A stretch of DNA of 64,000 nucleotides. Origin: Amphirosellinia nigrospora (lineage: Eukaryota > Ascomycota > Sordariomycetes > Xylariales > Xylariaceae). Shown here in pieces: positions 1-64,000 of the stretch; position 1 is the first letter of the stretch; every line of letters begins with the position of its first letter. The position numbers were made by a program, and so were the translations under genes. The DNA lies in contig SCHM01000002.1 in NCBI GenBank assembly GCA_004123355.1, positions 8,467,569-8,531,568 of the forward strand, given 5' to 3'. A model generated the notes under the pieces. That model was not told the origin of the DNA, made no database searches, and saw only the letters and a program-made list of their open reading frames with translations.

Positions 1-359
1 GTCAAAGATGCACATAAAGGCCCGCGATGCCATCAAACCGCCTATTTACCCCCTTTCCCTTTCCATGTCGGAAAGGGGATTCTGCCCATTTTTTCTTTCC
101 AACTCCCACTAAAACAACCCATTGCAGTTAATTTAGTTAGACTCATCCCTTTTATTGTCGGTGTGTTGTGTCCCAGATGTCAAACCCGAGTGCGCCGGAG
201 TGTGCCCATGTAAAACATATCTTTTCAACTAGTGGTTGTGAAAATGCCTGGACAACACACGGTCATCTGTTATTATGAGGAGCCCCAAAGCTCATCATTC
301 CGAACACCTTTATTACGACAGTTGAGGAGAGTCATTCGATAATAATGTACCGAAGTAAT
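1..359. other. 3' flank of the Nrp1-like gene, no gene seen
   Basis: AT-rich sequence downstream of the minus-strand gene that ends at 360. I see no convincing coding sequence, RNA gene or repeat. It probably holds the 3' UTR and polyadenylation region of that gene. Confidence 0.5.
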
Positions 360-2600
360 TTAGGCCGGCGATTTGCTCGGAGGAGCGCCGGCACCATTCT
401 GACGAGCGTCGCCACCGCTGACAGACAATCCACCCATACCGGAGGATAGAAATGCGAAGGGGTCATTCTCTGCCTGTCCCGCGTAAAAGTTGTTAGTGTT
501 GTTGTTCGACGGGCCTGCTGAGGCAGGACCATTGCCAGCGGCTTGGAAGGCGGCCTCGGCAGCACGGCTGTCAAATGGACCGGCAGAGTGAGATCCCGGG
601 GCCGGGCCGAAATGGGTATTGAGCGATGGATAGGGAGCAGCGCCTCCGCCGATCCCGGATGGCAACGCATAGGTACTAGGTGGTCCTCCAAAGTGTTGAC
701 CGCCATAACCACCGGATGCCCCAAAGGGAGCACCGGCCGAGGCGAAGGGTCCGGGGCCAGGGGTGCCGGCCATGGAGCCCGATCCCATACCGTAGTTGGA
801 ACCACCGTCCATCGGGGCTGGATAGCCCGAGTCGGCCACCATAGCAGCGCCAGCACGACTCGAACCACATCGAAGGCAGCAGACATTTTTAGCGAAGTTG
901 TGATATCCACAGACTTCATTGCCACATTTCCAATCACCGGCTCGGAAGGGAACGGGACCACTGCCTCCCATACGGCCACCACCATGGCCCATGTTCCCGT
1001 GGTGACCACCGTGGTGAGGAGGCGTCATCATAGCCGGAGGCCCATAACCGTAGCCGTAGCTCGCCTCACCCTGGGGTCCACCCATGGGGAATGAACAACG
1101 GAAGCAGGCTGTTCGTCGCTGGAAATTGGAGAAGCCACAGGATGGGCATGTCCAATCACCAGGACGAGGTCGGTTTTTACTGGGTGGAAAGGGGGTTAAG
1201 ACTTCGGCCGCGCGATCCAGCACACGGCTGGAGGAGGGAGAAACCTCGATAGCTTTCTCGTTCAGAGCGCGTCCATTCATACACAAACTCTCGGCTGCCT
1301 GCGAATCGCCATTGTCAGCGATGGAAACTTTAGCGAGTGAGTTGAGAAAGAAGAGGGGTTTCGTTCATGTAATTCTAGGAGAAGACATAGCGAGCAAGAA
1401 CGAGCCGTCTATATAACAGACCGATCTTAGATAGACTAACCTCTTCGTGGGATGAGAAGACAGCAAAGCCGGTGCCTGTGGGTTTGTGTTGCTCGGGGGT
1501 GCGCAAGGTCCAGAAAGCAATGGGACGACCACCGAATTGCGTAAACCAGCTCTCGAGCTCCGATTGAGTAGTGTCATGAGGAAGCCCAGACATGTGCAAA
1601 ACCTTGCTACGCTCCGACAAAAAGGCGCGCACATCGGCACGAGCGTCCATGGGACGGGTAAGAACATCGGGATGATCTTGAGGGGTTGAGATTTCCTGAT
1701 CAGCCCACGAAGAACCCGGGCAAGTGTCACAGCTTCTTCCATAGCACGCCTCGGTGAAGCAGGGGCTAGGGCTTGTAGGTGGAAGGGGAGGTTATGTTTG
1801 ATGGGGGCACTCGACTGGACAGGCTCGACCTCCAGGGCGGCGCATATGTTGGAGAGCATGGACGGTCCGAAGGGTAGCGACTCGGGATGGTGTTGCTGCC
1901 AGCGCTGGTACTCGGTGCGCAGGTCGAAGGTGCGCGAGTGTTGTAGATACGGGGAAGCACAACAGCCTTGTCGCGAGCTTCGCGAGGAAGCTGGACGCGG
2001 AGATCCCAAGCATCGAGGGTGACGAAGACGAAGTCGAGATTCTGCGAGGTCAGGTGCTCGGAGGCGAAAGCATCAAAGCGATTGATAGCGTCTCGAAAGG
2101 TGCCAGCATTGCGCACATGTTCCCACGTCAACGTTGTGAGACTCGCTGTAGCAGCGGGCGTGCACCCATGGTCAGCCTGCTAAGTTCCTATCCGCTCGGT
2201 TGACCCGGGCTGTCCGGGTGGTCGGATCAAGGGAACTCACTACAAAGGGGGGTGATGGGTGTATTGATTGGCTTGACGAGTACGCTTTCTCGGTGTAACT
2301 ATTAGACGCAAAGTCCCTAGGTCAGCCCAGCCGCATATGGATCGGCCTCGTCGCAGGCTCGCGAGGATGGCAGGAAGGGGCCGGCATAAGATGGGACAAG
2401 ATGGAGCAAGACAGGACTGCGAGTCAGCAGTGGTGCAGCGTACCTCATCGAGGGATTTGGCGTCGACTACGATCCAGCCAAACTCAATGACCTCGGCAGA
2501 GTCCTTGGTCACATACACGCCGTGTTCGTCGCATGTGGTCGCAACATGGATCACGACGTATCGGTCCGTATGGGGCGGCGGGCGTCTGTTGGTTCGACAT
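360..2600 (-). CDS. Nrp1-like RNA-binding protein (exonuclease-fold + RRM + two RanBP2 zinc fingers), frame-disrupted
   Basis: Four exons on the minus strand: 2444-2600, 2241-2298, 1441-2145 and 360-1298. Introns are 145, 95 and 142 bp, and each junction restores family-like sequence (PITPLCTSLTTLTWEHV spans introns 1-2). Domain order: N-terminal DEDDh-exonuclease-like fold, an RRM (SKVLHMSGLPHDTTQSELE... FAVF), two RanBP2 zinc fingers (WTCPSCGFSNFQRRTACFRC and WKCGNEVCGYHNFAKNVCCRC-type), then a long Gly/Asn/Ser/Pro-rich tail. The architecture matches yeast Nrp1 and its filamentous relatives, cytoplasmic RNA-binding proteins found in stress granules. Exact RNA targets are unknown. Three single-base breaks lie in runs: one base missing at 1951-1954 and at 1682-1685, one extra at 2572-2575. 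After correction the CDS is 1860 nt (619 aa). The start at 2600 (MSNQQ) depends on the third correction. The catalytic DxE of exonuclease motif I looks lost. Confidence 0.85.
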
Positions 2601-4924
2601 ATTCGTGTTCGAGACAGCCTGTACGGGCCACGAATAAGGACAGACAGGATGAGGGTGCCGAGGGTGACCGGGGCTTGCTGGTGCCAGGTCGGGATTCGTT
2701 GTCGAGACAGCGATTAAGACAAACAGACACAGTAGCTAGAACGATTGCCAAAAGTTAGATAAGATAGTACAATTAAACCTAATGTTTTCGGTTGGGTATG
2801 CCAAGAAAAGTTGCCTACAAAATACCTATAATGTCTGTCGTATCTTGTCGTTTTTTGCTCCTGTTCCTACTTTCTCTGCTTCTTCTTGGAGAACGAGCGA
2901 CTGACCTCAACTTGCACTCGGGAGAAATAAAACAAGAGAAGACCAAAGGGCTTTTTGGGGAGAAAAAAGATAAAAGGAACAAATAATAGAGACGGTGAAA
3001 GTGGTTGGATGAGCGGTGTAATCGGTGCTCCGGAGCTTCAGCTCAGGGGCGGCAAGGCGGAAAAGGTTGGGATATACGGGCCACCTGACGCTCCTTTTTT
3101 TTATACCGCTGGAGAATGAGGTGCTGCTGATAGCGATGACGACGTCGGGATAAGACTGATGCGGTACAACGATAACAATAGCACGGTCGCGAAGGGCGGT
3201 GGAGATGCAGATGCAGATGCGAATGCAGAGGACGGGATGCTGGATAGAGATGCAGAGGATGCAGGCGGAGGCGGAGACGAGGGCGAGGGCGAGGGCCAGG
3301 ACGAGGACAGGACGAGGGCGAAGATGGGGGTCGTGGACGGGGAGGGCGACGGTTAGGTGGAAGCGGAAGCCGGGACGACGCGAAATGTGAAGAGCCCCCC
3401 GGGTACGATTGTCGGTTTGTAGAAACACGGACAAGTACAAGAAAGTCGATGCTGTCTGTCTGTTGGTTTTTGACAGTCCTCCAGCTCCACGAGTCTGCTT
3501 TGGCGAGGTCGCTGCGACTAAAAGAGCTACAGGGTAGGTACATCTGTACGCCAGCCGCCGCCAGCCTTCCTCTGACTGGTTCGCAAATAATCCGATGTCC
3601 ACATGTGCGCTTCAGCATCAGTCCACTCTTCGTTAATGTTACCTACTAGTTCTGTTTCTGTTTCTCTTTCTACATAGATACCAGGTAGATAGTGTAGAGT
3701 ACCTACAGATTAAGCATGCTGCTCACATCATACTTGACATAGGCTAGACATAAACCAAAGCTCACAGAAGCCGATAAATGGTAGGCATGTAGCTCTTTGT
3801 ATTGCCCCCAAGCTATTGACATCCAATCCATTACAAACTTCTTGATTAAAAGTGAGTGTGTTGTAATAAATTAATAAGATAATAAGATAATAAGATTTCA
3901 AGGTTGCTTATGTGTCAAGAAGCACCTCATCGATTGAGTTTTTGATTAAGTCTTCTCAAGCTCTCCAAGATGAATTGAAGTATTAAGTACTATAACATGT
4001 ATAACATGTATATGTACCTCGGTGCCTATATTTCAATGGACCATGGATGTGGCCATTGGCATTGGTCTCCACGTTTCTGGTGCAGAATTATTCAAAGCCG
4101 ATACCCATGTACATAGATAGGGCAAGGAGTTACTATAGAAACCGCTATAAAAATACAAAGATATCAACAAGCAGTCTCAGTCAACGGGATCTAGGCGCTA
4201 GATAAAAATATACTCCTCGATTCGGCGCCGATGCCGCCGATAGTTTGGCACTAATACAATTCCTATACATACATGCAATGCAGCCTTGAATTCGTAAGTT
4301 TCCCTACTACGTCATGGAACATTTGACCTGGACATGAAACAGATGCACATTCTATCATCAAATAGTAGGTATACATCTCCCGGTCGGGTACAATTAACCA
4401 CAAGACATATCATCTGTATACAACACCTACAAAATGTGGGTGCACATGTAGGCATAGCCACATATGAAGGAGACACCAGGCCAAATTGAGTATTGGAGCT
4501 ACCGAGACATTACGTGGCTGACCATGTGTATATGTGTAACGATAAAATACCCTATATACATGCTTGTGCTTGGCCACAAGCGCCTCGATCCCACCCGTTT
4601 GCTGCGTAACGTCTGAAACTACCTTAGGTAGCTGTAGGTACTGTAGTTAGGTAAGGTAGTATGTGTGGGGGTTGCTTATGTGATACCGATGAAATCATCG
4701 GGTACGCGGCAAGTACCTTGCCGTGTGTGCCAGATCAAACTACCACCTTGGTGTGTGTGAAAGAAGCAGGAATAAAGCTTTCTTGGTTCTTGTTCCAACC
4801 TTCATCTACATTCTACATTCCTGTGTCAACCTACAATCCACCACGACTTGTTCACCGAACCAGTCATTTCAAGCCCCGATCGCATTTTCAAACGCAAAGA
4901 TAAAAATAGTTGCTATTTTTGAAG
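2601..4924. other. Intergenic region with shared upstream sequence of two divergent genes; purine-rich tract and short repeats
   Basis: This lies between the divergent Nrp1-like gene (minus) and the PMP3 gene (plus). At 3190-3360 there is a low-complexity G/A-rich stretch (repeats of gatgca, then gagggc) that produces long spurious frames on both strands. At 3873-3896 an AT-rich tandem repeat (aataagata units) occurs. No conserved protein is encoded. It probably contains both promoters and 5' UTRs. Confidence 0.5.
3873..3896. repeat. Short tandem repeat (ataagata units)
   Basis: Three near-perfect copies of the 8-bp unit taagataa in tandem, directly visible. It is a simple AT-rich satellite in non-coding DNA. 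Confidence 0.8.
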
Positions 4925-5361
4925 ATGGGTGCTGCGTCGGCCGTTCTCGTGGTGATTATCACCCTTCTATGTGAGTCCTTGACCCAAGAAGATCCCGCAC
5001 CCATATATGAAAACAGCCGGTTGACCGAGATTATCTAGTCCCTCCAGCGGGTGTCGCCATTGTGTCCGGGTGCGGCGCCGACCTATGCATCAATATTGCA
5101 CTCACGATCCTCGGGTATGTTCTATAGTAGATGCGGGTAGGCCAAAGATTGACAAATGACGACAGATATATTCCCGGTCACATTCACGCCTTCTATATAG
5201 AGTACGTCTATTACGACCGTCAAGAGCAAGCAAGGCAAGGGCGCTTGGCGGCCAGACGAGCGCCGGGCGTATACAGTGATCGCGTTCAGACAGGCGGACA
5301 GAGCTATGGTACGGTGGTCCAGCCTGCGCCGGCACATTACGTCAATGAACCGGTTGCCTAG
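4925..5361 (+). CDS. PMP3/UPF0057-family plasma membrane proteolipid
   Basis: Three exons: 4925-4970, 5039-5114 and 5166-5361, with introns of 68 and 51 bp (GTGAGT...TAG and GTATGT...CAG). The spliced CDS is 318 nt, 105 aa, with no frame problem. The N-terminal half has the two hydrophobic helices of the family: MGAASAVLVVIITLL, then FPPAGVAIVSGCGADLCINI and LTILGYIPGHIHAFYIEYVY. The signature is the GCGADL loop and the LTILGYIPGHIHA segment. Yeast Pmp3 and plant RCI2 relatives are small plasma-membrane proteins that affect membrane potential and salt tolerance. This copy has a C-terminal cytosolic tail of about 45 residues (RQEQARQGRLAARR... AHYVNEPVA), as in longer filamentous-fungal paralogues. 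The start is the first ATG, and hydrophobic sequence begins at once. Confidence 0.93.
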
Positions 5362-6361
5362 AGCGTGATGAACCGACACAGCAGCCGAGGTAACATGACC
5401 AGCGCTGTTGAAGGCAATTGACGGCTGGCTACTCTCTTGGACGGCGGGCAAGTTGCAAATGAAAAAACGACATGGTTGATGTTAGGGCCCTGGCGTTTTA
5501 AGGGAGATATTTACTTGACTTAGGCTACAACTTCTTGCCTTTGTCCTGTTTGCGCCAAGGTTGTATGATAGTATCACGACTCAGCTCACGATACATAGTA
5601 ATAATAGGGAAGCTTAAATAACTATATCGCTTAATAGTCAGTGCAGAGCAATTGCTCTATTTTCGCTTTTATATTTTGTCTCGATTCTTTTTTTTTCCCG
5701 GAGAAAGACCACACCTATACCTGCCAGAGCATATGAGAAGCTATTAACATACCTAGGTACCTAAGCTTGATCCCCAAAGCGTACCTGATGAATATTAATA
5801 GGCAAGGTGACGCTAAGGTCTAAGGAGCCCCTCCCCCGCCATGACGGCCACAAAGCGACCAATCAAGCATCCCGATATATAGTCCCATCTAGCTGTCTCG
5901 ACCTACTGGGCTGATGATGAGCCGTTCAATCGGCCGGGTTCTATCAATCCAACCATTCGGAGAACACCACGAGTTTTTGCAGGCCGCCGCAGCAGTTTCA
6001 GCAGCCAGTCAGAGACAGCGCCAGACGAAGCTGACAACGACAGCAACGTGGCATTGGCATTAGCATTGGGATTGAGTCGGGAGCAGGGACGGCAATGGGA
6101 AAGCGAGGGAAAATATCGAATTGATGCTTCCAAAGCTGGAACCACACCCATTTTCCATTTTACAATTGCCCATCTCGTACGCCTGTCCTTTTCTCTATCG
6201 CGACCCTCTGTGACCCTCACCTCTCTCTCTCTCTATCTCAGAGAATACAGACAGACTAGCACAGATCCCACATCTCACATCCCACACCAAGACAAGCAAA
6301 CTAACTACCTACACAACAGCTGCCGTGTCATTTTTCCGCAGCGCCACGCCTCCCACGCAGG
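5362..6361. other. Intergenic; CT-rich 5' UTR region of the next gene
   Basis: There is no coding signal in the first half. At 6195-6240 a pyrimidine-rich tract with a CT microsatellite (ctctctctctctctct-like) lies just upstream of the next gene, typical of fungal promoters and 5' UTRs. Confidence 0.5.
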
Positions 6362-7991
6362 ATGGCGTCACCCCAATCCGACAACGCAGCCTTACCATCA
6401 TCCAGCTCCAACTCCAGCTCCAGCTTCAACGCCAACAGACCCCATCATCTGCTCGCTTCGCAGCCGCCTCTCGACTCCCACCTTTGTCGCAACCCAATAC
6501 TTCGTCCGTCTCTCTTGTGTCAAGTACCGCTCGCGGGCAGCCCATCCCTCTGAGCGATGCCACTGCTGCCGATCGCACCACTGCCCTGCGAGAGCTAAGC
6601 CGCTCTCAGCCCACGGCCCGCCCTCCGTATCCTAAACCTTCTGGTCCGCCGCCGAGCGCCACCGGCACTACCCCCGGCACTACCACCGGCACCTACTCTC
6701 AGCCCGTCTTGGTCCGCACTTATTCAGGTCCCCTCTCGTCCTCCACGGGGGTCCGTTCTACGTCTCGCCGGGATGCTGTCTCTGGCGTCCAGGGTCGGCC
6801 CAGCGCCCCCTCCTCCAGTCGCAGCCGCCGTCCCCGCCATGGATTTGCCGTGACTCTCATCCGACCGCTTGTTAGTAGAAAGCCATCGCCCAAGGACGAT
6901 GCAAAATTGCCGCCACTCGAGGCCTTCAGCTTCAAAAGCATAATGGCAGAGCTAGAACAAGATATTGGTGCCGATCTAGATCGCATTGCCGATATCTGCG
7001 CACGATCGCGATACTCGTTGAGTAACCAGTACGAGATCCATGTCGCTCCTCATGGCTCTGGTGCTGGCTTTGTACAGGGTGGCTCGTCCGAGGCATCCAC
7101 GAACCCGCCCAGCCACGATAACGCAGGCCCAACCCTGCAGGCCCCATCTATCGACGATGAGCACGGGGACACCACTCATAGAAGAGTTACGGTTCGGCGG
7201 AAGAGCGCCGCATATGGCACTCTAGAGACCATCATCAGCTCAAGCCGCTCTTCGGATGAAGACAGGAGTAAGAGGAAGTCGGCTTCCGAAATTGCAGCAC
7301 AGGTACGCGGTCGATTTCCGCATTCCAGCCCAGAAGGGAGCGGGAGTGGGAGCGGTGATACCACTGAGGCCCAAGCCAGCAGCGATCTCCATGGCGAACG
7401 GACCAAGAGGCCTTCACAGGCCCGGCCTACCTTAGCTGCAGCCATTCTCGACCACTCTCGTGCCCAAACCCACCATCACCCCGATCCGCCGTCGCCGCGG
7501 ACCTCGGGCATGAATCTAGTGGGCGAGCCCGCCGTCCCCGAAACCTCTCATAGTCACCTCGTTAGTACTACACCCGCGAAGGGCTGTCTCGCGAGGGTGG
7601 GAATATCGGATCCTCTGTGAAGGAGCAGACTTCGGTTTCTGTGGTATGCTTCCATTCCTCCCTCCTCATTGACATGGCTTTCCTTGCCATGCATCTTATG
7701 CGAAGGGTGCTACGTCCAAGTGTACTAATCTTCCTACAGTCCAAGTCTGTAGCTGCTGCTGCTATCACTGCCCCAGAACAACCAAAGGGCCAACCCGGCC
7801 TGTTAGGTGGATTTCGATTCAGCATTCCCTGGAAAGGTACATCTGTGACAAAACCGTCTTCGACAGAGCAAAAACCAGGTAGGACTAAGAGCTACGCCGA
7901 AGGCACTTTGAGACAGCTATTGGGAATCACCGAATCATCAGGGACCCGAGAAAGGAAGTCTGCTGACGGCGGAGGTGAGATGGCAGAGTGA
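6362..7991 (+). CDS. Ser/Pro-rich conserved fungal protein of unknown function, frame-disrupted
   Basis: Two exons, 6362-7643 and 7740-7991, separated by a 96-bp intron (GTATGC, branch ctaat, ctacag). Start chosen at the ATG at 6362 (MASPQSDNAALPSSSS), because the longer frame at 6325 opens with GTG and no ATG. One base is missing in the C run at 6440-6443 and one in the G run at 7595-7597; corrected length is 1536 nt, 511 aa. The protein is largely disordered and Ser/Pro/Arg-rich. One well-structured block, LPPLEAFSFKSIMAELEQDI followed by ADLDRIADICARSRYSLSNQ, resembles a block I recall in filamentous-fungal hypothetical proteins. The C-terminal exon ends in a basic/Ser-rich tail. I do not recognise a function. 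There are no membrane segments and no signal peptide. Confidence 0.65.
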
Positions 7992-9821
7992 TATCTATAT
8001 TGTCGCTCAGACCACGCTACTCGATGCCAGGTCGCCCGGGGGGGGCATCACGCCAGAGGCGACACCCAGATCGAAGCGCGTCGTTATCACCCCATTCTGC
8101 TTGACGAAGATAGCGTAGATGTGCTATCCCTCCATTATCTCAACCGCGGCAACTCTAATAGCCGAGCCTTATCAAGCGGCTCTCAGATTACTACATGCCA
8201 TATCCACCAGAATGGAATTCAGACGCATTCGCTTACATTACTAGACCATCGAAGCAGACATGGTCGTTATGAAGCTTTGTCCTTGGAGACACCGCTAGGT
8301 AGCTAGAGAGGTCAAGTTAGATATCTAGTGCATCTCCTAGCTACCTAGAAGCGAGGCTGCGTGTCTAACCTTCCTATACCGGGCGACTAGCCAGAGTCCA
8401 AGATCTCCTCGTTTTAAGGTTACTGGATCTCACCACCCTGTAGCATGCATATGTACTTCTTTATACATTAGAAGACGGCAAAACGAGACGATAGCTAGTG
8501 TAACAGTAGAAAATCATTCGCATACTGTAGATACATGTGCAATCTCACATATAGAGGTGGAGCACAAGAATATATCGCTGCTAAAATATATTGTATATAG
8601 TCCTACCGATTAACCAGGTCGAACTAACATACCTATTTGCCCAAAGAGAGTCCATCAGTTCAGATAGTGCTATTCAAAATCAGTCCCATACGTTCCCATT
8701 ATTTCATAATGCGTGCTAATGATGGTAGTTCCCCGGTGCAATATCAAGTCGTTGGCATCACGTCTCAGTAGCTGAAATGAACGGCGACCAAGACCGCAAG
8801 GTAAATTACTGTTATGTATGTCTGCGTTAGTTTAGCTTACGGACGAGATAAAAGAAAATGCTAGGTATGACTTAGGCCCCGAGCCAAGGAACCATGTAGC
8901 CTACCTAGCTGCAGCGACACCCTCATCACAAGAAAAATAATACCATCGGCCAATGTTTCAGATGTTGATAGGCACCCTACTTACTTACGATGATAACCAA
9001 GCCAACGCCAAACCCTTCTAGGTTGATAAACTCACCCTACAGGCCACTTACACAATCGACGGTCTATTCAACTACGACTAGAAATGTTTTCTTCTAAAGA
9101 GAATCCTGCTTACCTAGATTATAGACATATTATATTCAAATTACGTATGATATCCATGCATGGTCCCCATGCCCAGTCTTCATAGTATACCGCCTCATAG
9201 CAGTAAGCTTTGCCCTCTATGGTTCATTTTCAACCGGCATCGTTCGCAATCCTAAGATGCAAGCTAACGACTGTGTTCGGGAGAATAGCAGTAGCTAGTC
9301 GATGTCGAGTTCCACTTGCTGAAATTTGAACCACAGATGATTCTCGAAGGGAATAGTTTTGAGCGCTAAGATCTGGGGATCATAACGTTTTTTCTCATTC
9401 GATATAGTTCCATTCTCGTGAGGTAAAACGGAGTGGTCTGCTATTATGTTGGGCACTCATTGGTCACTCTGGTCTGATCCTGGGGAAATGAGCTGCTTGA
9501 TCGTGATGGGCTGAAATTTCCACATTCGGACAGAAGCTGTGCCCAGACTGGGGGAAATCTATTATCGACATCTATCCTTGCTTGCTGCAGCTGTTCACTG
9601 ACATTGAGTCTTTTTTTTCTTCTGATGCGTGTAAGATGAAAGCCGTGAGGCTTCATTTATGTTCTGCCCTTAGAGTAAGATGCTAGTGTATACACGAATA
9701 CGGGGACGGAGTTGATTACATATAAAAAGCACGATATTCAGCAAACAAGCTCTGGACATCAGACATCGATATACATCATTTCAACCCTTCTTAGTAGATC
9801 TACTGCATTCATTCCCCCATT
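7992..9821. other. Intergenic, AT-rich; one hairpin-forming inverted repeat
   Basis: About 1.8 kb with no coding signal; frames are short and compositionally AT-rich. The only structure noted is the inverted repeat at 8295-8348, listed separately. A GC jump near 9820 marks the start of the adhesin-like pseudogene. Confidence 0.5.
8295..8348. repeat. 12-bp inverted repeat, possible hairpin
   Basis: ctaggtagctag at 8295-8306 is the exact reverse complement of ctagctacctag at 8337-8348, with a 30-nt loop. It lies 300 bp downstream of the Ser-rich gene. It could be a transcript 3'-end structure, or chance pairing of the TAGGTAG-type words common in this window. Confidence 0.6.
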
Positions 9822-10452
9822 ATGACCCACTCTCGGAGCCTACCCGTCCTGGCCACCGGGGCGCTGTCCTCCATCCTACCTTTGTTCCCCTCTCATTATT
9901 AGGGAACACCTCCAGACAACTATCCGTCATACCCTACTAACAATTGCCCGAGCTGCTCGAAACCGGAACATTGTTCCAACGAGGGCTGGGACTGGGCCTA
10001 CTGCCCAACCCCCTGACCAACAACGGGGAGAACGATCCGGGCTTCCGGGCCGACGCGTTCAAGCCTCAGATGGCAGGATCTACAACTCGACGAGCACGCT
10101 GAGCAGCACCTACTTCGTGCTGAACCAGCACGCGTACCTGTAGGCCTGCGAGAAGGGCGTCTGGCAGTTTGACAACGCCGACGCCCGCGCCGCGTGGACG
10201 TTCCTGGGCACGGGCGCGCATGCGTGTGCGGCGAGCTTCACGGCGGATCTCGAGGGCCGCGCTTTCGTACCCGTCCGCTTCGTGTTCGCTAACGCTCAGG
10301 GCGGCAGCGCTTTCCGGGTCACTATCACGAGCCCTAGCGGTGTCATCGTTCATCAGACGGGACGTGCTACGAACAATGATTGGATTGTGTGCCACTCGTG
10401 TGACTATGCACCGAAAGCCCCCGAGATCCCTAGTTTCGGGCAGGAGTCTTGA
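9822..10452 (+). pseudogene. GLEYA/PA14-like adhesin lectin domain, decayed
   Basis: From the ATG at 9822, a signal-peptide-like start (MTHSRSLPVLATGALSSILP) runs to an in-frame TAG at 9900. Conserved segments follow in changing frames: NCPSC..EHCSNEGWDWAYCP, then PGFRADAFK, then IYNSTSTLSSTYFVLNQHAYL interrupted by TAG at 10141. Next come ACEKGVWQFDNADARAAWTF and FVPVRFVFANAQGGSAFRVTITSPSG, ending near APKAPEIPSFGQES and TGA at 10450. The WDWAYxPNP opening, the PVRFVFANAQG core and the final PEIPSFG are typical of GLEYA adhesin domains, which bind glycans at the fungal cell surface. Some frame changes are C-run indels (10003-10005, about 10053), but the two stops are not explained by indels. 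I therefore call it a pseudogene; an undetected short intron at the first stop remains possible. Confidence 0.65.
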
Positions 10453-13400
10453 TCATGTGGGTGGGAAGGATCGGTACACGAAGTTCAGACGATTGATGAC
10501 GACTTAGGGGAGGTCGGCTGCATCGTCATCGTGTTAACGTAATTTATAGTTAGTATCAGGTTATCTAGAGACGAGAGAGGAGGTAGAGACACTAGTGTTG
10601 GTATTGCAGTACATGTATTTCGATATTCAATGTAATGTTAATATAATATAAGACACTACGAGTATCACCGGGTTTCCTTAAGCACATTTGAAATACCTAA
10701 TCTCAAATCTTCAGAACAGCGAGGAGCTGAACAATGCTGACTTTTAGAATATCTAGAAATCGAGTTCCTGTAAAGGCAGTTAATCAGGGCTCCTCTATGG
10801 TTGGTAATTGGCCTTAGACTAGGTTAGGGACCATGTTCTTCTCGGCATAGTCACATGTGGAGGTGATAGTGGTACAACTAAGGTAGACAGATAGGCCTTC
10901 TTCTCACGTTATCCCATGATTTCTCCGTCTCCAATGCAACATGTTCTTCTTTATGCATATCCATACATCCGCAGATCCCTCCAAAGACCTCCATGTTGTG
11001 GCCCGTTACTAGTATAGTTTTTTAAGGCATCCCTCCCCAGACGATGAGTGAGGTAGTCCTGGAATCTAGAAACTTGTAGATCTTCTTAACCTGCTTCGAT
11101 AAAACGACGTAATAGACATAATAGCGGATCCGTATACAGGCGAATCATCTAGTTGTACTATTATCTAAGAATCATTTATTGTTTTATCCGAGTCACCCTA
11201 TCTGTGTATACAGACCGGTTATTCCCTTTATGGCGTCGTTATGCTAAGGCGGCCTGTTAATTGAACATCGCAAAAGTCTCCAGCATCAAGACTAAGCAAT
11301 AGTATTAAGATCGACATAAAAAAGCCTAAGGCTGAGATTAGAAAGATTCTTAAGCATTCCCCCATAGCTTAGATATATGTCCTCCTGCCTACACGCCTTT
11401 TTGGCCCATTTGAGTCATCAGCGCACCCAAGATGGCATCTATAGATAGATCTGACGCTGAGCGAATTTAGGGATGGATAGCTAGAAGAGTATATGAATGG
11501 CGTTGTGATAGTTGATTCCGGCCTTGACGGATTGGTCTTGCGCGTCTCAAGCGCTCGGTTTACAGCCAGCGCGCTGTAACGTCTGTCATTCACAGAGTAC
11601 ATACTAGGATAGGGCTTCAGTCATGGCAAAACGCCAATAGGACCAACTACCTGAACGATAACCAGTTGGATCAACTTATTGATCGATTATGGCGCCATCT
11701 TCTACATATAAAAGATACCTAGGTAGCTTACGACGGAGTCACGAACTACATTGGTGACAATACAGCCGACATTAAGGACACCGTCTTATAGGCGCATGTT
11801 TTAGATAGCTTTGGGGATCTTCACTTACAACATAACTCTGCTTTCATCTCATGTACTACGTTCCCCACGCATCGAATCTCTTTAAACAAAAAGCAAGCCA
11901 CTAATCGGAGATGCTATAACAGAAACACCACATATATATGATCAGCAATAAGATCACTCTGATCAACGGAGCCACGATCGCCTGAGCCGCTGCGTCGGAA
12001 GAACTCTCGACCTATCCTTCTAGGATAGAAGCACAGTAGATCTCTTCATTCGTCACTACTCTATTTTACACACGCACACACACACACACACACACATACA
12101 CCCTCAAAAGAATCTGACGTTGCACGCGCCAAGACGGGCGGTTCCCTCAACCTCGATGATTTGCAAAGGACGAACCGAGATCGAGGAAAAGGAAATGCCG
12201 TTGCAACCACACCCCGCGCTGCGATTCGCTCGGCTCCTCGATTAATATGCAATATGTAGAGCCATTTATTAATTGACGCGCAAGACCTGGCCAAGCAATC
12301 CCAAGGGCGGCTAGGCCACCCAGACTGCCTGCCCACCCACACCCACGCCCACATCCACATTCCCCCACAACCCTCAGACGCTGGCGTGAGTCGGTTGACG
12401 CCGCTTAGCTTGCGTAGACAGCGATCTGGCCCGCTTCGCTACCAGGTTCAGTCAGGTCTTTTTCTACAGTCAGTCGGATTGTGCAATCTGGATCATTCGA
12501 GGCATCTGGCGAAGAGGAAACCCCGCCGATCAATAATTATTCAATTATTCAATTCCTCGATGATTCACTCTATAGCGGGTTAATTTCACTTCCTTAACAC
12601 TCAGTCTCATAGGTGCTCAAGCTAGTATTGTACATTACCTAGCAAAGAGGTCGAGCGAGATGTTGTATTTTGGGTATACATTTAACGGCGGCGAGCGGGG
12701 AAGAGGGGACCGGCATTGTGGAGATCTTATTGTTAGGTAGCGAATTTACATACCTATTCGAGCAAACAACGAGATGGTTGGGAGTACAAATCGAATCGGT
12801 ATAATTTGACCCGTCCTCGCAATGAAATGATTGGCCGATAAGTGAGCAAATTTGCTGTCGTGGCACCGAACGGCGGGCAAAATCAAGCTCAAGGTCCCGC
12901 CCAGGTGCTAATTTGTTTCTATTTGTTTCTGTTTTACCGCTCGCCTGCCAAATGCCAAGTTGTCAGCGGGAGCTTCTGCAGCCGAGCAGATTAATTAGCC
13001 CGCAACCCTGCAAATGAGAAGAGGCTAATTTGGAGCCGTTATCTTCGTGTAGGGTAGTACTTGGGACTCAGCTCTCTATCGCCTAGATGACAAGGGAAAT
13101 GGCAAGGAATACGAAATCACAAGATAAGCTGCAAGCGTCTCGCTTGCAAATCTCAACAGTTACTTCACTGCCACCCGGATACTCGAAGATCCAGTCGTGC
13201 CAACGTTGCAATCTACGAGTGTACGCCCTCTTCTATATACTATGTACAGCTTTATAGTACTAACACTCGTACATTTCGATATAGATAGAATTGAGAAAAG
13301 CAGTCAACAAACAATCGAAGAGGATCTTCTCGTGTCCTAGCATTTTACTACCACAATATACTTGCTACCCCTCCCGACTTCCCCGTAGAAGCGAGGTATA

Positions 13401-14466
13401 GATAAATCGTAGGCGGGTGTCGGGAAGGCTCGTGGTATAGTACATACTTACAGTAGTAGAAAGCAAATCGTTGGTGGAGACAACCCGTAGCCACGGCGCT
13501 TGCGCAGAGTCTATAAGCCAACCAAATGCCAGCAAAGACAAAGACCCCATGCTACGCTAAATTAGCTGCAGATCATAGACCCCCTGTCTAGCTTAACTAG
13601 CTGGTAAGGTGGATAGCTCTCCCGCCGGGAAGCCCCACTTCATCCGACCTCGTCCGCGAAATGTTGCCCCAATCTCGTGGTCCTCAGTTCAAGGTTCTTC
13701 TACTTTCTGCCTACCGCCCGCAATCAAGCTGTTATGCAGGGCGGCTAGCTGGTCCAGTTGGCTGATCTGGTTGGCTAGCTGGCCGATTTGCCTAGCTGTT
13801 GCATTGTAGGCATGTTCAACGGTGAGCCGACAGCACCTATCCCCGTTCGAGGAAAGGCCCATCGAAGGTGCTACGCTACCGACTGCATTCACTCGTGGTG
13901 CCTAATTTAGCCACATCACGACCCCAGTCTCTGATGAGCGTAGAAGACGTGGAATCCCACGCTATCTGCCGCCCGGGCTGGACGGCAGCAACAGGGTAGC
14001 ACTCGGTGCTACCTATACTATTACTGCAGCTAGACATGCGGGAGGGAAACCAGCCGTGCATTTTTTTAATATAATAAGAGTTGGCTACACTCGAGCCTTA
14101 CAGACGAACCTTTCTTGTTCCACCACCACACGTAAAAGGTCTTATTCTTATATCGTCATCTCTCTTCCGGGGTGATCATTTCCTTTTTCTTACTTTTTTC
14201 CTAACTTCTTTTTCTTCTTCCATTCATCTCTTATTTCCATATCTCATTTTCCTCTTTACGCTTTTCTCTTCTGGGACGGCTCTTATCTGATTTGGGTTTT
14301 GCTGTTTCTTTGATCTTGATCTCGACATTCTACATTTACCGTTACGAGAAGACGACGAAAGAGTCCGATCAACGATCTCCCAAAGAAAACAATTCACCAC
14401 TTTCACCGAACCAACATTTAACCTTCTTACCTTTCTCCATCATCGACACTCAAAAACAAAACCAAG
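10453..14466. other. Long AT-rich intergenic region; CA microsatellite; pyrimidine-rich promoter tract
   Basis: Four kilobases with no recognisable gene. Contents seen: a (CA)n microsatellite at about 12069-12096; a more GC-rich patch at 13600-13900 whose minus strand reads a short coiled-coil-like stretch (QIGQLANQISQLDQLAALHN) in an imperfect TGGCTAGCTGG repeat, possibly a gene relic; and a strongly pyrimidine-rich tract at 14150-14275 just before the DUF3455 gene, typical of a fungal core promoter or 5' UTR. Confidence 0.5.
12069..12096. repeat. (CA)n microsatellite
   Basis: An almost uninterrupted run of about 13 CA units (acgcacacacaca...) is directly visible. It generates a spurious Cys/Val-rich frame on the minus strand. 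Confidence 0.9.
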
Positions 14467-15407
14467 ATGTACGGCTCAACAATACTAGTCGCCCTCCTGG
14501 GTGCCTCCTCGACCGTATTCGCCGCCCCAGCCTGGCCGCAACTCAAGTCAGAGCTCACCAACACTGCTGGTTTCGATGCTGTGTCCGAGTACTTCAACCT
14601 CCTAGCCCAGAAAGTCGATGCGGCCAAGCTTCTGTCCACCGCACCCACGTGTGACATCTCCAACGCCCAGCTACCAACCCGTAAGGCCCTCCCAAGATGC
14701 TGGAAGCCGCTCTAAATAAATTGATTTCACTAACAAAAATTGTAGTATCCACCAGTCCCCTACCTTCGCCAGAAGAAGGACTCGTGTTAAAGCATGTAGC
14801 TATAGGCCGGGGAACCCAGAACTACACCTGCTCCGGAACAGACGCAACCGCAGCGCCAACTCTCGTCGGCGCCGTGGCCACGCTATTCAACGCCTCGTGC
14901 GTAGCATCGTCATACCCAGACCTGCTGCACTCTCTGCCGCGGTTAGCCCTCCAGTTTGATCTGCCCTATTCCGCCAGCACTGAGGAGAAGATGGGACCGA
15001 CCAACCTACTTGTGTCGGGGAAGCACTTCTTCAGGAACGCCACGACACCTTTCTTCAACCTCGACACAACCCGCCAACAAATCGGCGAGGCCCCCTGCTC
15101 CAAGCTCAACAGCTCCACCGCCCCGGCCGATTCACCCACGGGCCGTAACGGCGAAGCTGCCGTCCCTTGGCTACGCCTCGGCGCCAACACGGACGCGACA
15201 GGGAACCTCCAACAGGTCTACCGCGTCGAGACTGCCGGTGGCAGCGCCCCTGCTACCTGCCAAGGCATGCCCGCTTCATTCGAGGTACAATACGCTGCTG
15301 AGTAAGTCATCTCTCTCCCTCCTGTCTCTGTCAAAGACATAAGAGATAGCAAGAACCACGAAGCTAACGTTTGACGGAATAGATACTGGTTCTTCGCCTC
15401 ACCTTGA
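14467..15407 (+). CDS. Secreted DUF3455-family protein
   Basis: Exons 14467-14680, 14746-15301 and 15383-15407; introns of 65 bp (GTAAGG...gtag) and 81 bp (GTAAGT...atag). The spliced CDS is 795 nt, 264 aa, frame intact. The N-terminus MYGSTILVALLGASSTVFA is a clear signal peptide with cleavage near APAWP. The family core follows: LPSPEEGLVLKHVAIGRGTQ, then NYTCSGTDATAAPTLVGAVATLFNA, a PWLRLGAN segment, and the QQVYRVETAGGSAPATC block, ending YWFFASP. DUF3455 proteins are common in fungi and some bacteria. They are often labelled malate dehydrogenase in databases without enzymatic support, and the true function is unknown. Several N-glycosylation sequons (NYT, NAS, NAT, NSS) fit an extracellular protein. 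Confidence 0.9.
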
Positions 15408-16244
15408 AAACAATCTAAATTCCGCCATGAGAAGGAATGAAGCAAATGGTGAAATTGTACGAAGCAGGAGATATACCCCGCGTATCCAACGTTAGATGCC
15501 AGGAAATTACGAAAACATTGTCACGCGTATAATGACGGAAAGGACGGGGATGACGGCAGCGGCGTGACACTGGGACTGCCTCTCGAATATGAATCGAGAA
15601 AAACGCGGTTATTGATTGGCACGGCAGGACGGATACCAAGTGAAAGAGAGATCGGCTTGGACCCCATGGGCGTTTTGCGGAGATTTTTTTGGTCTTTAAT
15701 GATTCCCCTTCGATGAATATATACTTCTTTTCTCTACTTCTGCTATGCCGCGTACTCGTGCCATGTTGACATGCTCAATGACTTTTATAGAGTGGAAGGT
15801 TAAGTCTTCTAATGACGCTCGCTCGCCGTTCAGATGCCTGCCAGCTATGCGCATAGTCCTAGTCAGTAAATAGGCTTACACAGCCTAAAGGGCAAACCAG
15901 CCGAAGAACAGACTAGGTCCTAGTTTAGATGAAAAACATCAACTGTGTATGTCCACTAACGATGTTTCAGGTAGAGACAGTAGATGGGCGATCTTGTGAC
16001 GGATAGATGCGCCGTGACGGAATTGACCCTATCATCTCATTCATGTTCCCCTGAGACAGCTATCTTCATGAATCCCCAATAATATAATCCCGATTAGCAG
16101 AAGTGTAGCCAGCGGATACCCGTAGACAAGCCCTTTACATCCCATGCTCTATTAACGAACCTATCAGGCGCCAGATTTGTTCCAAATGAGACCTATGTTC
16201 TGAAAATCCCTGCAATCCATCCAGAGACCTATCTGGATAATCCA
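15408..16244. other. Convergent intergenic region between DUF3455 and UCH37 genes
   Basis: Both neighbouring genes end here, so the 0.8 kb should carry two 3' UTRs. I see no coding signal or notable repeat. Confidence 0.5.
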
Positions 16245-17452
16245 TTATCCTCCCATCTCCACATCCTCTCCACCGCCTCCCTTCCGCTTGCTCTCGAGGC
16301 GCTGTATGGTCTTTGCCTTGGCCTCCTCGATCCACTTCTGATACGCGGCGTCCCCGCCCTCGGCGAGCTTGTTCTCGACGACGCCCTTGAGGACGGCGCC
16401 GGCGAAGCCGACGAAGTTGTGTCTGCGCAGGGCGTTCTCGTACTGCCAGTCGCGGCGCTTGCGCTCCTCGCGCTCGAGGGCCTCGGCGTCGCCGATCTCG
16501 CGGGCGCGCACGCGCAGGTCGCGCACCATGGCCATGAGGTTAAAGCGGATCTCGGACAGGTCGTAGCGCGCGACGCGGCGGCGCAGCACGTCCATGACCT
16601 TGGCGGGGAACTCGCCGGCCGCGCACGGGCCGTGGCTGATGGGCGCCGGCTGCAGGCCGTCGAGCTCGTACAGCGTGCCGTGGACGGGCGTGTAGGCGAT
16701 GAAGTGGAAGGCGTCCTCGGGCTCGCCGCTCGTGCGCTGCGTCTCGTCCACGAACGGGCTGCTCTTGGCGAAGCTGTTGTGCACGTCCCGGATCAGCTCG
16801 CTGTTGCTGAGCGTCTCGCCGCGGAACTCGGGCGGCAGCACCATGGTGAACTCGCGGAACTCGCGCAGCGGCTTGCCGATGTCGACGCCGGCGCCGCCAT
16901 CGCCGCCCTCCTCATCCTTGTTCAGGAGCACCGAGAGCAACGCCTGCGTGCCGCAGGCGTTCTGGATGGTCTGCGCGGCGAAGAATATGTGTTCCGAGGC
17001 GTCGTGGTCAAAGGTGCCGTCGAGCGGCTTGTCGGCGGCGGCATAGGGGGCGTCGGTCGGGTACTTGAAGAGAAAGATGACGCCGTAGACAGGGTCTAGC
17101 GCCTCGAGCGCTTCGGGCTCTAAGGTGAGCAGCTCCTCAAACTGCACATCTTTGGCGCCGAGATTGTTGAGGAGGAACGTGAAGACGCCCTGCGCCCGAG
17201 ATTGGTCAGTCAAACGCTGCCTGGCTACCTGACTGACCTACCTGTGACACCGACCGCCGAGGTATCTTAGGTTGGATGCAGGTAGGTAGGTAGGTAGGTA
17301 GGTACTTGGTAGGTAGGTTAGGGACAAGGGCTGCCCCAGGGACGGCCTACGTACCGCATCTGACTCAACTATACCCAGTGCATTAGCGTTTCCGTCCGTC
17401 CATGCTGCAATACTTCGGTATGCTGCTCACTCGTATTCCAACCACCACTCAT
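16245..17452 (-). CDS. Ubiquitin carboxyl-terminal hydrolase, UCH37/UCHL5 type (peptidase C12)
   Basis: Three exons: 17431-17452 (22 bp), 17355-17368 (14 bp) and 16245-17189; introns 62 and 165 bp. Splicing gives an N-terminus MSGGWNTIESDAGVFTFLL, exactly the family opening, and a 981-nt CDS (326 aa) in frame. Catalytic residues are all present: oxyanion Gln85 and nucleophile Cys91 in QTIQNACGTQ, His174 in DAFHFIAY, Asp189 in YELDGL. A coiled, Lys/Glu-rich C-terminal extension (ULD-like, WQYENALRRHNFVGF ... KAKTIQRLESKRK) marks the UCH37 rather than the UCHL3 branch. Members trim ubiquitin chains at the 19S proteasome regulatory particle. The exon body is very GC-rich compared with its flanks. 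Confidence 0.94.
17276..17326. repeat. GGTA microsatellite inside a UCH37 intron
   Basis: Tandem ggtaggtaggtaggta units lie inside the 165-bp second intron of the UCH37 gene. On the gene's strand this reads as repeated CTAC, so it may add pyrimidine content but also makes the intron length unstable. Confidence 0.85.
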
Positions 17453-18147
17453 CTTTCTCCTCAACTTGTCGAGTCACAAGTCACACTTCGCAGCACCTGG
17501 GGAGCTAAGAGACCAAGAAACCGATAGACAGCAGGACGCGGATCGAGATAAAACTGCAGTGCGTCTTGCGGGTGGGGCTGGAGAAGACGACTCGGCTCCG
17601 GTAAGAATTCTGGTCTATATTTTGCGTTGTTCTCACCTTCGTTGCTTTAGAATAGTTGAGGTTAGGTACTTACCAGGCGCTTGTAGTGACGCCAATTGCT
17701 TAGAAGAACATTACAACATAGGTATCCACTTAAAATGTGCGCCACTGCCTACTCCACGATAAGATAAGGCTAGGTTGGTATGTATTAGCTATCAACAAAC
17801 TTCAATTATGAATTCCTTCCATGAGAATCTTGAAGACAGCGAAGATCGCCAGACGCTACACTGCATCTATGTAATCACATTATGTTGAGAGCTACATACA
17901 TCTTTTTCAAGCTCGGTAAAAGCTTTGTCCCTCGATATATGATCGATATCCCGTGTTGGACCTTAGCTATCCCATAGCCCTCCCCTTTTTTATGCTAGCC
18001 GTTTTGTGTTTTTCTCTTCCCGTGATATCATGTATTGAGCCGCCACCAACAACTTCTTTTTTTTTTGGTCTCTAGCAAATGCTACCACGCATCCTCTATC
18101 GTGCTTCGCAATTTGTAATCTTATATCGGGCCATCTTTCCAATATTC
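17453..18147. other. Intergenic: UCH37 promoter side and permease 3' end
   Basis: It contains the upstream region of the minus-strand UCH37 gene and the 3' flank of the minus-strand permease. A poly-T run lies near 18055-18066. No gene seen. Confidence 0.5.
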
Positions 18148-20473
18148 TTAGTCCAGGGAAGGGAGATCGTAGTCCATGTGATGGGGTCGGAGGACCTGCA
18201 TCTGCTTGCCTTCAGCCGAGGCACTACGTGAGCCTTGGTGGACTGTACTGTCACAATCGGCTAGCTCTATGCCGTCCTTGCGAATGCCTCCTGTGGCATG
18301 ATCGGGAAATAATTTGCGGCAGACGAAGCGCATCCAAGCCGGCATGTCTCGTTTGCCGAGGCCAAAACTGTAGACCTCCTTCGATTGCCAGTTGGCCGGG
18401 GTCACTCTTCCGCTTGTTAACTGTACCACGGCCCAGATCATTGTGTTGAGAACAATGTATACAAGCATACCCCTGATGATTGTTAGTGGCCATCGGTCCG
18501 GCAGTGTCAAGTAACCTACGCGATAAGACCGTATGCAACACTATAACTGAATGGCATAAATGCTAAAGTCACAAAGGATGGTACAGCATCGCCAATGTAT
18601 TGCCAATTGATGTTGGTGACCTGACGGATCATGAGACAACCAACCTAGATTGCGATTCAGTATGACTATTCCAATATAAAGTGCCGGCATTTCTGAGCTT
18701 ACTAGGATGAGTGTCGCCCCTGTGGCCCAGGGAGGAATAGAGGCGAAGATTGGAGCAAAGAAGAGGCTGATGAGAAAGCAAAATCCGGTGGAAATTGCGG
18801 TCAGCCCCGTCCGTCCACCTTCAGCAATTCCAGCGCCACTCTCAATGAAAGCGGTGACCGGCGAGCATCCGAATAATGAACCGATCGAAATGCACGCTGC
18901 GTCGGTGCAATAGGCAACAGTTGAGCGCGGGAAGTCGCCATTCTCTTCGACGACGCCACAAAACTTGGCCATGGAATACAGTGTTGCTGTACAGTCAATG
19001 ATGTCAACATAGAGAAATGTCACGAGAGCGAGCGCAAACTGAGCACCGCTTGCCCCTTCAAGATTCCACTGCTGTACCGCTAGTGTTGTTTCAATCGGAT
19101 GAAAGGCAACGATCTGTCGAAAGAACTGGTACCGGTTTTCTCCTTCGGCTGTATATGGGAAGTACGTGAAGGACGTATTGCGACTAAAACAAGTTAGCTA
19201 CGAATGTTAGACACCTAGAGATACTGACGGCCAGGACAGAATTGATACGAGTCCGATGCCGATTATAATGGCGCTCTTGACTTTGAATGCCATCAAGAAA
19301 GCAACAAAAATGCCGCCGATAAAGATGCCGATCCACATCTGCCTGCTATGAGCTTGTCATTCCACAATACCAATATGATTAAACACATACCGCAGGATTT
19401 GTCATTATCCCTCCGCTGCACTCGGCGCTGCCATCCAGCATCTCGGGGGGCAGCCACCAATCGCCAAGGGTGTAGTGAAGCCTCCAGTAATTGCTCCGAT
19501 GCCAGCAGAATAAGAGAGGCCGATCTCAGTGAGGAAAAGTCCAATCCCGACCCCACAGGCGGTTTTAATTGTAGCTGGTATCATGCGGACCAACCATTGT
19601 CGCATTCCTGTCAGGGCCAGAAACATGAAGATGAATCCCTCCACGAAAATAGCAGTCAACGCAATGCGATATGGTATATGGCCAGAACCGCGCCAGCCAA
19701 CAACCTGGTAAGTGAAATACGCATTGAGTCCCATGCCTGGTCTAGAAACGAGTTAAATAAGTATCTTGATGAGTAGCAACTCACGAAATACGAGCACTGA
19801 CCCAAGAGCAACAGGAAGATTAGTCAAGAATCCGAAGAGGATGCTTGCAAGGCCAGCTAAGGCCGAGGTTGCAGTAATCAGGTCTCGCTTCAAGACTACA
19901 CATCAACGCATTAATCACTAATCACCTTACACTATCTATATGTTTCTGTGAATTATGCGAGTACTCACGTGTTTGACACATTGTCATGACCGGATCGCCG
20001 GGGCAGCCAGGATCAGATCCACTTGGACACTCGCAGGTACCTCCAGAATCAGAGAGTATGGCAGACTAATTTTATGGTTAGCGACTCAATAAATCATACC
20101 CAATGGTGTATTACTCACGTTGACGGCGATGATGTACGCCATAGTGGCGAAGGTTGTCAAGCCAGCTCGAATTTCTCTACAGAAAGTCGCCCCTCGTATA
20201 GACTTCGGCTACGCACTATCAGCATAGGAAAGAACCCAATGGCCCCGACAGAACATAGAATAAAATGTGTAATGGCAAGGTGCCGGCCTTGGATATATCT
20301 TCGACTTTGATTGCAGCTTTTGAACCGCGTACGAGTACAAGTCGCGCAGTGTTAAGACGTCATGTAGCAAACTTACGTGACCTGAGCCCTCAAGGCGGAA
20401 GACTCGTCCAAACGTGGATCGATTAATCCTCTGGTCTAAGGCAGAGGCTTCTCTTTAATCCTCTCAAAGCCAT
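18148..20473 (-). CDS. AzgA-like purine (adenine/guanine/hypoxanthine) permease, frame-disrupted
   Basis: Nine exons can be placed: 20377-20473, 20119-20208, 19969-20065, 19802-19895, 19391-19741, 19229-19338, 18703-19183, 18520-18644 and 18148-18472, with introns of 45-168 bp. Family segments in order: FRLEGSGH; EIRAGLTTFATMAYIIAVN; KRDLITATSALAGLAS; NLPVALGPGMGLNAYFTYQV; the FGCSPVTAFIESGAGIAEGG loop; and NWQYIGDAVPSFVTLAFMPF. These define the AzgA-like nucleobase/proton symporters, with about 12-14 membrane helices. One base is missing in the six-C run at 19445-19450 (within AIGGCPPEMLDG). The proposed start at 20473 needs one base less in the run at 20454-20456, so the N-terminus is uncertain. 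Corrected CDS: 1770 nt, 589 aa, normal for the family. Confidence 0.88.
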
Positions 20474-23400
20474 CCTGAATAAAGGTAAAGGGGCGCATCG
20501 TATTAATTCCTGGCAAAGGTCGCTAATGGGGATCCGCAGACTTGGAAAGAAGAGTTAAATATCAGGGTGTCAAGTGCGAGAGTCGTCCAATAGGGTGAAT
20601 TAGGTGTCTACTAGGCGTGAGGTAGGAAGGATACTGGGCCGCAGCGGGAAGGAATAATGGTTGCGGATAGTCGGCCTTTGCTTTCCTCGCACAGATTGCT
20701 TTTCTGGGCACCACCACTCGAAAATCGTGCGCTCAAAAGGAACTCTACTCGGTCAGTACTAAATACCCGTTGAAATAATCGAAAAAAGATTGATAATGAG
20801 AAACACAGACTAAGGAAATAAAGGATTGTGTTAAGGCAGAATCGAAACTAACAGAAGAGACTGAGGTCAAAACGAAGACCAAAAGAACGAAAAGTTTGAA
20901 TTGGCTGTGACCTCGAGAAAGTAGAGGAAGAGTAGGATAGATGGGTGTGTGTTTAGAGAGCAGGGCGAATAGATGGATGGCCCGAGGGACTGGCTCGAGA
21001 TAGAGATTGACACTGACTAGTAAGGATCAAACACAGCGGACATGGGGGGCACCGAGGCCTCGGGCTGCACCTGGAAGTTGCCTATGCACCAGGGATGGAT
21101 GAAATCATGGATGTTGATAGATGAGGCAAGGGGACGAGTTGGTAGAGGAAAGGTGTGGGGGTTGAGAGTGGAGGGCGTTTCTGATGTGTTTGGACTGCAC
21201 ACAAACAAGAGCACTAGCTGCTAGATGGCAGGAGTGACGCGCATGTGATTTAGGAAGGCATGCACTTACAATCTGGGTACCTCCTATTTCGTGTGTTCAG
21301 CCTACAATATGGCATATCAATCCGTACCTATAGGTAGGAGGCAGGTACCTACTGCATGCACTGTATCATAGTCTTGATAGGACCTTAGTTGCTCTATAGG
21401 TAATTGCTACTTGTTGCTATTTCAAGGCTAAGCCCTTGCGCTTAGATTTTTCAAGAAGCTACAATTGGTCTTAGGTTTTATAATATAGTCTACTAGTACA
21501 GTTGTTTACCTTGGAAAAAGTGTGCAGAATGTGTGAAAGGGTAGACAGAAGGGTGTTTTGAAATATCAAGTTCATATCAAGTAGACTGACTTAGCGAAAC
21601 CGGGTGTTTACTTACACGCATTCCCTGTACAACTGAGAAAGGCTTGTGATGGCCAATGCCAAATTATATTGGCCGGGCCGGTGTAATCCTACCCTAGGTA
21701 GTGCTTGACTGTGGCTTCGCAGTCTTGTCCACTGGCTGTTGATCGTATCTAGTATAGTGATAATACAGCAACGTCTATTAATGCCCTGATGGCCGTGTAG
21801 AATAGATCGACGGTAGATGAAAATACATGATTTGTATACATATACTAGTATGCGCGAACGAGTACCTACAGGGCAATAGCAACAGTTTAACAATTGTCAA
21901 ATTAGATCTGCATCTATCTAATATGTCGGAACTGCCAACAAAACAACAATGTTGGCTTCAACACCCCTAGCTAACTAATTGCATCGCATAGTCGGAAATT
22001 AGAACATGTGAGCTCTTCTATCTAATCACTTTTACCTAGTGATTAGTTGTCAATAAGTGGACTTTAAGATCTGACCATGTATACGAACACGGTAGCTCCT
22101 GGGTAGGTCACAGTGCCCTGGCACACCTTGTTTCTGTAAAGTCGTACACAGCAGCTGCGAGCGCGGTGTGTGTTCTTGACGGTCTCATCGTGGTACTGAT
22201 CTACTTTCAACATGACGCTACCATGATAATATATAAGCCCAAGTAGCTATTCTCATATCATAGGAAAGGGACATCGCCCTTCTTACAGCTACCTTGGTAT
22301 ACTATGCGAGCTGCTGAGCCTCATGTCAAGTTGCTCAGCAGTCGACCCCACATTCAACCTGCATATATACATACCTTGGCAATTCGGCCAGCCGCGAATC
22401 TCACTTCAAGTTACGTATAGAGAGGAGAAACGATCACCCTATGGGCCGTTGAATAGGGAGATGCAGAGGCGTTGAACCGAGATGAACGCAAACATGTAGG
22501 TGCCCAGCCCAGATGTCTTGCCTCGTCCCACAGCGTCGAGAACCACGAACCAATGCCGGCTTTGTCATACATGTGAGCGAGAACTAGATAACGGGCAACC
22601 GTGTGAGACACGGAAATATTATCCAATTACCGAAGTTTTAGTGTCACAAGAGAACCGATCCGCGAAGGACAGGGTAGAGACATGCCGACTTCGCATCTAT
22701 ACTATCATATGTTCTCTGTACCCTCCCTTCGAGTCGTGTATGCTGTAGCCATCCCACCTTGGAGACTCCTATTGCTGTATTGATTATGTAGCCTCTTTGG
22801 CTTAACAATGGGACAAATCGGATGAATCTCTTGATATGTACAAAAGCACACATCAGGGATACATACAGGTGACATACCTATTAAGCGGAAGAGAACGAAA
22901 GCATGATTAGGTAGGTAGCTGATAGAAAACTTAGTGCCAATGCACATGTGTAACCAATTCAGCGCGGGCTTATACATTATTACAATCGTCATTCTTGGAG
23001 TCGACTATCACTCAGCCGCGACCTTTGGGCAATACAACTTGATCTCATGCCGTTTATCTGAGACATATCTGAGTTATCAATGTTCAATGGTAGTATAATG
23101 CGGTGAGCTGCTAGTTAGATACGGCGAAAGATTTACCAAAATATCGACTACATCAAGATGGTGCGTTAGGTAGAGGTTTGCCAACAACGAGTGATCTGCA
23201 CCCTATCGTTGGCTGACGTAATCCAATCAAAAGTGGATTGGCCTCTACTATACCTACTTAGTAGATACTGTGTTTGACAACACCACCCATACAACAAGTC
23301 TAATAAAACGCGTGGAGACTTCTTCATTTCCAAGGTAGTCATAGTAAGTGATATGTTTTGTGTTTTCAAGGAAACAATCCTTAGTAAAGACACAATGTTG

Positions 23401-25513
23401 ACGGATATCGGACTTTAAAATGATTGTAAAGTGAATTACCGACTAGCTGCCTAGTAGTGTAAGACGCTGAAGGGTATGCCCTCGTGGGAAAAACGAGGAG
23501 TTTCAGCTATTAAATTCTGCATTGATCATTCGTATAGTTTGCTAGTCAGACATGCGGGTCGGGACCATTTCTTAGTCAAAGAATTACTAAAGGGGCCAGT
23601 AAGATTGCTGAGAAACATACGTAACGTCTCAAGTCCAAGACTGAGGTCCTAATCGGTCAGCAGATCATTGGATAGTGGCGATATTCAATCTAGACCACCA
23701 AGATATCTTCAGCCGATGTCTGGTCGTGTTACCTAATAATAGCATAGAAGGTAGAACCTTCCATCCGCTGATTGACATAGAAACATAGGAATGTTGCTGA
23801 GGCAAAAACCAACGCAGTTGTAAAATTGATACGTGCCACAAGTGCTTTCGAAAGTCGGGGAAATATGACAGCCAATTCTCATGAGCCCGAGAAAACATCC
23901 CGGTCAACCATTTCACAAATACATAGAGGCTATAATTGTATTCGGATTGGGCGTCGGTGGTAGACTTATGCTAGACTTTCAGATGGGTATTGGACTATTT
24001 CCTCCAATATAGGGCCGTGAATGCTTAGCGAGGGCGTTGAGATAGAGGGCTAGAGAGCTATGTTAGTAACACAGATATGATTAGTACACGCCGAGGAATT
24101 ATGATATGGCCGAGGAAAAAACATTATTTACTACTCATCCTCTCCACGGTCACGCTTTTCTGGCGCATCCACGAAATAACAATGCTGGACTTCCTTTTAT
24201 CAGCTTTCCTTCTTGCACTTATCCTAGATGCCTGTTATAGCTTCGTTGATTCGATACTCCTCGTAGGTATATGCAAGCAGCTCTCTAATTTCAAAGAGGG
24301 TAATAAGGTTACATATTGACAGACCACAAGTAGTGTACGTGTAATGGCGGATGTTAGGTCACTAACAAAGAGGTTGGAGTGGGAAACTCGCCAACTTGCT
24401 CGTGTCTGTATTATCAGAAGTCCTACTTTAGGAATATTAGGAGTAGAAGACGCACAATATAACAATCGATTTCAACAAGAAGTACCTACTGGAGTCCAGT
24501 CTACAAGTGTAGATAAAGCTACCCAGGGTAGGTAGATATGCATATATCAGTCCCAGCCTCGGGCTGCATGTGTGTTTGCTCAGTCGGAACACAATGGACG
24601 GCACGGGAGTGGGGTAAGGTTCAATCTTGGAAATGTCCGCACCCATCCATACTTGTGGTTCAAGACAGCATCTTGTTGACACAGACGGGAGGACTTGAGT
24701 CCTGTGCATGTGTCTTCCAATGACGCTGGCAGGGCCATGTGGGTAGCTTCCCCAGGACCATGACATCCATTGATGTACTATGCCGGTGCAGGTAACTTAG
24801 GTAGGTGCGCAGGTACTGGTACATGCATGCTAGATGTGGTTGGCCTGCCCTTGAATTTAAAGGCAATTGCATCTGCCCTTCGCAGTAAGGGTGACTTCCT
24901 ACAGTCTGCCTCTGCGTGCAAAATCAGGGTCGGCTCAGCTTCAGATGCGTTTCATCCAACCTTTTAGCCCGTCTTCCATGTTTATGGCGTATTTGCGTTG
25001 TCGCCGAACCTAACTTCTATTTATTCCATCTACCTCTAAAAGCGCCTCCTGTCGCCCTGCCTACCCACCCCGCGCCAGGTACTGGAGACACTTTGTGCCA
25101 TACATACCACAGCGCATGCGCCTGCATCCTTATCCTCTATGACTGCAAGCATCTCTTGTTGCAAGACAACATCTCCCAGCATCCCAGCACAATTACAATC
25201 GAAACCCAACTCCATCTCCCACATTCTCTCCCGTCCGACTGTGTTGGTTCCTCTGCCTTGCGTCGCACGCTAATAGTTCGCTGCGAGGGATACCGGCACT
25301 GTTATCACGAATTATGATCCTTACAACTCGAGGCATAATATAAAATGCATCGTACTTTCGATTGTTCACGTGTCTACCTGACAGAGGCTGGACGGTTTGT
25401 TTTCTACTAACAGATCTTCGTTACCCGACTACCTACCCCCTATCACCTCCAGCAACACGATTGAGTAGTTACACCTAGAGCTCGATCTGGCCCTTCTATT
25501 TCAATAAGCCAAG
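20474..25513. other. 5-kb intergenic region; permease promoter with GATA motifs
   Basis: Divergent upstream region of the permease (minus) and the methyltransferase-like gene (plus). GATA words (ggatag at 20665-20670 and 20935-20940, gagatag at 20997-21003) lie within 550 bp of the permease. They could bind an AreA-type nitrogen regulator, which is plausible for a purine transporter but unproven; I found no clear TCGG-N6-CCGA purine-regulator site. The rest is AT-rich, with only short frames and no conserved protein. Confidence 0.4.
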
Positions 25514-27516
25514 ATGTTTGACGTCATATGGACTGATCCCAATGTTGAGCGAGTGGGACAGCGGATGCTGAGAAAAGAGCAAGAGGCAAAGGAAAAGGAA
25601 AAGAAAAAGGTTGGGAGCTATCGCCAGTCAGTTTCTACCACCAGCTCGTCTTCTAGCGAGCGGGCTTTCAATTTGTTCGGCTCCAAGAATAAGTGGAAGG
25701 GCGCAACACCGTCTGGAGGAAAGTCGAATTCAAGCGCTCATACAAGAAGAACCGGAAAGCGAGCATGTGAAGGCTCACCGAAGTTCGATACACGGCGTCA
25801 AGGCTGCGCTCACTAACCAAAATGAACACGACATTTCGCCTAAACCTTCCAGCGGCCCTTTCTTAGCAGACCAACCCCCTAAGCAGGACGAAAAACGGCC
25901 ACCGTCGCCGCGAGGTAAGTGTCAGACTCATAAACACATGGATCAAGTTTCTGATTGATAGGAATGCTAGACTCTGTCTTCTCTAGATGGGCACACCAAG
26001 CAGCTGTAGCAACTGATGTTTTAGACAAGATGGTGTCTAACGACATCGTCTCAGAAACCAACACAGAATCCTATATACAAGAACTCGACCCATCCTCTTG
26101 CATCATACAAATTATCGAAAAGGAAGTCTGGCCACGTACCGAGGCAGACATCGATCAAGAGGTGATAGAAACTCACATTTCATCTGATGCAGCCAAAACT
26201 CAGACACCATCTTTGGCAGAAGTCGCTGAAGATGCGTAAGTTGATCTTATTGCAACTTCAAAATTTATAATTGTTAACATATTACAGAACATTCAACACA
26301 TGCGAAGACCATGAACCCCTTCCACCTCCTTATATATGTCCCCAAACCCCACCGCCAATGGATTATCGGCCTCATGAGGCCTTGTCTTCCCCGAGGCATC
26401 AAAATTATGATCGCTTAGCAAACCCAGATGCATGGAAGCCTCCACACGAGTGGGACTGTACTCCAACAAAGCAAGCCGCTACGACTACCATCAATGAACG
26501 CCTACAAGTGTCGCCTACTAGCCAAGACAGGAATACCGCCATGTTTCCAGCTTTTACAGCCTTACAGCGAGAGTGCCGTATGATGGCCGCAGCCAGTCAA
26601 GAACTAATGCTAGCAAATCTCACGTTAAGCATCGGAAAGTCTCCAGATGCAACAGTATATAAAGAGTTTGAGATGACTAAAAAACGTTGGATGTTATCGG
26701 TAATGCATCAGCATGGCGGTTACGCACACTTAATCGAATCAGAGGGGCTCCCGAATAGTCCTAATACACCTCATCGTAATAGAATTTTGGCGCTCTATGA
26801 GACACCTAGTGAGTCACCACTGATCTAATGTATGGGAAAGGCGACTAATTTATATACAGCCACGGCTTCGTTTCTCGCAGCTCTCTACCCGGAAGTCCCG
26901 ATGACTCACTTGTCGCCGAACCCTCTATCGCCCGACTTATTCCCAGTATCCAGCCGCTAGTAGTGCCCTCGGTCTCGATTTCAGCTGGTTCACGGGCTCT
27001 TCGCCCCTAGTATATTCCACAGTAACTTGCTTGTCAATGCCCGCCCTATTTCCTTCGACGGACATACCACCCTTCCTCCGCCATATCAACCGATGTCTAG
27101 CACCAGGAGGTGCCCTACACTTGACGCTTATTGATCCACAGCCTGTGTCAACATCGATGGGTCCAAAACTAAGACACTGGCTGTTTACATACCTCCTGAT
27201 CAACTTAGAACAAGCATTCCGCACTACGTGGCCTAGCAAGACCTTCCCAACTTGGCTAGCACACGGAAACCTTCGGGGCAAAGGGAGTACCATTGCGACC
27301 ATAACAGTCCCGGCAATCTACGAAGGTCCCCATGAAATGGACATGAAAGCAAGGCTACGTTGTGTGACGAGCAGATTGCTATGGCAAGAAGTATGGGGCA
27401 GGTTTGTCGGCGCCTCAACGTGGTGGTGGGAGGATGAAGAGATAGTGCAGGAGTGCGTTGAGTTGGGTACTCACTGGCAGTACTCTCACATTATCGCAGT
27501 GAAGGGAGATCGCTGA
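25514..27516 (+). CDS. Class I SAM-dependent methyltransferase-like fungal protein, frame-disrupted
   Basis: Four exons: 25514-25914, 25962-26235, 26288-26808 and 26860-27516; introns 47-52 bp. The N-terminus MFDVIWTDPN followed by a Lys/Glu-rich helix matches a recurrent fungal family. The C-terminal part has the methyltransferase core: ALFPSTDIPPFLRHINRCLA, PGGALHLTLIDPQPV, LINLEQAF, LLWQEVWGRFV and TWWWEDEEIVQECVELG. The post-motif PGG-LHLTLIDP strand and the WWWED segment are diagnostic. A classic GxGxG motif is not obvious. Breaks: an extra base near 25735-25745, and a missing C at 26942-26944 and at 27004-27007. Corrected CDS: 1854 nt, 617 aa. Substrate unknown; this is not LaeA itself, though the fold is the same. 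Confidence 0.78.
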
Positions 27517-30500
27517 TGGGTGTCTCAGATCTAACTTTGAGCGAGCGTGTGATCTGACAGCTCCTTGGCCTTCATTAAGCGGTGACCGAGGGGTTGCTAC
27601 CTCGTACTTCTCTCTACATCGGCGTTCAGGACGGATTGCACTAGGAGTACTTCACCATAGCATGACGCTCTATACCCCACTCGAATCTAGTGATATGTGG
27701 CTAGTTTCGGCCTTAAGATTTGCTTCTACTTGTTTCGGTTTCCTATTTTCGACTTTAAGATAGTTGCGCTCGGTGGCGAACTACTCAATGAAGATTCACG
27801 GTTTCCGGGGACGCTTAATTCGGCTAGTATTTACCTGGAGAGGTAATTTAATCAGAGTCGCTTCGTTGAATGACTGGTTTGTGATTGCCTTATACTGGCC
27901 ATTGATAATTGTACACTGTGAGAACTTTATCCGTGGTCTGGCAATTTGGTCAATATTGATGAGTTCATGCAAGGTAATTCGTCCGAACCTCAAATTCAGC
28001 CTTACATGTAAGGTGGCTAGTTGTTGATCCATCTTTTTTCTTTCTTTTCATCTACCCCGACTTATTCTCGTCCCTAGATCATGTCGTGGTGTCAGTCACG
28101 TGAATGTCAGCAAGGGACAACATCGAGGTATAATAGCAATGTACCCAGATTCGAGTTTATCTGCGCATCTTAGACATTGCGGCGCTTTTTCTTGCTTGGC
28201 ATCTAATTTCTATTGTTTCTGTTGGAACTTTAAATGGTTACAGTCTAGTGATTTGCCCTCAATGTTAATTTTTTCAACCCTCAGACGTTCTATACAGTCT
28301 CTACACAAACCCTATAAAAGATGCTACGAGGTGCTATGCGCGTCCAGATTCCTAAGACATATTACAAGCAGGGAAATTATACCAGAGCTGTAGGCCAGCT
28401 AATAGGGCCGGTGAGCGGATTGTGTTCCGAGAGAAAGGTCGATGCGTGATACTAATTTTGTTTGTTATGACTAGTAGTGAAAATTAGAATGTTTGTCTCT
28501 TGATAGGTAATCGTAATTACCTACCTGTAGGTTAAGTAGTTGTTACACATGAACTGACTCGTTGAACATTGTACCTACTTAGGTACTACATACATATAAG
28601 AGACAAACGTCCCTGCAGCGAACGCCTTTGGTAAATGAATGGTAGCAGTGCGCTGGAAGCTGCGCGGTACAGGCCTATCCTTGCACCCAAGTATATGCAC
28701 TTTGCTACTCCCTCGATTCGAAAAACAATAGTCAGTGTAATTCCGTTGCTCCAATCACCTGCCGGCTTAGATTACCATCGTGACCTAGGCGATCTAATAG
28801 AGATGTTAGGGGCCCCGTGCTTGTGGTAGGCAATAGACATTTGCCGTTGCACAAACGACTCTAAAACTAGGTATCTCCATGATCGCTATCTGACTATAAA
28901 CAACAGCCTTATGACAAAGGGGAGAGAGAGCCCACAGATGGTCAGATAGTGCGGGCCCAAGCGATCATAATCGTACTATACGGGGAACGCGGTGGGCGCA
29001 TCCCGTCTGCTCCCTTGCAACCTACCTAATGCATGTTTCATTTCTACCCGTTAACGATAAAGGAACACTGTATATTGTAAATGACCAGTTGCTTGCAATG
29101 TGGGATGAACTAGTCATGAGTTTGCCAAACTAGCCCCCTGCGCCAGATTCTGGGGTTGACAGGGGATTGCTAGGTGGGTTAGATAGACTAAGTCATTGTT
29201 CCCCGCACCCCTCCCCACCTAGCATCTTTGATCGTCGGCTCGCTTCCCATTGAGACTCTTCGGAAGGATTGATCTTCGGTTTATTCGGCGGCGGAAACGC
29301 CAGAGTCGTTTTGAAGTAGACGACGGAACAGCCGCTTAGGTAGCTACACCACACCCATACCTTTTCACCTACCTATGCGGTTAGAACGCTAGTTCGTTAC
29401 ACTGATCTAGCACGTTTTGCCACATTGGAACCACGGTGTCGGGAGTTTTATAGGGAGTTCGACATCTATAGCTACTTAAGCCCCTTGCGCCTGGATCCAT
29501 GTCGTGATCTCCCGTCAATAGGAGTATATGCACCCCTCTGCTGCATGGGAACAACAAACGACAAACCCGCAGCTGTAAGTACCTTATATTCTAATTAGTG
29601 GTGATTGACACGGAAGAAAAGAATTCTACTTGCCACAGCGCACTTATCACTTTTAAGCTCCTCTAGGTAGGTACATACACGTACGGCTAGATTACGGCTA
29701 TACCTGCTAGCATGGCACGCGAAATACACGTGTATAGTAGTATAGCTCTCCATTAGTCTACAGTAGTGTCTATTAGTACATAGTATTACCTTTCTATACC
29801 TATTCTAATGTGCAGTGTTTTTCTTCGGTCGTTTTCCTCCACTAGTGGGACCGGTGAGCATCCCATCACATTAGTAGTCCATTGGTCCGAGCGTGTATCT
29901 ACTGTCTTGGTATTCGTTCATATATGGGCACTCTACTGTGTTTAGACATCCGGAGCTCTCATGCGGGTGTGGGTGACTAGCGCGGAAACTTTCACACAGA
30001 AAAAAGCACGAATAGCGGCCGTAGCAACCAACGACCCGGTCGAAATTTCATACAGAGAATGCAACCACCCGACGATGCAGGTACATACGTACATGCATTC
30101 TTATACCTACTGCTCACACCTTCGGTCCTACCTAAGTCAGTCCACGCTGCACATAGTGCGACTCGCTACCGGTCCTTTTTTCCCCACCCTTATGCAAGGG
30201 GCCGTGCTTACACATGATAGGCTCGGCCATGATTTCCACAATCGGATCATGGAAGAATTTTTTCGATTCAAAGATCTGGGTATACTGCGGTTTTAATATC
30301 TAAGTAGTGTATAGACACGGGGGGAATAACACCTTTTTTTTTTCAAGTTACGTGATGAAAAGAACCTGATGAATGCGCCGGGGTATACCATAATTGCCAC
30401 CCGTTCCCCCCCTTTTCCCCGAAGAAAGTAACCGTCCGTATCATACATGTCCCATTAGATTAATGCGATTGCGAATTGTAGCAAATAGGATTTTGGCTCG

Positions 30501-30579
30501 TCTGGCTAAAAGCGTGGAAAGTGTTGTCATTATATAGAGCGGAATTATGTAGCGTAGACGGCCCAAGGCAGCGACAATC
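27517..30579. other. Intergenic between two convergent genes, no gene seen
   Basis: Three kilobases of AT-rich sequence between the 3' ends of the methyltransferase-like gene and the GPCR gene. There are only short, unconserved frames. TAGGTAGG/CCTACCTA words recur (for example around 28510-28590 and 29335-29375). Nothing else is supported. Confidence 0.5.
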
Positions 30580-32005
30580 TCATGTTATTGTAGAACTGTG
30601 ACTTCTCGAGGATTTCGGCATCGGTATCGCATTTCCAGCGAGCTCTGTCATGCTATCCGTATCTTCGCCTTTATGATTCCGAGACCTGAGGGTGAAGGAA
30701 AGGTTGCGCTGGTCTTTGGGCGGCCCGGCAGATGGAGCGCCATGCCTCGTCTTATGTAGAAGTTCCGAGAAGAATAACTTGACCGCGGTCCAGGATGTGA
30801 CAGCATAGATGACGGCATTCCAAAATCCTTGTAGAGGAAGTACAATCGCACTCAGAATCTCCAATGCCACCACGGTTTCGCCCCCATGGACGACACTATA
30901 CACTCTATTTGCCGACGATGGAAGCCAGGTTACGGCGAGGGCGGTGAAGAAAAGGAGGGCACATTTTGTATAGGCCCAAGCTGCGCTATTGAGATCGTGG
31001 TTCTTCCTCCGCTTCGCCTTGGCCTGAGCCGGAGTGTCTGTGCTGCTTGGGACGGGGGGAGGCTGGCGCGGCTCACGCTCGGAAGACGACGAAATCGTGA
31101 TCGAGTAGGCAGCCGACGCCTTCGATTCATGGGTAGACCTTGAATTGGGTTCCTGAAGGGTGTGGGCGTCAACCTTCGGCTGAGTCGCCGATTCGGATGT
31201 GACGCTAATCTCGGTAGTCTTCACCGGGTAAGCATCTTCCAACTTGAACATCTCAACGTCGGTACCGCCACCAACACTACTACTGTCGAGTTTCCGTAGC
31301 TGTCTACGTTTCCTGTAAATTTCGCCGCCCGCTCGAATATAGATGAAAAACGTAGCTATGAGCACGACCCTGTGGAAAGTCAATACAGTGATGGACTGGC
31401 TACATAATAGATGAACCACTTACCAGATTGGTCCGTAGAAAGTAGCGATTCTTAGAATATCCCATTGACTGTCTACCCAGCACCACAGAATCGCATCGCC
31501 GTAGATTCTCCCCTTTTCCTTAGTAGATATGAAGATATAGGCCAGCGCTGGGGAAACGGGACCCATAGCAGACCAAGAGATACCACTTTTCTATCCTTTT
31601 AAGCTTCGCGGCGTCGAACTTCCAGTAGAACGTAAGATAGACATTGAAGGCCATGGCAAGAGCCCATAGCGCATCTGATGGCAAGAACCTGTCGCATATT
31701 GCATTAGACGTGAAGAAACTTGAAACAGCGGCCAGCTCACTGTTGGATTAAGAATGCTTGTAGCTGGCACCCGACAGAATTCTGTTTCTCGACATAGGCG
31801 CGAGCGATAAGCGTCCCGACGTTGACCAACATGTTACCGAAAGATGCATAAAACATGAGGCGGTTGATAGGCTTACGAAAGGCACTAGAGCCTAAGAAGG
31901 TGAATATGACGAACAGACATCCTATCAGAGAGAAGACGGATCCGACTCGTTCGATAATGCTGATGGCATGTAGTACGCCCGGGGCGGTACTGTCCTACTC
32001 TCCAT
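30580..32005 (-). CDS. cAMP-receptor-like seven-transmembrane GPCR, frame-disrupted
   Basis: Three exons: 31741-32005, 31424-31688 and 30580-31369; introns 52 and 54 bp. Seven helices are recognisable, from GSVFSLIGCLFVIFTFLG (TM1) with the loop FRKPINRLMFYASFGNMLVN, through ALWALAMAFNVYLTFYWKF and WDILRIATFYGPIWVVLIAT, to TKCALLFFTALAVTWLPSSA and LQGFWNAVIYAVTSW (TM7). The RKPINR loop and NAVIY motif are typical of fungal cAMP-receptor-like (GprH-type) receptors. These are thought to couple to heterotrimeric G proteins in carbon or developmental sensing. The third intracellular loop is long (about 130 residues, Ser/Pro/Lys-rich). One base appears missing at 31994-31995 near the start and one extra at 31562-31564. 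Corrected CDS: 1320 nt, 439 aa. The ATG at 32005 is tentative. Confidence 0.85.
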
Positions 32006-35000
32006 GACGAAGCGTTCTTTGGCGGAGGAAGTAGACTGGCTGCAAACGAAACGCCCTGGGATGTGAAATGTACTAGACGGGTACTGTTATGTGGTCGACT
32101 TTAACAACAACAACACCTGCATTGTCCTTCTAATCGAAAATACACTCGAGATTCAACCGCGGCCCGCGACGGGATGGGAAGTTAATGATGGACGGGTAAG
32201 TTCGGGAAATGGCGGTGATCACACGATGTGTAGGCTCATCCAATATTTATGCCGTTGAGAATATATCCAATTAGTTGGTCAATAGTTGAATAACAGCTTT
32301 TTGGTTTAAAAGAACGTGGCATAAGGGGTTGGTTGATTGAGGTCCCATGCTAAAGTGCCTCTGGCAAATATCCGTGGCAACGACCGGAACCAACGCCGAT
32401 GACGACGACGACGAATAAGATATGTTGATATACGCCCGCAAAAATGCAGCGAGCCCTAAGCCTGAGAAGGTGAAGCAGCGGTTACTCTGACTCGCGTCGC
32501 TGGTTGTTGTATATACCAGAAAGTGCCAGGCGGGTGGGTGAGCTGCAGAGGCGACCAGCGGCTGACTTAGACCAGAGCCAACATCTAGGTACCGCACGCG
32601 CGCAAGGGGAGCGGGAGTGGGAGTGGGTAACGGTGCTTAGGAGAGGCGTAGAATAGTCTAAGCACTTGATCTAGAACCAGTCAAACCTACCTGACTGGGT
32701 ATATCTAATGTGTAAATGAACAATATGACATCTGTACAGCACGGACGAGAGCCATCTCCTCGAGACGCTTTGGAAACAAGCTTTCCGTATAAGACGTAAC
32801 ACGTCACGGCAAGTAGGCATTCTGAATGCATACCTTAGGTAGGTAGTTCGATGTGGCATACAATACCTATACCGTGGGGAGGGTTTGTGCATTGACCCGA
32901 CCCTACCCTCGCCCTCTCGCTCGAGAGGCGAATCATGGTGCTGTTTCCAGAGTCAGATTGGTGGTTGCTAGTTGGCGAAGATCCCCGGATTTCCATACCA
33001 ACCAGAATGAGCAAAGGAACAAAACGTGAGAAAGTACAACGAACTAGTACTAGTTTAGGATAGCCCAGCCGAACCTAGTGTAGCTCTTCACGTTCCAATG
33101 CAACCTAAGACGCAACGGAGTCCCTACGCGTCACATCAAATGCGGTTAATTCGATGGAACCTTGACCATGATCAGGATACCTACCGGCAGGATACCGATA
33201 CCCGACCCCTATGCTTAACACATGGCCATTAAGCATGCGGGGAAGTAGTCGCTCAGCTAGGTAAGTACCTACATTACCGATCGATCAAAGGACTATACCT
33301 CCCTCTGCGGAGGGCTCCGGATTTCAAGTCATCGATACCGACTAACCTCGACTACAACTTAATCTTAGTCCACGCTTTACAATACGACAAAATCTGCTAT
33401 AACCGGCGTACTCGCCCTCCAACAAACCCCGATGTCTGTATATGTAGTGTAAGATTGATCCCTCTTTCTTTCTCTACATTAGGCAGTTCAGTCAGCTCTA
33501 AGCCACATGCAGTGTTCCCAGCAGCTTATTCTTGTGCACGGGCAATAGAAACAGCGTCTTAGCTGATTTCAAATCCGTAGCTAGGTCTAGCCCGCCAGCG
33601 TCGTGTCCGTGCGGCGACCTCACCGTCCCGGGCTTACGGGTTTCATTGGGCACTACACCAGAGCTACCAAGAAACCCAGACCTCAGCGCTGCAGGGAAAA
33701 ATGAGCTGCATAACATGACTTCCTGGGCTCCGGGCCATCGCCGTACCACGGAACACACCGTAGAGGGACCCTCCCGTGATAGAGACCCTGAGAAAGAAGG
33801 TCAAGGGTGCTGTTGTTACTTCGACATTGACGCAGGATCCTCGGGCCAGGCACCGGGGTTAGACACCTGTCGTGTGTGAGGATGAGATCTGACGTGTTAC
33901 AGGGCGCCCTTCTACTACTCGCCTACCTCCCATTTTCTATTTCTACCAGTCGAAGAATTGTTACAGACGAGAAGTAGTAATCGGTCCCGATGTCTCCGGC
34001 GCCCGTGTTGTGCTATTTTAATAGGGGTGAGTGCCGTAATACGATGTCTCTTATCTAAGATTGAATGACGTGAGAAAAAGGATGAACATGAGTTTAGGAC
34101 TTGGAAGTAAAGGATGGATACCTTATTACGAAGAGTACACGTCATAAATGAGTACCAATCTCGCTAGCTGTTCCCCTCGTCACCTCGTCTGTCTCTACCT
34201 ATATTAAGAGAAAGGCTCGTCTAACTACAAGTACTCGGGCCGGTGACCTGTGCACCGCGCGACCGTGCTCCGTCGGAGCTTTCTATCATGGACAGGACCG
34301 ATACCTGCGTTACGTTAGAGTATATTTACTTACTAATTAGCAAATAGACATCGCATTAGATGGATAAGTTGTATGGCTCTAATTGGCTGGGTTGTACATG
34401 TTCCCATAGCACCCTACTCAGCCGCCTCAGTCATCTTCTTCGCATGTCTGCGTTGATAAATATATTCGAGCAGTATAGCACATTCATTGCTACTATGTCT
34501 CTGAATCTTATGAGTAATGCTATATCGCAGATTTCTTCGCCATCCACAGTACCTCTGTATCTCAGGTTGCGTATCTGAATAACAAAATGCCACACAAACC
34601 ATTCATCACCTTCCAATTCAATGTATAGAAGGTAAACTATTGCATCTGTTTCAGGGGGTTATACGCGCTGAAAATCTGATCTGATGCTCTGATGCGGGCC
34701 GCGTAGCTCATCTAGGTTCAAGCACACGTTTGACCCCAGTTGATCACCATGTCTTATGCATGAACACAATGTTGTATTCGGGCGAACGGGTTAAGCTTTC
34801 GAGGCAAACACACTCGGTTTTCCTTGATGCTTTACACAAGGGAAAATAATAGTACCGCCAGATAAACGTATTCGCTGAGTTCTGGCCTTTTTTCATTCCA
34901 AACAATTGGTGTCGGTGAATTTCCAACATTATGCGCAAGAGAATATAGCAAGAATCCCTGTAAATGAATAGCTCACGAGTCTGTCGTACAGTCTAGTTAT

Positions 35001-36469
35001 TACATTTTCCACTGCAAGTTCATGATGAATGAGCTATAGGATTTCCTAAAGTTATATATTAGAACGTAGGTATATAGACTCATGGGCTCTCGAACACAAT
35101 CCACACAAATTAGGTAGGTGCCACTGCATTTACCTCGTACGAGTGAAATTGTAGGTCTGATACAGCCAAGACGAGAATGTCAAACACGCATCCAACACGT
35201 CCGCGGGTCAACACGGTGTCTATATACAGTACGTCTTCCTAAAATACAATTAAGCACTAAAGTTTTCCGCATAACCAGATTCGCATTCCTTTCAATGAGA
35301 TCTAAGTATATCGTTATTGCTATGAACTGATGACAAAGATTCGTTTTGGATATAAAGCTTACCTGGTCAAAACCCGACATGCATAGCCTCTTTTTCATGT
35401 AATCTCGGCTGTCCTAGACAAAAGTAGTAACTAAGAATATGTGAGATATCTTTGAGATTTCTCAAGTTTACTACTATACATCGTGCTACACATATAGAGA
35501 CGATGGAGAATTCTAAGACTATCCGACAGCCATCGAGCAAATTGCTATAATCGGAAAGTCTCAAATGGTAAACCACAAGTATACGAACGTCACTCATGCA
35601 AAACATATGTCATTGCCGAATAGTAGCAAATGGAGGCTTTTCCGCGTCTGACTAGCCATCAGCACTTGATTAGCGGCCTCATCAAATTATCCAGAGTTCT
35701 TATATTAAAAAAAACCGGTAGATTTGCATAACTTATATCGAGATGTACCACGCAAGGTTAACTTTAAGTTTGAGTCTACACCGCCTGGCCCAGGACCGTA
35801 GATTACTTTCTTTCTCATGCTGAACTCGTCCTTGTCCATGTAGATTACTAAAAGTGCCGTAGGCCCATGACTCTCGTACATTTTAGCTTTTTGACGCTGT
35901 TAGTCGACCGAAATCGTTAAACACTTACCATGGATAAGTGGAATTATCACTGTACCACATAATTGATGTGACAAGGGCCTGTGTTCGACAGTTTAGAAAT
36001 TGCAGTTCAATTTAACTGAGAATCTCTTTGAGGTTTCCAGGGCTCTAGTTCCCTAATTCCGACTCGAATGTAACCTCGCCCATGCCCTCAAGTTATAGAC
36101 GAATTTCAGGACCTTTTCTACTCGCAGGCCTCCGAGGGTATAACTCCTCGAGAAGGATCGAGGTTATTCCAACTGATACTATTCTGTCATCATGCTTATC
36201 TCTCAGCCCACGATGATAATCAGAATGTAATCGGTCTCCAGGACTCTCCAGGACTCTGTGTAGCTCCTGTAGCTATGTCCTGTAGCTAGTCCGTGTGACA
36301 GCTAACCAAGTGTTTGACCTGACTACGTTCTATCTTTTGGTGCTGTCATGGTTATAGTGATGCAGTTTTGTTCCATGACAGGAATAAATCGCTACCCAAT
36401 CCACGGAATTATCTACCTACCTACCTAGCTCTGGGTGTTGTCTATGGTGACTACGGCTGTCACCTCTAG
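32006..36469. other. AT-rich gene-poor region
   Basis: About 4.5 kb upstream of the GPCR with no recognisable gene. A GC-richer island at 33540-33880 has open frames on both strands but no conserved sequence. Short direct repeats (tccaggactc x2, ctgtagcta x2-3) occur at 36237-36290. It may be old degenerate transposon or gene debris, but I cannot identify any element. Confidence 0.45.
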
Positions 36470-36912
36470 GTGTTCAGGCGGCACCCCATCCAGCCAGGTA
36501 ACGAAGTTCAAAAAGTTGTCCACCACCTTTCCAGAATTGCGCCGGATCGGCAGCCGTCTGAGTCAAAGGTATACCTAGAAGTAAAGAAGAAGCTTGAAAG
36601 TATCGCCACGCATCGTCTCGAGACAAAACTCAAGGTAGTCGACGCCCAATTAAACATCCCCTCGCGAGAGGAGATCGAAGCGCTACGCATGGTTTTGGTA
36701 CTCTACAGGATATATTGAGTATCTTCTCACGAAAACGGGATTAGTCTGGTTAGTAATCCCAGAGCCGCATACAAAGGTACCAGAATACTGGTTCCAGGAT
36801 TTGAAGATGAGAACTACTAGTAGTAAGCCCGTCACGGAATCTGCGGCGGAGACGGACCAACCGCTTACCACCACAACGATGCTGTTGTTGTACTGTCAAG
36901 CGACGGGATAAA
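36470..36912 (+). pseudogene. Orphan coding remnant, function unknown
   Basis: Two adjacent open segments in different frames look like real protein. The first (36470-36718, no ATG start) carries SRIAPDRQPSESKVYLEVKK and LETKLKVVDAQLNIPSREEI. The second (about 36708-36912) carries GYIEYLLTKTGLVWLVIPEP and KVPEYWFQDLK, ending at TAA. The junction could be an indel or intron. No upstream exon is evident and I do not recognise the family. It is probably a relic or a fragment of a lineage-specific gene in otherwise non-coding AT-rich DNA. Confidence 0.35.
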
Positions 36913-37019
36913 TTTAGGCGGCTTGTTTCTGGCAATATCTATCCTCTTGGTAGAGAGACACGAAAGGACAATAAGGAAAAGGAAAATAAACAAAGGAAAA
37001 AATGGTAAAATAAAATGAT

Positions 37020-37128
37020 GGCCAGCGAGGGAATCGAACCCCCTGACCTAATGATGCAAAGTAAACATATAAACGCTATTATATTGCTATTACATCGCTA
37101 GGCCATTATCCATAAGGCCACTGGTACT
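37020..37128 (-). tRNA. Intron-bearing tRNA-like sequence, possibly a tRNA pseudogene
   Basis: On the minus strand there is a perfect B box (ggttcgattcc) with a five-pair T stem and an A-box-like D arm (tggccttatggataatggcc). Between them an insertion resembles a tRNA intron. Reading the D arm as given puts GTA in the anticodon position with a weak anticodon stem. The acceptor stem pairs poorly (only about four pairs with the gctggcc 3' strand). Identity is therefore uncertain and it may not be functional. Confidence 0.35.
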
Positions 37129-37943
37129 CAATGCTAAAATTTCTTATATAGATAGCACTCGTAGGTAGGCAAAGAAAGGGCCCTTTGATTAGGCCACCTG
37201 CTCTAGGTTTGGATAAAGTTTAGGACGCGTACGTCGTCCCAGTGCTACAACGTCACCCATGTCTATGTAGGTCTTGGACTTTTGATTACTAATATTTAAG
37301 TCTAGCCCCTAACCTTCGGGACTAAGATAAAAGACGAAGGCTTAGGGCATATAGACTGGAAATCTTTTACTTCAGAGGATGAGGGGGAATAGACCCTATG
37401 GTTTCCTTGACGTGGTAGAAGATTGTCATGATTTGAATACCTTCTGAGCCCTTCAACGGAGGCCTTCACTACATACAATGCTTCTTTTTAGCTTGCCATG
37501 GCTCTTCTACGACAATGGACCAATGACCACAAGAATTATAGTACGTCCGTGTCTAGAGACTTTGATATCCAGAGAGAAGGACTATGGCAATTATAGAAGA
37601 GTATTTCTTGGACACTGATATGCCATTCTGAAATTACTGATTAGACTCACAAGGGCTAGCACAGAACAAAAACGCCCAATCCCATCACATCATTATATTT
37701 CATTACGCAGTCAATGGTTTCAGGAGATGATGATTCAATAAGTGACTGATTTATTGCACTGTTCGGAAGTTATTATATTATATATGCGTACACTTAACAA
37801 CTGGAGCCAATGTTAATGTGAGGTATATTTCGATGTCGCGCGTATGACGGTGCATAAGGTTTCCATCAACATCTATATGCGATCTTGCCCTTCAATCGCC
37901 GCCCTTGATTAATGTTTTAGAGCCCCCCCACTTCAAGAACCAC
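37129..37943. other. Non-coding stretch between tRNA-like element and tRNA-Arg
   Basis: AT-rich sequence with no open frame of note, no conserved protein and no clear repeat. Confidence 0.45.
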
Positions 37944-38045
37944 GGCCTCGTGGCCCAATGGCAAGGCGTCTGACTACGAGAATGACTCTAACAAGAATCC
38001 TTCCAAGTGATCAGGAGATTCTGGGTTCGACCCCCAGCGAGGTCA
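37944..38045 (+). tRNA. tRNA-Arg (ACG anticodon) with intron
   Basis: The acceptor stem ggcctcg/cgaggtc pairs over all seven positions (one G-U). D arm tggcccaatggcaaggc; anticodon stem tctga/tcagg closes the loop C-T-ACG-A-A; T arm ctgggttcgacccccag. A 30-nt intron (37980-38009) lies one base 3' of the anticodon, the canonical nuclear position. The discriminator is A at 38045, and a T4 run follows at once as the Pol III terminator. The A and B boxes match consensus. Confidence 0.92.
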
Positions 38046-39114
38046 AAATTTTAATATTCATTACCATCCTTCCTCACCATCATATAGGAGGACTTTCATT
38101 TTTTTGTTAATTTGTCTTGCTACTTTTGTCCCTTCAAGTTAAGAGCTATGCTGCTGCTTATTTGTATTGTATTATAGAAGAAGTTCAAAAGGTATACAAT
38201 ATTGTGATCCCCAACACTTAAGTACTGTTTAGTCACCCAGTACTTTTGCAAAGTGGTTTTTTGATATAGTTTGAAACATAAAGTCTACCAGCTAACAGGT
38301 TTTTGTAACAATCGGCCTGTTTGGCTTGCGGCAAACCTGGCAACTTTCCCCCAAACTTTTCTCATCTCAGCTAACTTACTATATAAGAGCAGGCGTAGTG
38401 AGCATGTTTAATCGACTTACTTAATCTAGTAAAACCTTACACGACTGAAAAATGCTAATCCGTTCAGGATAGCTATAATTTGATCTGATAACAAACGATT
38501 TACTCTATAGCTAAGTGCATATTGTGTAGGAGAAAGAAGTACGGTGCATACGACCCGTCGCCTACAGTTCTTCTTAGCCCTGTAAATAATTACTGGGCAT
38601 AGCTACTATACAATATAATATACGGCTTTAACAACAAAGGCCTTGGCAACCTCCTTTTTTGGAATCTTCTAAGCCGTGTGACTAAGTCCTATGTTGTATT
38701 ACACCATAGAGATAAAGCTACGATAGAGAGACATTTCAAGAGGCGGTACGGCTCGAGCCATATTATTTAAATCAGATAACAAGGACAAATTAGCTAAGAT
38801 CGTGAAGATAAATATATACCAGCATACACAGTTGTATATTGTACAAGGGGATGAGCCGCCAAATAACGTGATACATAAAAGACAATACTAAGTAGATAAC
38901 GAAAATGTTAAGATCGGACTTTCGCTTTCATCCTATGACACATGACTAAAACAAAATGCCTCCATGATATGACACATGAAATCATGCCGTCCTCACTGCA
39001 ATATGCCAGCTCAGACATATAAAAGAGCACCCGAAAATGCATTGAAGTAGAGGGAAAATGGTAGAACCACCGAGTTGTGATAGATGACGCAATACTCAAT
39101 AGCAGAATTTCAAA
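38046..39114. other. AT-rich intergenic region
   Basis: It lies between tRNA-Arg and the 3' end of the glycogenin gene. I see no coding or structured feature beyond the Pol III T run at its start. Confidence 0.5.
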
Positions 39115-41917
39115 TCAGAAACAAGGACTTGGAGCACCAGGACAAGGAACCATATTGTTATATAGGTTAGGGGTATTGCCCATTGCGAGAAAACAGGGTA
39201 AAACGAAATGTGAGCAGTTAAGCTCTTCACTTTCTCTACTCCAAAATCGATCATTCTTAGTAGGAACTGTATCTTTTACCACACCCTCCTTCCCTGGAGG
39301 TAAGGCAGCAGTAGTCTGAGGCGTCACCTCCTCATCTGTCATGAGGTCGAGCACCGGACTTGAGTCTATACTTCCTTTTACCGGTTGTGGACTCAGTACC
39401 TGAGCCGACCGCGCCACATAAGTTGGCGACACCAACTCCTCAGAACCCATAGGCACAGGCCGAGGCGGTAATTTGTTGCTATCTCGCCCACCACCACTAA
39501 GCTTTTTAAGAAGTTCTTCGCTATGCTGTGTAGCTAATTTTGAAGCTGTGCCACAGGATCCTTGTGAAACGCGCAGAGCGCAGCGAATTAGCAACGACAG
39601 TCTGAGGGAGTCCACCTTCGGCCATGCACACATACCCAATCAGTCTGACCGGGAACACCGACTGCGGCGGGGAGTAGCGGGCCGTTGTCACCTTGGCTGG
39701 TACTCGGTCCACCGCCCCAGAAGTTGGACCGATGGATAGGCGCAGGCGTAACAGGCAGACTGGGACGCTCAACTTCAGTTGGGAAGTCGGTTAGTTTACT
39801 CCCTCGCCGCGGCCGTGTGACATCATCTACGCCTTCACCAGGACCTTGGCAAATTAATTTTGCCGGGGGATTTACGGCTTCTTGACCTATGAGTCTTTTG
39901 TATGGAATCGACGTATCTCTCGATTTCAGGTACTTCATCCCATGCATTCGACCGCGAGTACGTAGTCCACGGATCCGCCAGCGAGATTTGGATGGTAGGG
40001 TGATGGGTGTCACCGGCTCGCTCTTTGGTTCCACTGGAGGGGTTTCTGCAACAGAAGACTCAACCATTGGTTCCGCCGCAAACCCAGGCTGTTGCTCACC
40101 AGAAAGCGCATCTGGATTGCGCGTCCTCGTGCCTTGAGGCGCGTCGACGAATACACGAGACGGCTTAGGTCGGTTGGCCTCCCAAGGAAAGATAGGCTTC
40201 AGTGGTTCTGAGGGAGCAGCTGGGGCGTCCTTTGGAACCTCATACCACATGTCTTTCGGTGGGCTCGGGTAATTCTGAGGGGGGATAAAGGGAACAGTGC
40301 TTTTCGACATTTCATATATCGTAGCAGGGAAATTCATGGCCTCAGGCTTCGACTCTGCTGGAGGTGGTTGTCTATCATATCGTTAGTAGCTGATTTGTCA
40401 TTCTCACTAGGCGAGGGAAGAGAGGAGCCTACCTTTGAGCGTCCCAGGCTGACATAGAGGGTTCGAATGGCGGGGGCTTCTGCTCTTCTTGGGGAAGGGG
40501 TGGAGGCAACCCTTGAGTATAGATCTGCTCTTTGCTAGCTTTAGCTTGACTGTTTTCGTTATTTCTTGGAGATGGAATCACATCGCTAGAAACAAGACTA
40601 GAAGAATCATGCTGCTGCGTGCTGGCTTGGGATAAGGGCGCTTCGTGGCTGTGCGTATCATCATGTGGGTGGCGGTGCTGGCTGTGCACTACATAACTGG
40701 AAGCATCATGGCGATGGTGTTGTACTTGAGATGAAGTCGGAGGATTCTTATGGCTAGAAATATTATAGGTCATGGGCTGGTATTCCCCTTTAGTATAATA
40801 CTGCACAAGCTTTGAAACCTGATTGGTAGCCGGCGCTACGCCAGGAGGTTGGGCTGATGCTGGGGATGTGAGCTGTGGCGACTTGAGAATGGTAAGTAGG
40901 GCATTCGATACGTGGTTATAAAGTGTGAAGGGCGACCTACAGCGGCGCGATAATGCCGATCATAGACTGCCACCACCTCCCCGTCATCTCGTCAAACGGC
41001 GAGCTTCCAATGCTCGCATGCCGTCCATTAAACCACGGCTTATCCGGCCCGATGAAATGTACCATGTTGATGCTCGACTGAAAGTGGCTGTAGGCGGGTA
41101 TGTACTGGTAGAGCAGACGGGGTAACGTTGTACGTGAAGCTAATACGGTTGTAGTTGTTTCGAAAATGTGTGTTAATAAGACCCTGGTCGGCTCCGTCAA
41201 ACGAAATGCCCCGTTCGGCCATGGCCATCATAGCATAATAGTCACCCATATTGGGGGTCAGAACCATGACGCCCGTGTTGAACAGATCGGGCCATCCGAT
41301 GTCTGGGGCCGCCGAGAAGGATGCACGATGTCGAACAGCTCATCGGGAGCTCGATAAGCGACGACGTCGGCGTCAATGTAGACGATCTTGCGAAACTGAG
41401 TTTGTTTCCAAAGGTTGATCTTGGTAAAGGCCGAGTGTAGGTCGGTTCGGTTCATCAAGCGCAAATTGGCTGGCTTGCGCATTGTAGATTCGAGGGACGG
41501 GAATAACATAATGATAGACGGACTGGCGAGGGGGATCAGCATTATACACAGCCATCGACTTGTCATTATGACGAGCTCACCTTGAGCTCAGTGATGGCTT
41601 CAGCGGAAACGGTATCGAGGGTAACTAGCGCGACTAACTTCTTGGTCGTACCAGCATCGCGCAGAGATTGCGCCAGGACTAGCGCACCTAGATTCACGGC
41701 ATCAGAATTGTATTCTTGTATTGCAAGTCAATTGAGGTTGGAGCTCCTACCAGGCAAATACGTGTCGGTCAACAATACCTAGTATCGCAGGCGGTTAGTC
41801 ATACGTTGGCGTGAATTTGAATGTGACTTCCAATGTCATGAGAATAGGTAATGAGTGACGAACTGTAGCATACACGTCCTCTCCTCCATTCCCTCCCCCA
41901 CCACCCTGCACAGCCAT
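39115..41917 (-). CDS. Glycogenin (GT8 self-glucosylating initiator of glycogen synthesis), frame-disrupted
   Basis: Six exons: 41864-41917, 41751-41778, 41581-41687, 40433-41522, 39636-40371 and 39115-39560; introns 58-85 bp. The GT8 domain reads ATVLLTDTYLPGALVLAQSL, then INLWKQTQFRKIVYIDADVV with the metal-binding DAD, NTGVMVLTPN, ADQGLINTHF, a Tyr-rich YQYIPAYSHF region near the expected acceptor tyrosine, and GPDKPWF. A long disordered Pro/Ser/His-rich C-terminal half follows, as in filamentous fungi, with the conserved SLPVTPAPIHRSNFWGGG and a terminal coiled segment (QLATQHSEELLKKL type). At least six breaks occur: near 41471-41485, 41321-41330, 41108-41116 (two bases), 40970-40971, 40930-40932 and 39538-39541. 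Corrected CDS: 2466 nt, 821 aa. Start is the ATG at 41917 (MAVQGGGGG). Confidence 0.87.
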
Positions 41918-44445
41918 TGCGCGCAAGGGACGCTGAAGAGCTACGCCAGAAAGTGTAGGACGGCCGAAGGGGACAAGGCGCAATAGAGAAGGGCCAATGG
42001 TCCGGTAATGATAGGTATTGATATTAGGAGCGCCCAGATACAGCCGCTGAGGAAGATGCTATGGCTCGGTAAGAATAGATAGACTTCGACTCGTTTAGCA
42101 ATGGGATAGAAACAACCGCTTGTCTATGATATTACAGCATTAGGTTAAGAACTTGTACAAGTAGGAGGGGAAGGGGAAAGCGCCTGCGACGGTAGACATA
42201 GTCGAGCGCGGCGTGGCAGCGTGGTGGGGAGCAAGGACCAATTCGAAGCTTGGTGTTGTTGATGGCATTGTTTTTGCGGGTCTATACCTACCAAATGCAA
42301 CCCCGTTAGATTAGCGTCACCGTGCATTAGGCGAGGCGTATCTACGAGCTATCTAAACTTTTATTATAGTATTCCGACGGTCGGAAATACCGACCTACAA
42401 AGGACAATCAAACCACGTCATTAAAAAATGGACAATGTATACCCAGGTAGCTAGCTAGAGTACCTATGTTTGCCAATTAAAATACTCAACTGTGAGGTGA
42501 GGTATGGACAAGGTGTCTCCGCCCATTGTTTGTTGAAACACAGATGCTGGCTCAGGCATTATCAGGTGGCTGGGATCAATTATCCACCCAAGCTACCTAA
42601 GCTAAACGAACTCGGAACCTTGCACGTGGAACGAGTGATCCGTGCTTTACTAAATAGATCGATCTCATACCCTTTCGTTTACAATTTATGTATATACCGA
42701 CAACCATCATGATACATTATAATGCCTCATAGCATAGAGTTTTTTTTGTGGACCATTTCTCTTTTCTCTCCCCCTACTGTGTCATGCCCACAGGGACTTG
42801 AATATGCTGAATATTTTGCCTACCCCAAGCATTAACCATGAACGCATTCGCGGTCGTACCACCTTGTACGTAGCATGCAGATGCAGCTCTTGCAGATCAG
42901 CTCACCAATACTGCACTAAAGCCAAGACTCAATCTCTGCTCTCTATCTACCAGTAGCTGACCGATACTACCATACTTTTCCCACGAACCAAAAAATACTA
43001 CCTGGGTATAGCTCCCCGTAAATCGGACAATAAGAAATTGGTTTAACCGTCTCTCCCACAGTGGGAGTATTCTCTATCTCTCGCTAAGAATAATTGCTAC
43101 CTACTACGCACTTGGGTAAGCCTATGTCGAATGACGCCATACCCGAATGTAGTTCCGCATCTAAACAGTAGCGTCGAATAGATGATGTGAAAGTCTTACA
43201 GTCCCCACATTTATCGAAGCTATACCCTTGAGCATGTAACGAAGAGGGAAAAAGCCCAACCGCAGCGTTCGTTCTCCCATATCCTTCGAACGACACCGAG
43301 CATGCGCAGATCACACATAAATGAATACAAATTAAGCGAATCAAATCGATATGATACACTAGATATTATCGAAGAATACCTTTCGGGTCAATATTCACGA
43401 TATCAAAGCGACGTCATAGTTTACCATATGATCCAGACCCCTCAGTACAACCCGGGTCATCTGCCATCTTGCAGCGCAGATCTCAAGGTTTCATCAAGCT
43501 TAAACAACAACAGAAGCTAGATGCATTTCGGGAAGAAATACATCACGGACCGTAACTTTAAATGCGCATGAACCCCTAGCTTACCTAATTAGGTATCGTA
43601 CTCTTCAAAAAACCTAACCTCTCTATACCAACTACTGTAAAGCTCTAGCCCCATGTGTAAAAAGGCAGGTAAACAGATAAATGATCGAGGCGAAGTCTTA
43701 TAAGTGCCAAGACTTGGGATAAAAATGTCTAAATAGCCCAAAGTGAATAAATACTCAATAGTTCAAGGCTGACTGACTCGCATAGGAAATATATAACGGA
43801 AGAAAAAATTCTTATGTCTTCATAGATAAATCAATACCATCTATTATCTACTCAATATCCTCCTCAGATAATAATGAAGTCTTCCAAAAGTCGAGTGTCT
43901 ACCTGATATCCAGCCTGTTCTACCACATTGGAGGCGGCCAGTTACCGAAGACAACCTAACTAATTAACTACCTAAGTACCTAGTAGAATTTAGCCGTGTT
44001 CTCTTGCATATTCTATTTCTGAATAGATTTTTATTTAATTCTATCCCCAGCTATATACGCGAACGGCAAACCAGCCTCGCAAAATCTGATATACAAATTC
44101 CAGTTCGAGAGCCTCCTTTAAAACTGGTCTCGTTTCTAAGGCGCTTCTTCCGCCTTCTTTAGCGCCAGATGGCCGAATTCCCCTTTATCAAAATCGCAGA
44201 CAAAATCAACGCACCTTAACACCATGTGTATCATAACATACAAATAGCAGAAATACCACCTGAATAATCCCGATGTTGTCATTCGGCGCATCATCACGGC
44301 ACCGCCGATCATGGCATAGGATCCTAAGAGGCGTAAAACAGAAGCGTAACAACGTTAAAACCGGCGCTTTTACCACGTTTCCCGCCGCCCACGTCGTGCC
44401 AGCTTCACTTATATCGTAACAACATCACTACCACGAGGAAAGGTC
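41918..44445. other. Intergenic, no gene seen
   Basis: About 2.5 kb between the glycogenin promoter and the 3' end of the CDF transporter gene. Pyrimidine-rich patches occur near 42760. Frames such as 43302-43520 are short, AT-rich and unconserved. Confidence 0.5.
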
Positions 44446-45848
44446 CTACAGATCCTTCTTAAACGGGTGCTCCGGTTTATGGGTGGTTTCGTAATCGACG
44501 TGAACATAAGCCCTCTCGACGTCCGGTAGATCTTCGAGCTTGAACTGCAGTTCTTCGGCGACGTCATGCGTATCGCGGAGCGTCGCGTCCGGGTCCATGA
44601 CAATGTCGACCTCGGCAATGAGTCGCGGGCCCGAGTGGTAGACGCGGACGGTGTCGATTCCCTGGATGGCGGGGGAGTGCGTCAGGCAGACGTACGTGAT
44701 TAGCTGCTGCGTCTCGACGCTCGCGGCGACGCCCACGAGGAGCTTGAATTCTTGGAAGGCTGTGTTGGCCCAGATGCCGATGATGAGGAGGGAAAGCAGG
44801 ATGGAGCCCAGCGGATCGATCCACCAGACGAGCTTGGAGCCACCGACCGAGGTGAGGATACCGAAGCCGTTGATGAGGAGATCGTTGCGATGATCCTGCC
44901 ACAGGATGTCGACCTGGCTATATTTGTCCTTGATGCCCCAGCAGTACAGGAATAGCACGAACTTGGTGGTGAAGGCGACAGCAACGGCGATGACAGACGG
45001 GAGGTGGAATCCGTTGGTGGCGGGGTCGGTGCTCTTATGGGTCGAGAGCTCCTGGATGGAGAAGGCAACGAGGATGAGTGAGACGGAGCCCATGAGGAAG
45101 CAGAATGCGATATTGCCGACATTCTCTAGACGCGCCTTGCCCGAGGGGAACCGATTCGCATCGACGCGCTTAACGGCGCGGTGAGTAAGAATCAGGGTTA
45201 GGTTACTAAAAGGGTCGAATACGGAATCGGCGGCGGTGGTGAAGAGCGAAAGCGAAACGGAAGAGATAGCAGCGTAAAGCTGGAGGATAGATAAGACGAT
45301 GTTCGCAAGAAAAGAGCCCCAGACAGCGATCTGGTGGCGCAAGTGATCGTCGCCTGCCTCCTGACGAGCCTCGCTGCGGTGCTCCTCGACCGTTTTCAAC
45401 AGGCGTTCGATGGTTTCGTTCTGGTTGCGATAGAATTCGGTGACCCCGTTGTGGCGGCCCTTGAGGCCAAGATTGAGGGTGCGAGGACCGTCCCGCTTGC
45501 GCGAGGTATTAGCCTTGATCTCGTCAAGCTGCTGGTCGGTCTTGAAGGCGGATGATAGGTTATAGGGGTCGCTGCCTCTGAAGCGCGAGTTGTTGTTCTG
45601 GATTCGACGTCGAGCTGGGCGCTGGTCGGGTGGCGTTCGGTTGTGTGATCGAGTTCAATAGTCTCGGCGGCCTCTACCGCGGTGCTGGCGGCCGTGTCAT
45701 GGGGGCGGCGAAAGGGCATCACATGCGGCATAGGCGAATGCGCATGCGACGAATGAGGCGTAGACGTCCGATTGTTGGTGTTCGGGTTGAAGGGAGAAGG
45801 ATGCATTGTCAACGTATGGGCCAGATTAGGGTCCATTGTTGGTAACAT
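44446..45848 (-). CDS. Mn-type cation diffusion facilitator transporter, frame-disrupted
   Basis: A single exon on the minus strand. The N-terminal 75-85 residues are disordered and His-rich (HSSHAHSPMPHVMPFRRPHD). After one missing base near 45603-45612, the frame passes into NNNSRFRGSDPYNLSSAFK, and then a CDF core. Helix 2 carries DSVFD and helix 5 carries DHRND (about residues 208-212 and 319-323). DxxxD in both helices marks the manganese-selective CDF group rather than Zn-CDF, where the first position is usually His. A ferredoxin-like cytosolic domain follows (GPRLIAEVDIVMDPDATLRD, ending KPEHPFKKDL). Corrected CDS: 1404 nt, 467 aa. Such proteins load Mn into the secretory pathway or vacuole. 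The ATG at 45836 is an alternative start. Confidence 0.9.
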
Positions 45849-46908
45849 AGACAGAGAATGATTCCGTCCGTCCTAGCCAGTCGATTTGGATGTTTGCCTG
45901 CTGTGAGGATCCGGAAGAGTGGGTTGGTTACCTGGCTACCCAGACAGAGACTGAGGTTATGAATGGGCACAGACTGGACATTAGATGAGAGAAGAGCAAG
46001 GTGAGATTGAGACCATAAGCACGAAGCCGATAAGAACTAGTGTCCGAAAGTTGACATCTAGCCCAACCTAAGGTTAGACCACTTTACCAGTAGGTGCTTT
46101 TTCTTCCAACCTAGTTTTTGGCTAGCGTCCTGTTCCCCTACCCAACGGCCATGCTAGTTGCCGTAGCATGGCGCAGTCCGTCCTGTAAGGTAGACTGCAA
46201 TAGAGAAGCAGCCCACCTGGAATAAGAGGAAGAAGGACTATGAGTTTCACCTCGCCCACTTACGCTTGCTCCTAGGTACCTACCTAAGGTCTGCCTAAGG
46301 TAGGTGATATCGGTGATACCACTTCAGGATTTCAGCCTGCCTACCCAAGACTCAGCTGGTAGCCGTCTTAGACACCTGGGCAGTGATGATCCATGATTGG
46401 ATCTGAATTCGCCACTGACTATAGTTCTTCTGCGATTTCGGTCGGGCGGGGTAGAAGTCAGCTGCAAGGAAACCATTGAGCTTCATCATGGTGAATGAGG
46501 CACATCACCAAAAATCCGATATGAATACGGGCCTAGCATCGAGGAACAAAAATCAATTGAGATTGGAAATGGCAATCGGGGAGAAACATCCCTTTATACC
46601 TTCTATACTAGGTTTCCTGCATCTTGGACCTCTGGGCATCGAACCAAAACATGGATCCGTTTCATCCATGTCGGAACGATTCGGAACCTGGGCCCCTCAA
46701 TACGAATTGCCTTATTAGGATATCAGGCCAGCCGGGTAGTAAAAGGTGATACGTTCGCCCTCGAGTATACGGACATACTGTAGTGCCGTATTATAGAGTT
46801 CGTGCAGTCTATATACTAATATGCTATATCTATGGTTGGCTATACGGCACAGCGGCGTAATAATGCGAACAATACGCTTGTTCCAAACCGTTATTCATGC
46901 GCCTTCTT
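45849..46908. other. Intergenic; cluster of TAGGTACCTA-like words
   Basis: This is the upstream region of the CDF gene and the 3' flank of the mannosidase gene. Around 46270-46305 is a dense cluster of overlapping taggtacctacctaaggt words. No coding evidence. Confidence 0.5.
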
Positions 46909-48831
46909 CTAGGCGTCGGCTCGCCGAAGCGGATGCGCCTCTGTATTCAACACCCACTTATCCAAATCAAAGAGTTCCCAATCGCCAAATATGAGGTAAA
47001 AGTACTTTAGCGTTTCCGCCAGCCAGAAACTCTCCATGCTGTCCACCTGGTCCGGTTTCGGCGAGGTCACGTCGTCCAGCGCTGCTGACGCATACGAGGT
47101 ACGCGTGTGCTTCTCGATGGCCGTAAACATACCCCAAGCCTTTTCCATCCATTCCGGGTCCCCCGTCAGCCTGTACATATAAAAGACTGATTCGATAGCT
47201 TCTGGTCGTAATTGGTATCTCCTGTCATAAACATCGACCATCCCTAGAGGTAGTCTACGGGCATCGACGAGCTCTGCAATTTGCTTCTCTGTCATAGTAT
47301 CACCCTTTTCACCAGCACCCCAGTGCTTCTTGATCGCTTCATTCCACTGCGATGGTCAAGGTCAGCTGTGCTGTTGCCGTGTTGGGCATCATCTATGGGT
47401 GTTTCGAGAGAGTGCAAAGCACTCCGGGCCTAACGAAGAATTACTTACCCGATTATCGCTCCACTGGCACCCGTCTTGTTCATTGTCCAACTCGCATGGG
47501 ATGTAGAAGAAAATCTCGGGTCCAACTCCTGAGGGCGTGCCGGTGTATGACCAGACACAGCCGTCGGTAAGTTCAGCGGCCACTTTGAGATCCGCGGGCC
47601 GATTAAAGATCTTGGCCGCCATACCGATCATGCCACCGGTAAAGCAGGTAAGATGCTGTGTGCGAGGGGTCGTGACCACGACTGGGCCCCCCTTGGGCGG
47701 TTTGGATATATGAGCATCCCCGAAGAACCGGATAGGGAGGTTCCCTTGGTGCAATGCACGACGGAGGAGATGCTTCTCAGCAACGTCGATGAATTTCTCA
47801 TACATCTTTCGCGGCTGTTCAAGCGCACCACCAAGAAGTAGGTAATGCTTTGGTAGATACTCGTACGCACTGTCACTCATGCCACCCAGTGAAAACCCAT
47901 CGCCTTTGAACCGCATGGGCGATGTGGAGGCGTCAATGAGGACGGGCCACATTCCCGGGAGCCGAGTCTTGCTCTGCGCGACTTCCAGCTCGTCATATAT
48001 ACGTTGCACAGCATCGTAGTATTGCATATCGCCAGTAAGTTGAGACATTTTGGTAAACTCAAGACTGAGAGACCCGATCTCGGCTAACAAGACTGTCGGC
48101 GGTGCCTTCTGGGCTTTGCCCTGGGCATAGTCTCTCCAGTTAAAACGTGGAATGGGCATCCGATTCGGGGTGTCAAAGGCCGTCATGAGAAGACTAGCTA
48201 TCTCGGTGGATTTATTCAACAGGCTAGGGTATTGTTTTTCGCTTAACTCGTAGGCGGCTAGAAATCCGCCCAGATAGCGAATAGTAGTTTCAAACACGTT
48301 AATATCCTTAGCATTAGTAGTTGTAAAATCGATATCGCCGCAAGCCTTTACGGCGATTTCGAATTCATCCTTCAGGCCCATGAGCCACAACGTATCGAGC
48401 GAATCGACAAGGGTAGCAGCCCACCCACCAAAGGGATCTTTATACTGGCCCGAGACAGGCTTGATCTCGTCGTGGCCCCAAGCATACTTTTTGTAGCCCG
48501 TCCAGCTGTGGACGAAGCTTTCTCTAACGGCGGCTAGCCGCGTCAGCCGCTCGTCTCTCGAAACGGCATCCTCTTTTGGTTTGGGGGCTTGTATTTGTGG
48601 GATGGGTTGTGCGGGTTTGTTCGTTGGGAGTTTGGCGAGGACGTCGACAGGATTTCGCGTTGGCAGTCGCTCCCATCGATAATCACCGTTAAGCCTGGTT
48701 GAGGCGGGTGTGGAACTAAAAAGGCCCGTTTCGCCGGATCTTCGAGATGTGTAGTACCACGAGGCCAGTACCCAAAACACAATGACGGCGAGTAGAATTC
48801 TTACACGGCGCACGGCCATCGCGGGATACAC
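46909..48831 (-). CDS. Class I alpha-1,2-mannosidase (GH47), type II membrane protein
   Basis: Exons 47449-48831 and 46909-47346 with one 102-bp intron (GTAAGT...cgcag). CDS 1821 nt, 606 aa, frame intact. The short N-terminal tail MYPAMAVRRVR and one hydrophobic segment (ILLAVIVFWVLASWYY) form a type II signal anchor, followed by a Pro-rich stem. The GH47 barrel motifs are AWGHDEIKPVSGQYKDPFGG, ATLVDSLDTLWLMGL, NVFETTIRYLGGFL, HLTCFTGGMIGMAA, WNEAIKKHWG, RPEAIESVFYMYRLTGD and the Ca-binding NTEAHP at the C-terminus. Class I enzymes trim alpha-1,2-mannose from N-glycans in the ER or Golgi. The size fits Mns1/Golgi mannosidase I rather than the larger EDEM/Htm1 type. It is divergent from the HRD1 gene. 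Confidence 0.94.
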
Positions 48832-49742
48832 CCAAGAGAGCTCCGGCCTAAGTAGCGTAAGGGTGCCGACAAATTATCATTACTCCGAATATCAAGGACT
48901 GCGGGATCGTAGGTACGAGATACAACAACAAACTAACATACCAAAACCCAGCCAGAATAGAAGATGATGATGGTGAGACAAGGGAAGGGAGTGGTGTAAG
49001 AAAGCAAGCAGTTCCGATGTCAAAGTTATAGAAGACGATGCGACGCAACAAGATTTAGTGTGGTTCGGGTCTTGGAGCCGTTCTTAGTGTACTATTACCC
49101 CACTACTCTTGCAGGTCCCCTGCCCCAAAACATGCCTAGGCCCCTTTTATCAGCCTGCCAATTAAATCGAAGGGTACTACATGCATGTGGCCTTACGTTA
49201 ACCCAAGTTACTCTTGCAATCTACTTGTCAATATTCAAACAAAATATATAATATGATGTTCAAACAATAAACTACTACTTAGAGCAAATTCATTTACATG
49301 GGATACGGAAGAGAGAGACGGTGGTTGATCGAGGCTGGTAGAACCAACCAACATCGGGCATGATCCCGGTGGCACGTCATTCCCCTGTCGCCACTACTTA
49401 CCTACCTCTAAGTACTTACCTAAGGTACCTAGGGAACTTCGGGGCTGATACCCGCGCCCGCGGAGCAGGTGCAACATTCAACGATTCGCCCCCACCCACT
49501 GCACGCAGAGACAAACAGGTGGCATCATCGTCATATCGCCGCCCCATCTATACATCTATACCCGTGAACTAAACTTCACTTCACCTCACCTACTGTACAT
49601 ATCCCCTCGAGAGCAAACGCTCAATTGCTCTGCTCAACTCCGCTTTCACCGGAATAATGGGCACCTAGCTGCCTCCCTGCAGCTTTAACGACCACCGCAA
49701 TCCCTTGTCCGCTGCCTCCGTTTATCGCCTCTGTCACTCGAG
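48832..49742. promoter_or_regulatory. Shared divergent promoter region of GH47 mannosidase and HRD1, with a TGACGTG core
   Basis: This 0.9 kb separates two start codons pointing away from each other. At 49373-49379 the sequence cacgtca reads TGACGTG on the other strand, the core of bZIP/unfolded-protein-response-like elements. A CCTACCTCTAAGTACTTACC-like run with taggtacc words lies at 49400-49430. Regulation by the UPR is inferred from gene function and this one motif only. Confidence 0.35.
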
Positions 49743-52402
49743 ATGCGTCTCCTTTGGTATGCCGGGGTAAGCTTCATCGTCACTGGTCCACCACATAAAC
49801 TACACTCATACTACTCACATCTCCGCCCAACCGGCACAAGCTACCCTGATCCATAAACTTGTAGTCATGCTCGTTTCTAACAACTCTGCTGTAGGCCTCA
49901 ACGGCGCTGGCCACCAGCGTTGTCGCTTATGCCTTCAACCAGCGTGCCAACTTCTACTCCGCCATGGTCTATCTCTCGCAGAATAACCTCAGCCTAATGG
50001 TCTGCCTCCTTCCATGTTGCTCTGCCTCGCTCGCGTACGAGGTCTACCGGCGCTATTGCTAACCCGTGGATGCCGCCAACAGATCCTAATCAATCTTGTC
50101 CTACTTGTATACGCCTCGTTTGTCTGGGGCCTTCAACGTCTATGCTATGGCCCCCTCCGACCCGTCGAGATCGAGCAGCTCTACGAGAAGGCTTGGTTCG
50201 CCGTTACAGAGACCTGCCTCGCTATGACCATCTTCCGTGAGGAGGTAGGCGCCTGGTTCCTGGTCATGTTCACCGCCCTCGTCACGGGAAAGGTATGGGA
50301 ATGGATAGGCGAGGGTCGTGTCGAGGTCCTGGAGCAACAACCCCCGGCCAATCCGAGATTGTTCCATACCCGGCTCAGCATCTCCCTACTCTTGAGTGTC
50401 GCCTACGATGCCTGGCTGTTTTGGTATGCCGTGCACGCCGTAATCCAGCAGGCGCGTCCTAATATGATGGTCATGTTTCTCTTCGAGTTTGCCATCCTAG
50501 CCACATGTTCCTCCCGCACGGCCTCCCGCTATGTGCTATCTCTAATAGAGGCCGACATCGTGAAGAAGCAAACCCGAACCCGACTAGAGGAGCAGCGACG
50601 GCTGGCTCGAGAGCAACGTAACGAAATACTGCGACGTAGAGAGTCGGACGATGTTGCCGAAGCTGAGGCCGCCCGGCAAGAAGAGCTCCCAGATGAGGAA
50701 GATATCGACGAGATGGATATCGAAGTTCCCGGTTGGGAATCTAAGGGCCACTGGATACTAAGTCTTGATCTCATGACAGGTATGTACTCCCATCATGGGT
50801 AGCCGTATTGCTTTCTAACGGGGCCTAGACTTCGTTAAGCTCGTCATCTACTCGGTGTTTTTTGCCATCCTTATGATGTTCTACGGGCTCCCGATCCATA
50901 TCATGCGCGATCTCTTCATGACTGCTCGCTCTTTCGTAAAACGCCTCGGCGCTCTAATGCGATATCGCAAAGCCTTGCAGGATATGAACAAGTATCCAGA
51001 CGCCACTCAGGAGGACCTCAGTAGGGAGGACACTTGTATCATCTGCAGAGAAGAGATGAGACCATGGGACGTATCTGCCGTAGGTGCGGTCGAACGCTTT
51101 CGGCCCAAAAAACTTCCGTGCGGTCATATCTTACACTTTGGTTGCCTTAAGGGCTGGCTAGAGAGACAACAAGTGTGCCCTACATGTCGACGCTCAGTGG
51201 TCATGGACGGATCAACTCCTGACGGCATTGCTGCGGCGCAAGGGCCCGATATTGGCGGACAACCTCAACCTCCAGCTGCGCCTGGTGGCGGCGGAGCAGG
51301 AGCAGGTAATCCTGGCCAACCAGCTCAAGCTCGGGGAAACTTGCGCGTATTTCAGTTTGGTCCAATCCGGCTAGGCTTCGCCCAAGGAAACGCACAGAAT
51401 ATCCATGACCTAGCTAACCAGCTACGACTACCTCTTGATGGCGCAAACCAACCCGTGGCTCCAGCAGCTGTACCAGCGCCGATGCCTACGGCGCCACCCG
51501 CCAGTTCCAATGCTGCCCAGAACAGCATAGAAAGTATGCAGGCTCAGCTTCAAGAAATTTCGAATAGGATACAGCAAGAGATGTATGCTTTGCAAGCAAC
51601 CCAGGCTGAGCTACAAACTCTGTTTGCCCTGACGGTAGAGTTGAACCGACTCCGTCAAGTCCAGCCCCAAATTGCAAACGGTATCGGCAACCAGCTCGGC
51701 CAGGCAGGCGTTCACCCACAATTCACAGCTCAGCCGGCCCCTCATCATTATCCGAACAGCACGCTATACATGCCTCCTTCGTCCGGGACGAGACATGGTG
51801 GCGCTTCATACACGTCCGCCATCCCTTCTGGCAGCCAAGATCTTCCCGAGGGGGTATCTATTCCTCCTGGTTGGTCGTTGCTCCCCCTCCAGCGTCTTGA
51901 TGGCCAAACTGCGCAGCAATATACAGGGACTCAACCTATTCCAACAACTTCATCCCATGAGTCGCCATTCCACCAACCCCAGACAGCAGCGCACATCAGT
52001 AGAAATAACACAGGCCATAGTTCAGGCAGTGTCGTGGGGGTTTCCACACCATTGACCGATATTCACAATTCAGTTCGAAATAGTGATGCACAAAGCGGGG
52101 TTGGTAGAAACTCCGACCCTCCAGCAGCTCGAATACAACGAGAGCCACCCAATGTTGCCGCCCCGACTCCTGTTATACCACAGTGGGGTGGCTCCTCTCA
52201 ACTGCTTTTTAACAATCGTGGCGGCTCATCTACGACTCCTACCATAGGCAGTCCCGATCAGAGGAACGACGATATGACGGATCTCGGATCTCCCGCACCC
52301 GATGCTAGCGACAGTGATGATAACAAATCAGATGCGAGCAGCGGTAAGGGTAAAGCCAAGGCGGTAACAATTGAGGACGTAGAGGAAGACGAATCGGATT
52401 AG
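49743..52402 (+). CDS. hrd1: ERAD E3 ubiquitin ligase HRD1 (synoviolin family)
   Basis: Four exons: 49743-49766, 49895-49999, 50083-50779 and 50829-52402; introns 128, 83 and 49 bp. CDS 2400 nt, 799 aa, no frame problem. The N-terminal third is a multi-pass membrane domain (for example [58 protein letters not shown]). An acidic loop ([20 protein letters not shown]) precedes the last helix. A RING-H2 starts near residue 343: CIICREEM ... [20 protein letters not shown] ... CPTCR. The remaining 400 residues are Pro/Gln/Ser-rich and disordered, ending in an acidic VEEDESD tail. HRD1 is the ER-membrane ligase that ubiquitinates misfolded lumenal and membrane proteins. The 5' exon is only eight codons but each junction keeps frame. 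Confidence 0.95.
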
Positions 52403-54277
52403 TCCGTTTTTTGGCTTTGTACTGTACTGGATTGAGAGATTGCATCATGGCATGGCGTTGGCGGCGTTGACTTTGTGTCTCTAAGAAGAAGGAAAAAACC
52501 AGATTAGATGGGTTTCGCTGCTGCCAATTCAGCGTGCATCGTTTGGGCCCAATGCTCAACGCAACACACAAGACAGCATATTGAGAATAGAGTCTTCTCA
52601 TTTCCACTGTCCTGGAAGCCTAGACAGAGACATCCAGCAGTTTTAGATACACTTCATAGTTCGAGAACTCGAGATCCGGGCATATACCCTAGGGCCCCCT
52701 CCTATTGACCTCTTAACCCTTAGCTGAATAAGTCCATTACGAGGTGTGATATATCTTTCGAGGGTTAAAACACATCATGGCGCTACAGAATCATAACTTA
52801 TCTATTATTGGCCCCGTTTCCCTTGGCGTCCTTCGTCCGGGTACATGCCCGTACCACTAGCTACGCCGACGAATTCAAGACAGCTGATGACCTTGTCGTC
52901 GTTGTTATTCATGTACGAGATGACCACGATTCATGCTTTTTCTATTATCCTTTATTTCTTCCTTTGCCACGCAGTATCTGTTCTTGTAGATAAGTTTCCA
53001 AAGCCCCTACTTCGCAAACCCACCGACTGATAGTTAAGAGATCCCATGTTAAAGTAGCAAAGTGTGGATTTAGTAGTATGTAGTTCAAGCATGCATACCA
53101 GGGAGGCGTGGATACACGACCGTTTATACGATATCCCATGATGACCTCGACACTTTATTTGTTATATTGACCAAGGCCAACGCGGTCTACTATCCTGGCA
53201 ACGACTGGGGGTATTTGCTTTGGTTGTCATTTTATTCTTTTCATTTCTCTTTTGACTCCTTGAGGTTTTTCGTTTGGTCTTACTTCGCTACGATAATACA
53301 ATGGTACCCACCCCCCCCCAACTTGACTTGAGCAGGTGAAGGATTAGAATAAACACAGCACTGGGCGGAATCAGAAACTTATGAGAGACGACTTACTCGA
53401 TGTCAACCTGCCCGGCACCGGTTTCCACGACGCTCTTAGCAAATTACCATACGAATGGGAAGGGCGCAGTCCGCAAACTTAGACTACGATGACGAGATTT
53501 GATTACCTAGCGTCCCTCAGGGCGCCCAGCGAGTGATTCACGATCTCTTTTCTGACACGTCGCTTAAGAAATATATTATCTATCTCGCCCTCTATCTAGA
53601 AGCAGATCTACGCATTCCATATAGCAAAAGTATGAACTCCACAACCTGGCTTTTGGGCCAAACTAGGATATGAAGAGACCTGCGTAACTACCTAGGTAAC
53701 GATCAAGCTAAATCTACATCTCCTGGCCGTATTGTTTTCTCCTAACTTAAGGCGCATTGGTAGCCTTCGCGTAACAGATGAATCTCCGCAGTTTGAACGT
53801 AATTGATTCTCATTTGATATGCTATTATACAACGTCTAGTAGAATCGAATCTCGATTCAAACTCTGAGCCAGTGACGCCATACTTTTAGCTACCTAAAGT
53901 ACCTATCACCACACGTCGTGACATTACCTTTCCGCTACGTCAGGGAGAGCCTCAGGTTTTCAGCCAAGTATAACCTCCCTGGTGTACAACTCCTCTAGTT
54001 ACTTTTACCACAAGTCATCATTTCCCAACTATTTCCTAATTTAATTCGGGCATTCCTCTTACAGAAACCACGATACCTGATATGGTCTACGTTTATGTTG
54101 GAGACGAGGGTCCCATGTTTTCAAGACTCATTAGGTTCGTGCCAAGAGGCACGCCACCTGATGGCACGGAATGTTCGAGTACTGTGGCTAACAGACTAGA
54201 TAGACTGTCCTACCTATCTGAAGCATTACCGACTCGGGCATTATCAACTCGATCCTGATCTGAGTTCGCGTCGAATT
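52403..54277. other. Intergenic, no gene seen
   Basis: The HRD1 3' UTR, then AT-rich DNA. A run of ten Cs occurs at about 53311-53320. The last 100 bases before 54278 read in frame with the HET gene (SLKHYRLGHYQLDPDL-like), so that gene may begin further upstream. Confidence 0.45.
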
Positions 54278-56350
54278 ATGTGCATAGCTGAAGGATGGCT
54301 AAGAACTTGTCGTGAACGATACACATATTGTTCAGTCGCCGGCGGTACTACATTTCTTCCAACACGACTCATAGATGTTGAGCCGGCCGATGGCTCTCAA
54401 GCCCCGCGTCTAGTATCTGAAGAAGGGCTCAAGGCAGAGTATATCGCTCTGAGCCATTGCTGGGGCGATCAAGTTGTGCCCGTGCTGAATGCAAGCACAT
54501 TAGATCCATTTAGGAGTGCTATCCCAATGATTGAACTCCCAGCAAACTTCCGTGATGCGATTGTCATTACCCAAAGCTTAGGAATTTGGTACATATGGAT
54601 TGATTCACTGTGTATACTCCAAGACTCAAAGGAAGACTGGGAGAAAGAGTCCAGGAAAATGAGAGATGTGTATCGAAACGCAGTGCTTACGATATCCGCG
54701 TCCGCGTCACCAGGCAGTAAACATGGAATTTTTGGAAGTGTCCAAGCACACAGCCCGACTTCGCCGACAGGGCACGCGTATTTGAGGATATTTGACAATT
54801 CCAGCGGACTCCAGGGAGAAATTCGGGTTGAAATCGAAGACAAGAACGAAAAACCCTCAATAAGCTTGAGGCGACTGGCCCACTCAGTTCACGCGGCTGG
54901 ACCCTGCAAGAGTCTATGCTCTCGTCGCGACAGCTATTTTACGGGACACGACAGATATACTGGCGGTGTGAGTATGGGTTTCAGTGCGCGGAGAGCTTGC
55001 CATCGAAAAGTGACCGAAATCCTGAAGACCAGTTTGACGACCTGCGGCGAATGATATGTGGCGACCCTGACAATAATACCCAATCTTCCTATATACTACC
55101 GTCAGGCACGTCGAGGAAATGGCAAAATCGACGCCTACCCCTAGAATACGGCATGGAGACGAAAAGCAATCAAGTATAGGACCACAAATCGAGCCCTTAA
55201 GTTTCTATATTATCCAAGTTCCTACGCTGCTGGCTATCCATTGAGTGCTGCAGCTTCCTGTTGTGAACCTACTATAACAAAAGTAACACATTTCAAGATC
55301 GCTTTTAGCTACCTACTTCGGGAAAGGAAATTTTCTTACAGTAAGATAGCAGAATATCTCCAATGGTGTAAACGAAGAGCTTCTTTTCACAATTTGTGAG
55401 AATTACTATGAGCTAGTGGAAGAATACTCGCGCCGCCACCTGACTGTCCCAGTGACAAGCTTCCTGCATTTTCAGGACTGGCGAGAGCCCTTCGCGGAGT
55501 TTTTAAGCATCATGATCCGTTTTACGATTCTGCTCAAATGCCTACCCCTACTGCGTATCTAGCCGGAATATGGGTGGCAGACCTATATCGCGGCTTAACA
55601 TGGTACGGTAGCGAAGGACTCTGCCCACACGTTGTCAGTTATCGGGCGCCGTCATGGTCGTGGGATCCGACAGACAAGCCAATCACATTTTGGCATGGGT
55701 TTTATCCATCTAAGCTCGGTCTAGATATACTTCACTATGGAATCGAGCTTCAAGATCCGGAGAATCCATTTGGCGAAGTTAAGTGCGCCGAGCTTATTGT
55801 ATGTGGGCGAACCAAGAAGTTGAGACGAAGCAGGCAAGTATTTGGGTCAGACATGTCTGACGAGACACTCGGATACTGTAATTTCGACGAAGAGGATGAC
55901 GAGTCACCCTAACGATCTATGATCCTAGGCTCGGCGCTTTTCCTCTCAAATCGGGATACCACAAGTGAAGATAAGGATTACATTCTTTCCAGCTCCCAGC
56001 TGTTCCACGGAGCTAAGCGCCAAATTATCTACCAGAGTCTAATTTCTACGCACGAGTATCTCTTGCTGTTGCTGGGCTGCTATGACGACGGTTTAGAAGA
56101 CAACGGCACGGCGAGCGCCGCATGTCTGGTAATTCGACCCGTAATAGAAATCATCTTCCTGAATAAAGACGACTCCGACCACTACTCCCTAGCTTCTTAC
56201 TTCAATAAAGAAAGACATTATACTGGTGTCCATTCACTTCAGTGCCCAGACTACCTGGTAGCCGCCTTCAATATGCTGTACTTGTTGAAGATATCAATTC
56301 TAGGTATACATCATCTAAGGGCATCTACAACGTCCGATAAGCTGCTCTAA
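54278..56350 (+). CDS. HET-domain (heterokaryon incompatibility) protein, frame-disrupted, possibly a pseudogene
   Basis: HET domain motifs are clear: AEYIALSHCWG, LPANFRDAIVITQSLGIWYI, WIDSLCILQDSKEDWEKES, MRDVYRNAVLTISAS, and later SSRGWTLQESMLSSRQLFYG, ELVEEYSRRHLTVPSDKLPA, GLARALRGVF and VSYRAPSWSWDP. HET proteins mediate allorecognition and regulated cell death in filamentous fungi. The reading frame breaks at about 54867-54872, 55448-55450 (C run), 55907-55909 (C run) and near 55965. In addition, 55180-55345 is stop-rich, either an unrecognised intron or decay. The ATG at 54278 may not be the true start. I cannot separate assembly error from real pseudogenisation here; HET genes often decay. 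Confidence 0.75.
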
Positions 56351-59300
56351 CAACATCGCGTACCGAGCAAACGGGTCCCTTCTCGGCGAGGCCGGGCAAA
56401 TCGAAGGCGAACATGTTATGCCGTATTGACAAAACTAGCCAGAACCGGGTTTGGGCATGCGGTGGGGGCTGATCCTGCCTATTATACCACATACATACTT
56501 TTTGGAGGTTACCCAGTTCTTTCTACGAACCCACTGCTGCTCCTTTCTCGCCGCTTTGAGGCTTTCGTGGCAAGATCTTCGCGTGGGCAATGATGCTCGC
56601 TTCGCTACGTGACTGATTGGCGGCTGCCGTGAAAGACTGGAATTTCCGCAGCGACGAGGGCCCAACCTAGTGCATTTACACAAGGCACGCTAACTGACTA
56701 AGGAGAAGAGGCATCTAGGGCTTTACAACATCGGGAAGGTTTGGCTGATGGGCAAAGCGCTTACCTATCCAAGTACCAGTGGCTTACTCTCCCTGTCACT
56801 TGATATTCCTGGTCCAACCTAGTCTAGTCTTATCGTTGAAGGAAGTGGAAGCGGAAGTGGGCGCGCACCCTGGCTGTACCAAGCTGTTGGGTCGCGGGGG
56901 GCTCCGCACTTTAAGACGTCAGTTTATATTTAGGACGACTAGTTGAAAAATAGTTGATTCGAAGCTAAGCCTTCTCAAATCTTGTTATGCTCATCGAGAG
57001 GAAATACTGAGTATTGCCACGATCCCTCTAATCCAGAAACACCCCGGAAGGGATTCAGTCAAGGGGATCCTATACGCGTGGCTAGACCGGGCTATTCCCA
57101 TGAATACACGACTATAACCACCTGTATTTCCAACATCGGGATAGTCGTCGCTCTCATAGGTCTTTCTATCCTCAAAAGCGTGCGTGCTCTAGTACATATT
57201 CGATCCGAGCTATCGGTAAGACAGACACACTTCTTCGTACGCCATCAAATCAAACCGATTCCTAAGCGAGCCCAGAAAACTAGGACGCCATTCCTCTTGT
57301 ATCTTGATAGATAACCCTATTCCTGAAATGCGAACGACAAGCTTGGCACCCAATCCTACACTAACCCAGTACGCTAGGCCATACATCTCGTAGGGCTGAC
57401 CGTCGACCCCTCACCAGCTGCCTTCGTCGTGGGCGTCATAGCAAGGGTGATCAATCTACCGACCTTGGCAAATCAGAAAGTTAGCGCATACCGTAGTTTC
57501 GTTTTCTTCTTAGTCGGCTCCGTTACCGCATCAGATGCTCGTGGTATTATTAGCAATCGGCGTGGAGCGGAGGTAAGGGATTGGAAATAACTGGGTATAT
57601 GATTATAAAACCTGGCCTTTTCGTTGATCGTCGACTTGAGTTTCAAGTCACATGTTCGATAATGAGAAAATCCCATTTCCATATTTCATGCTAGTAAAGA
57701 TACAAGCCTATACATACTACCAGAAGTTGAGTACTTGGGAAATATTAGTTCGCCATACATAGTAAGTGCATTTTGCTATCACACCTGGGCACTGCAGCAG
57801 CTGGAAATCAGCCGGCTAGTTATCTATCCGTCTGCATGCCTATCTATCTACATATAGTTAGGCAAAGACACCACTCTGATGATCTCGGTATCAGCTTTTC
57901 GCTGCCTTCGGTGTAGGAAACAGCCGGGTCTCCCGATACAGATGGACATTTCTCTTCAACCCATGACCTTGGCACTAGCCTTAGCTTTCATCTCTCTGTC
58001 CCAACTCAGAGTGGCTCACATCATCTGGTAGAAGGAAGCAAGGAAATTAGTCTATCAAGCTGGAGTTGCTTGCTAACGGTCTTACACTTCACATATACCC
58101 TTACCGACTACGGTAGTAGAACAATCTAGACGAACGTAAGCCACACCGCCGAGAAAAAGGATAGGTATAAGAGAATCATCGTGCCCGGCTAATGCCGTGG
58201 GCTGTATAGTAAGACGACTTATCATATCTTCCCAAACCAGTAAATCAACCACCTATGGGGACCTATTAAGCTTATCAAAGCGTAGCTTTACCTCGGAAAA
58301 TAAAAGTTGAAAGCCCAGTTCGTAGAGTCATGCGATGTTACGAGATGACATAAGAAAACGCAAATGCAAGGCCAGTAATCCCGGCACCGTTTGGCTCAAC
58401 CGTGCACTGCATATGCGAGGGAGCACGATCGACAGCACATAGGGCTGACGAATGAGAAGTACGTATCAACATCACAAAGTATTCATTCAGATAGGCAACC
58501 AAAAAAAAAGAGACCACCGTACAACCATCCCGCACGGTAAGATAGCATGGGAGAGCTCAGCCACACGTCTACGTATATTGATCCCACTTATACAGCAGGT
58601 AGACGAGAAAGAAAAAAAACCTCGTGCACAGGTATATTTCCCTTCTCTCCCGACGATCTGGGAACAGTTGGGCACATGCGCCCGTGGCTGGCGCGGCGCT
58701 GATAAATGGGTCGGGGCTAGTTAGTGTGTGCTTGCGTAAGATACTCGCCGCTGGGCGGTGAGGACACGCAAACGCAGATCGTAACTTGTAATGTAGACGG
58801 AATCTTGCGCGCGGTCCGACAGGCACCGAGTCTCGGAGCCGGTCGGATGCTGTTCGGCTTGTGGCTTACGCAGCCCCCTGCCCTGCCCTGCCCTATCGCT
58901 CACACTTTGTTGTTGGGTCGCTTAATGTGCGAAGTTTTTGTGCTGATCGGTTGAAAAGAAATGTGCCAAGAGGGCTTACAAGTTTCGGGGATGGCCGATG
59001 TAGATGAGATCTCACTTCAGAAACGAGTTTGAGGCACGGCATGGAGGAATGCTATGGCAGGATGGATTTTGTAACAATGTGGTTAGATGGCGAGGAACAG
59101 TCACAGTCATGATGGAAAACGAGTTTTGGGGGGGATTAATGTTCAATTTAGGGGTATGTATATATCTTTTGACGTGTACCACAGCCAAGAATAATATGAG
59201 AGAAAAACCTATATGCCACTGATGCCCGAGCCTCCTGCCTGCCAACCGAATACCACTCTGTCCAGACGCCAAAAATGCCAAGGGCCGTATGCTATATAGA

Positions 59301-59460
59301 AATATGACGATGATATGGGTAACCGGTGAATAACGATGATGTGGTGACCATGGCGCCGAAAAGAGGTATCAACAAATCTAAGGAAACCGCAACTCCGTAT
59401 CCATGCAGTAGATTAACCCATGAAAGATGCGAGTAAATAAGGATGCATGAAGAAAAAAAA
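56351..59460. other. Intergenic, no convincing gene
   Basis: Three kilobases downstream of the HET gene. A frame at 56982-57314 with a hydrophobic stretch (ISNIGIVVALIGLSILKSVR) is the only hint of protein, but it lacks support. A short A9 run lies near 58501-58511. Confidence 0.45.
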
Positions 59461-60199
59461 TCACAACTCCTTAACCGGCAGCACGAACCGGACCTTCTTC
59501 CTAGGCTTTGCAGCCGGTATATCTATAGGCTGGGTCTTCTTATCCGAGCCGTCGTCGAGATCCTCGATGCTCAGTCCCATCTCGCTCATGGTTTCCTTCT
59601 CGGGTTCTTCGTCGATGGACCAGACGTCCGGACTGGGTTCGCGCCAGGAGTGCCGTCGCTGAAGCGTGCGAGCGCTGGGCCGGCCTCGAAGACTGGCACG
59701 GCGGGGCGGCGGGCGAAGCGCTTGGCTAGGCGGCCCCTGGGCGATCCAACGTGGAATGAGGATGGTGATAGTAGAGTTTCGGCACTTTGAGACAGGCCAT
59801 GGTTGGGGAGCTATGTCGAGGGTGATCGAAGTAGTCGTCGAGGCCAAAAGGCAGTGACTTGTGGGAATTAAACCGTATGTAGTCCTCTTCATCGTCGTCG
59901 TCATCGTCGTCGTCTAGGATAGCACAATCCGATTCCTTCTTGGCCTTGTAGCGCCTAAGGCCATCGAGCGTGGAAGGACTCACGCTCCGTACAATGTGGC
60001 GGGGCGTGTTTGCATCCTCGATGCCAGCATCGAAGTCGAACTCAAATTCAAAGTCGTCCTCCCCGGGGGTCGCGGGTGTCAAGAAGTATTTGAGAGGATT
60101 CTCGGGCCTTGAAGAGCTGTCGATGTCTTCATCGTCCGTGGACAGGCCGTCCCTGTCGTCGTCGAGTGCCGGCGGAAATCGGCTGGACTTGAAGGCCAT
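59461..60199 (-). CDS. Acidic fungal protein of unknown function with a KVRF motif, frame-disrupted
   Basis: A single exon. It starts MAFKSSRFPPALDDDRDGLS and is rich in Asp/Glu/Ser, including a run of nine Asp (ILDDDDDDDDDEEDYIRF-type). After one extra base in the four-C run at 59734-59737, it continues into an Arg/Pro-rich stretch, then RRHSWREPSPDVWSIDEE and a terminal basic AKPRKKVRFVLPVKEL. Corrected CDS: 738 nt, 245 aa. The HSWREPSPDVWSIDEE block, as I recall it, recurs in filamentous-fungal hypothetical proteins. KVRF fits the RVxF docking consensus for protein phosphatase 1, which is only a suggestion. No membrane segment or signal peptide. Confidence 0.7.
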
Positions 60200-62381
60200 A
60201 AACCGCTAGGGGCCATGACTGGCGGTGCACTGCATTCAGTGCATCTGATGGTGAGAGAGCCATGTTGATTGATTATAGAAGAGCTTGATACAGTAGGAGT
60301 CCTTGATAGCGAGAGGTAGGCTCCCGAATACTCATCTCAAGCTAGGATGATTTGTTTGTTCACTGGTAGGAAGAAAGGCCACTCTTCCGTCGAATCTGGA
60401 CCTTCTTAAAGGTGCCGGGCCCAAGCCGGCTCAAAATGAACAAGCGTGTAGTGAGTGTGACGGAAGGAAAGAAGTCAAACCCTCGAGCCAAAAGTGATCA
60501 GTCAGAGCAGAGCAGCAGGTTAAGAGGAAATATGGCGGCCAGGTCGGATATATATAAATTACACGACAGGACAGGCAGAAGGATATGTCAGGAAAGTGGC
60601 TGGTGCTCCGGTTAGTCACCTGTTGATCAAAAGAAGCTGCCTTGTGGGTTCGTGGGTTCGTGGGCCAAGGTGGTGGTGGTGGTCATCCCGGTCACTCAGC
60701 TGTCAGGAAGGGTACGGTATCTTCGAAAACCCCACCGACGCCGAGACGAGGACGCGCTGGGAGGGGCGACGGCCTATTGCTTATTGCCGTGAATCAATCA
60801 CAGGGCGCAGGGAACGAAGACTCACATCTCGGACTAAGAGAGAAGCTGAGGAGGCAGATAGCTGCCCCAAAGCGGAATCGTGCATGTCGAGATGGTGTGC
60901 GGCCCAGGGGAAAACCGGGTGAGGGAGCAGGATACGAGTTCACCACGCCGCGTAGTAGGCAAAGACGACTCTGTCCCCCCACTCTGGTTCATCCTGTCAC
61001 TCTTCTCAGTCTTGTCAACTAGGCATCTGACATGGTTGCACACCCTCTTCCACTGCTATGTCCCGTAGCCCCGACACAATGCACGCCTGTCTGCGACGCT
61101 GGTGAGGCTCGTGAGCTTTCGTATCATTCGCTGCTGTCTTAGTGCGTCGATCGAAACGCAGAGTCAGGGATCGGGATTGCGCATCGCTGCAGCGCGTCCC
61201 CGTTGTACCTTGCATGAGTTGGGTGCTCGAGTAGTTTCGATTTTCAATTTGCCATTCACTATTTGCACCCTGCGGCGGTGTGCCGCACGCAACTAGACGG
61301 AATTCTAACAAGTCCGGCTGTTGCGGTTATGATGAAGGATGTACTTGGCCATCGTTGGCTGTAAGTTTATGTACATATACCTCTCTCTCTCTCTCTCTCT
61401 GTATGGTCTCATTCGTCCTTATGTTAGCTGGTGTAAGTGAACACGCTAGAGTCCGTGGTATTAGTAAGATCATTGATGAACTACACTAACAACCTAACCT
61501 ACTTTTGTAGGTGCCTACAAGGAGCTAGGGAGCTGAATGACCTTCTAGTCTGGTATATAGCCAAGAAACAACATAGATTATGACGCTACCTAGGTAGTAT
61601 ATTGGTTTTTGTGAGTCAAATGGGAGAATAGCATAACATAGTATAGCCAGACCAAGGAGCGGTTGTGGGGATGATGCCCCGCATTATTCATTCATCTTGC
61701 AAATACCAACTCCCGTTATCATATCAATCGTGCAGCTTTTACCACCACCCTTTCAACAACCCTTCGGTGTGACTGGGGAAAGCACCGCAGAATGCAACTA
61801 TGGGACATCTTGTTTGTCCGAGTGGCACTTGATTCGAGTGCTCCGGCATGCCTCAGGTGACAGAGCTTATCAAGACCCATGGCTCCCATGGCTTGATTGC
61901 AACCCTACAAAGAAGTAGACGTTTGACGGTGAACGGTGAATGGCCATAGCTTGCGACCAATACCCCTCACCGGGAGGATCCGGGAGTGCAATTGGATTAG
62001 TCAACTGTCTGCTTTCGTGCTAAAGTTGAGGGGTTCGATATAATGTGCAAGTTGCTTGTTTTCCTCGCAGAAAGTGAACTCTTTGGAGGGTCGATACTAC
62101 TCACATACATGGCTGACTCGTTCGATTTGGGGCGTGTTGATTAGCGGCAACCACCAATGCCCGGTCCAAACCAAGGCAAACACCAAATCTTGCTTTAGCG
62201 AGTGACACACTCCACATAGGAAGCTCATCTCTCCTCCTGGGGCTTGTGGTTTAGTGTATAATACTCCCTTAGCATCTGAATGCCTTCTTGCGAGAAGCTC
62301 ACTAGGAATTGGGAGTGGTCGGGGTTCGTATCGCCGCGAGTCCAACGGTGGTTCAATCCTGCCTATGTACCCTTGATTTTC
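60200..62381. other. Intergenic; CT microsatellite
   Basis: The upstream region of the acidic protein gene, with G-rich patches at 60650-60690 (gtgggttcgtgggttcgtggg, ggtggtggtggt). A (CT)n microsatellite lies at about 61381-61400. I see no gene. Confidence 0.5.
61381..61400. repeat. (CT)n microsatellite
   Basis: About ten uninterrupted CT dinucleotides, directly visible, in non-coding DNA. Confidence 0.9.
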
Positions 62382-62502
62382 TCCGAATTGGTGTAGTGGC
62401 CAACATTTGACGCTCTCAACTGCCTCTTGCTTCTCTTATCAGAGGTTGAAGAGGTGAGGTACCGGTGCCGTCAAGCCCGGGGTTCGATTCCCCGATTCGG
62501 AG
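62382..62502 (+). tRNA. tRNA-Glu (CTC anticodon) with intron
   Basis: The acceptor stem tccgaat/attcgga pairs fully. The D arm is ggtgtagtggccaacat, the anticodon stem tgacg/cgtca with loop C-T-CTC-A-C, and the T arm ccggggttcgattccccg. A 49-nt intron (62419-62467) follows the base 3' of the anticodon. The discriminator is G. A T6 run at about 62513-62518 can terminate Pol III. Sequence outside the intron matches eukaryotic tRNA-Glu closely. Confidence 0.92.
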
Positions 62503-64000
62503 TTGCCTTTCATTTTTTGTGTGCGTATTCTTGAAATATGCAAGATTTCTTTTCCCGACGCCTGAAGCATATGCAGGTAGCAAGAGATTAAATGGATAGG
62601 TATATGTAGGTATGTCTTGTCTTATCCACTTGGGTTGGCAGGCTACAGAATGAGTGAGTGCATCGGCCCGTTCCTTGGCTCCCAACACCCAGCATGAAAA
62701 TGCATGGTTTTCCTGCAGATGTTTCGTTTGAACATATTCCCGACAGGAAGTTGTTTTGTCGATCTCGGAGTTGTATGGCCAGTAGGAGGTCGAAGTGTTG
62801 TGTATGTTGGGCACCAGCACTGTGGTGTCATGTTGACGGACCACTCGGTCGCATAGTCCCAAATGCGCAGCTAATCAATTTCGCGTGTTTTAAGCTTAAT
62901 GGATCTAATCGCGCGCGCATTACCCTGTGTAGATCAGTAATTCGGCTCAACCCGTGTCGACTCGGATTTTGAGTTTGCTCGCACAGCATTAGGTACAGCA
63001 GGCATGTAGGGCTAGGTACTAATCCTGGGGAACGGCAGACGGCAGACTTCAAGGTTCCAATGGAGACTTGGGGACTTTGCGGCTAGCGCGAGTATATATC
63101 ACGTGGATGGCACAACCACGTGAGGCAGCAGGAGGTTGTCTATGTCCAATCAGCGTCCGAGCCCTCACTCAAGGTAGGGTTGAGGGGGAGCTGGGTGGGT
63201 GACTAAGGAGGCAGGTAGCCTCCTTTCCTCATCAATTCCCCTCCCGTTCCGCTCCCCATCAGACCCCCCATCAGACCCCATTGCGTTTTCTCGACTAAAG
63301 ATCGTCGCCATGGTCACCAATGCTGCCATCGTCGATCCCGCTTTAATCAAGTGCCCCAGCGCGGTCATACTACCATGATTTTCTGGAGCACTATCTCCGT
63401 CCATGAAACGCCTGACCAGCCCCGAGTCTTCTTGTCTTCTTGCCCTAGGAGTGGGTTCGCTGGGATCCGGGTTGTTTTGCATGATTGAATCTACTATGAC
63501 GTCGACAGGCCATAGTTCGGCCGTGTCTGGGACCTGCAACGGTCCCTGCCGCGAGCTGGTTACACTATACCTTGCACATGGCCGGATCTTGGGTGCGAAG
63601 ATCCACCCAACCGGGACCTGCGTCCTGACCTAGGCATCTGCGGCCATTAATAAATATCTAATTTGAATACTCGTCAGCCGTTTCTCAAATTTGCAACGGA
63701 CAAGTTGTCAAAAGATATAATCACTTGATCCATAGCTCAAACAACTGTATCGAGGTATGATGAGACGAGCAGTGAAAATTGATTTCAGTCATGGTCGACT
63801 GACCGTAACGAATGGCTCCTTAGCCGGTTATGTTCATTATTTGGTGTTCATTGTGAAACAATACACAATATCGCCCAACAAGAAACCAAGCCTGCTCGAT
63901 AGGTTGGGATTCGGGTTTGAACTGTAACTGACTCAACGTTACTGCCATCAAATTTTATGTGGGTTGGCAGGTCTTCTTGCCTCGAACTTAGAACAATACC
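62503..64000. other. Right edge of window, no convincing gene
   Basis: The frame at 63165-63539 (minus) is open for 124 codons and Pro/Arg-rich, but I see no conserved motif, intron or upstream support. The remainder is AT-rich intergenic DNA. A gene could begin beyond the window. Confidence 0.45.

Follow-up and report, generated by a model that had tools for sequence, protein, structure and literature searches.

The window, that is, the whole 64,000-nt stretch of Amphirosellinia nigrospora DNA under analysis (C4:8,467,569-8,531,568), belongs to an assembly of 48,114,038 bases (48.1 Mb) in 11 contigs. It contains 189 open reading frames (ORFs) of at least 80 aa, and Pfam, run on 40 ORF pieces, supplied names for its genes. 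Three-frame translations show coding-like sequence moving between frames within the window. The first-pass annotation had read such movements as single-base indels breaking about ten genes at 14 sites, most of them on runs of C or G. For each of these sites, the upstream and downstream frames were picked by eye from the three-frame translations, and the stretch over which both frames remain open was then measured; an open-frame overlap is by itself no proof of a break.

On the minus strand, an Nrp1-like gene with RanBP zinc fingers and an RRM is spread over several frames (363..2713), with PF00641 in ORF 363-1364 and PF00076 in ORF 1378-1791; the sites at 2572, 1951 and 1682 are included in, but not placed by, overlaps of 230, 307 and 427 nt, respectively. 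Serine-rich ORFs on the plus strand (6214..7988), defined by open frames only, include the sites at 6440 and 7595 in overlaps of 340 and 55 nt. A permease-family gene (18544..19752, minus strand) carries PF00860 in two separate ORFs, but the matches do not span the site at 19445, around which a 121-nt overlap includes a six-C run on the gene strand. The methyltransferase-like ORFs (26271..27513, plus strand; sites at 26942 and 27004) have a weak Pfam match only (PF13489, E 0.032), with an overlap of 56 or 112 nt at 26942. Likewise, the receptor-like ORFs (31522..31994, minus strand) have a weak Frizzled match in ORF 31740-31994 (E 0.013) and a 71-nt overlap at 31562. A HET-domain gene with following ORFs (54200..55909, plus strand) has PF06985 in ORF 54200-55051 and overlaps of 151 and 13 nt at 55448 and 55907. 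The 'acidic protein' ORFs (59464..60205, minus strand) allow three frame pairs at 59734, with overlaps of 85-350 nt, and ORFs 59464-59913 and 59729-60205 have no match in Pfam. As a comparator, the ubiquitin C-terminal hydrolase gene (16248..17237, minus strand) has no break over its domains, with PF01088 (positions 9-210 of 211) and PF18031 in a single ORF; the cation-efflux domain in the window also reads through unbroken.

Homology pins down one break in the window, in the later part of the catalytic domain of a glycogenin-like (GT8) gene (40939..41339, minus strand), and this was the only break that the Pfam survey bridged. In one frame a piece matches residues 117-192 of glycogenin-2 (4ueg_A; E 4e-15), and in another frame a second piece matches residues 192-224 weakly (E 6e-4); the end codons of the two overlap at 41,115-41,119, leaving no gap, and PF01501 is present in both ORFs below its Pfam cut-off. 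This position is absent from the original list of breaks, which named 40970 (55-nt overlap) for the same gene. One frame change in the window requires no error at all. In a SYVN1-like gene on the plus strand, a 49-nt stretch (50780-50828) that starts with GTATGT, holds CTAAC and ends with TAG separates contiguous PF25563 pieces, and is probably a spliced intron, as judged from these motifs. A GH47 mannosidase is also unbroken over its domains; its two pieces lie about 180 nt apart, and an intron would fit between them.

Overall, 12 of the 14 listed sites fall within an open-frame overlap, with frames picked by eye, whereas 27004 and 40930 lie outside any overlap with the frames tried. At 26942 and 59734 the site falls inside under every frame pair (two and three pairs, respectively), which makes both weak. 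A run of at least three C or G begins at 13 of the 14 coordinates, and the remaining one (40970) begins with CC. However, at least three C/G runs lie inside 10 of the 12 overlaps. The exceptions are 55907, where the single run is the listed CCC, and 40970, where the single run is about ten bases off the listed coordinate. The window has one C/G run of at least three per 46 nt, and 65% of random 50-nt stretches hold one. Since such runs are common and the overlaps are long and mostly contain several of them, assigning a break to a particular run is mostly a choice, and the exact break sites in the window are mostly not resolvable. The observation of frame jumps in about ten genes is thus confirmed in part. 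That mended coding sequences come out divisible by three, as the first-pass annotation held, would be weak evidence, since the corrections are picked to produce that result. The frames do agree with breaks that are usually one base short, but the sites read as one base too many (2572 and 31562) are indistinguishable from sites with two bases missing. C and G runs of at least six (7 and 9, respectively) are rarer in the window than those of A (18) and T (25), a difference we did not use as evidence because natural A/T tracts may produce it.

The same kind of break is found across the genome. Six families (HSP70, Cpn60_TCP1, actin, HSP90, myosin head and the RNA polymerase second-subunit domain) were searched for strict junctions, defined as neighbouring same-strand matches in different frames, with a gap of at most 5 nt, an overlap of at most 40 nt, and nucleotide and profile spacing agreeing within 4 nt. 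Pairs in the same frame, or with an excess above 4 nt, an overlap above 40 nt or a gap above 5 nt, were dropped, and a separate RRM search was kept out of the count. Over 47,376 matched nt, with overlapping parts counted twice, this gave 25 strict junctions, or roughly 0.5 per matched kb; one break thus falls in approximately every two kilobases of the conserved coding sequence examined. They are distributed over HSP70 (6), TCP1 (6), RNA polymerase (4), myosin (4), HSP90 (3) and actin (2), and over contigs C4 (9), C1 (6), C6 (4), C8 (3), C7 (2) and C5 (1), with none counted on C2, C3 and C9-C11 for the families searched. By the same rule, 46 HSP70 matches from 12 bacterial genomes gave no strict junction in 44,196 nt, compared with six in 11,703 nt for HSP70 here; this control is bacterial, intron-free, limited to HSP70 and drawn mostly from metagenome assemblies. 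One frame-changed pair in the control fails the rule, with its spacing 41 nt short. Breaks are therefore a property of the whole assembly and not special to the window.

By frame, 21 of the 25 junctions look like one missing base and four like one extra base (or two missing). In two of these four, the spacing fits two missing bases, so true insertions may be fewer. Among the 21, two have discordant spacings, one four short and the other two long. An HSP70 junction (G000:C7:1399918-1399927) is spaced four bases short and has no adjoining run of three or more.

Ordinary introns taken for frame breaks are a highly unlikely account of these junctions. Such introns may occur among frame changes, as the stretch at 50780-50828 suggests, and several of the uncounted junctions have room for one, but the nucleotide gaps at the counted junctions are at most 5 nt and usually negative. 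Parallel decay of pseudogenes in this strain, by real mutations, is likewise very improbable. In its favour, the sequence itself does show interrupted frames, but the same breaks are found in genes for HSP90, actin, Cpn60/CCT-family proteins and an RNA polymerase subunit, and the protein remains conserved around them. A single HSP90 gene was found (C4:7,469,114-7,470,635); it is split into four pieces with three strict junctions, and two of the pieces, separated by 2 nt, match the Hsp82 chain 2cg9_A at residues 356-442 and 444-555. In an actin-matching gene with a strict junction (C4:6,654,750-6,655,735), a 107-aa piece differs from actin 8a5d_V at 2 of 106 residues. Pseudogenes would be expected among dispensable genes only, with relaxed conservation, whereas the genes interrupted here include actin, HSP90, Cpn60/CCT-family and RNA polymerase genes, which should be indispensable, and the protein of the actin and HSP90 pieces is conserved. 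Not every copy is affected; two Cpn60/TCP1 matches and one HSP70 match are unbroken over the matched stretch.

Non-coding sequence is affected as well as coding sequence. ARAGORN found no tRNA in the window, so the tRNA comparison drew on the rest of the genome. The best 63 of 1,644 candidates were scored, and all 58 that were listed (4,561 nt) were compared with one another; this set favours intact tRNAs, and no rate is derived from it. A sibling within five differences exists for 43 of the 58, and six differences between near-identical copies among these best-scoring 58 consist of a gap only (1-2 nt). Five tRNAs (L112, L113, L114, L150 and L151) have a single gap against a sibling sequence present 2-6 times, and all five of these polarisable gaps are losses of 1-2 nt: three in runs (GGGG, GGG and TTT), one of a single A and one of two bases. 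The sixth gap, between L100 and L111, cannot be polarised. Two further tRNAs were left out of the count: L140, which has gaps plus a substitution, and L152, which is short by one base but also carries several substitutions. Losses of 1-2 nt between tRNA siblings are not introns. Together with the breaks in actin, HSP90, Cpn60/CCT-family and RNA polymerase genes, they strongly disfavour local or parallel pseudogenisation, which supports the initial preference for uncorrected long-read error over that explanation. Separately, the T arm of a tRNA-Lys-like locus (L147, G000:C4:9402022-9402157) is interrupted by an insert of some 63 nt, which starts with GTAAGC and holds CTAAC and TTAG. By its motifs, the insert resembles a spliceosomal intron and may be one lying within a tRNA gene, or the locus may be a pseudogene or contain some other insertion.

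The context of the junctions bears out only in part the idea that C/G runs host most of the breaks. The comparison covered 17 of the 25 junctions, all but the four from myosin and the four from polymerase. Each junction, with 6 nt of flank at either end, was set against randomly drawn stretches from the same gene pieces in four tests, uncorrected for multiplicity. C/G runs of at least four are over-represented in one of these tests (5 of 17 junctions against 1.1 expected, P 0.003), whereas C/G runs of at least three are not enriched among the 17 (7 against 5.5, P 0.29). Nor are runs of any base of at least three (10 against 8.2, P 0.25) or A/T runs of at least three (3 against 4.1) enriched among the same junctions. 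Since two of the five tRNA losses and one HSP70 junction lie off homopolymers, 'homopolymer error' covers only part of what is seen.

A further possibility is that the sequence is real and its frames are restored by recoding, either by widespread ribosomal frameshifting or by insertional RNA editing. Recoding would account for breaks that are widespread, mostly resemble one missing base and fall in genes that must work, but we consider it extremely improbable. The contexts vary, and inspection of 17 junctions reveals no shared site; both senses of shift occur by frame; and the tRNA genes lose bases too, which frameshifting cannot repair. Programmed ribosomal frameshifting in particular would be expected to show a shared slippery site and a single shift sense, and neither was found among the 17 junctions inspected for the site and the 25 assessed for sense. 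Such recoding is not known to have a nuclear precedent in fungi. The version in which the bases are truly absent from the DNA, and insertional RNA editing adds them to nuclear transcripts as well as to tRNAs, has a somewhat similar counterpart in the mitochondria of slime moulds, and for this fungus we regard it as vanishingly unlikely.

We conclude that the frame breaks are almost certainly consensus base errors in an assembly of long reads whose correction with accurate reads was absent or incomplete. The excess of missing over extra bases and the over-representation of C/G runs of at least four are as expected of long-read consensus error. The cause would lie in the sequencing and not in the organism, and the platform was most likely nanopore. 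We propose a model in which dropped single bases would outnumber added ones during base-calling and consensus building. Such errors would be in excess at longer C/G runs yet would also arise elsewhere, and would strike coding and non-coding sequence alike on each of the six contigs with counted junctions. Most likely, then, the feature is a sequencing artefact and not biology, and the finding is correct and useful as a warning about quality. Any gene loss, pseudogene, split gene or frameshift called from this assembly is unsafe. Two signals used here provide a quality check that requires no reads: pieces of conserved genes that switch frame while staying contiguous on the profile, and tRNA copies that differ by gaps only.

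Comparable errors have been described in other long-read assemblies. Long-read-only bacterial assemblies retain homopolymer-length errors, according to the Polypolish report (PMC8812927); that case concerns bacterial genomes, and its likeness to ours would lie in homopolymer-length errors left in the assembly. A closer parallel is the fungus Drechmeria coniospora. The report on its nanopore-only assemblies states that gene prediction recovered fewer than one-sixth of 305 such genes, conserved and with a single exon, at full length, that most errors lay in homopolymers, that short-read polishing corrected homopolymer lengths, and that insertions outnumbered deletions after polishing (PMC7500977). 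The two cases differ in that short reads demonstrated the errors in D. coniospora, with insertions predominating after polishing (PMC7500977), whereas here missing bases predominate and error is inferred. They are alike in that both concern a fungus with a chromosome-level assembly affected by small indels, which in D. coniospora lie mostly at homopolymers and leave most of a set of conserved genes short of full length (PMC7500977).
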